A stretch of 55,446 bases of DNA from Giesbergeria sp. (GTDB lineage: Bacteria; Pseudomonadota; Gammaproteobacteria; Burkholderiales; Burkholderiaceae_C). Positions 1 to 55,446 of the stretch are shown piece after piece. Position 1 is the stretch's first letter. The number at the start of each line of letters is the position of its first letter. Below the pieces are notes generated by a model, which was not told the origin of the DNA, did no database searches, and saw only the letters and a program-made list of their open reading frames with translations. A program made the position numbers and the translations under genes. The stretch is taken from the NCBI GenBank assembly GCA_023150295.1, contig JAKLLE010000017.1, positions 1 through 55,446 on the forward strand. Direction: 5' to 3'.

Positions 1-41
1 ATCTTGCAATCCTCCTTGGCAAAGAACACCGCCCCGTGGAT

Positions 42-75
42 TTGTGGACAACTCGGATTGCCGAGTTGCCCACAA
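42..75. repeat. Near-perfect inverted repeat (hairpin) upstream of first gene
   Basis: Bases 42-56 pair with 61-75 around an ATTG loop: a 15-bp stem with one mismatch (48 against 69). No T-run follows, so it is not a standard intrinsic terminator. Each arm contains a TTGTGG-C/A-CAA type sequence that resembles a DnaA box with one mismatch. It could be a leader hairpin or a regulator site; its role is unknown. Confidence 0.5.
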
Positions 76-158
76 GCCCCACCGGGCTCCACTACGATGG
101 ATTCTCGCTGTCAAGTTCCACACGAAACGACGAAGAACCTGTAGAAAGGGCCTCTTCC

Positions 159-845
159 ATGCCTGCCTGGATATCCCGCGCCCTGCCCCTGGGGTGGATG
201 TTGTGCGCGCTGCCCCTGGCCGCGCAAACGCTGTGTTCCAGTACCGGGGCAACGCCCCCGCTGGCCTTGTTCGAGCGCTTCACCCGCGCCGATTGCCTGG
301 CCTGCTGGCAGGACGCCGCAACACCCACGCCTGGGGCCAGCGCGCTGGTGCTGGACTGGATTGTTCCCGGCGCCCTGGGTGACGAAGCCCCCATGGCTGC
401 CGCTGCGGTGCCCGAGGCGCTGGACCGGTTGCAGACCCTGCAGCGGCCCCCGCCCCCGGAGCGCGACATACACACGGCGCCCGTCGAGCCCTGGGCCGGG
501 CTGCGGCTGCGTGTGGGCCGGGGCCCCGAAGTCAACGGCTATGTGGGCGCCACCCTGTCGCTGGACGCCAGCGCCCCAGACCCCTGGAGCTACCACCTGC
601 TGCTGGTGCAGGCCGTGGCACAAGGCACCGAGGGCACGCCCGTGCCACGGTACGTGGTGCGCAACGCCATCCAGGGGCGGTGGACAGCGGACAACGCGCT
701 GCCCGCATCCCGCCACCGGCGCTGGATCGAGGTGCGCCCCATGCGCCTGCCCGAGGGTGCCGACCCCGCACTGTTCCACACCGTGGCCTGGGTGGAGAAC
801 GCCGACGGCCGGGTCGTGGCCGCTGCGCGATCGGTATGCCATTGA
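159..845 (+). CDS. Putative exported protein of unknown function
   Basis: A 228-residue protein. The ATG at 159 is chosen because it opens directly into a signal peptide: MPAWISRALPLGWMLCALPL followed by AAQ, a likely signal peptidase I site. The reading frame is open further upstream, to 36, but that extension has no secretion signal and crosses the hairpin at 42-75. The mature part has a pair of cysteines (around residues 42-45, DCLAC), a proline-rich stretch and a C-terminal cysteine, so a periplasmic disulphide is possible. I recognise no catalytic motif. A terminator-like hairpin follows at 892-924, so it is probably transcribed alone. The function is unknown. Confidence 0.65.
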   Translation: MPAWISRALPLGWMLCALPLAAQTLCSSTGATPPLALFERFTRADCLACWQDAATPTPGASALVLDWIVPGALGDEAPMAAAAVPEALDRLQTLQRPPPPERDIHTAPVEPWAGLRLRVGRGPEVNGYVGATLSLDASAPDPWSYHLLLVQAVAQGTEGTPVPRYVVRNAIQGRWTADNALPASRHRRWIEVRPMRLPEGADPALFHTVAWVENADGRVVAAARSVCH

Positions 846-891
846 GGCACTCGGGGGCTGCGCCCTGGGGCCGGGGCGGGTAGAATCAGTC

Positions 892-924
892 ACCGGGCCC
901 AAGTTTCTTGTCGCCCGGTTTTTT
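892..924 (+). terminator. Intrinsic terminator or attenuator ahead of guaC
   Basis: ACCGGGC (892-898) pairs with GCCCGGT (913-919) around a 14-base loop and is followed by a run of six T's (919-924). It lies between the stop of the exported-protein gene at 845 and guaC at 1053. It may simply end the upstream transcript. A TAGAAT box at 880-885 would place a start site close to the hairpin, so it could also act in a guaC leader; that second reading is speculative. Confidence 0.55.
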
Positions 925-1052
925 GTGCCCGCGCACAGCGGGGTTCGGTGCAGGCTGCCACGCCTGCATCCGCAAAGCCGGTCTGCAAGCCAAGCGCCCC
1001 ACGCCGCCCAAAATCCTTTGGCGGCGACCTTTTCAAAGGAGCTTGGAACCTC

Positions 1053-2030
1053 ATGGAAATCTTCGACTACGACAACATCCTGCTGCTGCCGCGCAAGTGC
1101 CGCGTGGAGAGCCGCTCGGAATGCGACGCCGGCGTACAGTTCGGCCCGCGCCGCTTTCGCCTGCCCGCCGTACCCGCCAACATGAAGACGGTGGTGGACG
1201 AGCGCATTTGCACCTGGATGGCACAGAACGGCTACTTCTACGTGATGCACCGGTTCGACCTGGACAACGTGCAGTTTGTGCGCGACATGCAGGCCCAGGG
1301 TTGCTTTGCGTCGATCTCGCTGGGCGTGAAGGCCCCCGACTACGCCACGGTGGACCGCCTCAAGGCCGAAGGCCTGGTGCCCGAATTCATCACCATCGAC
1401 ATCGCCCACGGCCACGCCGACAGCGTCAAGGCCATGATCGGCTACCTCAAGCAGCACCTGCCCACATCGTTTGTGATTGCAGGCAACGTGGCCACGCCCG
1501 AGGCGGTGATCGACCTGGAAAACTGGGGCGCCGACGCCACCAAAGTGGGCGTGGGCCCGGGCAAGGTGTGCATCACCAAGCTCAAGACGGGTTTTGGCAC
1601 AGGCGGCTGGCAGCTCAGCGCGCTCAAGTGGTGCGCGCGCGTAGCCACCAAGCCCATCGTGGCCGACGGCGGCATCCGCAGCCACGGCGACATTGCCAAG
1701 AGCATCCGCTTTGGCGCCACCATGGTGATGATCGGCTCGCTGTTTGCGGGGCATGAGGAGTCGCCCGGCAAGACCGTGGAAGTCGATGGCGAGCTGTTCA
1801 AGGAGTACTACGGCTCGGCCAGCGACTTCAACAAGGGCGAGTACAAGCACGTCGAGGGCAAGCGCATCCTGGAGCCCATCAAGGGCAAGCTGGCCAACAC
1901 GCTGATCGAGATGGAGCAGGACGTGCAAAGCTCCATCAGCTACGCTGGCGGCACCAAGCTCATGGACATCCGCAAGGTGAACTACGTGATCCTGGGCGGC
2001 GACAACGCGGGTGAGCACTTGCTGATGTAG
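1053..2030 (+). CDS. guaC: GMP reductase, short (type 2) form
   Basis: Converts GMP to IMP with NADPH, releasing ammonia, in cytosolic purine salvage. The protein has 325 residues, matching the short GMP reductase best known from Firmicutes, and lacks the CBS pair of IMP dehydrogenase. It opens [16 protein letters not shown]. The IMPDH/GMPR catalytic cysteine is visible at about C173 in GPGKVCITK, with the substrate-loop motifs ADGGI and FAGHEESPG further on. ATG 1053 has a good ribosome site (AAAGGAG, 1035-1041); an in-frame extension to 948 has none. Short-form GuaC in a betaproteobacterium differs from the enterobacterial GuaC type, but I cannot tell from one window whether it was transferred. 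Confidence 0.93.
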
Positions 2031-2125
2031 GCCTTGCTCGTCAGCGTTTCGACAGGCAAGTGACCGCTGGTGACAGCCTGGGACAGGCGCTCCGCTGTAT
2101 TCTTGAATCCAGACAAGGAGATGCC

Positions 2126-2995
2126 ATGAAAGTCGCTGTGTTGGGGATTGGGCTCATGGGCTACCGCATGGCTCAACGCCTGCGGGAAGCGGGGCACGAA
2201 GTCCACGTCTGGAACCGCACGCACGAGCGCGCCGCGCCACTGGCGGATCTGGGCGCCACGGTACACACCAGCGCACCGCAGGCAGCCGCAGCGGCCGAAT
2301 GCGTGATCACCATGCTGGAAAACGGCCCCGTGGTCGGCGAGGTGCTTTTCGACCTGGGCACGGCCCAGGCCATGGCCGCAGGCACACTGGTGATCGACAT
2401 GTCCTCCATCCGTCCGGCCGAGGCCCGTGGCCACGCCGCACGGCTGGGCGAGCGTGGTGTACACCACCTGGACGCCCCGGTCTCTGGCGGCACGGTGGGC
2501 GCAGAACAAGGAACGCTGGCCATCATGGCCGGGGGCCGACCGCAGGACTACCAGCGCGCCCTGCCCGTGTTCGAGGCCCTGGGCCACCCCACGCACGTGG
2601 GACCGCACGGTGCAGGGCAACTGGCCAAGCTGGCCAACCAGATGATCGTGGGCATCACCATCGGCGCCGTGGCCGAGGCGCTGCTGCTGGCAGCCAAGGG
2701 CGGTGCCGACATGGGCAAGGTGCGCGAGGCCATCCAGGGCGGCTTTGCCGACAGCCGCATCCTGCAACTGCACGGCCTGCGCATGGTGGAGCGCGACTTC
2801 ACCCCGCACGGACGCCTGAGCGTGCAGCTCAAGGACATGCGCAACGCCATGGCCACCGCACAGGAAATCGGCTTCGACGCCCCCATCACGCAACTGTTCG
2901 AATCGCTCTACGCCGCAGGCGAGGAGCACGGCCTGGGCGGGCTGGACCACAGCGGCCTGTTCGTGGAGCTGGCCAGCCGCAACGCCATGCAATGA
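2126..2995 (+). CDS. NAD(P)-dependent beta-hydroxyacid dehydrogenase
   Basis: A 289-residue member of the 3-hydroxyisobutyrate / tartronate-semialdehyde reductase family, soluble oxidoreductases acting on beta-hydroxy acids. Visible features: the N-terminal Rossmann motif GIGLMG (residues 7-12), the family substrate-binding signature DAPVSGG (116-122), and the catalytic lysine at about K168 in GQLAKLANQ. The rest is the all-helical C-terminal domain. ATG 2126 follows AAGGAG at 2115-2120; another ATG at 2121 is out of frame. The substrate cannot be decided from sequence: tartronate semialdehyde, 3-hydroxyisobutyrate and succinate semialdehyde reductases look alike here. No glyoxylate or valine pathway genes lie beside it. 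Confidence 0.88.
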   Translation: MKVAVLGIGLMGYRMAQRLREAGHEVHVWNRTHERAAPLADLGATVHTSAPQAAAAAECVITMLENGPVVGEVLFDLGTAQAMAAGTLVIDMSSIRPAEARGHAARLGERGVHHLDAPVSGGTVGAEQGTLAIMAGGRPQDYQRALPVFEALGHPTHVGPHGAGQLAKLANQMIVGITIGAVAEALLLAAKGGADMGKVREAIQGGFADSRILQLHGLRMVERDFTPHGRLSVQLKDMRNAMATAQEIGFDAPITQLFESLYAAGEEHGLGGLDHSGLFVELASRNAMQ

Positions 2996-3008
2996 AGCAA
3001 GGCGCAAC

Positions 3009-3038
3009 TTGCTCGAATCCCGAAAAATAGTGCATAAT
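3009..3038 (+). promoter_or_regulatory. Sigma-70 promoter of tRNA-Lys
   Basis: TTGCTC (3009-3014) and CATAAT (3033-3038) are separated by 18 bases, and the -10 box lies about 33 bases before the mature tRNA. This is the expected layout for a single tRNA gene. The promoter begins only 14 bases after the upstream stop codon. Confidence 0.65.
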
Positions 3039-3070
3039 TGCAGTCTTCGCCGGAAACGGTGAAACGCAGT

Positions 3071-3146
3071 GGGTTCTTAGCTCAGTTGGTAGAGCAGCGG
3101 ACTCTTAATCCGTAGGTCGAGTGTTCGAGTCACTCAGGACCCACCA
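3071..3146 (+). tRNA. tRNA-Lys, anticodon CTT
   Basis: A 76-base cloverleaf that I could fold by hand. The acceptor stem GGGTTCT pairs with AGGACCC (one T-G wobble), the D-arm has GCTC/GAGC, the anticodon stem GCGGA pairs with TCCGT around the loop CTCTTAA (anticodon CTT), the T-arm is GAGTG/CACTC with a TTCGAGT loop, and CCA is encoded at 3144-3146. It reads AAG lysine codons. It has its own promoter upstream and a terminator downstream. Confidence 0.96.
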
Positions 3147-3153
3147 CTCATTC

Positions 3154-3183
3154 AAGGGCTTGGCGCGTGCCAGGCCCTTTCGC
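3154..3183 (+). terminator. Terminator of tRNA-Lys
   Basis: An 11-bp stem (3154-3164 with 3169-3179, one wobble) with a GCGT loop and a short T-run begins eight bases after the tRNA 3' end. Confidence 0.7.
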
Positions 3184-3242
3184 ATTGGGCCTTCGAAGAC
3201 AATGCCCTCAGCGTTCAAACCCGTAGCCCAGCCCATCACCCC

Positions 3243-4475
3243 ATGAACCCCCAAGCCGATCAACTTTGGCGCGCCCCGCGCTGGGCCCTGGCCGTGCTGC
3301 TGGCCGTGCTGGGCATGCTGGGGCCGTTTTCCATTGACACCTACCTGCCCGCCTTCACGGGGATGGCGCAGGCACTGCAGGCCAGCCCGGTGCAGATGCA
3401 GCAGACGCTCTCGGCCTACCTGTTCGGGTTTGCCTTCATGAACCTGTTCCACGGTGCGCTGTCCGACAGCTTTGGCCGCAGGCCCGTGATCCTGTGGGGA
3501 ATTGCCATGTTCACCATCGCCTCGGCCGGTTGCGCACTGTCCCAGAACATTGGGCAACTGGTGTTCTTCCGGGCACTGCAGGGCTTCTCCACTGGCGCAG
3601 GCATTGTGGTGTCGCGCGCGGTCATCCGCGACATGTTCCCCCCCTCGCAGGCCCAGAAGGTCATGAGCCAGGTCACCATCTACTTTGGGGTGGCGCCCGC
3701 GGTGGCCCCCATTGTGGGTGGCTGGCTGTACGTGCATGCTGGCTGGCACAGCATCTTCTGGTTTCTGACGGGCGTGGGCGTGCTGCTGTGGGTGGCCAAT
3801 GCACGGCTGCTGCCCGAGACGCTGCATCCAGACCAACGCCAGCCCTTCCACATCCGGCACCTGATGCAGGGCTACTGGCAGCTCAGCTCCAGCCCCCGCT
3901 TTTTGCTGCTGGCGCTGGCCAGCGGGGTGCCGTTCAATGGCATGTTCCTGTACGTGCTGGCAGCCCCGGCGTTCTTGGGCACACACCTGGCGTTGGCACC
4001 CACCCAGTTCTTCTGGTTCTTTGTGCTGACCATCTCAGGCATCATGGCCGGGGCCTGGCTCAGCGGGCGGCTGGCCGGGCAAGTAACGCCCAAGCGCCAG
4101 ATTCGCATGGGCTTCTCCGTCATGCTTGCCGTGTCGGTGCTGAACCTGCTGGCCAACATGGTTTTGGAGCCCCATGTGTCATGGGCACTGGTTCCGATCG
4201 CTGTGTTCGCCTTTGGCTGGGCGCTGATGGTGCCCGTGGTCACGCTGCTGGTGCTGGATCTTCACCCCGAGCGGCGCGGCATGGCATCGTCGCTGCAGGC
4301 CTGCATTGGCTCGGCGGCCAACGGGTTGGTGGCTGGCGTCGTGGTACCCCTGGTAATGCACTCGCCCCAGCTGCTGGCTGCCACATCCATGGCGATGATG
4401 GCCGTGGGGCTGGTGGCCTGGGTGGTGTTGCGCCGCCGCTGGCCCGAGACGGGCCAACACATCGCCGCGCATTGA
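3243..4475 (+). CDS. MFS multidrug exporter, Bcr/CflA family
   Basis: A 410-residue inner-membrane protein with about twelve hydrophobic helices. It carries the hallmarks of the Bcr/CflA branch (DHA1 drug:proton antiporters): the helix-1 motif FSIDTYLPAF near residues 30-39, the MFS loop 2-3 signature GALSDSFGRRPV (around 71-82), and the helix 5 pattern with repeated Pro/Gly (VAPAVAPIVGGWLY). The start ATG at 3243 sits just after the tRNA terminator. The gene is convergent with the GGDEF gene, 13 bases apart. Bcr/CflA members export bicyclomycin, chloramphenicol, sulphonamides or small peptides; the substrate here cannot be predicted. Confidence 0.92.
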   Translation: MNPQADQLWRAPRWALAVLLAVLGMLGPFSIDTYLPAFTGMAQALQASPVQMQQTLSAYLFGFAFMNLFHGALSDSFGRRPVILWGIAMFTIASAGCALSQNIGQLVFFRALQGFSTGAGIVVSRAVIRDMFPPSQAQKVMSQVTIYFGVAPAVAPIVGGWLYVHAGWHSIFWFLTGVGVLLWVANARLLPETLHPDQRQPFHIRHLMQGYWQLSSSPRFLLLALASGVPFNGMFLYVLAAPAFLGTHLALAPTQFFWFFVLTISGIMAGAWLSGRLAGQVTPKRQIRMGFSVMLAVSVLNLLANMVLEPHVSWALVPIAVFAFGWALMVPVVTLLVLDLHPERRGMASSLQACIGSAANGLVAGVVVPLVMHSPQLLAATSMAMMAVGLVAWVVLRRRWPETGQHIAAH

Positions 4476-4488
4476 CGCAGCGAGCCGT

Positions 4489-5964
4489 TCAGACCGATGG
4501 CCCAAGGCGGCGCCGGTCCAGGGCATGCTCCTGGTAAAAGCGCTTTTTTTCTTCGTACATGCCCTGATCGGCACGTTGCAGCGCCTCATCGAGCTGGTCG
4601 CCCGATTGACAGGTGGCTTTGCCCATGGCCAGGCTGAGATGCTGGCCAGGATAGAACTGGTTGTTCATCTCGATCATGGAGTCGATCCGCTCCTGCACCG
4701 CCAGGACTCCGCGCTCATCCACACCCGAGAGCAACACAATGAACTCATCCCCCCCGACGCGCGCAACGCAGTGGGATGGATCCACCGCCTTGGCCAGGGC
4801 CTCGCCCGTGCGCCGCAGCATGGCATCGCCCGCAGCATGGCCTTGTTCGTCGTTGATGATCTTGAGGCCGTTGAGGTCGATGGCGATGATGCTCAGCGGC
4901 CAAGGACCCTTGCGCCGGATGCGGTTGAGCTCCTCCACATAGAACGCGCGGTTGCGCAACTGGGTAAGCACGTCATGCTTGCCCAGGTATTCGAGGTAGG
5001 CCTCGGCCTGCTTGCGCGCCGTGATGTCCACCAGTGACAGCAGCACCAGCCCCCAGTCGTCTTCATGCCCGGCCATCACGGCAAACTGCATGTGGATGTA
5101 TACCGTGTCGCCCGACAGCGCATAGTTGATCACCTCGCGCTGCTGCACCAGCTTGCCCTCCCACAGGTCCTGCAGCTGCTCGGCAAAGGAGTCGTGCATC
5201 TCGCCGCGGAACACGCGGGAGATCTGATTGAGCAGCTCGGCCTTGCTCTGCGCACCAAACATCTGCAGCGTCTGCTGGTTCACGTCGATGACGCGAATCT
5301 CCTTCATGCAACGGGTCACGAACTCCGGGTGCACCTTGATGAAGGTCTTGAAGTCGCGGATGCCCTGCTGGCGCACCTCGTCCATCAGGCGCTTGATGGC
5401 GCTGAAGTCCTCCACCCACAGGGATACGGGGGAATGTTCGAACAGACCGCGCGCATAGCGCTCGCTGCGCTGCAGCTGGCTGGTGGCCTGCACCTGGGTC
5501 GTGACATCTTCGAGCGAGACCAGCACGCGGCTCCAGGTGTCTTCATGCCCCGGCAGGATGCGGCCACGGATGCGCACATCCATCCTGCGGCGGTCCAGTG
5601 CGTAGTTCACGGTCTGGTTGGAAAACTCCAGCTCACCTGACCACAGCGACTCCAGCTCATGGGTCACCTGCTCATGCATGTCGTCCCGAAACACCTGGTC
5701 TAGGTTGCTCAGCAGCTCTTCCGGGCTGGGGGCAGCAAACAGCTCCAGCGTGCGCTGGTTGACGCGCAGCACCCGCAGACTGGCGGTGCATTGGCGCAGC
5801 CGGTCGGGGTCTTGCGCCAGGTGTGCCCGCAGGTCGGTGATGCCCTCGGCGCGCCAGGCATCGAACAGTTGGCGCAGCGCGCTGTAGTCCTCCAACCACA
5901 GCGACACGGGTGCCAACGCAAACATGTGCTCGAAATCGGCACTCGACGAAACAGATGCAACCAC
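4489..5964 (-). CDS. Diguanylate cyclase with two tandem PAS-type domains
   Basis: Makes c-di-GMP from two GTP. GTG 5964 is taken as the start (491 residues) because a perfect AGGAGG (5973-5978) lies eight bases before it; a longer frame to 6039 would begin inside the terminator hairpin. Two related PAS-like modules open with PVSLWLEDYSALRQLFD (about 20-36) and PVSLWVEDFSAIKRLMD (about 170-186), each followed by a fold ending in a DVT/DIT motif. The GGDEF domain is complete: LTQLRNRAF, IDLNGLKIINDEQGH, and GGDEF at about 404-408. The allosteric I-site (RxxD five residues before GGDEF) is replaced by DPSH, so c-di-GMP feedback is probably absent. No membrane segment is seen; it appears to be a cytosolic sensor. 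The ligand is unknown. Confidence 0.92.
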   Translation of the reverse strand: MVASVSSSADFEHMFALAPVSLWLEDYSALRQLFDAWRAEGITDLRAHLAQDPDRLRQCTASLRVLRVNQRTLELFAAPSPEELLSNLDQVFRDDMHEQVTHELESLWSGELEFSNQTVNYALDRRRMDVRIRGRILPGHEDTWSRVLVSLEDVTTQVQATSQLQRSERYARGLFEHSPVSLWVEDFSAIKRLMDEVRQQGIRDFKTFIKVHPEFVTRCMKEIRVIDVNQQTLQMFGAQSKAELLNQISRVFRGEMHDSFAEQLQDLWEGKLVQQREVINYALSGDTVYIHMQFAVMAGHEDDWGLVLLSLVDITARKQAEAYLEYLGKHDVLTQLRNRAFYVEELNRIRRKGPWPLSIIAIDLNGLKIINDEQGHAAGDAMLRRTGEALAKAVDPSHCVARVGGDEFIVLLSGVDERGVLAVQERIDSMIEMNNQFYPGQHLSLAMGKATCQSGDQLDEALQRADQGMYEEKKRFYQEHALDRRRLGPSV

Positions 5965-6025
5965 GGCCAAACCCTCCTGGAGCCTATTGTGCTGTGGCCC
6001 CGCAATGTGGGGAGTGCCCCAACGC

Positions 6026-6054
6026 AAAAAAGACCTCACGAGGAGGTCTTTTTT
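6026..6054. terminator. Bidirectional intrinsic terminator
   Basis: A 12-bp perfect stem (6026-6037 with 6043-6054) has a five-base loop and is flanked by A's on one side and T's on the other, so it works in both directions. It follows the helicase gene (stop at 6075, minus strand) and shields the GGDEF gene, which starts downstream at 5964. Confidence 0.9.
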
Positions 6055-6074
6055 GTACAGGGATGCCCGGAAGA

Positions 6075-7829
6075 TCAGGGGCGTGCCGGACGCTTGCGCG
6101 GCTCGTACGGCGCAAACGGCTTGCCTGCACCACCGGCCTTGGAATGGGCCGGTCGCTGTGGGGCAAAACCTTCGGCACGGCGTGGGGCCGGGCCGCTGCG
6201 CTGCTGCAGATCGCCAAAGCCAGGCTTGCGGCCATAGCCTTCACCGTCACGGCGGGGCGCTGGGCCACCACGGCCATGGCGCGCGTCGCGCTCATCGCGG
6301 CCACCACCAAATCCACCCTGGGGTGCGCCACGGCGGTCACCGTGGCCATTGCCACGGCCAGGCGCATTGCCAAAGCGGCGCTGCTCGCCACCGCGGCCGC
6401 CACGGCCGGCGAAATCACCACCCTGGGGGGGGCGCTGCACGGGCTCCAGGCCCGGCACCACAGCGGTCTTGAGGCGCTGCTGGCTGTAGCCTTCGATGTC
6501 GAAAATCTTGCGGCGGTCGCGGAACTCGGCAAAGGTCACGGCCAGGCCGTCGCGGCCCGCACGGCCGGTGCGGCCGATGCGGTGGGTGTAGTCCTCGGCC
6601 TTCATGGGCAGACCGAAGTTGAACACGTGGGTGATGGTGGGCACGTCAATGCCGCGTGCAGCCACATCGGTGGCCACCAGAATTTGCACCTGCCCGTTGC
6701 GCAGCGCCATCAGCCGGCGGTTGCGCAGGCCCTGGCTCAGGGCGCCGTGCAGTGCCACGGCCGAGAAACCCGCCTGTTGCAGGTCGGCGGCCAGTTCATC
6801 GCACTCGATCTGCGTGCTGGCAAACACAATGGCCTGGTTGATGGTGGTGTCGCGCAGCCAGTGGTCGAGCAGGCGGCGCTTGTGCTGTGGGTTATCTGCC
6901 CAGTAAAGCACCTGCTGGATGTTGGCGTGCTTTTCCTGGGGCGTGTCGATCTGCACTTTCTGCACGTTGCTGCCGCCGTCGTGCATCACGCGCATGGCCA
7001 GTTGCTGGATGCGCGGCGCAAAGGTGGCGCTGAACATCATGGTCTGCTTGCGTGCGCTGGTCAGGTGGTTGATCTCGGCGAGATCGTCCGAGAAGCCCAG
7101 ATCCAGCATGCGGTCGGCTTCGTCCACCACCAGGAACTGCACCTTGTCGAGCTGGATCTGCTGCGAGCGCTGCAGATCGAGCAGGCGCCCCGGCGTAGCC
7201 ACCACGAGGTCGGCGTTCTGCAGCTTGGCAATCTGCAACTGGTAGGGCATGCCGCCCACCACGTTGGCAATGCGCAGGCCCTTGCAATGCTTGACCAGGT
7301 CGATGGCATCGTGAGCCACCTGCTGGGCGAGTTCACGCGTGGGGCACAGCACCAGCGCGCCGGGAACAGCGGGCTGGAAGTTGCGCGACTGGGTCGGGTT
7401 CTTGCGGCGGGCGCGCTTCGGGGGCGCCTCGCCGCGCGCAGCGGCCTCGGCCGCCAGGCGGTCGAATTCGGCGCGGGCCTGGGCGTCGGCCTGGGCCTTC
7501 TGGTCCAGCAGGGTGTGCAGCACGGGCAGCAGGAACGCCGCCGTCTTGCCACTGCCCGTCTGGCTGGACACCATCAGGTCGATGTAGCGGCCGCCCTGGG
7601 CCTGTGCACCCATGGCCAGCGGAACCGCCTTGCACTGCACGGCGGTGGGTTGGGTGTAGCCCAGGTCGGCCACGGCCTGCACCAGTTCGCGGGCCAGGCC
7701 CAGCTCAACGAAGCCGTTGGGCTCGGCGCTCACACCCTGGGCCAGGTCGGCGGTGTCGGGGGTGGCAATGTCGGAAACAATGGAATCGGCAGGCGCAAAG
7801 TCGCCCAGCCCTTGGAGGGAGTCGGTCAT
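6075..7829 (-). CDS. DEAD-box ATP-dependent RNA helicase (RhlE-like)
   Basis: A 584-residue RNA-unwinding ATPase. All core motifs are present in order: SSQTGSGKTAAF (I), PTRELAQQ (Ia), TPGRLLD (Ib), DEADRML (II), FSATF (III), VATDVAARGID (V) and HRIGRTGRAGR (VI). A charged insertion of about 40 residues, rich in Ala, Glu, Arg and Lys, separates motifs I and Ia. The C-terminal ~140 residues are a basic, glycine/arginine-rich RGG-type tail, typical of RNA-annealing extensions in RhlE-like proteins. ATG 7829 is chosen; further in-frame codons to 7901 lie inside the structured leader. A strong promoter about 220 bases upstream gives a long 5' leader with hairpins (see findings), as in cold-induced helicases. 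Confidence 0.93.
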   Translation of the reverse strand: MTDSLQGLGDFAPADSIVSDIATPDTADLAQGVSAEPNGFVELGLARELVQAVADLGYTQPTAVQCKAVPLAMGAQAQGGRYIDLMVSSQTGSGKTAAFLLPVLHTLLDQKAQADAQARAEFDRLAAEAAARGEAPPKRARRKNPTQSRNFQPAVPGALVLCPTRELAQQVAHDAIDLVKHCKGLRIANVVGGMPYQLQIAKLQNADLVVATPGRLLDLQRSQQIQLDKVQFLVVDEADRMLDLGFSDDLAEINHLTSARKQTMMFSATFAPRIQQLAMRVMHDGGSNVQKVQIDTPQEKHANIQQVLYWADNPQHKRRLLDHWLRDTTINQAIVFASTQIECDELAADLQQAGFSAVALHGALSQGLRNRRLMALRNGQVQILVATDVAARGIDVPTITHVFNFGLPMKAEDYTHRIGRTGRAGRDGLAVTFAEFRDRRKIFDIEGYSQQRLKTAVVPGLEPVQRPPQGGDFAGRGGRGGEQRRFGNAPGRGNGHGDRRGAPQGGFGGGRDERDARHGRGGPAPRRDGEGYGRKPGFGDLQQRSGPAPRRAEGFAPQRPAHSKAGGAGKPFAPYEPRKRPARP

Positions 7830-7877
7830 GGTTTTCTCACACGACAACAGCCGCAGGCGCTTTTCCTGCGCTGGCAT

Positions 7878-7911
7878 CGTTTGATGGTTACAAAACATCA
7901 ACCATCAAACG
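7878..7911. repeat. Perfect 12-bp inverted repeat in the helicase leader
   Basis: CGTTTGATGGTT (7878-7889) and its exact reverse complement (7900-7911) flank a 10-base spacer. It lies 49-82 bases before the helicase start codon, inside the predicted transcript. It may be an mRNA hairpin controlling translation or stability, or a DNA operator. Confidence 0.7.
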
Positions 7912-8020
7912 GAACCTGGTGGCCGAAGCGGTCGGCCCAGGCGGGCATTGTTTGCAAGGCGCCAGGCGCAAGGGTTTGCGCTGGCGTGCAGGGCCCGGTG
8001 AGTGAAGGGAGATGCACAAT

Positions 8021-8043
8021 TTGCCGCACACAATGTGTGGCAA
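8021..8043. repeat. Inverted repeat at the predicted 5' end of the helicase mRNA
   Basis: TTGCCGCACA and TGTGTGGCAA form a 10-bp stem (one wobble) around CAA. The stem would begin at or within a base or two of the transcription start predicted from the promoter at 8051-8080, so it could be a 5'-terminal stem-loop protecting the RNA, or an operator. Confidence 0.6.
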
Positions 8044-8050
8044 GCCTGCA

Positions 8051-8080
8051 ATTATGGCACGACCTGGGGTTTTCCCGCAA
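8051..8080 (-). promoter_or_regulatory. Sigma-70 promoter for the DEAD-box helicase
   Basis: On the minus strand, TTGCGG (8080-8075), an 18-base spacer and CATAAT (8056-8051). Transcription would start near 8044 and give a leader of about 215 bases before the ATG at 7829. Confidence 0.6.
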
Positions 8081-8088
8081 GTGCTGAA

Positions 8089-8679
8089 TTATTCGCGCCC
8101 TGGCACCGCCAGAAAGTGCGTGCGGTAGTGCACCAGCTCTTCGATGGATTCATGCACATCGGCCAGCGCTGTGTGCTTTTGCGCCTTCTTGAAGCTGCTG
8201 TAGGCGTCTGGCTTCCAGCGCCTGGCCAGCTCCTTGAGGGTGCTGACATCCACGTTGCGGTAGTGAAAGAAGGCTTCCAGCTTGGGCATGTAGCGCGCCA
8301 GAAAACGGCGATCCTGCCCGATGCTGTTGCCGCACAGCGGCACCTTGGCCTTGGGCACGTACTGCGTGAGGAAGGCAATGAGCTGCCGCTCGGCCTCTTC
8401 CTCGGTCAGCGTGGAGGCCTTGACCTTGTCGATGAGGCCGCTTCTGCCGTGCGTGCCCTTGTTCCAGGCATCCATCTTGCCCAGCAGCTCGTCGGACTGG
8501 TGGATGACCAGCACCGGCCCTTCGACGCGCACGTCCAGGTGGGGGCTGGTGACGACGACGGCGATTTCCAGGATGCGTTCGATTTCGGGGTTCAGGCCGG
8601 TCATTTCGCAGTCGAGCCAGACGAGGTTCTGGTCCGATTTGGCCAGCACGGGAGCAGCAGGGGCAAGGGTTTCAGACAT
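8089..8679 (-). CDS. orn: Oligoribonuclease
   Basis: A 3'-5' exoribonuclease that finishes RNA decay by degrading dinucleotides (and pGpG from c-di-GMP turnover) in the cytosol. It has 196 residues; the family is usually about 180, and the extra length is a short N-terminal extension. DnaQ-fold (DEDDh) motifs are clear: WLDCEMTGL with catalytic D23 and E25, [15 protein letters not shown], and [10 protein letters not shown] with the catalytic His and Asp. ATG 8679 is chosen because the conserved core starts soon after. The gene is divergent from the M48 protease, 37 bases away, so the two promoters must overlap. The pairing orn/M48/rsgA is a familiar neighbourhood in betaproteobacteria. Confidence 0.96.
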
Positions 8680-8716
8680 GGGCGCGATTGTCGCCGATGG
8701 CCTACACTCGCGCCTC

Positions 8717-10033
8717 ATGCCTGCAGACGCCCCCGTTTCTCTCTCTCCTTCGCTGGCCCTGACGCTGGCCTTTGTCGCGGCGCTGGTGGCCGGGCTGCTG
8801 CTCAAGCTGTGGCTGCAGTCGCGCCAGATCCGCCACGTCATGCGCCACCGCCATGCGGTGCCCACCAGCTTTGCCCAGCATGTGCCGCTGGCCGCGCACC
8901 AGAAGGCCGCCGACTACACCGTGGCCAAGGCCCGCCTGGGCCTGGTGGAAATGGCGCTGGGCTCTGCCGTGCTGCTGGGCTGGACGTTGCTGGGCGGCCT
9001 GGACACCCTGCACCAAGCGCTGCTCGCCTGGCTGGGCGGCGGCATGGTGCAGCAACTGGCGCTGCTGGCGGCATTTGCCCTCATCAACGGCGTGATCGAC
9101 CTGCCCCTGACGCTTTACCAGACCTTTGTGCTGGAGCAGCGCTATGGCTTCAACCAGATGACCTTGCGCCTGTGGTTGGCCGACCTGGCCAAGTCGCTGC
9201 TGCTGGGTGCGCTGATCGGGCTGCCGATCGCTGCGGCGGTGCTGTGGCTCATGGGCAGTGCGGGCGGCCTGTGGTGGCTGTGGGCCTGGGGCCTGTGGAT
9301 GGGGTTCAACCTGCTGCTGATGGTGGTGTACCCCGTCTTCATTGCCCCGCTGTTCAACAAGTTTGAGCCGCTGGCGGACGCGTCGCTCACGGCCCGCGTC
9401 ACCGCACTGATGCAACGCTGCGGCTTCCAGGCCAAGGGCCTGTTCGTGATGGATGGCAGCCGCCGCAGCGCCCACGCCAACGCCTACTTCACCGGGTTGG
9501 GCAGCGCCAAACGCGTGGTGTTTTTCGACACCCTGCTCAAGCAGCTCTCGCCCGCCGAGGTCGAGGCCGTGCTGGCGCACGAGCTGGGGCACTTCCACCA
9601 CCGCCACATCGTGCAACGCATGGTGATGATGTTTGCGCTGAGCTTGGCTGGCTTTGCGCTGCTGGGCTGGCTGTCGGCACAGCCCTGGTTCTACGCCGGT
9701 CTGGGCGTGCGCCCCAGCCTGGCGCTGCTGGTGCCCGGCGCACCCAGCGCGCCGCACGATGCACTGGCGCTGCTGCTGTTCATGCTGGTGGTGCCGGTGT
9801 TCACGGTGTTCCTCGCACCCTTGTTCGCGCAGCTTTCGCGCCGCCACGAGTTCCAGGCCGACGCCTATGCCATGGCGCAGGCCAGCGGCGCCGACCTGGC
9901 CTCGGCCCTGCTCAAGCTGTACGAGGACAATGCCTCCACGCTCACGCCCGACCCCTTGTTCGTCAAGTTCCACTACTCGCACCCGCCCGCCAGCGAGCGG
10001 CTGGCGCGCATGCCCTCCCCCACCACCGCATGA
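8717..10033 (+). CDS. M48-family membrane metalloprotease (Ste24/CAAX-like)
   Basis: A 438-residue integral inner-membrane zinc protease. The N-terminal half has several hydrophobic helices (about 10-30, 75-95, 110-130, 155-180, 185-205), followed by the catalytic core. Zinc motif HELGH lies at 288-292; the third ligand is in [11 protein letters not shown] (around 380). More membrane helices lie between them, as in Ste24-type peptidases. Bacterial members cut membrane or misfolded proteins; prenyl substrates are not expected here. ATG 8717 is preferred because it begins just before the first helix. The stop overlaps the phhB start (ATGA), so the two genes are translationally coupled. Confidence 0.92.
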
Positions 10034-10368
10034 CATCCATGTTGAAGCAAAAAGACTGGTCTACGCAAGCGCGACGGGCGCTGACAGCTCCTGAATTGGT
10101 AGCAAAACTCGCCCAACTGGAAGGCTGGCAGCTGCAGGGCGACGGCGCCGATGTGGCCATTGCCAAGACCTTCCGCTTTGCCAACTACCACGAGACCCTG
10201 GCCTTTGTGAACGCAGTGGCCTTCATTGCCCACACGCAGGACCACCACCCCGACCTGTCCGTGCACTACGACCGCTGCGTGGTGCGCTTCAACACCCACG
10301 ACGTGGGCGGCATCTCCGGCACCGACATCGACTGCGCCCTGCGCGTCGAAGCGCTGCTGGCACCCTGA
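10030..10368 (+). CDS. phhB: Pterin-4a-carbinolamine dehydratase
   Basis: Recycles 4a-hydroxytetrahydrobiopterin after aromatic amino-acid hydroxylation. The 112-residue protein contains the family core: FRFANYHETLAFVNAVAFIA, then the active-site histidines in HTQDHHPDL and the closing RFNTHDVGGIS. The start ATG overlaps the M48 stop by four bases, and rsgA follows 14 bases after the stop, making a three-gene operon. Oddity: residues 7-26, before the conserved core, correspond to a copy of the dispersed 60-base element (10048-10107), so the N-terminus may have been acquired from a repeat. No phenylalanine hydroxylase gene is in the window. Confidence 0.93.
   Translation: MTSMLKQKDWSTQARRALTAPELVAKLAQLEGWQLQGDGADVAIAKTFRFANYHETLAFVNAVAFIAHTQDHHPDLSVHYDRCVVRFNTHDVGGISGTDIDCALRVEALLAP
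10048..10107 (+). repeat. Dispersed 60-base element, copy J (inside phhB)
   Basis: A weaker copy, aligned without gaps: CAAAAA at the left end, GGGCGCT at offset 29 (aligning with the usual AAGCGCT), CAGCT, and GGTAGCAAAA at the right end. It codes for PhhB residues 7-26 on the sense strand in phase 0. Confidence 0.5.
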
Positions 10369-10382
10369 ACGCCTTGCGCAGC

Positions 10383-11327
10383 ATGGCGTCCCCCAACGCG
10401 CAGCACGAAGGCCTGGTGGTGGCCACCCACGGCCGCCACTGCGTGGTGGAAACCAGCGACGGCCAGCAGCGCATCTGCCACCCGCGCGGCAAGAAAAGCC
10501 AGGCCGTGGTGGGCGACCGCGTGCGCTGGCAAGGCGCGGCACCGGGCCAGGGCGAGGAAGGCACCATCGAGAAGGTGCTGGAGCGGCGCAACCTGTTCTA
10601 CCGCCAGGACGAGATCCGCACCAAATCGTTTGCGGCCAACATCGACCAGGTGCTGATCCTGATCGCCGCCGAGCCGGTGTTCTCGGAAAGCCAGCTCGCA
10701 CGCGCCCTCATTGCCGCCGAGGCCGCCCACATCCAGCCGCTGATTGCACTGAACAAGCGCGACCTCACCGAACCCTTCGCCCGCGCCTGGGAGCGCCTGG
10801 CCCCTTACCGCCGCATGGGCGGCGCGCACCCCTACGAGGTGCTGGCGCTGGGCCTGGCCCAGGCCGATGCGGACGACCGCGCCACACTGCAACGCTGCCT
10901 GCAGGGCAAGGCCACGCTGGTGCTGGGCCCTTCGGGCTCGGGCAAGAGCACGCTGATCAACCTGCTGGTGCCCGGCGCCCAGGTGCAAACGGGCGAAATC
11001 TCCCAGGCGCTCAACTCCGGCAAACACACCACCACGGCCACGCGCTGGTACTGGGTGGATCGCGCCAACGGCACGGCGCTGATCGACTCGCCAGGCTTCC
11101 AGGAATTTGGCCTGCACCACCTTGCCCCCACGCAACTGGCGGCCTGCATGCCCGACATTGCGGCCCATGCCAGCGCCTGCCGCTTCTACAACTGCACGCA
11201 CCTGCACGAGCCGGGCTGCGGGGTGATTTCCGCAGTCAATCAGGCGGACAGCGTCGACGGGATCAACGCCAATCGCTATAAAATTTATAGCGACCTGTAT
11301 GCTGAACTAGCGCAGACGCGCTACTGA
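10383..11327 (+). CDS. rsgA: Ribosome small subunit-dependent GTPase A
   Basis: A late 30S-assembly GTPase that releases RbfA. It has 314 residues and the circularly permuted GTPase order: an N-terminal OB fold, then G4 NKRD (124-127), G1 GPSGSGKS (182-189), G2 TTTAT (~216-220) and G3 DSPG (235-238). The C-terminal zinc finger is visible as C266, C271, H273 and C279. ATG 10383 is used; a TTG nine bases earlier is also in frame. It is third in the M48-phhB-rsgA operon. The last ~30 residues contain a degenerate copy of the 60-base dispersed element (residues 285-304), downstream of the zinc finger. Confidence 0.96.
   Translation: MASPNAQHEGLVVATHGRHCVVETSDGQQRICHPRGKKSQAVVGDRVRWQGAAPGQGEEGTIEKVLERRNLFYRQDEIRTKSFAANIDQVLILIAAEPVFSESQLARALIAAEAAHIQPLIALNKRDLTEPFARAWERLAPYRRMGGAHPYEVLALGLAQADADDRATLQRCLQGKATLVLGPSGSGKSTLINLLVPGAQVQTGEISQALNSGKHTTTATRWYWVDRANGTALIDSPGFQEFGLHHLAPTQLAACMPDIAAHASACRFYNCTHLHEPGCGVISAVNQADSVDGINANRYKIYSDLYAELAQTRY
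11236..11295 (+). repeat. Dispersed 60-base element, copy I (3' end of rsgA)
   Basis: A degenerate copy. The right half has GCTAT, a 7-base spacer and ATAGCGA at exactly the usual positions; the left half keeps GGC and AGCG. It codes for RsgA residues 285-304 on the sense strand, in a different codon phase from copies F, H and J. Confidence 0.4.
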
Positions 11328-11334
11328 CCCGGCG

Positions 11335-12414
11335 TTAAACGGCGCAGCGCTCCAGCCACAGCAGGTATTCGTCCCACGCAGGCTCGTAGGCGACCGACAG
11401 TTCCAGCGCCTCGGGGTTGGCCAGGCAGCGGCGTGCCACCTCCAGCGCAGCCTGCACGGCCTGCAGGCTGTCGGATGCGTAGCAGCACACATGGCGCTGG
11501 CCTTCGCCCTGCACCACATGGCTGCAAATGCCTTGCTGCAGGTGCTCCACGACTACCGTCCAGGCTTTTTCGAAGGCACGCGCCGCCGCCTGGGCCTGCG
11601 CTGTGCCAGCAGGCACGCTGGCTTGCACGCGCCAGCCCAGGTCGGCGCGACCGACCAGCGCGTTGGCGGCGCGGTTGACCTGGGCCTGCATTTCCTGCCC
11701 GCTGCCGTTGCGGCCCTTGAGGGTGGCCCAGTCGGCCTGCACCGGGTAGCGCCCGCTGCGCCCCAGCACGTCCAACCAGCAGGCATCGACAGCGGCCACG
11801 GCCTCGTCCAGCGGCACGGGGGCCTGGTTCTGGAAGCCCAGGCCTTCGCTCAGGCCATCTTCCTCGAATTCCACCAGGCCCACTTTCACCGCAAAGTCGT
11901 ACTCGCCCAGCATGTGGTCCAGCAGGATGAAGGCCATGTGCCGCGCGTGCTCGCGCATGTCGGTGGGCACCGTGCAGGCAAACGACAGGGCGAGCGCCAC
12001 CCGGCCTTCGCACTGGCCCACGCGCACGCGCAGGTCTTGGGTGGACAGCTCGAACGCATCCATGCGCATGCCAAAACCCGTGCCGGTGCGCTGGCGAAAC
12101 GCCGTGACCTGCCAGGGCAGCCCCTGGGGCACCTGCGCCACCACGGCCTGCACGGCGGCAAAGTGGTCTGTGCTGCCGTGCGAAGTGAACACCAGGCGGG
12201 CGGCGCCGTCCTGCATATCGGGGCTGGCGCCCTCGGCCTCGGCGGCGACACCGGGAACATGGGCCTCCAGCAGGTCGTTGAGGCGGTTGACCAGCTCCAC
12301 CAGAGGCAGGCTGTTCAGGCTGGTCTGCTCTGCCTGCACGCTGCGCCAGAAGGCCTGGGCCAGCGTGGGCAGTTCGGCGGGGGCGGGGGGCGCAAGCTCG
12401 GGGGTATCGGTCAT
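11335..12414 (-). CDS. Uncharacterised cytosolic protein
   Basis: A 359-residue acidic protein with no signal peptide and no long hydrophobic segment. It has few cysteines, and an aromatic/acidic C-terminus (AYEPAWDEYLLWLERC). I recognise no catalytic motif. A conserved-looking stretch around residues 145-190 (ARHMAFILLDHMLGEYDF) may be a core. It is convergent with rsgA, seven bases apart, and lies upstream of the CobD-like gene on the same strand, separated only by a 60-base dispersed element. The frame is well supported by codon usage and by tight packing between neighbours, so it is a real gene; the function is unknown. Confidence 0.8.
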   Translation of the reverse strand: MTDTPELAPPAPAELPTLAQAFWRSVQAEQTSLNSLPLVELVNRLNDLLEAHVPGVAAEAEGASPDMQDGAARLVFTSHGSTDHFAAVQAVVAQVPQGLPWQVTAFRQRTGTGFGMRMDAFELSTQDLRVRVGQCEGRVALALSFACTVPTDMREHARHMAFILLDHMLGEYDFAVKVGLVEFEEDGLSEGLGFQNQAPVPLDEAVAAVDACWLDVLGRSGRYPVQADWATLKGRNGSGQEMQAQVNRAANALVGRADLGWRVQASVPAGTAQAQAAARAFEKAWTVVVEHLQQGICSHVVQGEGQRHVCCYASDSLQAVQAALEVARRCLANPEALELSVAYEPAWDEYLLWLERCAV

Positions 12415-12429
12415 GGGGATTTCTTTAAG

Positions 12430-12489
12430 TAAAAATGGCTTCTACCGCAATATCCATAAGCGGTAGCAGCTATGATTTTTATAGCAAAC
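12430..12489 (+). repeat. Dispersed 60-base element, copy A (intergenic)
   Basis: A clear copy with TAAAAAT at the left end, a hairpin CTACCGC/GCGGTAG (12442-12448 with 12460-12466), then AGCAGCTAT, a 7-base spacer and TAGCAA. It fills nearly the whole gap between two minus-strand genes and ends at the base before the CobD-like stop codon (12490). Confidence 0.85.
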
Positions 12490-13476
12490 TCAACCCAACA
12501 GGTTGGCCAGGGTCAGCAAGGCGAGCAGCAGCATCCACACCACCACCGAACGCCAGACCAGGCCCACCACGCTGCGCAGGTGGCCCACTTCTGCCTCGCG
12601 GCCGGGGGTGCTTTCGCTCTCGCCGATGGCTGCTTCCACCTGGAAGCCCTGCGTGGACAGTGGCTGCATGCGCGCCTTGAGCGCCTCGCCGCCCAGGCGC
12701 ACGTTGATGGCCCCCGAGGTGGCAGCCAGGATCACGCCGTCGTTGTCGTTGGGAAAGCGCTGCGCGTGAAAGCGCCAGCCCTCGATGGCTTCCTCGAAAC
12801 TGCCCACCACGGCAAAGCACAGCGCCGTCAGGCGTGCGGGCACCCAGTCGATAGCGGTCCAGGCACGGGAGGTGGCCTCGCGCAACGCCGGGCTGGCACG
12901 TTGCAGGCTCTCGTCCCCCCGGTCGACCCAATAGCGCGAGACGAATTCAGCCATGCGGTACAGCACCGCGCCCGTGGGGCCCAGGCCCAGCGCGGCCAGC
13001 ACGGACGTCCAGGCCAGCACGCCAAACATGTGGCGGTGCGCGGCCAGCACAGAGTATTCGATCACATGGCGCACCACCTCGCTGCGCGGCAGGTCGCCCA
13101 CATCCACCTGCTGCCAGTCGGCCAGGCGCTCGCGGGCGCGGGCCTCGTCGCCCATCTCCAGCGCATCACGGATGCCCGTGAAATGGTGGCTGAACTGGCG
13201 AAACCCCAGCGTGATGTAAAGCACCGCCACGCTCCAGAACACCGCTACGGGCCAGCCCACCCACCACATCAGCGCCCAGTGCATCGCCAGCACAAAAAGG
13301 GGAGGCACCAGCACCGCCAGCCCCCAGGCCACCCAGCCGTGGTGCGGGCCGCCAGCGTCAAAGTTGCGGCTGACCGACAGCGCCCACGCACGCAGTCCAC
13401 CGTGGATCGGGTTGCTGCGCGCCAGGGGGCGTGCCTGCTCGATCAGCAGGGCAAACAGGATGGCGAAGAAACTCAT
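12490..13476 (-). CDS. CobD/CbiB-like membrane protein
   Basis: A 328-residue inner-membrane protein of the CobD/CbiB-AmpE type. In the cobalamin pathway CbiB attaches aminopropanol to cobyric acid. The N-terminus FFAILFALLIEQARPL, hydrophobic helices around 45-75 and 80-95, a central PTGAVLYRM segment and a final hydrophobic helix (about 308-325) fit the family. The protein lacks the strict EGNxxD-type context I would expect in a bona fide CbiB, and no cob genes are nearby, so a role in cobalamin synthesis is uncertain; AmpE-like signalling is an alternative. It is co-directional with the NUDIX gene 234 bases upstream. Confidence 0.75.
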   Translation of the reverse strand: MSFFAILFALLIEQARPLARSNPIHGGLRAWALSVSRNFDAGGPHHGWVAWGLAVLVPPLFVLAMHWALMWWVGWPVAVFWSVAVLYITLGFRQFSHHFTGIRDALEMGDEARARERLADWQQVDVGDLPRSEVVRHVIEYSVLAAHRHMFGVLAWTSVLAALGLGPTGAVLYRMAEFVSRYWVDRGDESLQRASPALREATSRAWTAIDWVPARLTALCFAVVGSFEEAIEGWRFHAQRFPNDNDGVILAATSGAINVRLGGEALKARMQPLSTQGFQVEAAIGESESTPGREAEVGHLRSVVGLVWRSVVVWMLLLALLTLANLLG

Positions 13477-13589
13477 GGCCCCGGATCATACCGGCCCCCT
13501 GCGACGGTCGGTCTTTGGAGGCAACGGGGTTCGGTTTCTGCTCTGCTTCCCTTGACACCACGCATCGGTAACGCCCCATAAACCAGCAC

Positions 13590-13728
13590 GCGCCAGGCCA
13601 GCGGCCACCGCGCAAGGGCCGCCCCGCCGCGCTGGTGGCGTTCCCCCTCCGCGAGCGAAGCGAAGCAGAGAGGGGGGAAGGCGCCAAAGGCGACTCAGGG
13701 GGGAGCCCCTTTATCCTGCGCTCATGAA
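13590..13728. repeat. GC-rich structured intergenic element
   Basis: The gap between the NUDIX stop (13711) and the CobD-like start (13476) holds a strongly structured GC-rich block: GGCGCCAAAGGCG near 13680-13692, a CCCCTC/GAGGGGGG pair flanking a GCGAGCGAAGCGAAGC tract, and GGCC-rich hairpins at 13590-13625. From memory, sequences like this are common between genes in Comamonadaceae; only one copy is present here, so repetitiveness cannot be shown from the window. Confidence 0.4.
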
Positions 13729-14424
13729 ACGGTAAAAATTGCGCAGCATGCCCGCTGTGGCACCCCAGATGAAGCGCTGGATACCGCCGTCGTCGTAAGG
13801 CATGGAGAACCATTCGCGCCGCACGCCTTCCCACACCACGACGTGGCGCTGGTGGTGGGCGGGGTTGAGCAAAAAGGCCAGCGGTACCTCGAACACGGCC
13901 GCCACCTCGTAGGGGTTGGGCTGCAGCGTGAAGCCGGGCTGCACCAGCGCCACCACCGGCGTGATGATGAAGGCCGAACCCGTGCGGTAAATGGGCAGTG
14001 CGCCCAGCACATCGACAAAGCGGCGCTCCAGGCCCACTTCTTCGTGCGCCTCGCGCAGTGCGGTGTCGGCGGGGGTGGCGTCTTCGGGGTCGGCCTTGCC
14101 GCCCGGAAAGGCGATCTGGCCCGAGTGCGTGGACAGGTGCGCCGTGCGCTCGGTGAGCAGCACCGTGGGCTGCTCGCGCTGCACGATGGGCAGCAGCACA
14201 GCGGCATGGGCGGGAGCACGGTCGGAGAAGCGGCGCTCGGCCGTCAGTTCGGGCTCCCAGGCCGGGGGCGCCAGAAAGCGCGCGCGCAGTGCCTGGGGCG
14301 TTTGCTGCTGCGCGGGAACGGCGGGCAGATGGGCGTCCACGCCCTCGACTGGAACGCTGCGCGGGTCAAAGTCGGGCAGGCGTGCGGTGTCGTGCGAGCG
14401 GTCGGGGGAAGGCGTGGTACTCAT
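13711..14424 (-). CDS. NUDIX hydrolase, CoA pyrophosphatase type
   Basis: Cleaves the pyrophosphate of coenzyme A or related nucleotides in the cytosol. The protein has 237 residues. The NUDIX box runs from GGKADPEDATPADTALREAH into EEVGL, preceded by the CoA-specific UPF0035 signature (LLTERTAHLSTHSGQIAFPG). ATG 14424 (MSTTPSPDRS) is preferred over longer starts toward 14487 because the upstream codons have no ribosome site. It follows rplS by 80 bases on the same strand and may be read through from the ribosomal operon. E. coli NudL is a relative; the exact substrate is inferred only. Confidence 0.9.
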   Translation of the reverse strand: MSTTPSPDRSHDTARLPDFDPRSVPVEGVDAHLPAVPAQQQTPQALRARFLAPPAWEPELTAERRFSDRAPAHAAVLLPIVQREQPTVLLTERTAHLSTHSGQIAFPGGKADPEDATPADTALREAHEEVGLERRFVDVLGALPIYRTGSAFIITPVVALVQPGFTLQPNPYEVAAVFEVPLAFLLNPAHHQRHVVVWEGVRREWFSMPYDDGGIQRFIWGATAGMLRNFYRFMSAG

Positions 14425-14504
14425 GCTGCGAGGGTGCCACAAAAACAAAAAGCCGCTGCGGGCAAATGCCAGCAGCGGCCTGTGCAAAACAACGGGTGGG
14501 GGCC

Positions 14505-14891
14505 TTATGCGGCCGTGCCTTCCGTGGTCTTGACGCGCGAGGGCAGCTTTTCCTTGATGCGTGCCGACTTGCCGCTGCGGTCACGCAGGTAGTACAGCTT
14601 GGCGCGGCGCACATCGCCACGGCGCTTGACTTCGATCTTGGCGATCAGCGGGCTGTAGGACTGGAAGGTGCGCTCCACGCCTTCGCCGTTGGAGATCTTG
14701 CGCACGGTGAAGGCGCTGTTGATGCCGCGGTTGCGCTTGGCGATGACCACGCCTTCGTAGGCCTGCACGCGCTTGCGGTTGCCTTCAACGACGTTCACGC
14801 TGACGATGACGGTGTCGCCGGGGCTGAAGTCAGGAATGGTTTTGCCGAGGCGGGCGATTTCTTCCGCTTCGAGGATCTGGATCAGGTTCAT
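14505..14891 (-). CDS. rplS: 50S ribosomal protein L19
   Basis: A 128-residue structural protein at the 30S-50S interface. The canonical L19 pattern is present: [11 protein letters not shown] at the N-terminus, [38 protein letters not shown], and the [20 protein letters not shown]-terminal signature. It is the last gene of the rpsP-rimM-trmD-rplS operon, 108 bases after trmD. Confidence 0.98.
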
Positions 14892-14999
14892 GCTTGCATC
14901 CTAGCGATCTTGCCCGCGCCAGAATTGGCTTTGTCAGGACGGACCTGTGTGCCTTGCACCCTTGCAAGGCGGCCGGGTAGAGGATCGAAAAGCCTTTGA

Positions 15000-15767
15000 T
15001 TATAACCGTTCGGCAAGATCATCCAAGACCCGCTGGTCCTGGGCGCTCAGGCGCCCTGCCGCTCGCGCTGCAGCGATCAGGTCGGGGCGGTGCTGGGCCG
15101 TCAACCGCAGGCGCTGCGCGCGGCGCCACAGTTCGATGTGGGCATGGTGGCCCGAGAGCAGTGCGCCAGGCACGCTGCGGTCTTCCCATACCTCGGGCCG
15201 GGTGTAGTGCGGGCAGTCGAGCAGGCCGTCGAGCTGCGGATTGAAGCTGTCGAGCTTGTGGCTGCCCTCGTCGCCCAGCACGCCGGGCTGCAGGCGCGCC
15301 ACAGCATCCAACAGCGCCAGCGCGGCGATCTCACCGCCCGAGAGCACGAAGTCGCCCAGGCTGATCTGCACATCAACCTCGGCGTCGATGAAGCGCTGGT
15401 CTATGCCCTCGTAACGCCCGCACAGCAGAATGGCGCCGCTGCTGACGGACCACTGCGCCACCGCGCCATGGTCCAGGCGTTGGCCAATGGGCGAGAACAG
15501 CACCAGCGGTGCCTGTGTCTCTACCGCCTCGGCACGATCGGCACGGATGGCGGCCAGGCAGCGCGCCAGCGGCTCGGCCATCATCACCATGCCGGGGCCG
15601 CCGCCAAACGGGCGGTCGTCCACGCGGCGGTAGTTGCCCTCGGCATGGTCGCGCGGGTTCCACAGGCGCACATCGACCTGACCCGAAGCGAACGCACGGC
15701 GCGTCACACCGCTGGCCATAAAAGGAGCGAACAGCTCGGGAAACAGGGTGATGATGTCGAAGCGCAT
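15000..15767 (-). CDS. trmD: tRNA (guanine-N1-)-methyltransferase
   Basis: Methylates G37 of tRNAs with a G next to the anticodon, preventing frameshifts; an SAM-dependent SPOUT enzyme acting as a dimer. At 255 residues it has the normal length. Motifs: MRFDIITLFPELF at the start, DDRPFGGGPGMVMMAEPL, the trefoil-knot SAM loop LCGRYEGIDQRF and SLGDFVLSGGE, and the RPEVWEDRSVPGALLSGHH segment near the C-terminus. It starts 23 bases after rimM in the conserved ribosomal operon. Confidence 0.98.
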   Translation of the reverse strand: MRFDIITLFPELFAPFMASGVTRRAFASGQVDVRLWNPRDHAEGNYRRVDDRPFGGGPGMVMMAEPLARCLAAIRADRAEAVETQAPLVLFSPIGQRLDHGAVAQWSVSSGAILLCGRYEGIDQRFIDAEVDVQISLGDFVLSGGEIAALALLDAVARLQPGVLGDEGSHKLDSFNPQLDGLLDCPHYTRPEVWEDRSVPGALLSGHHAHIELWRRAQRLRLTAQHRPDLIAAARAAGRLSAQDQRVLDDLAERL

Positions 15768-15790
15768 GGCAGGGACTGTGGCGGCCCGTC

Positions 15791-16360
15791 TCAGTAGTCT
15801 GGCTGCCAGTCCACGGTGATGCGTCGGCCAGCCAGATCCACCTGATCCACAAAGGCGGCAACGAAGGGAATCATGCGCTCGATGGGCTTGTCGCCCTGCT
15901 CCTGCTGGAGCACCAGCACGGTCTGCGGGCCGGTGGAGAGCAGGTCGCGCACCTCACCCAGGGAAACGCCCTCGCGGTTGATGACTTCCAGACCGATCAG
16001 ATCGACCCAGTAGTACTCACCGTCCTGCGCTGCCGGGAAATCCGTGCGCGAAAGAAAGATGCGCGCGCCGCGCAGCAGCTCGGCCGCGTTGCGGTCAGCC
16101 ACGTTCTGGGCGTGGGCCACCACGCTGTCGGAATGCTCGCGCACCTGGCGGATGTCCAGCATGGCCGTGCCGCTGAAGGTGCGCGCGCCCTTTTCTGAGG
16201 GCTGAAGGTACCAGCGCCGGGCGGCGAACAAGGCCTGTGGCTGTGCGCTGTGGGGCAGCACCTTGAACCAACCCTTGACGCCCCAGGCGTCCCCGATGCG
16301 CCCGACTTCGATGGCATCGGGCGGGAGTTCTGTGGCGGCGAGCGGAAAGGCAGTGGTCAT
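15791..16360 (-). CDS. rimM: 16S rRNA processing protein
   Basis: An assembly factor for the 30S head that binds S19 through its PRC barrel. It has 189 residues. Motifs: EVGRIGDAWGVKGWFKV at the N-terminus (RimM domain) and the PRC-barrel region YYWVDLIGLEVINREGVSLG with closing MIPFVAAFVDQVDLAGRRI. It is the second gene of the rpsP operon, 74 bases after rpsP. Confidence 0.97.
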   Translation of the reverse strand: MTTAFPLAATELPPDAIEVGRIGDAWGVKGWFKVLPHSAQPQALFAARRWYLQPSEKGARTFSGTAMLDIRQVREHSDSVVAHAQNVADRNAAELLRGARIFLSRTDFPAAQDGEYYWVDLIGLEVINREGVSLGEVRDLLSTGPQTVLVLQQEQGDKPIERMIPFVAAFVDQVDLAGRRITVDWQPDY

Positions 16361-16434
16361 GGCAAAGCAATGAAAAAAGGCGGGCTCCGTCAGTGGGGCA
16401 CCGACGCAACCCGCCCTATCGGGACCGTGTGGAC

Positions 16435-16686
16435 TCAGGCCAGTTTCTTGGCGGCCACCTTGATCAGGCGCTCCACGGCGGGAGACGGCTGGGCGCCCAC
16501 GCCTTGCCAGTAGGCCAGGCGGTCCTGGGCTACGCGCAGGCCTTCTTCGGATTCCTTGGCCAGGGGGTTGTAGAAGCCCAGGCGCTCGATGAAGCGGCCA
16601 TCACGGCGCTCGCGCTTGTCGGCCACGACGATGTGATAGAACGGACGGGCCTTGGCGCCGCCGCGGGAGAGTCGAATAACGACCAT
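16435..16686 (-). CDS. rpsP: 30S ribosomal protein S16
   Basis: An 83-residue S16 with the usual opening [20 protein letters not shown] and the [15 protein letters not shown] signature. It heads the rpsP-rimM-trmD-rplS operon and is divergent from the GNAT acetyltransferase gene, so the 132-base gap must hold the operon promoter. Confidence 0.98.
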
Positions 16687-16818
16687 GATTTATCCTTCGG
16701 GTGGTGGGCCAGGCGCACAATGCCAGGCCACATGTATTCACAGCGTTTGAGACACGCGACATGGCCACCCGGCCAGCGACACGCTGCAAAGCCGCTGATT
16801 ATATCTTCTTTACCCTTC

Positions 16819-17340
16819 ATGCTACAGATCCGCCCGAGTCAGGACGGCGATATTGCCGCCATCACCACCATCTACGCCCACCATGTGCTGCACGGCACAG
16901 GCACATTTGAGATCGATCCACCCACCGAAGCCGACATGGCCCAGCGCCGCGCCGACGTGCTGGCACGCGGCCTGCCCTGGCTGGTGGCCGAGCGCGACGG
17001 CCAGGTGCTGGGCTTTGCCTATGCCAACTGGTTCAAGCCCCGCCCGGCCTACCGCTTCACGGCCGAAGACTCCATCTACGTGGCCGATAGCGCTCGCGGC
17101 AGCGGCGTAGGCCGGGCACTGCTGCAGGCGCTGGTGGAGCTTGCGCAGGCCGATGGTCTGCGCAAGCTCATCGCCGTGATTGGAGATTCGGCCAATGCAG
17201 GCTCCATCGGGCTGCACCGTGCCTTGGGCTTTACCGAGGTCGGCGTACTGCGCGCCATGGGCTGGAAGCATGGCGCCTGGCGCGACATCGTGCTGATGGA
17301 AAAACCCCTGGGCGCCGCCGACAGCACCGCTCCCGAATAA
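16819..17340 (+). CDS. GNAT N-acetyltransferase, phosphinothricin-acetyltransferase-like
   Basis: A 173-residue acetyl-CoA-dependent N-acetyltransferase of the Pat/MnaT branch. Visible features: IRPSQDGDIAAITTIYAHHV at the N-terminus, the acetyl-CoA loop RGSGVGRALLQAL (about 94-106), IAVIGDSANAGSIGLHRALG and the closing GWKHGAWRDIVLMEKPL typical of this branch. Relatives acetylate phosphinothricin, methionine sulphoximine or methionine analogues. ATG 16819 is chosen because the conserved region starts at residue 2-3; a longer frame reaches into the rpsP promoter region and has no domain. The TM2-like gene follows seven bases after the stop. Confidence 0.92.
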   Translation: MLQIRPSQDGDIAAITTIYAHHVLHGTGTFEIDPPTEADMAQRRADVLARGLPWLVAERDGQVLGFAYANWFKPRPAYRFTAEDSIYVADSARGSGVGRALLQALVELAQADGLRKLIAVIGDSANAGSIGLHRALGFTEVGVLRAMGWKHGAWRDIVLMEKPLGAADSTAPE

Positions 17341-17347
17341 TGGCCGC

Positions 17348-17818
17348 ATGAAAAGCAAAACCACGGCCGCATGGCTGACCTTCATCGGAGGACCGCTGGG
17401 CCTGCACCGCTTCTATCTCCATGGATTCTGGGACCTGCCCGGCTGGCTGCTGCCGGTGCCTACGGCCCTGGGTCTGTACGGCATTGAGCGGGTGCAGCAG
17501 CATGGGCAGGACGACCACCTGAGCTGGCTGCTCATCCCCCTGCTGGGCTTTACCTTTGCGGGCTGCGCCCTGCGCGCCATTCTGTATGCGCTCACCCCAC
17601 CCGAGCGCTGGAACGCCCGGTTCAACCCAGGGGCGGTATCAGACACCCCCGCAGGGCACACGCACTGGGGCACCATTGGTGCGATTGTGGCCTCCCTGAT
17701 GGTGGGGACCGGGGTGCTGATGGCCAGCCTGGCGTTCAGCTTTCAGCGCTATTTCGAATACCAGATCGAGGAAGCGCGCAAAATATCCCAGCCGAGCCAA
17801 GCCCCCATAGAAAAATAG
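17348..17818 (+). CDS. Small membrane protein with TM2-like N-terminus
   Basis: A 156-residue protein with an N-terminal TM2-type motif (GGPLGLHRFYL, about 14-24), hydrophobic segments near 28-45, 58-78 and 108-130, and a charged C-terminus. It lies seven bases after the acetyltransferase and is probably cotranscribed with it. Oddity: the last two codons and the TAG stop (GAA AAA TAG) come from the left end of dispersed element copy B, so the insertion probably reset the C-terminus. The function is unknown. Confidence 0.75.
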   Translation: MKSKTTAAWLTFIGGPLGLHRFYLHGFWDLPGWLLPVPTALGLYGIERVQQHGQDDHLSWLLIPLLGFTFAGCALRAILYALTPPERWNARFNPGAVSDTPAGHTHWGTIGAIVASLMVGTGVLMASLAFSFQRYFEYQIEEARKISQPSQAPIEK

Positions 17819-17869
17819 CGCACAGCGCTTGTATATCAAGCGCTGTGTGCTATGTTTTTCATAGCGAAT
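17810..17869 (+). repeat. Dispersed 60-base element, copy B (hairpin terminator between convergent genes)
   Basis: A clear copy. It supplies the stop codon of the TM2-like gene and ends at the base before the stop codon of the Pit gene on the other strand. Its centre forms a 15-bp hairpin (17817-17831 with 17837-17851, loop TATAT) followed by TATGTTTTTC, so it probably also terminates transcription. Confidence 0.88.
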
Positions 17870-18880
17870 TTAGTAGAGTTGCAGGCTCACCCAGTAAGCC
17901 ACCGCAGCCACAAAGGCGCTGGCCGGAATCGTCAGAATCCAAGCCCAGACGATGTTGCCCGCCACACCCCAGCGCACGGCGCTGGCGCGCTGCGTGGAAC
18001 CCACACCCACGATGGCGCCGGTGATGGTGTGCGTGGTGGACACCGGGATGCCCAGCACGGTGGCCAGGAACAGCGTCATGGCGCCCCCCGTTTCGGCACA
18101 GAAGCCACCCACGGGCTTGAGCTTGGTGATTTTTTGCCCCATGGTCTTGACGATGCGCCAGCCACCAAACATGGTGCCCAGGCCGATGGCGGCATAGCAG
18201 ATCACAATGGTCCAGAGCGGGGGCGCAGTGTCTGCCGTGGACGAATACCCGGTAGCAATGAGCAGCAGCCAGATGATGCCGATCGTCTTCTGCGCGTCGT
18301 TGCCACCATGGCCCAGGCTGTAGGCACCGGCCGAGAGCAGTTGCAGGCGGCGGAACCACTGATCCACGCTGCTGGGGCGGGTGCGGCGGAACAGCCAGGC
18401 CACGGCCACCATCATCAGCGAACCCAGCGTGAAGCCCAGCAGCGGCGACACAAAGATGAACGCCACGGTCTTGAGAATGCCCTTGGCGATGAGCGCGCTG
18501 GCCCCGGCCTTGGCAATGACGGCACCCACAATGCCGCCGATCAGCGCGTGCGAGGAGCTGCTGGGGATGCCGTAGTACCAGGTGATCACGTTCCAGGTGA
18601 TGGCGCCCACGAGTGCACCGAAGACCACATGGGTATCGACCACGCCGGGCTCGACAATGCCCTTGCCGATGGTGGCCGCCACGCTCAGGTGGAACACAAA
18701 AATGGCGACAAAGTTGAAAAAGGCGGCAAACACCACGGCCTGGCCGGGGCGCAGCACCCCGGTGGACACCACCGTGGCAATGGAGTTGGCCGCGTCGTGG
18801 AAGCCATTCATGAAATCGAACACGACGGCCAGCGCCACCAGCAGCACCACGACCCACAGGGCGGTTTGTACGGTATCCAT
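17870..18880 (-). CDS. pit: Low-affinity inorganic phosphate transporter, PiT family
   Basis: A 336-residue inner-membrane carrier (phosphate-metal:proton symport). Both inverted PiT signatures are visible: DFMNGFHDAANSIATVVSTG (about 22-41) and, in the second half, SLGHGGNDAQKTIGII; the family GIPSSSSHALIGGIVGA and GIPVSTTHTITGAIVGVG repeats are also present. About nine or ten helices. The DUF47 gene lies 25 bases upstream on the same strand, the classic PiT-DUF47 pair. The stop codon abuts dispersed element copy B. Confidence 0.95.
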   Translation of the reverse strand: MDTVQTALWVVVLLVALAVVFDFMNGFHDAANSIATVVSTGVLRPGQAVVFAAFFNFVAIFVFHLSVAATIGKGIVEPGVVDTHVVFGALVGAITWNVITWYYGIPSSSSHALIGGIVGAVIAKAGASALIAKGILKTVAFIFVSPLLGFTLGSLMMVAVAWLFRRTRPSSVDQWFRRLQLLSAGAYSLGHGGNDAQKTIGIIWLLLIATGYSSTADTAPPLWTIVICYAAIGLGTMFGGWRIVKTMGQKITKLKPVGGFCAETGGAMTLFLATVLGIPVSTTHTITGAIVGVGSTQRASAVRWGVAGNIVWAWILTIPASAFVAAVAYWVSLQLY

Positions 18881-18905
18881 GGATATGAACCGTTCGCGCT
18901 GAAGG

Positions 18906-19553
18906 TCAGGAGTTCTCGAGGACGATGCCCTCGATCAGGTTGGCCACATCCTCGCACTTGTCGGTGATGGTCTCCAACAATTCATAGATGGCCTTGAGCT
19001 TGATGAGCTCGCGCACGTCCTCTTCCTCGCGGAACAGCTTGCTCATGGCACTGCGCAGCACGCGGTCGGCATCGCTCTCCAACCGGTCGATTTCCTCGCA
19101 GGTCTTGAGCGCTGCCTCGGCCGTGGCCGGGTCGGCCAGCTTGTGAAGCAGCTTGACGGCATCGCGCACCCGCTCGCAGCACTTGACGCTCAGCTCCGTC
19201 AGACGGGTGATCTCCTCCGTCATGCTGCGCACGTCGTAGAGGCTCATGGTCTCGGCCGAATCCTGGATCAGGTCGGCCACGTCGTCCATGGTGTTGATCA
19301 GCGAGTGGATCTGCTCGCGGTCGATGGGCGTGATGAAGGTCTTGTGGATGGCACGGCTGACCTCCTGCGTCACGCGGTCGGCCGAGCGCTCGGCGTTGTC
19401 CACGTCCTGCGCGTACTTGTCGCGCAGGTGCGGGTCGTTGTAGTTCGACACGAGCTGGGAGAACGCGCGCGCCGCTTCAACAATGCGGTCTGCGTGCTGG
19501 TTGAACAGGTCGAAGAAATTGCCTTCGCGCGGCAAGAGCTTGCCAAAAAGCAT
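18906..19553 (-). CDS. DUF47-family (PhoU-like) partner of the PiT phosphate transporter
   Basis: A 215-residue all-helical cytosolic protein, MLFGKLLPREGNFFDLFNQH at the start, with PhoU-like acidic repeats such as DDVADLIQDSAE and CEDVANLIEGI, which in relatives bind metal. DUF47 proteins sit beside Pit genes and are thought to gate or regulate phosphate uptake. The order DUF47-pit with 25 bases between them supports this. The upstream minus-strand region has TTGTCAC-CATC-TGGTTAC (about 19587-19604), a weak match to a Pho box; this is only suggestive. Confidence 0.93.
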   Translation of the reverse strand: MLFGKLLPREGNFFDLFNQHADRIVEAARAFSQLVSNYNDPHLRDKYAQDVDNAERSADRVTQEVSRAIHKTFITPIDREQIHSLINTMDDVADLIQDSAETMSLYDVRSMTEEITRLTELSVKCCERVRDAVKLLHKLADPATAEAALKTCEEIDRLESDADRVLRSAMSKLFREEEDVRELIKLKAIYELLETITDKCEDVANLIEGIVLENS

Positions 19554-19681
19554 GGGGACTCCCGGTGAAACAGGTAATTTTTGAAGAAAATGTAACCAGA
19601 TGGTGACAATTTCGTGTATCGGTGGAGTTTAACCGCTGTGGTGCACCACGCGGGTGCAGACCCGCCAGGCCATGACTTGCC

Positions 19682-20047
19682 TCAAGCACCTCGAAAAATG
19701 AAGTACACCGCCCCCACCATGCACAAGCCCGCCCAGAGGTAGTCCCATTTGAGGGGCTGGTTCAGGTAGAACACGGCAAAGGGCACGAACACGCTCAGGG
19801 TGATGACTTCCTGCAGGATCTTGAGCTGCCCGACGTTGAACTGCGTGTACCCGATGCGGTTGGCCGGCACCTGCAGCAGGTATTCAAACAGCGCAATGCC
19901 CCAGCTCACCAGGGCCGCCACGTACCAGGGCGCGGTGGCCAGGTTCTTGAGGTGCCCGTACCAGGCAAAGGTCATGAACACGTTGCTGGCCACCAGCAAC
20001 AACACCGTCTGCAGCGAAATGGGCAGAGACTGGAGCAGTGTCATCAT
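19682..20047 (-). CDS. DUF486 family small membrane protein
   Basis: A 121-residue protein with four hydrophobic helices (about 10-30, 40-60, 78-95 and 102-118), the DMT-like architecture of the DUF486 family. The segment FAWYGHLKN and the closing LKWDYLWAGLCMVGAVYF fit that family. No biochemical role is established. It stands alone between the DUF47 gene and the liv operon, with dispersed element copy C upstream of its start. Confidence 0.88.
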   Translation of the reverse strand: MMTLLQSLPISLQTVLLLVASNVFMTFAWYGHLKNLATAPWYVAALVSWGIALFEYLLQVPANRIGYTQFNVGQLKILQEVITLSVFVPFAVFYLNQPLKWDYLWAGLCMVGAVYFIFRGA

Positions 20048-20061
20048 GGCAAAAATACCAA

Positions 20062-20121
20062 TAAAAAAGGCCTGAAAGGTAATACCATCAAGCGCTAGAA
20101 GCTATCAATAGTATAGCAATC
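20062..20121 (+). repeat. Dispersed 60-base element, copy C (intergenic)
   Basis: A clear copy in the 119-base gap between the DUF486 start (20047) and livF stop (20167): TAAAAAA at the left, AAGCGCTAGAAGCTAT at offset 29, a 7-base spacer and TAGCAATC. The flanking GGCCTGA / TCAGGCC arms (20069-20075 and 20120-20126) form a 7-bp inverted repeat around it. Confidence 0.85.
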
Positions 20122-20166
20122 AGGCCCTGTGCAACGCCCCCTGCACAACGGGAGCGTGCCCGCGGG

Positions 20167-20892
20167 TCACTCGCCCAGGTAGGCGGCGCGCACCTTGGGG
20201 TCGCTCAGCAGTTCCTTGCCAGGGCCGGTCATGGTGATCAGGCCGGACTCCATCACGTAGCCACGGTCGGCAATGGCCAGCGCGCGGCTGGCGTTCTGCT
20301 CGACCAGCACGATGGTCACGCCCAGGGCATACACGTCGCGCACCACTTCGAAGATCTTGTCCACCATGATGGGCGACAGGCCCATGGAAGGCTCGTCCAG
20401 CAGCAGCACCTTGGGCTGGCTCATCAGCGCGCGGCCCATGGCCAGCATCTGCTGTTCGCCGCCGGACATGGTGCCGGCCAGTTGGTCCTTGCGCTCGCGC
20501 AGGCGCGGGAAGATGGTGAACATCTTCTCGATGTCGGCCAGGATGCCGGCCTTGTCGCTGCGCGTGTAGGCGCCCATCTGCAGGTTTTCGGTGATGGTCA
20601 TGCGAGCAAACACGCCTCGGCCTTCGGGCACCATGACCAGGCCTTTCTTGACCAGATCCCAGGCGCCCTTGCCCTTGATGCTCTGGCCCAGGTATTCGAT
20701 GTCGCCATCGTTCATCGCCAGCGTGCCGGTGATGGCCTTCATGGTGGTGGTCTTGCCCGCACCGTTGGAGCCGATCAGCGAGACCAGCTCGCCCTCGCGC
20801 ACCTCAAAGTCCACGCCCTTGACAGCCTGGATGCCGCCGTAGGCCACCTTCAGGCCCTTGACCTTCAGCAATACGTTCGTCTTGTCGGCCAT
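20167..20892 (-). CDS. livF: Branched-chain amino-acid ABC transporter, ATPase LivF
   Basis: A 241-residue ATPase. Walker A GSNGAGKT (about 37-44), ABC signature MSGGEQQ (about 145-151), Walker B LLLDEP (about 165-170) and the HAAT-specific LVEQN H-loop region are all present. It couples ATP hydrolysis to uptake of leucine, isoleucine, valine or similar amides. It begins two bases after livG ends and is last in the livHMGF operon. Confidence 0.95.
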   Translation of the reverse strand: MADKTNVLLKVKGLKVAYGGIQAVKGVDFEVREGELVSLIGSNGAGKTTTMKAITGTLAMNDGDIEYLGQSIKGKGAWDLVKKGLVMVPEGRGVFARMTITENLQMGAYTRSDKAGILADIEKMFTIFPRLRERKDQLAGTMSGGEQQMLAMGRALMSQPKVLLLDEPSMGLSPIMVDKIFEVVRDVYALGVTIVLVEQNASRALAIADRGYVMESGLITMTGPGKELLSDPKVRAAYLGE

Positions 20893-20894
20893 GC

Positions 20895-21677
20895 TCAGTG
20901 TCCTCCGGTGCCCAGATAGGCCTCAATCACTTTTTCGTTCTTCTGCACATCGGCGGGCGTGCCTTCGGCGATCTGCTTACCGTAGTCGAGCACGGTCACG
21001 CGGTCGCACAGGCCCATCACCAGCTTCACATCGTGTTCGATCAGCAGGATGGTGCGGTTGTCCTTGCGGATTTGGTCGATCAGCTCGCGCAGCTGCACTT
21101 TCTCGGTGGCGTTCATGCCGGCGGCGGGCTCGTCCAGCGCGATGAGCTGGGGGTCGGTGGCCAGGGCGCGGGCGATTTCCAGGCGGCGCTGGTCGCCGTA
21201 GCTCAGCGTGCGGGCCTTGAAGTCGGCAAACCTGCCAATACCCACATAGTCCAGCAGCTCCTGCGCCCGGCGGCGGATGGCGGCTTCTTCGTCCTTGAAG
21301 CCCTTGGTGCGCAGGATGGCGCCCAGCAGGCCCGAGCCCGTGCGGATGTGGCGCCCCACCATCACGTTCTCCAGCGCCGTCATTTCGGCAAAGAGGCGAA
21401 TGTTCTGGAAGGTACGGGCGATGCCCGCCTTGGCCACCTCGTGCACCGCCGTGGGCTCGTAGGGCTTGCCCGCCAGCTCAAAGGTGCCGCTGTCGGGCGT
21501 GTACAGGCCGGTGATCACGTTGAAGAACGTGGTCTTGCCCGCTCCGTTGGGACCGATCAGGCCATAGACCTGACCACGCTGGATGGTGATGCCCACGTCG
21601 GACAGGGCCTGCAAGCCGCCAAAGCGCTTGGAAATGCCGGCGACCTTCAGCACCACGTTGTTGTTTTGTTCTGCCAT
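20895..21677 (-). CDS. livG: Branched-chain amino-acid ABC transporter, ATPase LivG
   Basis: The second ATPase, 260 residues. Walker A GPNGAGKT, a long HAAT-type insertion after it (TGLYTPDSGTFELAGKPYEP), the LivG-typical IARTFQNIRLF, signature LSYGDQRR and Walker B IALDEPAAGMN followed by LIEHDVKLVM. ATG 21677 is used; an in-frame TTG at 21683 is an alternative. It is separated from livM by 22 bases. Confidence 0.95.
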   Translation of the reverse strand: MAEQNNNVVLKVAGISKRFGGLQALSDVGITIQRGQVYGLIGPNGAGKTTFFNVITGLYTPDSGTFELAGKPYEPTAVHEVAKAGIARTFQNIRLFAEMTALENVMVGRHIRTGSGLLGAILRTKGFKDEEAAIRRRAQELLDYVGIGRFADFKARTLSYGDQRRLEIARALATDPQLIALDEPAAGMNATEKVQLRELIDQIRKDNRTILLIEHDVKLVMGLCDRVTVLDYGKQIAEGTPADVQKNEKVIEAYLGTGGH

Positions 21678-21699
21678 GTTCAAACTCTCTGCGCTGGGT

Positions 21700-22776
21700 T
21701 CAGGTCTTCTGCGTCAGGCTCTTGCCATGCTCGGGCGCAGGCCACAGGCCACGCGGACGCAGCAGCATCACGATGATCATGGCCAGCGCGATGAGCAGCT
21801 GGCGCAGGATGGCGGCGTCCAGGCGGCCGTCGGTCATGGCCTGCAGCGGGCCTGCGACGTAGCGCAGCACCTCGGGCAGGGCCGACAGCAGCACCGCGCC
21901 CAGGATCACGCCCGGCAGGTGGCCGATACCGCCCAGCACCACCATGGCAACGATCATCACCGACTCCATCAGACTGAAGGACTCGGGCGAGACAAAGCCC
22001 TGGAAGGCACCGAACATCGCGCCCGACACGCCACCGAACGAGGCGCCCATGCCGAAGGCCAGCAGCTTGAGGTTGCGGGTGTTGATGCCCATGGCCTTGG
22101 CGGCGATCTCGTCCTCGCGGATGGCCATCCAGGCGCGGCCGATGCGCGAATCCTGCAGGCGGTAGCAGATGACGATACTGACGAGCACCAGGGCCAGGAA
22201 CAGGTAGTAATACAGCGTCACAGAGCTGATATCGAACCCGAACAGCTCCAGGCGCTTGCCCAGATCCAAGCCAAAAATCTTGACCGAGTCGATCTGGCCA
22301 ATGCCCTTGGGGCCGTTGGTCAGGTTGACGGGGTGGTCCAGGTTGTTCAGGAAGATGCGGATGATCTCGCCGAACCCCAGCGTCACGATGGCCAGGTAGT
22401 CACCGCGCAGCTTGAGCGTGGGCGCGCCCAGCAGGGCCCCAAAGAACGCCGCTACCAACGCCGCCGCCGGTATCACCAGCCACAGCGAGGTGTGCAGGCC
22501 ATCGGGAAACATGGCGGCAAACGCCGCAAAGTTGTCCGCCAGGTGGGGCGAAGCCAAGAGGCCGAACAGATAGGCCCCCACAGCGTAGAAGGCCACATAG
22601 CCCAGATCCAGCAGACCGGCGTAGCCCACCACGATGTTCAGGCCCAGGGCCAGCAGCACGTACAGCAGTGCGATGTCGGCGATGCGCACCCAGGCGTTGC
22701 CGAAGAATTGCAGAATGAGCGGCAGCACCAGCAATGCAATGCCACCCAGAATCCAGTTGATTTTGGTGTTCTTCAT
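21700..22776 (-). CDS. livM: Branched-chain amino-acid ABC transporter, permease LivM
   Basis: A 358-residue permease with about ten hydrophobic segments and the LivM signatures LALGLNIVVGYAGLLDLGYV, LKLRGDYLAIVTLGFGEIIR and SRIGRAWMAIREDEIAA (the loop that contacts the ATPases). ATG 22776 is preceded by AGGAG; the frame extends upstream to 22815, overlapping the end of livH, without a better site. The C-terminus ends in RPRGLWPAPEHGKS, as is usual in the family. Confidence 0.95.
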   Translation of the reverse strand: MKNTKINWILGGIALLVLPLILQFFGNAWVRIADIALLYVLLALGLNIVVGYAGLLDLGYVAFYAVGAYLFGLLASPHLADNFAAFAAMFPDGLHTSLWLVIPAAALVAAFFGALLGAPTLKLRGDYLAIVTLGFGEIIRIFLNNLDHPVNLTNGPKGIGQIDSVKIFGLDLGKRLELFGFDISSVTLYYYLFLALVLVSIVICYRLQDSRIGRAWMAIREDEIAAKAMGINTRNLKLLAFGMGASFGGVSGAMFGAFQGFVSPESFSLMESVMIVAMVVLGGIGHLPGVILGAVLLSALPEVLRYVAGPLQAMTDGRLDAAILRQLLIALAMIIVMLLRPRGLWPAPEHGKSLTQKT

Positions 22777-22789
22777 GGTGTGCTGCTCC

Positions 22790-23719
22790 TCAGGCGCGAT
22801 CCGCCACACGCTCACCCAGCAGGCCCGAGGGGCGCAGCGTCAGGATGATGATGAGCACGATGAATGCGAAGATGTCGGTGTAGTGGCTGCCCAGCAGGCC
22901 ACCCGTGAGGGTGCCGATGTAGCCCGAGCCGATGGCTTCGATCAGGCCCAGCAAAATACCGCCCACCACAGCGCCGGCCAGGTTGCCGATGCCGCCGAAC
23001 ACAGCCGCCGTGAAGGCCTTGAGGCCGGGCAGGAAGCCCATGGTGTGCTGCGCCGTACCGTAGTTGGACGCATACATGATGCCGGCGATGGCGGCCAGCA
23101 CGGCACCGATGATGAAGGTGGCAGAAATCACCATGTCGGGCTTGACGCCCATGAGCGAGGCCACACGGGGGTTTTCGGCCGTAGCGCGCATGGCGCGGCC
23201 CAGGTTGGTGTGGTTGACCAGGTACACCAGCGAGGCCAGGGCCACAGCGGTGACGCCCAGGATCAGCACCTGCGTGGGCGTGATGTAGGCACCGCCGATC
23301 TCGAACGGGGTCGAGGGCAGCAGCGTGGGATAGGGCTTGTAGTTGGGCTTCCAGATGATCATGGCCAGCGTCTGCAGCAGGATGGACATGCCGATGGCCG
23401 TGATCAGGGGCGCCAGGCGCGGGCTGTTGCGCAGGGGCTTGTAGGCGATCTTCTCGATGGTCAGGTTCAGGGTGGCGGCCACCACGCAGGCGATCAGCGT
23501 GGCCAACAGCAGGATGACCCAGCCGGGGGCGCCGGGCATGGCGTCCTGCATCAAGCCGATACAGCTCCAACTGGTGAGTGCACCGACCATCAGCACCTCG
23601 CCGTGGGCGAAGTTGATCAGTTGAATAATGCCGTACACCATGGTGTAGCCCAAGGCTATCAAGGCGTACATGCTGCCGAGAACCAGACCGTTGATGATCT
23701 GTTGCAGCAAAATTTCCAT
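22790..23719 (-). CDS. livH: Branched-chain amino-acid ABC transporter, permease LivH
   Basis: A 309-residue permease, first gene of the operon. Signatures: QQIINGLVLGSMYALIALGY at the start, LINFAHGEVLMVGA, LGRAMRATAENPRVASLMGV (ATPase-contact loop) and the closing LTLRPSGLLGERV. AAGGAC precedes the ATG. No gene for a periplasmic binding protein (LivK/J) lies beside the operon; it must be supplied from elsewhere in the genome. Confidence 0.95.
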   Translation of the reverse strand: MEILLQQIINGLVLGSMYALIALGYTMVYGIIQLINFAHGEVLMVGALTSWSCIGLMQDAMPGAPGWVILLLATLIACVVAATLNLTIEKIAYKPLRNSPRLAPLITAIGMSILLQTLAMIIWKPNYKPYPTLLPSTPFEIGGAYITPTQVLILGVTAVALASLVYLVNHTNLGRAMRATAENPRVASLMGVKPDMVISATFIIGAVLAAIAGIMYASNYGTAQHTMGFLPGLKAFTAAVFGGIGNLAGAVVGGILLGLIEAIGSGYIGTLTGGLLGSHYTDIFAFIVLIIILTLRPSGLLGERVADRA

Positions 23720-23803
23720 AACAGAAGTCCTTCGTTTGTGACGGGATCCCGGATTGGTGGCACCAGGATTGGTACAGCCTTTTGGGCCCGCCTGCCATCT
23801 AGC

Positions 23804-23837
23804 AAAAAACCCGCCGGAGATACAGCCATGCGGGTTT
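23804..23837 (-). terminator. Intrinsic terminator between rarA and livH
   Basis: On the minus strand AAACCCGC (23837-23830) pairs with GCGGGTTT (23814-23807) around a 15-base loop, continuing into six T's. It should end the ftsK-lolA-rarA transcript before livH. A second, shorter hairpin (AAAACGC/GCGTTTT, 23941-23963) right after rarA may add to it. Confidence 0.7.
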
Positions 23838-23976
23838 GGTGGACGCGATTGTAGCGACTTGCATCTGGAAGGCCCTCCCCCCTCCCGGAGGGGTTTTCCC
23901 TTGGGTTGCCGCCATATCAGCGAGCTTCTGACGGCATTAGAAAACGCGATATAACGGCGTTTTACAAGCCAGCGCC

Positions 23977-25314
23977 TTATTTCTCGCCGTGCGCTTCGTC
24001 GGGCAGCGACCTTCCCTGCGCTGCCGCCTGGGCATTGCGCTGACGCAATTCATCGAGCTTGTCTGCAATGCGGATCTCCAGCCCGCGCCGCACCGGCTGG
24101 TAGAAGCCCGGTTCATCCATACCATCGGGCAGGTAGCGCTCGCCAGCGGCAAAGCCGCCCTCCTCGTCGTGCGCGTAGCGGTAGTCTTTGCCGTAGTCCA
24201 ACTCTTTCATGAGCTTGGTGGGCGCATTGCGCAAATGCATGGGCACGGGGCGCGTGCCGTCCTGTTTGACGAAGGCGCGCGCCGCGTTGTAGGCCTTGTA
24301 CACGGCGTTGGACTTGGGCGCCACCGCCAGATAGACCACGCATTCGGCCAGTGCCAGCTCGCCCTCGGGGCTGCCCAGGCGCTCGTACACCTCGGCGGCA
24401 TCCAGCGCCAGGCGCAGGGCGCGCGGGTCGGCCAGGCCCACGTCCTCGGCGGCCATGCGTACCATGCGCCGGGCCATGTAGCGCGGGTCGGCGCCGCCGT
24501 CGAGCATGCGCACCAGCCAGTACAGCGCGGCGTCGGGGTCGGAGCCGCGCACCGACTTGTGCAGCGCGCTGATGGTGTCGTAGAACTGCTCGCCGCCCTT
24601 GTCGTAGCGGCGCATGCGCTCGCCCAGCACCTTGAGCACCCAGGCATCCGAGATTTCGGCCAATTGTTCCTGCTGCGCCGCCATCTCCAGCGTTTCCAGC
24701 GTGTTGAGCAGGCGCCGCGCATCGCCGTCGGCATAGGCCACGAGGCGCTCGGCTGCTTCACTTTCGATAGCACGAAGCGCTTGTCCAGATTGGGCCAGAG
24801 CCACAATTTGCTTCAAATCATCGCTGGAGAGCGGCTGCAACACGTACACCGCGGCGCGCGACAGCAGGGCCGAGTTGACCTCGAACGAGGGGTTCTCGGT
24901 GGTCGCGCCGATAAAGGTAAACAGCCCGCTTTCCACATGCGGCAAAAAGGCATCTTGCTGGCTTTTGTTGAAGCGGTGCACCTCGTCCACAAAGACGAGG
25001 GTGCGCTGCTGCATCAGCCCGTCGCGCGCGCTTTCGGCCAACTGCACGGCGTCGCGGATGTCCTTCACGCCGCCCAGCACCGCGCTGATGCTGATGAACT
25101 GCGCATCGAACGCATCGGCCATGAGCCGCGCGATGGTGGTCTTGCCCACACCCGGTGGCCCCCAGAGGATGCAGCTGTGCGGCCGCCCCGACTCGAACGC
25201 CAGCCGCAGCGGCATGCCCGGCCCCAGCACATGCTGCTGGCCGATGACTTCGGAAAGCTGGCGCGGACGCAGGCGCTCGGCCAGGGGCTGGTGGGGAGTG
25301 GCAGGCGGTTTCAC
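23977..25314 (-). CDS. rarA: Replication-associated recombination AAA+ ATPase
   Basis: RarA (MgsA) is a clamp-loader-like AAA+ protein acting at stalled forks. GTG 25314 gives 445 residues, close to the family length of about 447, and puts PLAERLRPRQLSEVIGQQH at the N-terminus where it belongs; the frame runs on to a TTG at 25377. Walker A is GPPGVGKTT, Walker B is VFVDEVHRFN, sensor 1 is FIGATTENPSFEV, and the C-terminal tetramerisation part (GGADPRYMARRMVRMAAEDV) is intact. It follows lolA in the ftsK-lolA-rarA order known from many proteobacteria. Residues 169-188 overlap a weak copy of the dispersed element (copy H). Confidence 0.94.
   Translation of the reverse strand: MKPPATPHQPLAERLRPRQLSEVIGQQHVLGPGMPLRLAFESGRPHSCILWGPPGVGKTTIARLMADAFDAQFISISAVLGGVKDIRDAVQLAESARDGLMQQRTLVFVDEVHRFNKSQQDAFLPHVESGLFTFIGATTENPSFEVNSALLSRAAVYVLQPLSSDDLKQIVALAQSGQALRAIESEAAERLVAYADGDARRLLNTLETLEMAAQQEQLAEISDAWVLKVLGERMRRYDKGGEQFYDTISALHKSVRGSDPDAALYWLVRMLDGGADPRYMARRMVRMAAEDVGLADPRALRLALDAAEVYERLGSPEGELALAECVVYLAVAPKSNAVYKAYNAARAFVKQDGTRPVPMHLRNAPTKLMKELDYGKDYRYAHDEEGGFAAGERYLPDGMDEPGFYQPVRRGLEIRIADKLDELRQRNAQAAAQGRSLPDEAHGEK
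24751..24810 (-). repeat. Dispersed 60-base element, copy H (inside rarA)
   Basis: A weaker copy on the rarA sense strand in phase 0: CAAATT at the left end, GGCTCTGGCC, then AAGCGCTTCGTGCTATC at offset 29, AAAG and AGCA. It codes for residues 169-188, a helical Ala/Gln-rich stretch. Confidence 0.45.
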
Positions 25315-25454
25315 GGTAGCTGTCGATGGTAGCGGGCAAACGCCACCCTGCGCGGCAGGCCCCGAGGGCGCCAGCAAACCTGTGCTGCATCCAGGCCGTG
25401 CCAGCCGCCATCGGACTGGCGCTGGTGCTGGTGGCCTGAATACCCGTCAGCACG

Positions 25455-26087
25455 CTACTGCTTGAGCACATCTGCCCCTGCCGGGGGCTTGAACTGGAAG
25501 GTGGCCACCGGTAGCTGCGGGTTGGCCTGCAGCTTGGCAAAGCGCAGAGTCGAGCGCTGGCCAAAGCTGTCGAGGATCTCCAGCACCGCCAACTGCCCCT
25601 CGCGGAAACCCACGCGCACGTTCTGCAACTGCCCTTCCTTGGCCTTGGGAACCGCCTGCACCCACTCAAGGCCGTCCTGCGCGGGGGTGGATTCGAGCGT
25701 GAAATCGGCGCGCAGCGCCTGCAGGTCGGGTGCCGAGGCCAGCAGCGCCGCAGGCGTGCTGCCCAGGGCCTGCGCCTGCGGGCGCTGGGTGACCTGGTTC
25801 AGGTCCACGTCGTAAAACCAGAGCGTCTGGCCGTCGGCCACGATGGTTTGCTCGAACGGCTTCTGGTACACAAAGCGGAAACGGCCCGGCCGCTGGAACT
25901 CGAAGCTGCCGCTGGACGTCTTCTGGCGCGCAGCCTGCCCGTCCTTGGGCGGCGTGGTGACCACCTGCGTGAAATCGGCCCGCGCCGATTGCGTGGCCTT
26001 CATGAAATTCTCAAGGTCTTTCAGGCCATCAGCGCTCGCCCACTGGGCGCAAGCAGCTATCAAAACAGTAGCAAAAATACGTTTCAT
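25455..26087 (-). CDS. lolA: Outer-membrane lipoprotein carrier protein
   Basis: A periplasmic chaperone that takes lipoproteins from LolCDE to LolB. The protein has 210 residues. ATG 26087 opens MKRIFATVLIAACAQWASA, a good signal peptide with cleavage after ASA (residue 19). Family features: LENFMKATQSARADFTQVV, the FEFQRPGRFRFVYQKPFEQ hydrophobic-cavity strand and DGQTLWFYDVDLNQVTQR. It follows ftsK by 20 bases. Oddity: the whole signal-peptide region (residues 4-24) overlaps a copy of the dispersed element (copy G) in antisense orientation. Confidence 0.95.
   Translation of the reverse strand: MKRIFATVLIAACAQWASADGLKDLENFMKATQSARADFTQVVTTPPKDGQAARQKTSSGSFEFQRPGRFRFVYQKPFEQTIVADGQTLWFYDVDLNQVTQRPQAQALGSTPAALLASAPDLQALRADFTLESTPAQDGLEWVQAVPKAKEGQLQNVRVGFREGQLAVLEILDSFGQRSTLRFAKLQANPQLPVATFQFKPPAGADVLKQ
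26017..26076 (+). repeat. Dispersed 60-base element, copy G (antisense to lolA signal peptide)
   Basis: A clear right half: GCGCAAGCAGCTATC, AAAAC and GTAGCAA, nearly identical over 30 bases to copy F in rsmB. The left half keeps AGGCCATCAGCGCT at matching positions, but the A-run is lost. It codes, on the opposite strand, for LolA residues 4-24. Confidence 0.8.
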
Positions 26088-26107
26088 CCGGGCTCCGGGG
26101 GTGTGGG

Positions 26108-28444
26108 CTACTCGTTGCGCGCAGGCACCAGCACATCGCGCTGGCCGCTGGCGGTCAGGGCGCTGACCAGGCCCGCTTTCTCCATGTCTTCCAGCAGCCG
26201 CGCCGAGCGGTTGTAGCCGATGCGCAGCTTGCGCTGCACGTAGGAGATGCTCGCCTTGCGATCCTTGAGCACCACCTCCACGGCCTGGTCGTACATGGGG
26301 TCTTTCTCGCCGCTCTCGCCCCCACCGTCCAGGGACAGATCGCCCTCGCCGTCGATGGTTCCGCCTTCGAGCACGCCTTCGATGTAGTCGGGCTCGCCCT
26401 GTTCCTTGAGGTAGCGCACCACGCGGTGCACTTCCTCGTCGCTCACAAAGGCGCCGTGCACCCGAATCGGCAGCCCGGTGCCACTGGCCATGTACAGCAT
26501 GTCGCCCATGCCGAGCAGCGCCTCGGCGCCCATCTGGTCGAGGATGGTGCGGCTGTCGATCTTGGAGCCCACCGAGAAAGCGATGCGCGTCGGGATGTTG
26601 GCCTTGATGAGGCCGGTGATCACGTCCACGCTGGGGCGCTGTGTGGCCAGGATCAGGTGGATGCCCGCCGCGCGCGCCTTCTGGGCCAGGCGGGCAATCA
26701 GCTCTTCGATCTTCTTGCCCACCACCATCATCAGGTCGGCCAGTTCGTCGATGACGACCACGATGTGCGGCAGGCGCGCCAGCGGCTCGGGCTGCTCGGG
26801 CGTGAGGCTGAAGGGGTTGGGGATGGATTCCTCGCGCGCCGCAGCCTCGTCGATCTTGGTGTTGTAGCCCGCCAGGTTGCGCACGCCCAACTTGCTCATG
26901 AGCTTGTAGCGGCGCTCCATCTCGCCCACGCACCAGTTCAGGCCGTGCGCGGCCTGCTTCATGTCAGTGACCACGGGCGCCAGCAGGTGCGGGATGCCTT
27001 CATAGACCGACATTTCCAGCATCTTGGGGTCGATCATCAAAAGGCGCACGTCCTTGGCTTCGGCCTTGTAGAGCAACGACAGGATCATGGCGTTGATACC
27101 GACCGACTTGCCCGAGCCCGTGGTACCGGCCACCAGCACGTGCGGCATCTTGGCCAGGTCGGCCACCACGGGGTTGCCCACAATGTCCTTGCCCAGGCCC
27201 ATGGTGAGCATGGACTTGGCCTCGTTGTACACCTGCGAACCCAGGATTTCGCTGAGCTTGATGGTCTGGCGCTTGGCATTGGGCAGCTCCAGCGCCATGG
27301 TGGTCTTGCCTGGAATCGTCTCAACCACACGGATGGACACCAGGCTCAAACTGCGCGCCAGGTCCTTGGCCAGGTTCACCACCTGCGAACCCTTGACGCC
27401 CGTGGCAGGCTCGATCTCGTAGCGCGTGATCACCGGGCCGGGCATGGCGGCCACCACGGTCACGTCCACGCCAAAGTCCTTGAGTTTTTTCTCGATGAGG
27501 CGGCTGGTCATGCCCAGGGTCTCGGCAGACACCACCTCCTTGTGCTGCGCCGCACCGTCCAGCAGATCGACCTGCGGCAGGCGGCTGTCGGGCATTTCGG
27601 AGAACAGGGGTTTCTGCCGCTCCTTGGCCACGCGGGTGCTCTGGGGCACTTCGACGAGCACCGGCTCGATGATCTGCACCGGCTGCGGGTGCTGCACCTC
27701 GATCTCCTGGCGCTCCTCAAACACCACTTCCTCACGCTCGCGCGCAGCGCGCTTGCCCTCGGCCACATCGCGCGCCAACTCGCGCCGTGCGCGGCCCGAT
27801 TGCACCAGCGCCTCGATGCGCGCGCCCAAGCCCTCGGCCAGTGGCCCCCACGAGAAGTCGAACACCCACGCCAGTGCCGCCACCACCAGCGCAATGCCCA
27901 CCAGCCCCGAGCCGGTGAAGCCCAGCCACTGCATGGAGACGGGCCCCAGCCAGTATCCCAATAGCCCCCCGGCATGACCCGGAAGTGCCGACTCAAAACG
28001 GTACAGGCGCGACCATTCGAGTGCAGTGCTGGCGCACAACAACAGCGCCAGCCCACCCCAGAAGAGCATGCGACCCCACCAGGCGGGACGCTCCGGGGCC
28101 GGGCTGCGCGGCGCCTCGCCCGCGCGCATCCAGCGCGCCAGGGCCGCCAGCCAGGCGTACACGGCTGCCACCACGCCCCACCACACCGAGAAACCCAGCG
28201 CAAAGTAGCTTCCGTCGGCCAGCCAGGCGCCCAGTCGCCCCGCCCAGTTGTGCACGGCCCCGGTGCCCACCCCGGAGGTGGACCAGGCCGCATCCTGCGG
28301 CGAATAACTCAGCAAGGCCAACAGCCACAGCACCAGCGCCAGCAGGCCCAGCGCCAGACCCGCCTCTTGCCCCAGGCGGGGTACGGTGCGGGGGGGAGAC
28401 TTGTCAGAGGAAGACGCGTTCAGGGTATTGAGCGAATAGGTCAT
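26108..28444 (-). CDS. ftsK: DNA translocase FtsK
   Basis: A septum-anchored ATP-driven DNA pump that resolves chromosome dimers with XerCD at dif. It has 778 residues, with four N-terminal membrane helices (about 28-46, 78-103, 124-140 and 178-197), a short charged linker (200-300), then the RecA-like motor: Walker A GTTGSGKS (440-447), Walker [16 protein letters not shown] and the [20 protein letters not shown] signature. The C-terminal gamma winged helix (residues about 715-778, [20 protein letters not shown]) should read KOPS. The linker is short compared with E. coli FtsK. It is first of ftsK-lolA-rarA and follows the Crp/Fnr gene on the same strand by 61 bases. Confidence 0.97.
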
Positions 28445-28505
28445 AGGCGTGCGGGCGCAAGCTTACCGCATGCACCAGGGCCTCAAAACCGCTGCCGTGG
28501 CCGCC

Positions 28506-29180
28506 TCACCCCAGGGTTTGCAAGGGCGTGCGTAGCAGCGTGGCGCCGGTGGGCAGGGTTTCGATGAAACCACGGTTTTCCAGGTCTTTCATGACGCGGC
28601 TGACCATTTCGCGCGAAGCACCAATGGTCTTGGCCAGGTCCTGGCGCGAAATCTTGTTTTCAATGATTTGCTGGCCCTGGGCATTGGTATGGGCCTGCTC
28701 AATGAGTGCATGGGCCACGCGGCCGTACACATCCAGCAGCGCCAGCGACTCGATCTTGCGGTCGGCCTGGCGCAGGCGCTTGACCAGTCCGCGCATCAGC
28801 ACCAGGCCCATGGACGCGTTTTCCAGCAGGCAGCGGGTGAACTCCGCACGCCCCAGCACCAGCACGTCGGTCTGCACCTCGGCGCGCACGGTGGCCGAAT
28901 GGGGCTCGTTGTCGATCAGGCTCATTTCCCCCAGGTAGTCGCCCTGCCCCAGGGTGGCCAGGATCACTTCGCGCCCCCGGCTGTCGGACGCCATGACGCG
29001 GGCGCGCCCGGTCAGCAGCAAAAACAAGGCATCGGACTTCTGGCCCTGTGCCACCAGCACCTCGCCACGCTTGTAGCGCCGCTTGACCACCGCTGAGCTC
29101 AGAGCCTCGGCCTGCGCCACCGTCAGCCGGGCAAACAAGGGCACCCTGCGCATAAGATCCAGGTTGGTCAACATTGCCAT
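28506..29180 (-). CDS. Crp/Fnr-family transcriptional regulator
   Basis: A 224-residue cytosolic regulator: cyclic-nucleotide-type sensor barrel (about 10-125; GDYLGEMSLIDNEPHSATVR), long dimer helix and a C-terminal HTH_CRP domain (ISRQDLAKTIGASREMVSRV, about 170-190). The barrel loop GEMSLID-x5-ATV differs from Crp's cAMP-binding GELGLFEE-x-RSA, so cAMP binding is not assured, and it lacks the N-terminal cysteines of Fnr. ATG 29180 follows AGGAG by eight bases. It is divergent from trxB and lies just before ftsK, the position taken by lrp in enterobacteria. An inverted repeat TGTCA-N7-TGACA (29233-29249) in the divergent gap is a candidate operator. Confidence 0.92.
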   Translation of the reverse strand: MAMLTNLDLMRRVPLFARLTVAQAEALSSAVVKRRYKRGEVLVAQGQKSDALFLLLTGRARVMASDSRGREVILATLGQGDYLGEMSLIDNEPHSATVRAEVQTDVLVLGRAEFTRCLLENASMGLVLMRGLVKRLRQADRKIESLALLDVYGRVAHALIEQAHTNAQGQQIIENKISRQDLAKTIGASREMVSRVMKDLENRGFIETLPTGATLLRTPLQTLG

Positions 29181-29225
29181 TGCAGCATCTCCTCAGATCG
29201 TGGGGCCGCTCATGGCAGCCGCTGA

Positions 29226-30314
<1,089 letters not shown>

Positions 30315-30369
30315 CCAGCCCACCCAGCAAGCCACCCCAAGGGGCTGGCCATGGATGAGGCAAATGCGC

Positions 30370-30375
30370 TACAAT
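30370..30375 (+). promoter_or_regulatory. Candidate -10 box for rpmB-rpmG
   Basis: A TACAAT hexamer within GCGCTACAATGG, in the 209-base gap after trxB. A good -35 partner at 17 bases is not evident. If used, it would give the rpmB mRNA a leader of about 140 bases with several possible hairpins. Confidence 0.4.
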
Positions 30376-30523
30376 GGCAGGCTTTGCTGCATCCATGGCT
30401 CGTGAGAGCTGCGGCAGATCGGGATACCGCCACCCTTTTCATGGCGAGGTGAGGCTGAAGCGAGACGGGCACCGCAAGGGGCTTGTCGCCAGTAACAGCC
30501 GTTTATGTATCGGAGTGTCCACA

Positions 30524-30757
30524 ATGGCACGCGTATGTGACGTCACGGGCAAGAAGCCCATGGTCGGGAACAATGTTTCCCACGCCAACAACAAAACCAA
30601 GCGCCGGTTCCTGCCGAACCTGCAATACCGTCGTTTCTGGGTCGAGAGCGAGAACCGTTGGGTGCGCCTGCGCGTTTCCAGCGCTGCCCTGCGCCTGATC
30701 GACAAGAACGGCATCGACTCCGTGCTCGCAGACCTGCGTGCACGCGGCCAGGCTTAA
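30524..30757 (+). CDS. rpmB: 50S ribosomal protein L28
   Basis: A 77-residue L28 beginning [20 protein letters not shown] and containing [20 protein letters not shown] 30524 fits the family start; the frame is open further up, but without homology. It forms an operon with rpmG, 11 bases apart. The N-terminal CDVTGK has a single cysteine, so it is probably the non-zinc (C-) form. Confidence 0.97.
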
Positions 30758-30768
30758 GGAGAAGCACC

Positions 30769-30939
30769 ATGGCAAGCAAAGGCGGACGCGACAAGATCAA
30801 GCTGGTGTCCACGGCCGACACCGGTCACTTCTACACCACCACCAAGAACAAGAAGACCATGCCCGACAAGATGTCGATCATGAAATTCGACCCCAAGGCG
30901 CGCAAGCACGTCGAATACAAGGAAGCCAAGCTGAAGTAA
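30769..30939 (+). CDS. rpmG: 50S ribosomal protein L33
   Basis: A 56-residue L33 ([20 protein letters not shown]), with the conserved [20 protein letters not shown]. It has no CxxC pairs, so it is the zinc-independent form. AAGGAG at 30756-30761 overlaps the rpmB stop region, so the two genes are likely cotranslated. A strong terminator follows. Confidence 0.97.
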
Positions 30940-30958
30940 TTCGGCAGGGGACCTGAAC

Positions 30959-30992
30959 AAAAAACCGCCCGGCTATACCGGGCGGTTTTTTT
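30959..30992. terminator. Bidirectional intrinsic terminator after rpmG
   Basis: A perfect 12-bp stem (30961-30972 with 30978-30989) with a CTATA loop is flanked by an A-run on the left and a T-run on the right. It serves rpmB-rpmG and, in the other direction, the convergent pilin gene that stops at 31030. Confidence 0.93.
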
Positions 30993-31029
30993 ATGTCGCA
31001 CCGCAGCGCCCCAAGGCGCTGCAGAGTCG

Positions 31030-31704
31030 TCAATTGATGTCGCGGCAGACGGTGTAGGTCTGGTCTTCGCTGTAGGCCGTTGCAGCACCGCCAGGAACCA
31101 CGTTGTTCGCCCCCTCGGTTGCGCGGAAAGAGCCATTGTCAGGACGACCGTCGTCCAACTGCACATCCAGAGCCGCCGCAGCCTTGCCTGGTACGCTACC
31201 CAGGCAGACCATGACTCGATCGGCAACACGCCCTTGCACAGCCTCATTGGTCACACCCAAACGGCCACCCCATGCATTGACAGGAAGCGCATTGAAGCCC
31301 ACATCCGAAGGGTCCCCGGTAATGAAACCCGCGGCTTTCAGATGCCTGAAAAACTCATCGCCCTCACCACCACCAGTGAAGGTCTGGGCTGCGGTGATGC
31401 CAAGGACACCATTGTTGTTGCCTGCGGTCATCCCTGCCCAGGCATTTCCGCGCCCTGTCAAATTGCCAACAGGCCCATCATCCCCCGGAACCTTGCGATA
31501 TCGATCCAGATAGCTGTTGTACGCCGCCACAATGCCATTCATGTCATTGGCCGCGTTCTTTACGCGCCCGTTCTCGATCAGTTCCTGACCTTTGAGCACA
31601 CCGCCCAACAGCAGGCCGATGATGACCAGAACAATGGCGATTTCCACCAGCGTGAAGCCGGACTGGGCCTTGCGACCCGCGCGGCGCATGGGAAGTGATT
31701 GCAT
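31030..31704 (-). CDS. Type IV pilin-like protein, separate from the main pilus operon
   Basis: A 224-residue prepilin. The leader MQSLPMRRAGRKAQSG is cut before FTLVE (G16/F17, Glu at mature +5), followed by the hydrophobic pilin helix VLVIIGLLLGG. The variable part is about 190 residues with an N-terminal DMNGIVAAYNSYLDRYRKVP typical of pilin alpha-1, and a glycine/asparagine-rich body. Cysteines near the C-terminus (VCLG and TVCRD) may form the pilin D-loop. ATG 31704 has AGGAG eight bases upstream. It is the best candidate for the major subunit of the MSHA-like machine at 32704-47509, from which it is separated by the BrnTA module. Its own promoter is not obvious (CATAAT at 31766-31761, minus strand, without a well-spaced -35). 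Confidence 0.88.
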   Translation of the reverse strand: MQSLPMRRAGRKAQSGFTLVEIAIVLVIIGLLLGGVLKGQELIENGRVKNAANDMNGIVAAYNSYLDRYRKVPGDDGPVGNLTGRGNAWAGMTAGNNNGVLGITAAQTFTGGGEGDEFFRHLKAAGFITGDPSDVGFNALPVNAWGGRLGVTNEAVQGRVADRVMVCLGSVPGKAAAALDVQLDDGRPDNGSFRATEGANNVVPGGAATAYSEDQTYTVCRDIN

Positions 31705-32053
31705 CAATGAATCTCCTGTAAACAAACGGCAGGCAACCCCAGCGGCCACCCATGTAACTTATTATGCAGAGGCATCGTGCCCCGCAACAGTCAAATTTCT
31801 TGACGCTCCTGCGGCAGCGCACTCAGAGCCTGCGAGATTTTCAGTTCCAGCAATAGACTCAACACAGTGAGGCGCCCATGCCCTGCGTACAAATGCAACG
31901 AAACGATTGGAGTCGAAGGTCATTTCGCGGGGCCAGTTTGCGTTGAGTGAGGGCAGGATGAGCCGTCGATCTCGGCCTCTTTTGCGCGCTTCAGCGTCCC
32001 AAGGCGAAGCTCGATCATCCGCTTCAAATATTTGATTGTGTCGCCATACAGCC
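31705..32053. other. 349-base gap between pilin and brnA with no convincing gene
   Basis: A minus-strand frame of 109 codons (31762-32091) overlaps the end of brnA, but its protein shows no domain, no ribosome site and a composition unlike its neighbours. In another minus-strand frame a fragment reading YGDTIKYLKRMIELRLGTL followed by KRAKEAEIDGSS (around 32030-31935) looks more protein-like and could be a decayed gene. The base composition is lower in GC than the surroundings. This may be an old insertion scar linked to BrnTA. Confidence 0.35.
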
Positions 32054-32341
32054 TCACTTTGCGTGAGCCACGTAATCCCTGAGTACGCCATCCATCCGCG
32101 CTTGCCAGCCCGCGCCGGTGCTTCGGAAATACTCCACCACCTCGGGGCTGTAGCGCACCGAAATTTGCACCTTGGTGGCCTCGGATTTTGGACGCCCGCC
32201 CTTGTTGACTGTGGCGCGCGCCAGCATGGCGTCTGTCAGTTCTGGCAGATCGTCGTATTCGGAGGCCTGAATTTGGTGGGCATCAACCTTTTTCAGATCA
32301 GATCCCAAGGAGCGGGCCGATGCGGTCTTTTTCGCGGTCAT
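32054..32341 (-). CDS. brnA: Antitoxin, BrnA family
   Basis: A 95-residue antitoxin with a C-terminal ribbon-helix-helix DNA-binding domain. The family signature KVQISVRYSPEVVEYFRSTG (about 57-76) followed by GWQARMDGVLRDYV is clear; the N-terminal half (DLKKVDAHQIQASEYDDLPE) is the toxin-wrapping arm. In known BrnTA systems the antitoxin dimer represses the operon. It starts 44 bases inside the end of brnT, so the two are translated together. Confidence 0.92.
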   Translation of the reverse strand: MTAKKTASARSLGSDLKKVDAHQIQASEYDDLPELTDAMLARATVNKGGRPKSEATKVQISVRYSPEVVEYFRSTGAGWQARMDGVLRDYVAHAK

Positions 32342-32573
32342 TGGCTTTCCTCATGCTGAAGATGTGGCGATCCGCGCCACGCGGCGTGTAGCCCACCACC
32401 ACCATGCGCCCGGCCAACAGGCCGTAGCAGATGATGCGGGTTTCACCATAGTCCTTGCGTGTGTCTTCGACTTCAACCGTGGTGCCGCCAAACACGGCGG
32501 CGGCATCTGCAAAGTCCAACCCGCGTTCTTGCAGGGTTTTACTGCGCTTGGCCAAGTCGAATGTCACATTCAT
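32298..32573 (-). CDS. brnT: Ribonuclease toxin, BrnT family
   Basis: A 91-residue toxin of the BrnT type (RelE-like fold, ribosome-independent RNase in Brucella). The family pattern is visible: FDLAKRSKTLQERGLDFADA, an acidic DTRKDYGETRIICYGLLAGR and the closing YTPRGADRHIFSMRKANDRE, which contains the conserved arginine and histidine. The start is ATG 32573; a TTG just before (32576) is possible. The 20-bp palindrome 32577-32596 touches the start region, and the predicted promoter puts the first transcribed base at or next to the A of the ATG, so the mRNA may be leaderless. Confidence 0.92.
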   Translation of the reverse strand: MNVTFDLAKRSKTLQERGLDFADAAAVFGGTTVEVEDTRKDYGETRIICYGLLAGRMVVVGYTPRGADRHIFSMRKANDREKDRIGPLLGI

Positions 32574-32576
32574 CAA

Positions 32577-32596
32577 GTTATTGTAGCTACAATAAC
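32577..32596. promoter_or_regulatory. Perfect 20-bp palindrome, predicted BrnA operator
   Basis: Bases 32577-32596 equal their own reverse complement (GTTATTGTAG and its mirror). The palindrome covers the -10 box of the brnTA promoter and ends four bases before the start codon, so a bound ribbon-helix-helix repressor would block transcription directly. Confidence 0.85.
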
Positions 32597-32608
32597 CAAC
32601 CCTAGCAA
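32580..32608 (-). promoter_or_regulatory. Promoter of brnT-brnA
   Basis: On the minus strand TTGCTA (32608-32603), exactly 17 bases, and TACAAT (32585-32580). Transcription should start about seven bases on, near 32573, which is the A of the brnT ATG. Confidence 0.75.
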
Positions 32609-32703
32609 GGCATCAGACGCTGCGCATCTCCAGCGCCATCCGCGTGGTCAGCCCCAGATGCTGTTCATGTCAAAAGGCATACGGAATTCATGCCACTGTT
32701 TGT

Positions 32704-33789
32704 TCACAGGCACTCAGACGCGGCCAGCGGAACACACAACACAAACACCACGCCCTGAGCTTCCTCGCTGGCCTGCAAATCGCCACCCGCTTCGCGCAGC
32801 GAGCGCCGCGCCTGGTACAGCCCCATACCCGAGCCCGTGGGAGACTTGAGCGGCTCGAACGCCCTGCGCGGCCACGGTGTGGCCAAGTGCGGGGTATGCA
32901 AGCGCGCTTGCAGTGCGCCCTCATGCGCCGTGCATTCGCAACGCAGCGGCACGCCCCCATGGCGTGCCCTGCTGTCGCGTGCGAGGTTGGAAAAAATATT
33001 GTCCAGCGCACGCTCCAAGGCCAGGGCCTGGGCAGGCTCCAGCACCAGTGGCGGCATCGCGCTGCCCTCGCCCGTGCCCATGTCGATGGCCAGGCCCGCC
33101 AGTTCTGCCGCGTTGTGCAGCAGGTCCAGGGCCTGGACGGGCGGTTCGTCGGCGGCGGGCGCCTGCGTTGGCGCCTCGGTCGCAGCCAGCAGCTTGTGGG
33201 CACGCGCCTGCAGCAGGGGCGCCTGGCGCTGCAGGCGCTGCGCCAAACGCGGGAGCTGCTCGGGCGTGGCGGCACCAAACTCCTCGGCCAGCAGGCCCAC
33301 CCATTGAGCGAGGTTGCGCATGTCGTGCTGCCAATACAACTGCACCTGCGCGCGCTGCGCCAGCGCCACGGCCACCGCCTGGGTGCGCTCGCGCATGCGC
33401 GAGAGCCAGGTTTGCGCAAACACGTCCAGCACGGCCAGCGCCAGCACCCGCGCTTCGTCGGTGCGGGCCACGTCGGCCCAGCGCAGTTCGATCTGGCAAT
33501 CCGGCCCGGCGCTGAGCGTCTGGCGCGGCCAGTGGTCAGCCAAGGGCTGCCCCCATTGGCCGCGCACCGCGTCGCCAAACCACACCCCCTCCCAAGCGAT
33601 GCCCACAATGCCCGAGCGCTCCAGAATGGGCCAGGCACGCTCGGGCCAGCGCAGCGGGTGCATGTCTGCGGGCAGGGCCAGCAGCTCGGCCAGGCAGCGG
33701 CGCACGCGCCGGCCACGGTGCCACACTGCCCACGCGGCGAGCAGCAGCACCAGCCCCAGGGCCACCAGCATCCAGGGCAATGAACTCAT
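32704..33789 (-). CDS. Sensor histidine kinase at the end of the pilus operon
   Basis: A 361-residue kinase with one N-terminal membrane helix (about 5-24). The phospho-acceptor box is HDMRN (H155) in QLYWQHDMRNLAQW, an HDxxN form like PrsK-type kinases rather than the common SHELRTP. The ATP-binding part has an N-box (RALDNIFSNLARDS) and a G-box (GSGMGLYQARRSLREAGG). There is no obvious periplasmic domain; the region 40-140 is a possible cytosolic sensor. Its start overlaps the response-regulator stop by four bases (ATGA), so the two form a pair. It is last in the operon, adjacent to brnTA. Confidence 0.85.
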   Translation of the reverse strand: MSSLPWMLVALGLVLLLAAWAVWHRGRRVRRCLAELLALPADMHPLRWPERAWPILERSGIVGIAWEGVWFGDAVRGQWGQPLADHWPRQTLSAGPDCQIELRWADVARTDEARVLALAVLDVFAQTWLSRMRERTQAVAVALAQRAQVQLYWQHDMRNLAQWVGLLAEEFGAATPEQLPRLAQRLQRQAPLLQARAHKLLAATEAPTQAPAADEPPVQALDLLHNAAELAGLAIDMGTGEGSAMPPLVLEPAQALALERALDNIFSNLARDSRARHGGVPLRCECTAHEGALQARLHTPHLATPWPRRAFEPLKSPTGSGMGLYQARRSLREAGGDLQASEEAQGVVFVLCVPLAASECL

Positions 33790-34472
33790 GCAGTGGTCCC
33801 TGGGTTGGCATCTGGCGATGCCTGGCGCTGGATGCCAAATTTCTTCATGTGGTAGTAGAGCTGCTCCCGCTCCAGCCCGAGGGCGCGGGCGGCGGCGGCC
33901 ACGTTGAAGCCGTTGCTGCCCAGCACGTGGCGGATGAGCTGCTCGGCCGCCTGGTCGCTGGCCTCGCGCACGCCCTCGGACAACTGCGCGCGCACGGACA
34001 GGTTCAGCCGCCCCTGGGCCCACAGCTCCTGCTGGCGCAGGGAGAACCACGCCGCGCGCTCCAGCGCCTGGCGCAACACCGCCGCCGTCACGGGCTTGGT
34101 CAGAAAGTCGAAGGCACCCGCGTGCACCGCCTGCTGGCCCACGGTCTTTTCATGCTGGCCGGTGAGCACGATGGCATGCAGCACCGGCCACCGCGCCACC
34201 AGTTGCGACAGCAGTAGCAAACCTTCATCGGGACGGCTGGGGCGCGGCGGTAGCCCCATGTCCAGCAGCGCCACACAGGCCTGGCCCTTGGGGACTTCGC
34301 GCTCCAGCAGTTGCAGTGCCTGGCTGCGGTCGTGCGCCACCAGCACGGGCCAGCCCTCATCCTGCAAAGACTGCGCCACCCAATCCGAGAGCACCGGATC
34401 GTCCTCGACCCAGAGCACGGGGCAGCGGCCCGGTGCCTTCGGGGGCGACGGTGCCGGGGCGGCCTCAGTCAT
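33786..34472 (-). CDS. Response regulator, REC domain with Fis-type HTH
   Basis: A 228-residue regulator. Receiver domain: acidic pair at 24-25 (VEDDP), phospho-acceptor D71 in VALLDMGLP, K126 in FLTKPV. The C-terminus is a Fis-type helix-turn-helix (GFNVAAAARALGLEREQLYY, about 188-207). No AAA+ sigma-54 domain lies between them, so it resembles the ActR/RegA layout with an NtrC-like HTH. The partner kinase gene overlaps its stop. ATG 34472 is chosen at the end of the preceding gene (8-base overlap). The likely target is this pilus operon or the separate pilin gene; this is inference. Confidence 0.9.
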   Translation of the reverse strand: MTEAAPAPSPPKAPGRCPVLWVEDDPVLSDWVAQSLQDEGWPVLVAHDRSQALQLLEREVPKGQACVALLDMGLPPRPSRPDEGLLLLSQLVARWPVLHAIVLTGQHEKTVGQQAVHAGAFDFLTKPVTAAVLRQALERAAWFSLRQQELWAQGRLNLSVRAQLSEGVREASDQAAEQLIRHVLGSNGFNVAAAARALGLEREQLYYHMKKFGIQRQASPDANPGTTA

Positions 34473-34725
34473 GGTCGCCCAACAAGGCGGCCACCGTGGG
34501 ACCAATGGCCACGGCAAAGCCGACAAACAACAGCACGAACCCCCCTACCACGCGCAGCAACAGCCATTGGCTGGCGGTATCTGCCGACACCGCCAGGCTG
34601 GCATAGCCCGCCAGCAGCAACACGATGCCCGCCACCTGCTGCCAGCGGCGGCGCTGCTTGCGCGTGCGCAAGGCCCGGTGCAGGCTGATGCGAGCGTAGG
34701 CGGAATCTTCAAAACCCTGGGGCAT
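34465..34725 (-). CDS. Small two-helix membrane protein in the pilus operon
   Basis: An 86-residue protein: a basic N-terminus (RALRTRKQRRRWQQ), then hydrophobic helices at about 31-47 and 53-75 and an acidic tail (LLGDHD). No family is recognised. It overlaps the response-regulator gene by eight bases and follows the large pseudopilin by 23, so it belongs to the operon. It might be an accessory subunit of the sensor pair. Confidence 0.75.
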   Translation of the reverse strand: MPQGFEDSAYARISLHRALRTRKQRRRWQQVAGIVLLLAGYASLAVSADTASQWLLLRVVGGFVLLFVGFAVAIGPTVAALLGDHD

Positions 34726-34748
34726 GAGCGTTCAATGGCTATCACCCG

Positions 34749-36158
34749 TTACGGGGATGGGCAGGTGGCCGCCTGGCAGAAAAACACGCTTGCCACAAAG
34801 AAGCGTGAAGTGCCAACGGGCTGCACCACCACCTCGTCAAACTGTGTTCCAGGCGGAGTCAGCGCGAGGTTTGTCAGCTGCGGAGAAGCAGGCATCGAGG
34901 TGGTGACATGCACCGACTGGATCAGGTTGCCTAGCGTGACCCCATCTTTCTTGAAGGTGATGGAGACAGCCACTGTGGTGTTGGATATGCCCAGCAGGCC
35001 CAAGGCGAAGCCCTTCGCCGTTTTGCCTGTGCCCAGGCGGAAGCTGAGGGATTCGGATGAATCCAGCGCCCGGTTGCTGCTGTTACCCGCGCCACACCCC
35101 GAACTGCACACGCCAAGGGCTTGGTAAGGGCCATCGGTGCTGATCTCTCCCCCCGTTGAGCTGATACGCACCGTGCCCAAATCAGTCGTCGGAAGATCAA
35201 TGAACGTCAGGCCCGAGCCGTTGCCTTTGGTATCGATGGCATTGGGGTTTTCCAGCAGCTTTTTGATCACATCGCCGGTTACGGACCCTGCCTCCGGCCA
35301 GTCTCTCGCCTCCCTGCCTGCCGCGAGGATAAGCTGGGAAATGGTCTCGAACAACAGCAAGTCGTCAAAATGCGCTGGCGCGCTCGCCGAATCGAGATCC
35401 ACGACATTCTCATCGCGCTGGACAAAGGGGGGCACAGGTGCCGGAGGAACGGTCGGTGCCTGCGCATTGACAAGTTCATCCGCACTGGCAGGAACCGGAA
35501 CACGCCCACCTCCAGGCAACCACGCACCCTGGCCACTGGCGCCATGGCTGACCAACACCCATGCCATCTGCGTTTGGTTGACACCACCCACACGCACACC
35601 AAGACCCGGTCGGGTTGCAGGGTCGAGATAGGTACCCGCGCCAGGCCCGGGCAGCACATCATGGGCTGCTGTGCACTGAAAATTGGGCGCCGTCGGAGCA
35701 GCCGGTGAACTTTCCACCGTATCGCATTCGGTCATGTCGGCCCCTCTGTCACGGGTCATGCCCGTGGGGCCGTCGTACACGCGGTAAGAAATTTTTCTTC
35801 CCCAGGCATCCAGGGCATCGTCGGCGCGCAACCCCAGACTCACCCAGGGCACCGTTCCATCGCGGTTGGTGCAAAGATCCACTGCTGTGGGCGGTACTGC
35901 CAGCCCAGCATCCAAAGCCCCGGCAGCCGGGCATGGCAAGCGCCCCTGGGTGGCCACAAAGGCATGCAGCGCTGCGCGAACGCGTTCCATGCGCACCTGG
36001 GTCTGTGTCACCCGTTCTTTGCGATCTTCTACCTGCCGCGCCATGCGAATGGCCAGCGTGGTTGCCGCCACCACCAGGAGCGTCACAATCATCGCAAGCG
36101 CAATTCCGCCCAGCTGCCTGGACCGCCAGGACTGCGTACAGAGTGGGGATGTTTGCAT
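34749..36158 (-). CDS. Large pseudopilin-like protein, possible pilus-tip adhesin
   Basis: A 469-residue protein with an N-terminal hydrophobic helix (GGIALAMIVTLLVVAATTLA, 17-36) preceded by RQLG, but without the Glu at mature +5, as in GspK/PilX-type tip subunits. It shares with its neighbour a motif set: GRLPCPA (around 72-78), VPW-x2-LGL-x3-DA-x-DAW, VSHGAxG and FDDLLLFETI. The extra C-terminal ~150 residues are beta-rich (SLSFRLGTGKTAKGFALGL, TVAVSITFKKDG, FDEVVVQPVG) and end in a cysteine-containing tail, resembling a carbohydrate-binding sandwich. Inference: a tip subunit with an adhesive head. Confidence 0.78.
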   Translation of the reverse strand: MQTSPLCTQSWRSRQLGGIALAMIVTLLVVAATTLAIRMARQVEDRKERVTQTQVRMERVRAALHAFVATQGRLPCPAAGALDAGLAVPPTAVDLCTNRDGTVPWVSLGLRADDALDAWGRKISYRVYDGPTGMTRDRGADMTECDTVESSPAAPTAPNFQCTAAHDVLPGPGAGTYLDPATRPGLGVRVGGVNQTQMAWVLVSHGASGQGAWLPGGGRVPVPASADELVNAQAPTVPPAPVPPFVQRDENVVDLDSASAPAHFDDLLLFETISQLILAAGREARDWPEAGSVTGDVIKKLLENPNAIDTKGNGSGLTFIDLPTTDLGTVRISSTGGEISTDGPYQALGVCSSGCGAGNSSNRALDSSESLSFRLGTGKTAKGFALGLLGISNTTVAVSITFKKDGVTLGNLIQSVHVTTSMPASPQLTNLALTPPGTQFDEVVVQPVGTSRFFVASVFFCQAATCPSP

Positions 36159-36182
36159 GGCCCTGTAGGGAATAACGTGGCG

Positions 36183-37076
36183 TCAGGGCGTCTTGCGGGG
36201 CCCCAGGCCCGCAGCCATGGCTACCGATATGACCGTGGGTCGCAACACGATGTCGTCGAAATATGCTGCGGGATTTTCTGCGTACTCGGCATCGATATAG
36301 AAATCACCAGGAGCTCCGGTACGCGGAGGAGACGCATTGAAGTTGAGGTTCTCCAAAGGTCCAGGACCGGGCCCATTGGCTGCATTCAGGTACACCCCTT
36401 CAGCAGTGTAGCCGCCGACCCTGTTGGCTCCATGGCTGATCAGCGCAAGAGCCGCTCCCGTCATCCCGGTTCGCGACGCCAGTTCAGGCGCAGCCCCAGG
36501 GTTACAGGCATTGGCGTTGCACACCCGAAAACCACTGGCCTGCAAAAAAGTCTGAATCTGTGGGGTCATGGTGGCCGGATCAAGACTGTGCATATCCATC
36601 CCTGCAGGGCGCGTCAATGCCGAAGCGGCCACCGTGGCGCCAGCCCAAACCCGGTAGGTGATCATGGTGTTCCAGGCGTCCATCGCATCACCCTGCGCCA
36701 ACCCCAGAGTACGCCAGGGCACCACCCCATTGTCCAGGCCGGCGGCAGTGCAGGCGGCAGTCCCTGGGTGGGGTTGTTCCAAGCCTTGCTCTGGGTTGCC
36801 AGCCGCCAAAGCACCGTTCGCCGGACACGGCAGTCGACCATTGACCACCACAAACCGCACCATGGCCTGCTCCAGCGCCTCCAGCTTGGCGCGGGTTTCC
36901 TTGCGGCGGTTGTTGTCCAGAAAAGTGTTGGTGGCGGGCAGGAAGACCGCAGCCAGCAGACCCACGATGAGCAGGACCAACGCCATCTCGACCAGCGAAA
37001 AGCCGCGCACCCCGTCCCCTCCGGCATGTGGAGGCCGTGATGTTGTGATGGCAGAACCGCTTGCTATATTTTTCAT
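36183..37076 (-). CDS. Large prepilin-like protein (pseudopilin)
   Basis: A 297-residue prepilin: a 25-residue leader ending RG, cleavage before FSLVE (G25/F26, Glu30 at +5), then the helix MALVLLIVGLLAAVFLP. The body has GRLPCPANGAL, VPWRTLGLAQGDAMDAWNT and YFDDIVLRPTV, shared with the following 469-residue protein, so the two are paralogues of different length. It is much larger than a typical major pilin. Oddity: its ATG (37076) and first codons (MKNIAS) are supplied by dispersed element copy D, and no Shine-Dalgarno is visible ahead of it. Confidence 0.82.
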   Translation of the reverse strand: MKNIASGSAITTSRPPHAGGDGVRGFSLVEMALVLLIVGLLAAVFLPATNTFLDNNRRKETRAKLEALEQAMVRFVVVNGRLPCPANGALAAGNPEQGLEQPHPGTAACTAAGLDNGVVPWRTLGLAQGDAMDAWNTMITYRVWAGATVAASALTRPAGMDMHSLDPATMTPQIQTFLQASGFRVCNANACNPGAAPELASRTGMTGAALALISHGANRVGGYTAEGVYLNAANGPGPGPLENLNFNASPPRTGAPGDFYIDAEYAENPAAYFDDIVLRPTVISVAMAAGLGPRKTP

Positions 37077-37119
37077 AGCTATTTGCGCTTGTGGATTGTG
37101 CGTTACCGCCCTATTTTTT
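37059..37119 (-). repeat. Dispersed 60-base element, copy D (mshK stop / pseudopilin start)
   Basis: A clear copy with a one-base length difference: AAAAAATAG at the left end gives mshK its last lysines and stop; AAGCGC, then TAGCTATG gives the pseudopilin its start codon, followed by AAAAATATAGCAA. It fills the whole 34-base gap between the two genes and more. Confidence 0.85.
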
Positions 37120-37599
37120 ATGCAACGTCCCTGGCGCCACCACGTCGTTCAGAACGGCGCCGGTGTCGCTGACCTGCTGCCCAGGGCGCAGCACGATGTC
37201 GCTCTCGCCGCTCAGGCGCAGGCGCACTTCGCCATGGTCGATGTGCACGGTGCGGCCCGCAAAGGGTTCACCGTGCTGCAGCATCTGGCCGTTGATCCAG
37301 GCGGTGGCGTTCTTGCGGCTCAGGGCCAGGCCGTCCAATTGGAAAACCGGGGGCGGAGCCTGCGGGGCCGACGCGGTGGGGGCTGTTGTCTGATCCACGC
37401 CGCCCGGTGGTGCTTTGCGCGCCGCCTCGATGCTGGCGCGCTGCTGCGGGGTGTAGAAAACGCGCGGCCACAGGCCGGCTGCTTCGGGGTCGCTGGGCTG
37501 CGGCACTGCACTGGCGGCGCCCGCCGGGCCCGCCAGCAGGCAGCCCCATGCGGCCAGCAGGGCGGCAAGGCGATGGGGCGCTGGAGCAGGGGATGGCAT
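37111..37599 (-). CDS. mshK: MshK-like pilus biogenesis protein
   Basis: A 162-residue exported protein with a signal peptide (RLAALLAAWGCLLAGPAGAA, about 9-28). The C-terminal region LDGLALSRKNATAWINGQML and DHGEVRLRLSGESDIVLRPG matches the strand pattern of MshK/GspB-type periplasmic domains, which carry a short OB-like fold beside the secretin. The assignment rests on weak motif similarity and position (after I and J homologues, 21 bases from mshJ). The C-terminal lysines and stop come from dispersed element copy D. Confidence 0.6.
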   Translation of the reverse strand: MPSPAPAPHRLAALLAAWGCLLAGPAGAASAVPQPSDPEAAGLWPRVFYTPQQRASIEAARKAPPGGVDQTTAPTASAPQAPPPVFQLDGLALSRKNATAWINGQMLQHGEPFAGRTVHIDHGEVRLRLSGESDIVLRPGQQVSDTGAVLNDVVAPGTLHKK

Positions 37600-37620
37600 G
37601 GCGGCGTACCTCAGGGTGGC

Positions 37621-38226
37621 CTACTTCGGGCCATTCTGGTCGGCACCAGAAAGCGGGTCAATGTGCAGAAAGTTGACACGGCAGCGCGCCGAAAGGCCCT
37701 CGGGCGTGGGTTGCTCGAACACGCAACCTGCCACACGCGAGACGAGGGCATGGCGCGATCGCAGTTGCTCCAGCACACGCAGCACCTCGATCTCGTGCAC
37801 ACGTGCAAACTGCAGTTCCAGCACATGGCGCTGCACGCGCGCCTGGGCGACGGCCGCCTGGGGCAGTTCCACGGCTTCAGGCGCGGCCAGGGTGAAGCTG
37901 ACCTGGCCCTGCAGATCCTGCTGCTGGAGGATGCGCAAGAGGTCCTCCACCCACACGGCACGCGGCTCGCCCCCCACCAGGCCGGCGGCCACCATCTGTT
38001 GGTACTGGCCCAGGTGGTTCTGCACGTCGGCTTGTTCGGCGCGGGCTTCCTCAAGCTGGCCTTGTGCGGCCTGCTGCGCAGCCTCGGCCTGTTGCCAGCC
38101 AGGGTAGAGGAAATGGCGTACGCCCCACAGCGCCAGCACGGCCACCAACTGGGCCACCAAGACGCCCGCCAAGACCAAGACAGCCGGCCGCACCAACGGA
38201 AAGACCACAGGCCACAGGCGCTTCAT
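37621..38226 (-). CDS. mshJ: MshJ/PilO-like inner-membrane pilus protein
   Basis: A 201-residue bitopic protein: one N-terminal membrane helix (about 14-36), a coiled-coil stretch (residues 45-75, many Gln/Ala/Glu) and a small alpha-beta domain (WVEDLLRILQQQDLQGQVSF). This is the PilO/GspM layout; it should pair with the preceding PilN/GspL-like protein to link the ATPase platform to the periplasm. The start overlaps the preceding stop by four bases. Confidence 0.68.
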   Translation of the reverse strand: MKRLWPVVFPLVRPAVLVLAGVLVAQLVAVLALWGVRHFLYPGWQQAEAAQQAAQGQLEEARAEQADVQNHLGQYQQMVAAGLVGGEPRAVWVEDLLRILQQQDLQGQVSFTLAAPEAVELPQAAVAQARVQRHVLELQFARVHEIEVLRVLEQLRSRHALVSRVAGCVFEQPTPEGLSARCRVNFLHIDPLSGADQNGPK

Positions 38227-39677
38227 GAGGGCTCCCCTCCATCGGCAGCAGCGCGCGGCCCCAGGCACCAGCGCCAGGCGCTGGCGGCGGCGTCGGTGGT
38301 GGCATTCTGGCCGCCCGCCAGGGCCGTGGCGCTTTCCAGGCGCACCGGGTCGGACTTGACCTGCCATTGCGGCCAGGCGGCCACCGACTGGCCCAGCGCC
38401 TCCAGCAACGCCTGGCGCTGGCGCGGCAGCAAACCGCCTTCGGGGCGGATTTCAAACTGCCATTCAGCCTGCAAGGGCGCATCGCCGGGTACCGCCGGAG
38501 CGGCCTGCGTGCCTGTGGCCTGCGCGCCGGGGCAGGCCTGGGCACGCAGGGTCTGCTCGGTGCGCACCAGTTGGGCCTGGGGGTGGGCCTGCAGCAACTG
38601 CCCCAGCATCCACAGCGGCTGCGCGGGGTCCAGGCCCTGCTGCAGTTCCAGGCGCTGCACGTCCAGGGCCAGGCGCAGCAGCGGCACGTTGATCTGGCGC
38701 TGTGCCAGGTCTTGGCGGAGGGCCTGGGCCTGGGCTTCCATGCTGGCGGCCTGCTGCACGCGGGCGCGGCTTTGCTCTGCGCCCCCCAGCAAGGCCTGGC
38801 CCTGCAGCGCCAATCCGGCCAGCCCGGCCAGCAGCACGACCACCGTGGCCACCCTGAGGCCCTGGCGCGCGCGCTGGGCCAGGTGGTGGCGGCGCACACC
38901 CGCAGCAGCCAGTTGCCCCGGCGCACGCTGGCCCGCCTGCGCCAACACTTCGGCCAGCAGGCTGGCGGCCTTGCGCGGCGCTACGGCGGGCAGCAGCGCA
39001 AGCCCCTGGTTCTGCAGGCTCTGGCCCAGTTCAGGCGAGGCGTCCATGGGCAGAACCTGCGGCCTGGTATCGCGCCCGATGGTGCGGTTGTCGGCCAGGT
39101 ATTTGAGGGTGAGCGCCACCTCGCGGGCCTGCAGCTCGGGTTCGGTTTCCAGCAGCAGGCGCGAGAACACGGGCACCCGGTCGTGCAGCAGCACCATGCG
39201 CATGCCATAAGGCAGGCACAGGCACAGCAGCAGCCAGCCCGGGCGCGGCAGGTGGGCCTGGCGCACAGCCCAGTGGGCCAGAAGGTAGCTCAGCGTCCAG
39301 ACGCCCTCGATGGGGTGCTGCGCCTGCACCAGCGCATCGAGCTGCCCCATCAGCGCCGAGGACGAAACGCCCACGGCATGCAACGCAAAGGGTTTGGGCA
39401 ACAGCGGCTGCGCCGAGGCGCCCTCCCAGCTTGCGTGCAGCGCCACATCGGGCAGCAAGGCCTGGTACCGCACCTGGATGTAGCTCTGCCGGTCCCCACC
39501 CATGAGGCCGGGCACCTCGATGCGCACATGGGTCTCTTCGACCAGGTCGGCCACCACGCGCACCCCAGAGGTTGCACCGGGCGGCGCGGGCAGGGCCTGG
39601 CCCCTGCCATCAAGCCACTGCGCCTGCGCCGGGTTGACCAGCAGCAGGTGGGTGCGGGAGGTGGAGCGCAACGTCAT
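38223..39677 (-). CDS. mshI: MshI/PilN-GspL-like inner-membrane pilus protein
   Basis: A 484-residue protein with a large cytosolic N-terminal part (1-270) of the actin-like PilM/GspL kind, one membrane helix (VATVVVLLAGLAGLALQ, about 276-292), a heptad-like Ala/Gln-rich segment (300-345) and a periplasmic ferredoxin-like end (WQFEIRPEGGLLPRQRQALL). That arrangement matches MshI or GspL, which recruits the assembly ATPase. The start overlaps the mshG stop and the stop overlaps the mshJ start, each by four bases. Confidence 0.7.
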   Translation of the reverse strand: MTLRSTSRTHLLLVNPAQAQWLDGRGQALPAPPGATSGVRVVADLVEETHVRIEVPGLMGGDRQSYIQVRYQALLPDVALHASWEGASAQPLLPKPFALHAVGVSSSALMGQLDALVQAQHPIEGVWTLSYLLAHWAVRQAHLPRPGWLLLCLCLPYGMRMVLLHDRVPVFSRLLLETEPELQAREVALTLKYLADNRTIGRDTRPQVLPMDASPELGQSLQNQGLALLPAVAPRKAASLLAEVLAQAGQRAPGQLAAAGVRRHHLAQRARQGLRVATVVVLLAGLAGLALQGQALLGGAEQSRARVQQAASMEAQAQALRQDLAQRQINVPLLRLALDVQRLELQQGLDPAQPLWMLGQLLQAHPQAQLVRTEQTLRAQACPGAQATGTQAAPAVPGDAPLQAEWQFEIRPEGGLLPRQRQALLEALGQSVAAWPQWQVKSDPVRLESATALAGGQNATTDAAASAWRWCLGPRAAADGGEPS

Positions 39678-40873
39678 GCCCGGATCTTGGAAATGGTGTC
39701 GTAAATGGGGCCCAGCACGGCCAGCATGATCCAGCCGAGGATCAGGCCCAGCACCACGGTGAGCACCGGCTCGATGAGCGCCTGCACGCGGCCGATGGAT
39801 TCATCGATGTCGCGCGTGAAGAAGTAGCTCACGTTGGCCAGGGCTTCATCGAGCGCACCCGTGGCCTCGCCCACGCGCAGCATGCGCACCACGAGCGAGG
39901 GGAAGAGGTTTTCCATGGCGAAGGCGTCACTGATGGAGGTGCCGGTGGCAATGCGCTCCCGGGCGCGCGCCAGGGCGCGCTGCACGGGCAGGTTGCTGGT
40001 GATTTTTTCGCAATAGCCCAGCGCCTCGATCACCGGGATGCCGGTGCGGTACATGAGCGCAAAGCTGTCCATCAGGCGCGCGAGGATGATCTTTTTGATG
40101 ACCGGCCCCACCGCCGGAATGGCCAGCACCGCCTGGTGCAGCTTGAAGCGCAGTTGCTCGTTGGCGCGCGCGGCCAGCGCCACGCCCACCACCAGCGCCA
40201 CAGGCGTGGGCAGGATGAGCCACCAGTAGCCCACAAAGGCCTCTGACAGCCAGATCAAGAGCCGCGTCTGCAGCGGTATCTCCTGCCCCATGTTGCGGAT
40301 GAAGCTGACCAGTTGCGGCACCAGGTACACCATGAGGAACACCACCACGCCGGAGATGGTCACGGTGACGAACGCCGGGTACATGAGCAGCTTCTTGGTC
40401 TGCGCCGCCAGCTCGGCCTGCCATTTGAGCGACCGCACCAGTTCCCCCATCACCTCGGCCAATTGGCCGGTGATTTCGCCCGAGCGCACCAGGTGCACCA
40501 TCACGTCGGTGAAGATGCCCGGGTCCTGGGCCATGGCGTCGGCCAGGGTGCTGCCGTTCTGGATGCGATCCATCAGGCTGGCGGCCACCTGGCGCAGCTC
40601 CAGGCTGTCGGCGCCGTCGCGCAGGTCCTGCAGGGCGCCGATCAGCGGCACGCCTGCGCGCAACAGCATCTGCATGTGGAACAGCAGGTTGATGAGCTCG
40701 CGCGCAGGCAGGCTGGCCAGGCGCAGGGCGCGGCTGCGCACCGTGGAAAAGCGGATCAGCGACAGGCCCGAGGCGCGCAACTGCGCCTGCAGGTCGGCCT
40801 CGTGCAGGGCAGTGAGTTCGCCCTTGACGATTTCGCCGCCCTCGTTGATGGCGCGGTAGCGGTAGCGTGGCAT
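39674..40873 (-). CDS. mshG: Type II secretion F-family platform protein (MshG-like)
   Basis: A 399-residue inner-membrane platform protein of the GspF/PilC family. Two T2SSF repeats are evident: FHMQMLLRAGVPLIGALQDL (about 64-83) and FALMYRTGIPVIEALGYCEK (about 272-291), each followed by a membrane helix; GEITGQLAEVM and GEATGALDEAL mark equivalent loops. It is the rotor contacted by the assembly ATPase. It starts 15 bases after mshE. Confidence 0.93.
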   Translation of the reverse strand: MPRYRYRAINEGGEIVKGELTALHEADLQAQLRASGLSLIRFSTVRSRALRLASLPARELINLLFHMQMLLRAGVPLIGALQDLRDGADSLELRQVAASLMDRIQNGSTLADAMAQDPGIFTDVMVHLVRSGEITGQLAEVMGELVRSLKWQAELAAQTKKLLMYPAFVTVTISGVVVFLMVYLVPQLVSFIRNMGQEIPLQTRLLIWLSEAFVGYWWLILPTPVALVVGVALAARANEQLRFKLHQAVLAIPAVGPVIKKIILARLMDSFALMYRTGIPVIEALGYCEKITSNLPVQRALARARERIATGTSISDAFAMENLFPSLVVRMLRVGEATGALDEALANVSYFFTRDIDESIGRVQALIEPVLTVVLGLILGWIMLAVLGPIYDTISKIRA

Positions 40874-40888
40874 GCGCGCTGTGCTCCG

Positions 40889-42630
<1,742 letters not shown>

Positions 42631-42634
<4 letters not shown>

Positions 42635-44166
42635 TGCGCCCACAGCTCCTGCAACTCGTCGATGCGCCGCTCCACCGCGCGCAGTGGCACGCCCGACGCC
42701 CCCGAAGCACCCTGTTGCAACGCCTGGCGGTACATGCGCACGGCCTCCTCGTAGCGCCGCGCCTGGTCCAGCGCCACAGCCAGGTTGTAGGCGTAGGCGG
42801 CATGGCCGGGGGCGAGCGACTGCGCCAGCGTCAGCGAGCCCAGGGCCTCGGGCCAGCGTCCCTGGCGGCCCAGCAGGTTGCCCAGCGCGGCCTGCGCCGC
42901 TGCATCGCGCGGGCGGGCCTGCACCCATTCCTGCAGGCGGCTTTCTGCCGTGGCGGGGTCGGAATCGGACAGGATGGCCAGCATGCCGGTGCGTGCGGTG
43001 TCGTTGTCGGGCCAGATCTGCAGGCTGCGCTGATAGGCAGCCCAGGCGGCTTCATGCTGGCGCTGGCGGTGCAGCGACACGGCCAGGCCCAGGGTGGCGT
43101 CAGGGTCATCGGGCCGCTCGGCCAGCACCTGCTGGTACAGCGCCTGGGCCTTGCCAGCGTCGCCCTGGCGCAGGGCGGCCCAGGCGGACTGCAACTGCGC
43201 CTGGGCCTGCGAGCGCACCAGTTGCGCTGCAGCAGCGCTGGCGACAGGGCTTGCAGGGGCCGCAGCCTCGGTAGCGGCCGTCAACGCGGCACGGCGCCGG
43301 GGTTCGGGCATGAGCGCCTCGGAAGGTTGCGGGCTGGAAGCGTCCTGGGCTGGCGGTGTACGGGCCGCAGGGGGCAGCGCAGTGGCGGCAGAGCGATCCG
43401 CCGGTGGCACCAAATCCTGCCTCGCAGGGGTTGCCACCACTGCAGGCACCGCCAACGGGGCAGGCGCAGGAAGGGGCGCAGCAGCCACCGCTTCCACTCC
43501 CGGCGCAGAGGCGGCGGGCGCAGTGGAGCCCGGTGCGGAGGCTGCTGGGTCCAGGGGCTGCGAGGCCGCGTCCGGCGGCGGCGCCACCTCCCCCTGTGCG
43601 GCGGCGGGTTCGGGCGCAGTGCCTGGAGCCATACCGACGGGCATGAGCCCAGCGCGCTGCTGCGATACCCAGTATTGCCAGCCCATCCAGGACAGCACGG
43701 CCAACGCCAGGCCTGCGATCAGCCCCCACACCATGCGCCGCCCGCGTGCGCCGTTGCGCTGCGGCGGTGCCGCAGCACCCACCATGGCCTGTGCGGCCTC
43801 GCGCGCCGCTGCGGGCGCCCTGGCGGGTGCCGCCGTTGCGGGGGTGGTGGCGCCCGCCACGTTGGCGGCAGGGGCTGGCGCACGCGCTGGCGCCGCAGTC
43901 CGCGGTGCTGGTGCCGCAGGCTCGGAAGTGGGCTGGGGCGGTGCCACCGCTTCAGGGGCTGGCGCTGGTTCGGCAGGCGTCGCGGGCGCTTGTGCCACAG
44001 CGGGCTCGGGCGCCGGGGCCAGCGTCAGTTCCAGCCCCTCGGGTGCTGAGGGCGATGTTGGCTCCGTGGCCTGCGCCTGATCCGACGGCGCTGCGCGCGG
44101 ATCCACGGCTTCCAGCGCCAAGGGTCTGTTTTGGCTGCGCTGCAGGGCTTCGAGCAAAAGGCTCAT
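42631..44166 (-). CDS. mshN: MshN-like TPR pilus biogenesis protein
   Basis: A 511-residue bitopic membrane protein. It has a short cytosolic start (MSLLLEALQRSQNRPLALEA), a long Pro/Ala-rich linker (22-135), a membrane helix (MVWGLIAGLALAVLSWMGWQ, 145-164), another Pro/Ala-rich region and a C-terminal TPR array (about 325-505; AWAALRQGDAGKAQALYQQV, AAQAALGNLLGRQGRWPEAL). The layout matches MshN. It overlaps mshL and mshE by four bases each. The low-complexity linker probably spans the periplasm towards the secretin. Confidence 0.78.
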
Positions 44167-45962
44167 GGCCGGCCTCCGGCAGCGGGTTCCTGCACAGCGG
44201 GAGCAGGCTTCATGCGCTCGGGCATGGGGCGCAGCGCTTCGCTCAGGTGCGGCTCAAAGGACTGGTGGTCCGCCGTGAGGCTGGCACTGGACACCACCGT
44301 GGGCCGCAAAAAGATGACCAGTTCGCTCTTGCTGCTGGCCTTTTTCTTGTATTTGAACAATTCGCCCAGGCCCGGCACGCTGCCGATGCCTGGGGTCTGA
44401 TCGGTAGTGCCCGACACATCGTCACGCATCAGCCCGCCCAGCACGGCCGTGTCGCCCGAGCGCACCTTGATGACCGACTCCATCTCGCGCGTCTGGATTT
44501 GCGGTATGCGGCTGCTGATTTCCGACACATTGATGCCATCGTTGCGCGCCTGGGCTAGGTAGATGGGCACAGCCGGGTCTTCCACGTAGCTGACCACGCG
44601 CGAGAGCGTGGGCCGCAGGATCAGCGTGACCTCATCCCCCTCGCCCACCTGCGGCATGACGCTCATGACCAGGCCCACCGACACCGTGTTGGGCGTGGAA
44701 GAGAGCGTGAACGTAGGGGCAGAACCGGACGATCCGGGCGTGTAGTTGGCCGAGAGCGTGAAATACACCAGATCCTCGGTGACCTTGAGCAAGGCAGCCT
44801 GGTTGTTGAGCGCACTGATCTTGGGGCTGGACAGCACCTTGGTGTTGCCAAAGGACTCCAGCAGGCGCAGCGCCACAAACAACTGCATGGTGCTGTTCTC
44901 ACCGATGCGCGTGTATCTGGGCGTGAGATTGGCCATGCTGGGAATGACGCCACTGACCGGCACGCCCGAGGGCATGGCCGTACCCGCAGGCCCCACCTGG
45001 AGCAGGGGCAGACCGTTGCGCACCAAAGACCAGTTGATGCCCTGCTGGTATTCGTCGGTCAGATTCACCTCGACGATGGTGGCCTCGATCATCACCTGGC
45101 GGCCCGCACTCTTCATGACACGGTCGACGAACTCGCGCACGCGCATGTGCTGGCGGTAGGTGGCGCGCACGGAGATGACGCCCGTTTCCGGGTTGGCGAT
45201 GACGGAGGCAGACTCCCGGAACCGCGCAGGCGCCGGGGCGGGCGTCACCGGCGCCGCAGCCCCGGCAGGCGCCGAAGCTGCGGGCGCTGGTGCCGCTGCC
45301 GGTGCAGCAGCCTCTCCCCCCTCAGGAATGATCTTGTCGGTTTCGCGCAGCAGATCGCGGATGTTCTGGGTCAGCGTTTCCCAAAAACGGTTGTGAGAGT
45401 TGTTGGTCAGTGTGCTGTTGGAGCTGTTGCCCGCCCCACCCCCGCTGCCACCACGCGCAATGCTGGTGCTGGCGCCGATTTCGCTGCGCGCCTCGCGCGC
45501 CACGTTGAGGTAGTCCACCCGGTAGTGGCGCAGCACAGGCGCATCGGGCATGACAAACAGGTTGCGCCCTTCCATCTCGTAGCGCATGTTCACCTGCAGC
45601 GCGGCGCGGTCCAGGATCTCGGGCAGGGTCTGGTCGATGGCATTCATGCTCACCGTCCCGGCCAGGTCGGGGTGCACGTCCAGGTTCAGGCGCGCATCGC
45701 GGGCAATGGCGAACAGCAGACTGCGGATGTCCACGTTGTGCACGCTGACGGAAAACACGTCGGCCTTGGCCCGCGCGGAGCTGGGCGGGGGCGGCAGCAA
45801 GGGCGCATCGACCAGCGCGGGGGGCTGCCCCTGCGCGGCAGCCTGGGGCCGCAGGTGGCCGCCCCCCGGTGCGGGCGCGTTGCTGGCACAGGCGGCCAGG
45901 CCCAGGGCCAGCAGCAGCACCAACGCGGGCTTCAGGGAGGGAGGCAGGGTTCCACACTTCAT
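44163..45962 (-). CDS. mshL: Outer-membrane secretin, MshL-like lipoprotein
   Basis: The 599-residue outer-membrane pore for the pilus. A lipoprotein signal is present (LGLAAC, acylated Cys at about 25). N-terminal secretin-STN domain (VHNVDIRSLLFAIARDARLN), MshL-type Ser/Gly/Asn-rich insert (about 175-195), N1-like domain (SASVIANPETGVISVRATYR), then the secretin core with the family closing region (TREMESVIKVRSGDTAVLGG) and the terminal VIFLRPTVV. It overlaps mshM and mshN by four bases. Confidence 0.92.
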   Translation of the reverse strand: MKCGTLPPSLKPALVLLLALGLAACASNAPAPGGGHLRPQAAAQGQPPALVDAPLLPPPPSSARAKADVFSVSVHNVDIRSLLFAIARDARLNLDVHPDLAGTVSMNAIDQTLPEILDRAALQVNMRYEMEGRNLFVMPDAPVLRHYRVDYLNVAREARSEIGASTSIARGGSGGGAGNSSNSTLTNNSHNRFWETLTQNIRDLLRETDKIIPEGGEAAAPAAAPAPAASAPAGAAAPVTPAPAPARFRESASVIANPETGVISVRATYRQHMRVREFVDRVMKSAGRQVMIEATIVEVNLTDEYQQGINWSLVRNGLPLLQVGPAGTAMPSGVPVSGVIPSMANLTPRYTRIGENSTMQLFVALRLLESFGNTKVLSSPKISALNNQAALLKVTEDLVYFTLSANYTPGSSGSAPTFTLSSTPNTVSVGLVMSVMPQVGEGDEVTLILRPTLSRVVSYVEDPAVPIYLAQARNDGINVSEISSRIPQIQTREMESVIKVRSGDTAVLGGLMRDDVSGTTDQTPGIGSVPGLGELFKYKKKASSKSELVIFLRPTVVSSASLTADHQSFEPHLSEALRPMPERMKPAPAVQEPAAGGRP

Positions 45963-47509
45963 GACGGCACCCGTTCGGGGTAGGTTTCTTCGCGCACGCG
46001 CACCAGCGAGCGCGGCAGGGGTTTATGGGTCTTCAGGGCGTCGGGCCATTTTTGCAGGTTTTGCACGGCCTGCGCCCGGCTGGCGTAGCGCCCGGCATAC
46101 ACCGCCCACAGTCCCACCATTTTGCTTTTGTCCTTGTGGCCGGGGTAGGCGCGGTCTTGCACCCACACCTCGGCACCGACCTGGCGGGCCTGCTCCAACA
46201 GGCTTAGCGCCCCGGCGGCGCTGTCGGACAGGCCGGTCTGCAGCACCCAAAAATCCTGCGCCGGGTCGTCAAACACTGCACGGGTGTGCAACACCGCCTC
46301 GCGCAACGCAGGCGGCACGGCGGCATAGCGCTGCTCCAGGGCTTCCTGCACCGGCACGGGGGCCGCCGCTGCAGCCGGACGCTCGGCCACGGCGGGCGAT
46401 GGTGGCTGCACAGGAGTGATGGCGACCGAAGTGGGTTCTGCGGGGGGCGTGGGTGCCGCCTCGGCCGAGGCCACAGGCGCGGCCACTGGCGCCGCCACGG
46501 GTGCGGTGACCTGCGGCGCGGGCGCCCCAGGCGTTGGCTGCGCCGCTTGCGGAACCGCAGCCACCACCGGCGTGGGGGCACGCTGGCCCAGGCCATAGCC
46601 CACAGCCACCCCTGCGCCCAGGCCTGCAGCAGCCAAGGCCAGCCATGCGACGGCACGCGGCCAGCGCACGGCAACGGGCCCTTTGGGGCTGGCGCTGCCG
46701 CCCTGAACCTCGGCCACCGCCATGCGCACATGCTCGCGTGCCACCTGGCGCGCGCCCTGGGCAAAGGCCGCCAGCAGGGCCTTGTCGGCCAGCAGGTGGA
46801 TGGCGCGGATGCGCCCGCCCGAAGCCTCGGTCAGCTCGCGAAGCGCGCGCGCCTCGAACAGCGCCCCGCCCTGCCAGCCCGCACGGCGCAGGCGGTGCTC
46901 GATGTAGGCCGCAGCATCGGGGCCGTTCAGGGGTTGCAACTCAAAGCGGTGCACCACGCGGTCGCGCACCTGGCGCAGCTTGGGCAGGGCCAGCAGCGCG
47001 TCCAGTTCGGGCTGGCCGAAGAGCACGATCTGCAGCAGCTTGTGCTGGGCCGTCTCCAGGTTGGACAGGAGCTTGATCTCCTCCAGCGACTCGGGCGGCA
47101 TGGCCTGCGCCTCGTCGATGAGCACCACCGCGCGCCGCCCCTGGGCATGGCGCTGCAGCAGGGCGTGCTGAATGGTCAGCACCAGGGGCTGGCCCTCGGC
47201 CGGGGGCTGCAGGCCCCAGTCGGCAATCAGGGACTGCAGAATCTCGCGCGGGCCGAACGAGGGGTTGGCCAGATAGACCAGATCGACCTGATCACCCGGC
47301 AGGCGCTCGGCCAGCATGCGGCACAGCATGGTCTTGCCGCTGCCGACCTCGCCCACCACCACCACGATGCCGTCCTCATCGAGCACCGCGTGGTGCAAGG
47401 CATCCAGAATGGCACCGCGCGCCTGTCCCTCGAAAAAAAACTTGCCGTTCGGCGTGATGCCAAACGGCGCCTCACCCAAGCGGAAGTATTCAAGGTAGAG
47501 GGAAGACAA
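45959..47509 (-). CDS. mshM: MshM/ExeA-like AAA ATPase with C-terminal SPOR-like domain
   Basis: A 516-residue protein, first gene of the pilus operon. The AAA domain opens SSLYLEYFRLGEAPFGITPN, the MshM/ExeA signature; Walker A GEVGSGKT (53-60), Walker B VVLIDEAQ (128-135), and a helical lid up to about 260. A membrane helix follows (AWLALAAAGLGAGVAVGYGL, about 289-308), then a Pro/Ala-rich periplasmic linker and a terminal domain (FWVLQTGLSDSAAGALSLLE, VGLWAVYAGRYASRAQAVQN) resembling SPOR peptidoglycan-binding repeats. In ExeA such proteins remodel peptidoglycan for secretin insertion. The SPOR-like end is unusual for MshM itself. Confidence 0.88.
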   Translation of the reverse strand: MSSLYLEYFRLGEAPFGITPNGKFFFEGQARGAILDALHHAVLDEDGIVVVVGEVGSGKTMLCRMLAERLPGDQVDLVYLANPSFGPREILQSLIADWGLQPPAEGQPLVLTIQHALLQRHAQGRRAVVLIDEAQAMPPESLEEIKLLSNLETAQHKLLQIVLFGQPELDALLALPKLRQVRDRVVHRFELQPLNGPDAAAYIEHRLRRAGWQGGALFEARALRELTEASGGRIRAIHLLADKALLAAFAQGARQVAREHVRMAVAEVQGGSASPKGPVAVRWPRAVAWLALAAAGLGAGVAVGYGLGQRAPTPVVAAVPQAAQPTPGAPAPQVTAPVAAPVAAPVASAEAAPTPPAEPTSVAITPVQPPSPAVAERPAAAAAPVPVQEALEQRYAAVPPALREAVLHTRAVFDDPAQDFWVLQTGLSDSAAGALSLLEQARQVGAEVWVQDRAYPGHKDKSKMVGLWAVYAGRYASRAQAVQNLQKWPDALKTHKPLPRSLVRVREETYPERVPS

Positions 47510-47634
47510 GGCGAATTCTTTTCAGATCAATGATTTGTGCGCAATTCTTGAAAATGATAGTGCATTCACCCCTGGCACGGGCTGATATGTAACCCCTTGT
47601 TTGCACTGGGTGTGGTGCGGACGCAAAAACGGCG

Positions 47635-48954
47635 TTACTTGCGCTGCCAGACGGCGGCAAAGAACCCGTCGGTCTGGTGGCGGTGCGGCCACAGGCGCAC
47701 GAAGCGGCTGCCGGACTCGCCGCCGCTGCACAGGCTGGCGGCCTCGGGCACCTTGAGCTGGGCCAGCAGTTCGCCCGCATCCAGCGGCTCGAAATCGCGG
47801 TGTGCCTGGGTGAAAGCTTCGGCAATGGCCTCGTTTTCCTGCGGCAGCATGCTGCAGGTGGCATAGACCAGGCGCCCACCCGACTTGGGCAGGCGGGCGG
47901 CGCTCTCCAGGATGGCGGTCTGCTTGGCGACCAGCTCCTCCAGCGCCTGGGGCGACTGGCGCCACTTGAGGTCGGGGTTGCGGCGCAGCGTGCCCAGTCC
48001 GGAACAGGGTGCATCGACCAGCACGCGGTCGATCTTGCCCGCCAGGCGCTTGACGCGCTCGTCGCGCTCATGCGCGATGGCCGCCGGGTGCACGTTGGAC
48101 AGCCCGCTGCGCGCCAGCCGGGGCTTGAGCGCGTCGAGGCGGTGGGCCGACACATCAAACGCGTACAAGCGCCCGGTGCTGCGCATGGTGGCGCCGATGG
48201 CCAGGGTCTTGCCCCCGGCACCGGCGCAGAAGTCCACCACCATTTCGCCGCGCTTGGCGTCCAGCAGCAGGGCCAGGAGCTGCGAGCCTTCGTCCTGTAC
48301 CTCGATGGCGCCACGCTCGAACGCGGGCAGCTTGGTCAGCGCGGGTTTGCCCTGCACGCGCAGGCCCCAGGGAGAATATGGTGTTGCTACGGTTTTGATA
48401 GCTGCTTGCGCAAGCTCCTTCTGCACCAGCTCGCGTTTTTCCTTCAAAACGTTGACGCGCAGGTCCAGCGGCGCGCTGGTGGACAAGGCCTGCACCATGG
48501 GCCAGAACTCCGTGCCCAGCTGTGCCTTGAGCGGCTCCACCAGCCATTCGGGCAGGTTGTGGCGGTGGCGCTCCATCAGGTCGTCCTGGGAGATCGCATC
48601 GCACTGGTCCAGCCACTGCTTTTCGCGCTCGTTCAGCGCGGACTTGAGGAAGTCACGCGGCCCGTGCTGGGCCTGCGGGTTGCTGCGGCGCGCCTCTTCG
48701 TCCTGCCAGTGGGCAAAGCCCAGGATGGCCAGGCGCCGCTCCTTGGGGCCGCTGCCCGAGGGCGCCAGGTGGTCGAACAGCAGCTTTTTGCGCAGCACGG
48801 CATAGGCCGTTTCGGCCAGGGCGGCGCGCTCGCGCGGGCCGAGTTGGCGGTGGTCGCGAAAAAAGCGGGACACCACGGCGTCGGCCGGGTGTTCCAGGGT
48901 CAGGGTCAGGCGCACCAGTTCGGCGCAGGCTTGCAAAAGGGCGTTGGGATGCAT
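47635..48954 (-). CDS. rsmB: 16S rRNA m5C methyltransferase, RsmB/NOP family
   Basis: A 439-residue SAM-dependent enzyme. It has an N-terminal NusB-like helical region (FRDHRQLGPRERAALAETAY), then the Rossmann methyltransferase: VQDEGSQLLALLL, VVDFCAGAGGKTLAIGA, the catalytic DAPCSGLGTLRRNPD and YATCSMLPQENE, giving both active cysteines. RsmB (C967) is most likely; RsmF is the alternative within the family. Oddity: residues 172-191, just before the catalytic core, are encoded by dispersed element copy F in frame. Confidence 0.9.
   Translation of the reverse strand: MHPNALLQACAELVRLTLTLEHPADAVVSRFFRDHRQLGPRERAALAETAYAVLRKKLLFDHLAPSGSGPKERRLAILGFAHWQDEEARRSNPQAQHGPRDFLKSALNEREKQWLDQCDAISQDDLMERHRHNLPEWLVEPLKAQLGTEFWPMVQALSTSAPLDLRVNVLKEKRELVQKELAQAAIKTVATPYSPWGLRVQGKPALTKLPAFERGAIEVQDEGSQLLALLLDAKRGEMVVDFCAGAGGKTLAIGATMRSTGRLYAFDVSAHRLDALKPRLARSGLSNVHPAAIAHERDERVKRLAGKIDRVLVDAPCSGLGTLRRNPDLKWRQSPQALEELVAKQTAILESAARLPKSGGRLVYATCSMLPQENEAIAEAFTQAHRDFEPLDAGELLAQLKVPEAASLCSGGESGSRFVRLWPHRHQTDGFFAAVWQRK
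48382..48441 (-). repeat. Dispersed 60-base element, copy F (inside rsmB)
   Basis: A clear copy on the rsmB sense strand, phase 0: GAAAAAC at the left end, TTGCGCAAGCAGCTATC at offset 29, AAAAC, GTAGCAA. The right half is nearly identical to copy G, which lies in lolA in the opposite orientation. It codes for RsmB residues 172-191, including the stretch KELAQAAIKTVAT. Confidence 0.85.
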
Positions 48955-48988
48955 GGGTGGGATTGTCCCACCCTTGGGGCTGAGCAGG

Positions 48989-50842
48989 TCAGCGCACGAA
49001 CACGGGCTCGGCAGCGTGGCGCTTCAGTTCTTCGGGCGAGCTGGCTTCGTCGGCGTCCATCACCAGCATGGGGCCGGGCATGGAGAGGCTGTTTTCCAGC
49101 CGGTGGCACAGCGCCAGGCCTTCGTCGGGCTCCAGGCCGGGCATTTCCACGAACAGCAGGTAGGCCCGGCGCCGGGGAAATTCGCGCAACTGCTTGCGCA
49201 CCAGCCAGGCGCGCGCCACGTTGCGGTAGCGGGCGAGCTGGGTGGTGAGTTCGGTCTGCTCGAAGGGGCTGAGGTCGTGCCGCACCGCACGGGCAAAGAG
49301 CGAGGCGCCCGAGAGCTCCTCCCAGGCGCGGTCCTCGGCCTCCTGGGCGCGCTCCAGGCGTTTGCGCCATTGCTTGTAGGCGGCAGCGTCGTGCTCCATG
49401 CCGGGGCGCGAAGTTTCCAGTTCGGCCAGCGCCGTGCGCGCCGCCCACCAGCGGCTGTCACCGTCGCCATCCCAAAGCTGCTCCAGGAACTGGAGCTTGC
49501 CCTGGCGGTCTTCGTCGGGCAGGCTTTGCACCAGCCCGCGCAGGGCACCCGCATGCCCTGGGCTGCGCTGCAGCGCCAGTGCGTACAGGGGCTGCACCGG
49601 CGCGCGCGGATCAAGGTGGCGTGAGAGGCGCGCCAGTTCCACCATTTCGTCGGCATTGCTCTGGGCCTGTTGGGCCGTGAGCTTTTGCACCCGCTCGCGC
49701 ACCTGCGCCAGCCAGGCGTGGTGCTGCTTCCATTCGGTGGCGTGATCGCGGCACCATTGCTTGTCGAAATGGGCGATCCAACGCTTGGCGTCGTCACCCA
49801 GCAGTTCCATGGCGCTGCCGCCCGACCATTCGGGCAGGATGGGCGGAGCCTCCAGCGACTCAAGCCGGTCGCGCAGGCCGGGGTGGGTGTCGTCCACGTT
49901 GCTCAGGCGCTTGAGGGCCTGGCGCAGTGCATCATTGGCAAAAGCCGGCTCGGGCATACGCGCCAGGCGCTTGCGCAGCGAGCGGTACGGCCCCACAGGC
50001 ACCGGGTGGTCGGCGGCCTTGCTCCAGTGGCGCTCCCAGAAATGGCGCTCCATCCAGGTGCCGCGCACCTCGATCTCGATGAGTGCGGCGGCGGCCACTT
50101 CGCGGCCCACCAGGCGCCCGGCGATGCGGTCGGCCTCGTATTCGTCCTGGCGCGCCAGCGCAAAGCTGCGCGCCGCAAAACGTGGCAGGTACCAGCGCAT
50201 GAAGGCGTTGGACGCCGCGGCCACGACGTTGCCATCGTCACCCAACCCCTGGTGCATGCGCATCCAGGCCATGCGGGTGCGGTAAATCCAGGCGGCAAAG
50301 CGGCCATGGTCGCCACGCAGATGGCCGTACTCGTGGCCCAGCACGGCCAGGAAGCGCTGGCGATCGAGCGCCATCAGCAAGGGCAGGCCGATGGTCAGGT
50401 GGTTGACTGCGCCGCCCAGCAGGCCATAGCGCGGCTGTTGACGGATGCATGCGTTGAACTCGTCGTTGAGGTACACGTGGTGGATGTGCGGCCCCTTGAT
50501 CTTGCGGCGGATGCGCTCCAGGGCCTCGAACAGGGCGGGCGCCTCCACGGCCGTGATTTCGACACCATCGGGCGCATCGCTGCGCAGCCACAGCGCCTGC
50601 AGGCTGGTCCACAGCAGTGTCAGCCCGCTGATGAGCACCATCACAAACCCGAACTTGAAGCGCCCCTCCAGCAAGGGCGGCACCGCCCAGACCACCATGC
50701 CCAGCGCCAACACCAGGCAACCCAGCACCCAGGCGTAGCCCAGCGCCGCAAAGGCCGCCACGCTGCGGCGGTAAGCGCTGCTGTTTTCGGCGCTGGCGAT
50801 TTCGCTCATGCGCACCATGTGAACGAAATCGGCCTGGTCCAT
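48989..50842 (-). CDS. M48-family metalloprotease with long helical C-terminus
   Basis: A 617-residue protein. Two membrane helices near the N-terminus (about 33-55 and 62-80), then an M48 peptidase core: HEYGH zinc site at 170-174, third ligand in DEYEADRIAG (about 230-239), with two further helical regions. The C-terminal ~250 residues are TPR-like and charged, with a final EPVFVR tail. This differs from the Ste24-type protease at 8717 and is closer to HtpX-like proteases with extra repeats. The substrate is unknown. It is co-directional with rsmB and with the kinase upstream, but separated from both. Confidence 0.88.
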   Translation of the reverse strand: MDQADFVHMVRMSEIASAENSSAYRRSVAAFAALGYAWVLGCLVLALGMVVWAVPPLLEGRFKFGFVMVLISGLTLLWTSLQALWLRSDAPDGVEITAVEAPALFEALERIRRKIKGPHIHHVYLNDEFNACIRQQPRYGLLGGAVNHLTIGLPLLMALDRQRFLAVLGHEYGHLRGDHGRFAAWIYRTRMAWMRMHQGLGDDGNVVAAASNAFMRWYLPRFAARSFALARQDEYEADRIAGRLVGREVAAAALIEIEVRGTWMERHFWERHWSKAADHPVPVGPYRSLRKRLARMPEPAFANDALRQALKRLSNVDDTHPGLRDRLESLEAPPILPEWSGGSAMELLGDDAKRWIAHFDKQWCRDHATEWKQHHAWLAQVRERVQKLTAQQAQSNADEMVELARLSRHLDPRAPVQPLYALALQRSPGHAGALRGLVQSLPDEDRQGKLQFLEQLWDGDGDSRWWAARTALAELETSRPGMEHDAAAYKQWRKRLERAQEAEDRAWEELSGASLFARAVRHDLSPFEQTELTTQLARYRNVARAWLVRKQLREFPRRRAYLLFVEMPGLEPDEGLALCHRLENSLSMPGPMLVMDADEASSPEELKRHAAEPVFVR

Positions 50843-50917
50843 GCGGCAGCCCTCTCCTGTCGGTGTGATTCGGTCAGGCTACCATGGTACCCGCGCCGGG
50901 CGGGGGCGGCGGGGGCA

Positions 50918-52000
50918 TCAGCGGGGGCGGGGCAATTCCAGCACGGCCTCCAGCCCGCCGCCGGTGGCGTTGCGCAGCACCAGAGTGCCTCCATGGCGCA
51001 GGGCAATGTCGCGCGCAATCGACAGGCCCAGCCCCGTGCCCCCGCTGGCGCGGTTGCGCGAGGGCTCCACCCGGTAGAACGGCTCCATGACGTGGGCCAG
51101 TTCCTGCGCTGGCAGGCCGGGCCCATGGTCGCGCACGGTGATACGCACGGCAGCGCCCTGGTCCAGCACGCTGACCTGCGCGCCGCCGCCATAGCGCAGG
51201 GCGTTTCCCACCAGGTTGTCCAGGCAGCGGCGCAAGGCACCGGGCCGCACCTGCAGGGGGGCGCAACGGCCGTCCACGGCGATCTCATGGCCGGTGTCCA
51301 GATAGTCGTCGGCCATGCTGTCGATGAGGGCGCGCACATCGACCTTGGCCAGGGGCTCGGCGTGGGCCGCGCCGCGCAGATGCTCCAGCGTGGCGGTGAT
51401 CATGGCGTCCATCTCGGCGATGTCGCGGCCCATGCGCTCGCGTTCGCTGGCCTGCGCCAGGGCTTCGGTGCGCAGGCGCAGACGGGTCAGCGGGGTGCGC
51501 AGGTCGTGCGACACGGCGGCCACAAACCGGTCGCGCTCGGCCAACTGCTGGCGGATGCGCGCCTGCATCTGGTTGAACACCCGGCTGGCCTGGCGGAATT
51601 CGCGCGGCCCTTCTTCGGGCACCGGGGGGGTGGCGCCCTCGTGCCCTAGGGCCTGCGCGGCCTCTGCCAGGCGCTGCACGGGCCGCGTCAGCCAGCGCGC
51701 CGCCCACCAGGCCGCCGCCACCAGCGCGGCCAGGCGCACAGCAATGTCCAGCGCCAGGCCCCAGCGCAGCGGCGCGGGCGCCTGCAGCATGTCCAGCACG
51801 CTCTGCGGCCCCGGCCCCGCCAGCGCGGGCGACGGCCCCGGTGGTGGCGCCATGCGCGACATGCCTGGCGGCTGGGGCGGCTGCAGGCGCAGTTCGAACA
51901 TCAGCGACAAGGCCAGCACATGGCTGGCCAGCACGGCCAGTACCAGCAGCAGCGTGAGGCGACCGCGCAGCGTGTCGGGCAGCAGCCCTAGCGATGGCAT
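50918..52000 (-). CDS. HAMP-type sensor histidine kinase
   Basis: A 360-residue inner-membrane kinase of the OmpR/EnvZ class. Membrane helices at about 14-34 and 84-100 enclose a short Pro/Gly-rich periplasmic loop of about 50 residues, too small for a folded ligand domain. HAMP (about 100-152), H-box AVSHDLRTPLTRLRLR with H165, N-box LDNLVGNALRYG and G-box GGTGLGLSIARDIALRHGG are intact. It overlaps the response-regulator gene by 13 bases. The metal- or membrane-sensing subgroup of EnvZ-like kinases often has such short loops. Confidence 0.93.
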   Translation of the reverse strand: MPSLGLLPDTLRGRLTLLLVLAVLASHVLALSLMFELRLQPPQPPGMSRMAPPPGPSPALAGPGPQSVLDMLQAPAPLRWGLALDIAVRLAALVAAAWWAARWLTRPVQRLAEAAQALGHEGATPPVPEEGPREFRQASRVFNQMQARIRQQLAERDRFVAAVSHDLRTPLTRLRLRTEALAQASERERMGRDIAEMDAMITATLEHLRGAAHAEPLAKVDVRALIDSMADDYLDTGHEIAVDGRCAPLQVRPGALRRCLDNLVGNALRYGGGAQVSVLDQGAAVRITVRDHGPGLPAQELAHVMEPFYRVEPSRNRASGGTGLGLSIARDIALRHGGTLVLRNATGGGLEAVLELPRPR

Positions 52001-52707
52001 CCGATACGCCCCTGCAGCGACTGCACCTGCAGCAGATAGCCTGCGCCGCGCACGGTGCGGATCATCGAGGGCGCGCAGGCCCCGTCGGCCAGCTTGCCGC
52101 GCAGGCGCGAGACCAGCAGGTCGATGCTGCGCTCGAACGCGTCCATGGTGCGGCCGCGCGCCTGCTCCATCAATTGGTCGCGGCTGAAGATGCGCCGGGG
52201 CATGCGCAAAAAGGTGCACAGCAGGCGGAATTCGGCGTTGGACAGCGGCACCAGCACCCCTTGCGGAGAGACCAGGTGGCGCTCGACGGTGTGCAGCTCC
52301 CAGCCGTCAAAGCGCACCACATCGTCGGTCAAGGCCTGCGGCTGGCCCGCCGAGCGGCGCAGCACGGTCTGGATGCGCGCCACCAGCTCGCGCGGCTCGA
52401 ACGGCTTGGCCATGTAGTCGTCGGCACCCATCTCCAGGCCCAGCACGCGGTCGTAGGGGTCGCAGCGCGCGGTGAGCATGATGATGGGCAGGGCCGAGCG
52501 CTGGCGCACCTCGCGCGCCAGGGTGATGCCGTCTTCACCCGGCAGCATGAGGTCCAGCACCAGCAGATCGACGCTGTGCTGCGCCATCTGCGCACGCATG
52601 GACGCGCCATCGTGCGCCGCCAGGGCCTCGAAGCCAAAGCGACGCAGGTAGTCGGTCAAAAGTGCCGTGATGTCGGCGTCGTCGTCCACGACCAGAACGG
52701 TGTGCAT
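51988..52707 (-). CDS. OmpR-family response regulator
   Basis: A 239-residue regulator: receiver domain with VVDDD (6-10), phospho-acceptor D52 in LLVLDLMLPGEDG, K101 in MAKPFEPREL, and a winged-helix DNA-binding domain (PLSNAEFRLLCTFLRMPRRI ... MIRTVRGAGYLL). ATG 52707 begins directly at the receiver; longer frames to 53220 run antisense to the EF-hand gene. It is divergent from the EF-hand gene with 220 bases between them, containing an inverted repeat at 52815-52836 that could be its site. Confidence 0.95.
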   Translation of the reverse strand: MHTVLVVDDDADITALLTDYLRRFGFEALAAHDGASMRAQMAQHSVDLLVLDLMLPGEDGITLAREVRQRSALPIIMLTARCDPYDRVLGLEMGADDYMAKPFEPRELVARIQTVLRRSAGQPQALTDDVVRFDGWELHTVERHLVSPQGVLVPLSNAEFRLLCTFLRMPRRIFSRDQLMEQARGRTMDAFERSIDLLVSRLRGKLADGACAPSMIRTVRGAGYLLQVQSLQGRIGCHR

Positions 52708-52814
52708 CCCTCGTCTCGCAAAGCGCGCAATCGGGCCAGTGTAGGCAAGCGCCTGGCCGCCAGGGCGGCGAACTGGCGGGTGTTTGCCCGGCTGTCCCAG
52801 GCTTGGAACCGGGC

Positions 52815-52836
52815 TTTGTATCAGCGCCGGTACAAA
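52815..52836. promoter_or_regulatory. Inverted repeat in the regulator / EF-hand divergent gap
   Basis: TTTGTATC (52815-52822) and GGTACAAA (52829-52836) pair with one mismatch across a six-base spacer. A partial direct repeat ACAAAC (52832-52837 and 52841-52846) and a TTGACA hexamer (52851-52856) follow. The arrangement suits a regulator site before the EF-hand gene; the promoter -10 is unclear. Confidence 0.4.
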
Positions 52837-52927
52837 CAGGACAAACCCCCTTGACATGCCCCGCCAAGAATGAAGCCAGGCTCCCAGGCCCCTGGTGGCC
52901 AACAACCCTGGAAAGAAAGGAATGACT

Positions 52928-53938
52928 ATGACGAGCATCTCAAGCGTCAGCAGCAGTGCATGGTCGGGCATGGGCATGCAACGCAGCCAGCGTGCAGCCC
53001 CATCGCCCGAGCGCCTGATGTCCAAGATCGACACCGACCAAAGCGGTGGCGTCAACGACACCGAGCTGCAAGGCTTGCTGGACAAGGTGGCCGAGAAGAC
53101 CGGCACGCAGCTCAGCGCCGCCGACGTGCTGACCCAGTTCGACGCCGATGGCAACGGCCAGCTCAGCAGCGACGAGCTGGGCAAGACGATGCAAAGCATC
53201 CTGCCCCCGCCCTCGACCATGGACTTTGCTCAGCAGCGCGCCTCCGGCAGCAGCAGCGCCGACGGCACCGCCGGCACTGGCGAGGCGGGCGACGACCTGT
53301 TTGCCAAGGTGGACGCCGACGGCGACAACGCCATCAGCTCTACCGAACTGCAGGCCCTGCTGGAAGCCATGTCTGGTGGCACCGCGAGCCAGACCGGCGT
53401 GAGCAGCGACGACGCCTTTTCCGCGCTGGACAGCGACGGCGACGGCAGCCTCACCCAGGCCGAGTTCGATGCCGGTCGCCCCACAGGCCAGGGCGGCCCG
53501 GGCGGCGGCGTTGGCGGACCGGGCGGCATGCCGCCACCGCCCCCGGCCGGTGCCGCGCAAGGCAGCGACAGCAGCACGGCCTCCACCGAGGACGACGCGC
53601 TGGACACCAACGGCGACGGTGTGGTGTCGCTGAGCGAGCGGCTCGCGGGCGAAACGGCCAGCGTGCAGCAGGACGCCGTTGCGGCGCTGTTCCAATCCAT
53701 CGACACCGATGGCGACCAGCAGATCAGCAGCAGCGAAACCAGCGCCTTCATCCAGGCCCTGAGCTCGGCCTACGAAAGCAGCACCGTCAGCACCAGCGCC
53801 CAGGACAGCACCAGCACCGCCAGCAGCCCGCGTGGCGAACTGGCCCGTCTGGCCGATCTGGCCCGCCAGCGCTACGCGGAAGCGGCCAACGCGTGGAGCA
53901 ACAGCACCTCCAGCAGCACACTCAGCGCAGTGGCCTGA
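52928..53938 (+). CDS. Calcium-binding protein with six EF-hand loops
   Basis: A 336-residue acidic, Ser/Thr/Gly-rich protein. Six EF-hand loops are visible at about 35-46 (DTDQSGGVNDTE), 72-83 (DADGNGQLSSDE), 129-140 (DADGDNAISSTE), 168-179 (DSDGDGSLTQAE), 226-237 (DTNGDGVVSLSE) and 259-270 (DTDGDQQISSSE). A Gly/Pro tract (187-207) splits them four and two. There is no signal peptide or membrane segment; it could be cytosolic, or exported by a route without a cleaved signal. ATG 52928 is preferred over 52922 because AAAGGA lies six bases before it. It is divergent from the two-component genes. Resembles calmodulin-like bacterial proteins; role unknown. Confidence 0.88.
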   Translation: MTSISSVSSSAWSGMGMQRSQRAAPSPERLMSKIDTDQSGGVNDTELQGLLDKVAEKTGTQLSAADVLTQFDADGNGQLSSDELGKTMQSILPPPSTMDFAQQRASGSSSADGTAGTGEAGDDLFAKVDADGDNAISSTELQALLEAMSGGTASQTGVSSDDAFSALDSDGDGSLTQAEFDAGRPTGQGGPGGGVGGPGGMPPPPPAGAAQGSDSSTASTEDDALDTNGDGVVSLSERLAGETASVQQDAVAALFQSIDTDGDQQISSSETSAFIQALSSAYESSTVSTSAQDSTSTASSPRGELARLADLARQRYAEAANAWSNSTSSSTLSAVA

Positions 53939-53949
53939 GGCGCCCCTGT

Positions 53950-53975
53950 CCCGCCGTGCGCTTGCGCACGGCGGG
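53950..53975. terminator. GC-rich hairpin after the EF-hand gene
   Basis: A perfect 11-bp stem (53950-53960 with 53965-53975) and a CTTG tetraloop, 12 bases after the stop codon, without a T-run. It lies between convergent genes and probably ends or stabilises the EF-hand transcript. Confidence 0.55.
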
Positions 53976-53983
53976 AATTCAAG

Positions 53984-54043
53984 CAAAAATCAGCTGCAGC
54001 GCCCGTATTTATTGCGCTAGCAGCTATAATTTTGATAGCAATT
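53984..54043 (+). repeat. Dispersed 60-base element, copy E (3' end of purN)
   Basis: A clear copy: CAAAAAT at the left end, TTGCGCTAGCAGCTAT at offset 29, a 7-base spacer and TAGCAATT. Read on the minus strand it encodes the last six residues of PurN (LLSKL preceded by part of Q) and its TAG stop. Confidence 0.88.
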
Positions 54044-54605
54044 GAGCCACCGCCCTCGGGTACACCACATGCTCCTGCGTGAGCACCCGGGCAGCCAGGC
54101 TGGCGGCGGTATCGCCGGGCAGCACGGGCACCACGGCCTGGTCCAGGATGGGTCCCACGTCCAGCTCGGCGGTGACCTGGTGCACTGTGCAGCCTGCAAA
54201 CCGGCAGCCCGCGTCGATGGCGCGCTGGTGCGTGTGCAGGCCGGTAAAGGCGGGTAGCAGCGAGGGGTGGATATTGAGCAGCCGCCCCGCGTAGTGCGCC
54301 ACAAAGCCCGGCGTGAGAATGCGCATGAAGCCCGCCAGCACGACCAGCGTGGGGGCGTGGCGGTCGATGCGCTCGGCCAGCGCGGTGTCGAAGGCTTCGC
54401 GGGTGGCAAAGGGCTTGTGGTCCAGCACCTCGGTGGCAATGCCTTGCGCCTGGGCAAAGGCCAGCCCCGGCGCATCGGCCTTGTTGGACACCACGGCCGC
54501 GACACGGGCGCCCAGGCGCTTGTCCCACTGCTGCTGCTGCGCCGTGCGCACCATGGCCGCCATGTTGGAGCCGCCGCCAGAGATCAGAATCACGATGTTC
54601 TTCAT
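54024..54605 (-). CDS. purN: Phosphoribosylglycinamide formyltransferase
   Basis: Transfers formyl from 10-formyl-THF to GAR in purine synthesis. The protein has 193 residues. ISGGGSN (8-14) binds the phosphate; the catalytic triad is N111, H113 (LNIHPSLLPAF) and D149 (TAELDVGPI); the folate loop is FMRILTPGFV. The start ATG 54605 is 30 bases from the divergent yceH gene. The last six codons and the stop are from dispersed element copy E on the opposite strand. Confidence 0.96.
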   Translation of the reverse strand: MKNIVILISGGGSNMAAMVRTAQQQQWDKRLGARVAAVVSNKADAPGLAFAQAQGIATEVLDHKPFATREAFDTALAERIDRHAPTLVVLAGFMRILTPGFVAHYAGRLLNIHPSLLPAFTGLHTHQRAIDAGCRFAGCTVHQVTAELDVGPILDQAVVPVLPGDTAASLAARVLTQEHVVYPRAVAQLLSKL

Positions 54606-54635
54606 TTGCCGTGATTATCCAGGAGCCCCTCCACC

Positions 54636-55304
54636 ATGCCTTTTGACCCCGCCACCCAACCCCTGACCGCCCTGGAAGCCCGCGTACTCGCCACGCTGAT
54701 GGAAAAGGCCCGCACCGTGCCCGACAGCTACCCGCTCACGCTGAATGCCGTGGTCACCGGCTGCAACCAGAAGACCGCTCGCGAACCTGTGATGCAAGTG
54801 AGCGACGCCCAGGCGCAAGAGGCGCTGGACAGCCTGCGCCAGCGTTCGCTGGTGTTTGAAACCAGCAGCGGGCGCGCCACGCGCTACGAACACAACTTTC
54901 AGCGCGTGGTGGGCGTGCCCGACCAGGCCGCCGCACTGCTGGGCCTGCTGATGCTGCGCGGGCCGCAGACGGCGGGCGAGCTGCGCATCAACACCGAACG
55001 CTGGCACCGCTTTGCCGACATTTCCTCGGTCGAGGCCTTTCTGGACGAGTTGCGCGAGCGCAGCGCCGACAAGGGCGGCCCGCTGGTCGTGCTGCTGCCG
55101 CGCGCCCCCGGCGCGCGCGAGCCGCGCTGGGCGCACCTGTTGTGCGGGCCGGTGGACATCTCCGCCCTCGCTGCCGCAGCCCCCGCCAGCACCAGCGAGC
55201 CCGATACCGCCCTGCAAGAGCGCGTGCAGGCGCTGGAAGCCGAAGTGGCCGCGCTGAAAGACACCATCGCCCGGCTCTGCGCGGCACAGAATCTGCCGGG
55301 CTAG
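54636..55304 (+). CDS. yceH: UPF0502 (DUF480) protein, YceH-like
   Basis: A 222-residue cytosolic protein made of two winged-helix domains, characteristic of Yce[41 protein letters not shown] and the second domain [21 protein letters not shown]-terminal coiled coil ([19 protein letters not shown]-like, about 193-215) is typical. No function is established. The right-hand neighbour is the broken transposase, 12 bases after the stop. Confidence 0.94.
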
Positions 55305-55316
55305 AACCAATACTGT

Positions 55317-55446
55317 TCAGATACGAAGCACCGGTGTTGGGTGGTGCTTTCGATGAAGGTTTTCCCCACGATGGCGTACGTTGAAGTTACTCATTTTGCG
55401 CTTGACGCCACGAGGGTTGCTGTGGCCGCGACTGCTGACGCATAGG
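55317..55446 (-). CDS. C-terminal end of an IS4-like transposase (cut by the window edge)
   Basis: A minus-strand frame of 42 codons ends with a TGA at 55317-55319 and runs off the window. It reads SNPRGVKRKMSNFNVRHRGE near its middle; NPRxVKRKMSNF is a C-terminal signature I associate with IS4-family DDE transposases. The element end should lie in the 12 bases between this stop and yceH or just inside yceH's terminator region. Only the distal part is visible; whether the element is intact cannot be judged. Confidence 0.6.
   Translation of the reverse strand, partial: LCVSSRGHSNPRGVKRKMSNFNVRHRGENLHRKHHPTPVLRI

Follow-up and report, generated by a model that had tools for sequence, protein, structure and literature searches.

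The window, a stretch of 55,446 nucleotides from Giesbergeria sp., carries ten copies of a dispersed repeat, lying both within and between genes. The copies are listed below in window coordinates, each with its score against a 72-column profile that was built from 92 copies, all of them outside the window.

10037..10108, plus strand: copy J, score 25.5, within a pterin-4a-carbinolamine dehydratase gene (10030-10368, plus; Pfam), in its N-terminal part; orthologues have profile scores of 2-46 across seven relatives, with 46 in G308.
11225..11296, plus strand: copy I, score 23.6, within an RsgA-type GTPase gene (10374-11327, plus), at its 3' end; the weakest of the ten, scoring 27 in G305 and 17 in G310 and absent in G308 (-24) and G318 (-38).
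12419..12490, plus strand: copy A, score 77.3, intergenic, adjoining the stop codon of a CobD/CbiB-like gene (12490-13476, minus); orthologues in G308, G310 and G318; DNA fold z -3.4.
17799..17870, plus strand: copy B, score 43.1, located where a PHO4-type transporter gene (17870-18880, minus) stops; a long near-perfect stem with fold z -7.8.
20051..20122, plus strand: copy C, score 71.9, intergenic, 3' of an ABC ATPase gene (20167-20892, minus); found in G302, G305, G307, G310 and G318, not in G301 and G308.
24750..24821, minus strand: copy H, score 23.7, within a rarA/MgsA-type AAA+ gene (23977-25377, minus; Pfam MgsA_C); orthologues have profile scores of 17-42 in seven relatives.
26006..26077, plus strand: copy G, score 53.4, antisense to lolA (25455-26087, minus; Pfam LolA) in its N-terminal, signal-peptide-like part; orthologues have profile scores of 35-62 in seven relatives.
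37058..37129, minus strand: copy D, score 64.8, intergenic; orthologues have profile scores of 48-96 in six relatives.
48381..48452, minus strand: copy F, score 44.1, within an RsmB/F-type methyltransferase gene (47635-48954, minus).
53973..54044, plus strand: copy E, score 78.0, in the gap between two predicted genes; the G310 orthologue scores 68 and other relatives are not alignable; fold z -2.4.

These ten repeats are true members of a dispersed element family. All ten sites of the initial annotation were found at their places and on their strands, and their profile scores span 24-78. By comparison, the highest score was -8 among 60 shuffles and -0.6 over 400 kb of DNA from two genomes that lack the element and belong to the same bacterial family; the only further match above 0 in the window was the reverse-strand shadow of copy A (18.9). 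The annotated core, AAGCGC-N4-AGCTAT followed by TAGCAA, was also present, except that the spacing before TAGCAA is N8 and not 7 bases. With this spacing, the core has 0-2 mismatches in copies A-G (profile 43-78), three in H and four in I and J (profile 24-25 for these three). At four mismatches the chance expectation is 0.1 per window (order-3 shuffles), and two extra places at this level, 1928 and 7833, have no profile score. Matches were clearly commoner than in shuffles, the comparison by which the initial annotation had proposed to challenge the family. Copies F and G, described as matching nearly throughout 30 positions, have 27/28 bases in common. When 96 copies were aligned, omitting those too near a locus end, the claimed shared boundaries proved sharp, and the conserved length was ~70 bp instead of 60. 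The element is AT-rich (40% GC) with loosely similar ends, and the median identity between copies is 58%, with nearest neighbours at 0.81 or below.

The strict core had 134 matches in the window's genome and 0 for the reversed control, and the profile density extrapolates to some 570-670 copies there, which bears out the proposal of a REP-like dispersed family with hundreds of copies. The records with the element are nearly all named Comamonadaceae (Acidovorax and related bacteria), the family in which such elements had been suspected. No Rfam family exceeded its gathering score for the element in a scan of the window, where a tRNA was the sole match, and no published description of the element was found in the literature searched. 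BRE, a beta-proteobacterial repeat element, occurs in Comamonadaceae as well, in intergenic regions and in some genes; in Bordetella it is 75-91 bp long, has 69% GC and is often tandem (PMC3110155). Our element, ~70 bp with 40% GC and not tandem in the listed places, differs from BRE in length, GC and arrangement.

A simple gene caller, with the window as its training sequence, places 85/96 copies outside predicted genes and 11/96 inside (this census likewise omits copies too near a locus end). Copy edges cluster a few bases from stop codons, and 25/96 copies are in convergent gaps. On the strand opposite to that of the initial annotation, the copy reads as a hairpin followed by AATTTT, and the stem of copy B has changed in a compensatory way in G305. 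The position near stop codons and in convergent gaps, the hairpin with its AATTTT and the stem change would suit transcription terminators or 3'-UTR RNA elements that are selected in place. However, copy orientation between tandem genes is even (23 vs 23), for which a directional terminator was rejected; 10/96 copies lie between divergent genes in addition to those in genes; no helix covariation was found across copies; and a fold z < -2 relative to shuffles was reached by only 5/10 window copies. We regard terminators or RNA elements of this kind as quite improbable. The consensus at the hairpin foot, on the same opposite strand, is ATAG(CT), with which B-type profile matches concur, and copy J has AGCTCC; the ATAG base is fixed by choice because copies were picked by GCTAT.

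Comparison of orthologous sites, assigned to genes or gaps by the same gene caller, gave different pictures between and within genes. In 36 pairs from 9 elements, intergenic sites without the element were shorter by a median of 78 bp and never equal in length; 12/36 were shorter by 40-95 bp, 3/36 were within 6 bases and 1/36 was tightly anchored. No crisp empty site was found, the single candidate (G318/G308) being doubtful and in a messy intergenic region. In genes, the length difference was exactly 0 in 34/40 absent pairs. For example, site F has exactly 72 bases in 17/17 relatives with or without the element sequence, so that insertion into the gene there was rejected; a Pfam ferredoxin-like match at site F likewise had equal lengths. 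In-gene copies need another mechanism. The initial annotation expected the element to be absent at orthologous sites of sister species. This held for some more distant relatives but not for the closest ones: in directional comparisons within the window's clade, whose RAYT is catalytically dead (see below), the element was present in 73 and absent in 0. The 'live' set in the same analysis includes G307 (RAYT without Asn) as well as G312 and G323 (RAYT not found).

The in-gene differences without length change would also be expected of binding sites for a chromosomal protein (of nucleoid, segregation or uptake type) that are kept by selection, with any RAYT link incidental or secondary. The long persistence at orthologous sites fits this too, as does site F, where most relatives have the element sequence and it is missing in G300, G315 and G321, genus members poor in the element, and in G304. 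Against it, intergenic sites resemble insertions or deletions, the copies have diverged to the median identity given above, and a ~70-bp motif with a lineage-specific centre far exceeds the known types of protein site. There is also no replichore bias in orientation among 100 listed places in G305 (p 0.53), on which ground a KOPS or polar motif was rejected. This explanation is improbable in our judgement.

As the initial annotation had suggested checking, the genome holds a REP-associated (RAYT) transposase gene of the Y1 type. It is single-copy and lies directly upstream of gltB in 85/91 RAYT loci; at the others (L269, L295, L296, L300, L399 and L412) gltB was not seen next door in the available DNA. 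The protein has ~233 aa. With NCBIfam NF047646, the G438 protein scores 78.8 bits and that of the window's genome 68.1, both short of the cut-off of 80, and a PDB sequence search with a RAYT gave no match. Terminal repeats of the GGGGTCAG type, which fit GGGGWSAS, flank both sides in 51/91 loci and the 3' side in 82/91; the 5' repeat is present in 0/3 of the dead clade. Degenerate RAYTs in G310, G171 and G546 were missed by Pfam and recovered with protein queries, which gave no match in G363 and G479 (74% and 70% complete).

The RAYT gene and the element are linked in two ways. First, an element-like copy (loose regex, or profile >= 15) stands at the RAYT 3' end in 54/71 RAYTs of element-bearing genomes vs 0/20 in genomes that are (nearly) element-free, a set that retains L295, L296 and L300 and in which G385 and G490 have one strict match each. 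By group, the copy was found at the stop in 20/20 live genus members, in 13/20 from other element-rich genera, in 1/3 of the dead clade (the RAYT 3' ends of the window's genome and G305 being without it) and in 20/28 of a second batch, where one (L411) is apparently spurious. Upstream copies (score >= 15) were seen at 4/63 RAYTs, direct in L269 and L314 and inverted in L275 and L321. Second, genus g165 has a distinct central sequence in its dispersed copies, and the copies linked to the RAYT in G354 and G553 match it, scoring 74 and 67 with the g165 matrix vs 30 and 13 with the g1 matrix. In G473, the third genome of g165 (155 strict copies), the RAYT is damaged and no copy adjoins it. RAYT also exists in element-free genomes, and it is intact in G300, G315 and G321, which have 1-2 strict copies. 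Part of the linkage could go back to an old insertion at the RAYT stop that was passed on within lineages, as elements are often found right next to stop codons.

The commonness of elements at gene ends would also allow the RAYT 3' copy to be a chance passenger, with the element a conventional MITE that some unrelated transposase mobilises, and the length, AT-richness and loosely similar ends of the element are in line with a MITE. However, the RAYT linkage and the matching variants are hard to explain in this way, and no consistent target-site duplication was found at many offset pairs over 96 copies; its absence fits REP-type movement, yet proves nothing. Of the explanations considered, a MITE is the least probable.

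In the window's clade, which consists of the window's genome, G305 (Acidovorax sp. 210-6) and G310, the catalytic residues were lost and yet the RAYT is under purifying selection. All four HUH and Y---NP residues are found in 76/88 RAYTs, but the HUH His, the catalytic Tyr and the metal-binding Asn are lost in 3/3 of this clade. The reading frame there is open with a pairwise dN/dS of ~0.1, and pairs of dead RAYTs involving G464 gave 0.4-0.5; dS > 1 is saturated in these comparisons. Comparable losses occur in other genera, and the sampling does not yield a rate for them, because 20 element-rich RAYTs came from Pfam matches, and so lean towards intact, and the second batch was partly selected for having no Pfam match. 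RAYT trees leave out the distant Y1 proteins L295, L296 and L300. Within genus g1, the only genus in which copy number was compared with RAYT state, the three genomes with a dead RAYT have the top strict-copy counts (134, 113 and 108; median of the other 20, 31), and these three are one clade. Neither this catalytic loss nor the in-gene differences of constant length had been foreseen by the initial annotation.

Compared with the described REP, REPIN and RAYT systems (PMC2817692, PMC3733652, PMC3116915), the element has several familiar features. Like GTAG/CGTC REPs and REPINs, it is a high-copy, palindrome-bearing sequence that is mostly downstream of genes and shows no target duplication; as in REP-RAYT systems, a single-copy Y1 RAYT occupies a fixed place with an element copy alongside; and as with REPs, the cognate RAYT carries the repeat variant of its genome (in two g165 genomes, not in G473). 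Unlike those REPs, the element is ~70 bp long and has neither a GTAG nor a CGTC tag, with ATAG at the hairpin foot, and half of the window copies fold no better than shuffles. Unlike BIMEs and REPINs, close or inverted pairs were not seen, with no two strict copies < 200 bp apart among the listed places of the 134, and unlike RAYTs flanked by two inverted REPs, there is mostly a 3' copy only. The protein size and, in part, the terminal repeats resemble TIRYT, or TnpA-Y1 subclass 2.1 (PMC3733652; PMC6006769). PMC6006769 reports subclass 2.1 genes without REP-like sequence nearby, whereas here an element-like copy sits inside the 3' repeat of the RAYT. TIRYT has a C-terminal HTH/DnaA-like domain; for two RAYT proteins here, Pfam at E < 0.1 gave Y1_Tnp alone, with no C-terminal HTH. 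Also unlike TIRYT, several lineages have lost catalytic residues, and the 5' repeat is missing from the dead clade.

Taken together, we consider it probable, at roughly 0.64, that the repeats are a REP-like non-autonomous family partnered with the single-copy RAYT beside gltB, which spread the copies. The family with its boundaries and distribution, the RAYT linkage, the matching variants in one genus, the residue loss, the purifying selection and the lack of recent turnover were observed; movement of the elements by the RAYT and the role of the dead protein are inferred from them. The RAYT would have acted on single-stranded DNA, where it recognised the hairpin and the conserved ends, and would have spread copies mainly into gaps at gene ends. 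With its chemistry lost in the window's clade, the window copies would be a static and slowly diverging population. The dead RAYT is nonetheless retained, most simply as a protein that would still bind DNA, perhaps these repeats. A further-reaching version, which we hold to be doubtful, is that dead RAYTs repeatedly became non-cutting DNA-binding proteins across genera with the dispersed repeats as their sites, and that new in-gene sites arise without insertion, either via codon selection or by single-stranded repeat DNA overwriting resident DNA as a template.

RAYTs have been called domesticated and of unknown function (PMC8049555, PMC6006769). Lineages that lost the cutting residues and kept the RAYT under purifying selection would allow host function to be separated from transposition. 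On the reading of a RAYT-partnered family, these repeats would extend REP-like systems to Comamonadaceae, and they would tie a repeat to a RAYT that is TIRYT-like, although no REPs are reported for that type (PMC6006769).

All ten sites at which the initial annotation had placed a dispersed repeat (copies A to J) were found at the positions it gave, and its core pattern, AAGCGC-N4-AGCTAT followed by TAGCAA, held except for the spacer before TAGCAA, which is 8 bases and not 7. Counted against the corrected core (AAGCGC-N4-AGCTAT-N8-TAGCAA), copies A-G have 0-2 mismatches, H has 3, and I and J have 4, a level at which order-3 shuffles give 0.1 expected matches per window; two further places in the window also have 4 core mismatches, and neither scores in the 72-column profile. 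Using this profile, which was trained on 92 copies all from outside the window, the ten sites scored 24-78, and the highest null scores were -8 in 60 shuffled windows and -0.6 in genuine sequence, 400 kb taken from two genomes of the family that lack the element. All ten are real members of the repeat.

When 96 copies were aligned without gaps, information was confined to roughly positions -50 to +20 relative to the G in GCTAT, with next to none beyond, and the rough consensus can be written as TTTnAAnnnAAAATtGGCCTCTAGCGC-loop-AAGCGCaAGCAGCTAT-N7-ATAGCAAA. The GC content is 40% in the element versus 68% in its flanks, and identity between copies has a median of 58%, with nearest neighbours reaching at most 81%. 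As DNA, five of the ten window copies fold better than shuffles at z < -2, and copy B, at the stop of a PHO4-type transporter gene, has a compensatory stem change in the close relative G305; no covariation of paired bases was detected across copies, and no target-site duplication was found at them. Searches of the open-access literature on Comamonadaceae repeats, Acidovorax RAYT and tyrosine transposases returned no description of the element; the related paper among their results is PMC3110155, on the beta-proteobacterial repeat element BRE.

In the own genome (3.69 Mb) there are 134 matches to the strict core, GCTAT-N7-ATAGCAA, and 81 to a longer core with AGCGC-N4-A added on the 5' side (reversed control for the former and control for the latter, both 0). 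Profile matches of at least 20 number 10 in the 55 kb window and 55 in 400 kb of G305, a density that extrapolates to about 570-670 copies per genome. Across the order, the longer core was present in 4 of 300 sampled genomes including our own, all of the same family, from which the sample held only 9 genomes. The short core was present in 104 of 250 genomes of the family and in all 26 of the genus, at 1 to 134 copies each. Among the matches listed, at least 100 of the 116 named stretches bear names that we take to be Comamonadaceae, the rest being one Undibacterium MAG and 15 uninformative names.

According to our own simple gene caller, 25 of the 96 copies lie in convergent gaps, 23 and 23 in tandem gaps (either orientation), 10 in divergent gaps and 11 in genes, and 4 have one neighbour missing; element edges frequently abut stop codons. 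A directional terminator role was considered and is not supported by these counts, since the two tandem orientations are equal and copies also occur in divergent gaps and in genes.

Intergenic and in-gene sites behave differently where a relative has no copy. The 36 intergenic pairs with an absence (9 elements) had a median length difference of 78 bp, the empty site being the shorter; 12 of these pairs were shorter by 40-95, 3 were within 6 bases, none had equal length, and one was tightly anchored. Of the 40 in-gene pairs (15 elements), 34 had equal length and none was shorter by 40-95 bp. At site F, in the RsmB/F-type methyltransferase gene, the stretch is 72 bases in 17/17 relatives, and it is encoded by other codons in the element-poor G300, G315 and G321, and also in G304. 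The in-gene matches are not due to chance, because they make up 8 of the 55 G305 matches in 400 kb, and an equal length of DNA from element-free genomes gave no match of any kind scoring higher than -0.6. Overwriting, selection and decay of an older sequence are all candidate explanations for the in-gene sites. Separately, G305 and G310, the closest relatives, lack any match to about 0.9 kb of the window (31828-32706), although they match both of its flanks, which are adjacent in G305; the stretch is possibly strain-specific DNA.

The own genome has one Y1_Tnp (Pfam) gene, a REP-associated transposase gene (RAYT) on contig C78, and its product has lost its catalytic residues. The active site consists of HUH, Tyr and, four residues further, Asn (N119 in E. 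coli TnpA-REP), as described in PMC6006769. The first His is replaced by R in our genome and G310 and by S in G305, and in all three Tyr has become G and Asn A, with the remaining motif blocks largely preserved. Among 88 RAYTs, 12 do not have the full set of four: two or more are missing in 10 (own, G305, G310, G478, G464, G171, G546, G533, G473 and G386) and a single one in G331 and G307. On the RAYT tree, whose long branches make some placements unsure, residue loss needs 6 changes, of which at least 3 are forced by well-supported branches. Pairwise dN/dS is 0.10 in the window's clade, 0.19 between G171 and G546, 0.4-0.5 when G464 is one of the two, and 0.02-0.27 for live pairs. At the loci of our clade (L328-L330; G310, own and G305), the dead RAYT has a dS of 0.9-1.7 versus 0.22-0.38 for the adjacent gltB, and this several-fold excess suggests fast evolution or exchange at the locus. 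Searches of the open-access literature for inactive or domesticated RAYTs brought up no description of such residue loss.

In directional and non-independent comparisons of orthologous sites, dead-dead pairs gave 73 present and 0 absent, mixed pairs 231 present, 7 ambiguous and 18 absent, and live-live pairs 186, 51 and 58, respectively. Lower turnover in dead than in live pairs is only suggestive, because the live pairs are also more diverged. Three genus members (G300, G315 and G321) have an intact RAYT yet only 1-2 strict elements, and the repeat system seems to have been lost or never amplified there. In G339, of the same family, sixteen Y1_Tnp matches (E-values to 2e-44) accompany 39 strict elements, like an IS200-type expansion. 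Some genus members also have, at another locus (L331-L333), a longer open frame of 360-382 aa for a second protein, which matches part of RAYT.

The gene that directly follows our RAYT encodes a class-II glutamine amidotransferase and was taken to be gltB, an order conserved in 85 of 91 RAYT loci, including 17/20 of element-free genomes. Terminal repeats of the GGGGTCAG type flank RAYT on both sides in 51 of these loci, and 82 have one on the 3' side, resembling the TIRYT pattern described in PMC3733652, whose text mentions none of Acidovorax, Delftia, Polaromonas, Rhodoferax and Comamonas. Scored by a loose regex or the profile, element-like sequence is found at the RAYT stop in 20/20 live genus members, 13/20 from other element-rich genera, 1/3 of the dead clade, 20/28 of a second batch of element-bearing genomes (among which L411 looks spurious) and 0/20 (nearly) element-free genomes. 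These copies mostly run into TGTCCC without the ATAGCAA end, and at a profile score of at least 15 the 20/20 and 13/20 groups give 3/20 and 7/20. In another genus, g165, dispersed copies have a different centre (20 loci), and the RAYT-linked copies of its members G354 and G553 have this g165 centre as well. This match, seen in two genomes of a single genus, gives the strongest indication that the repeat and RAYT belong together.
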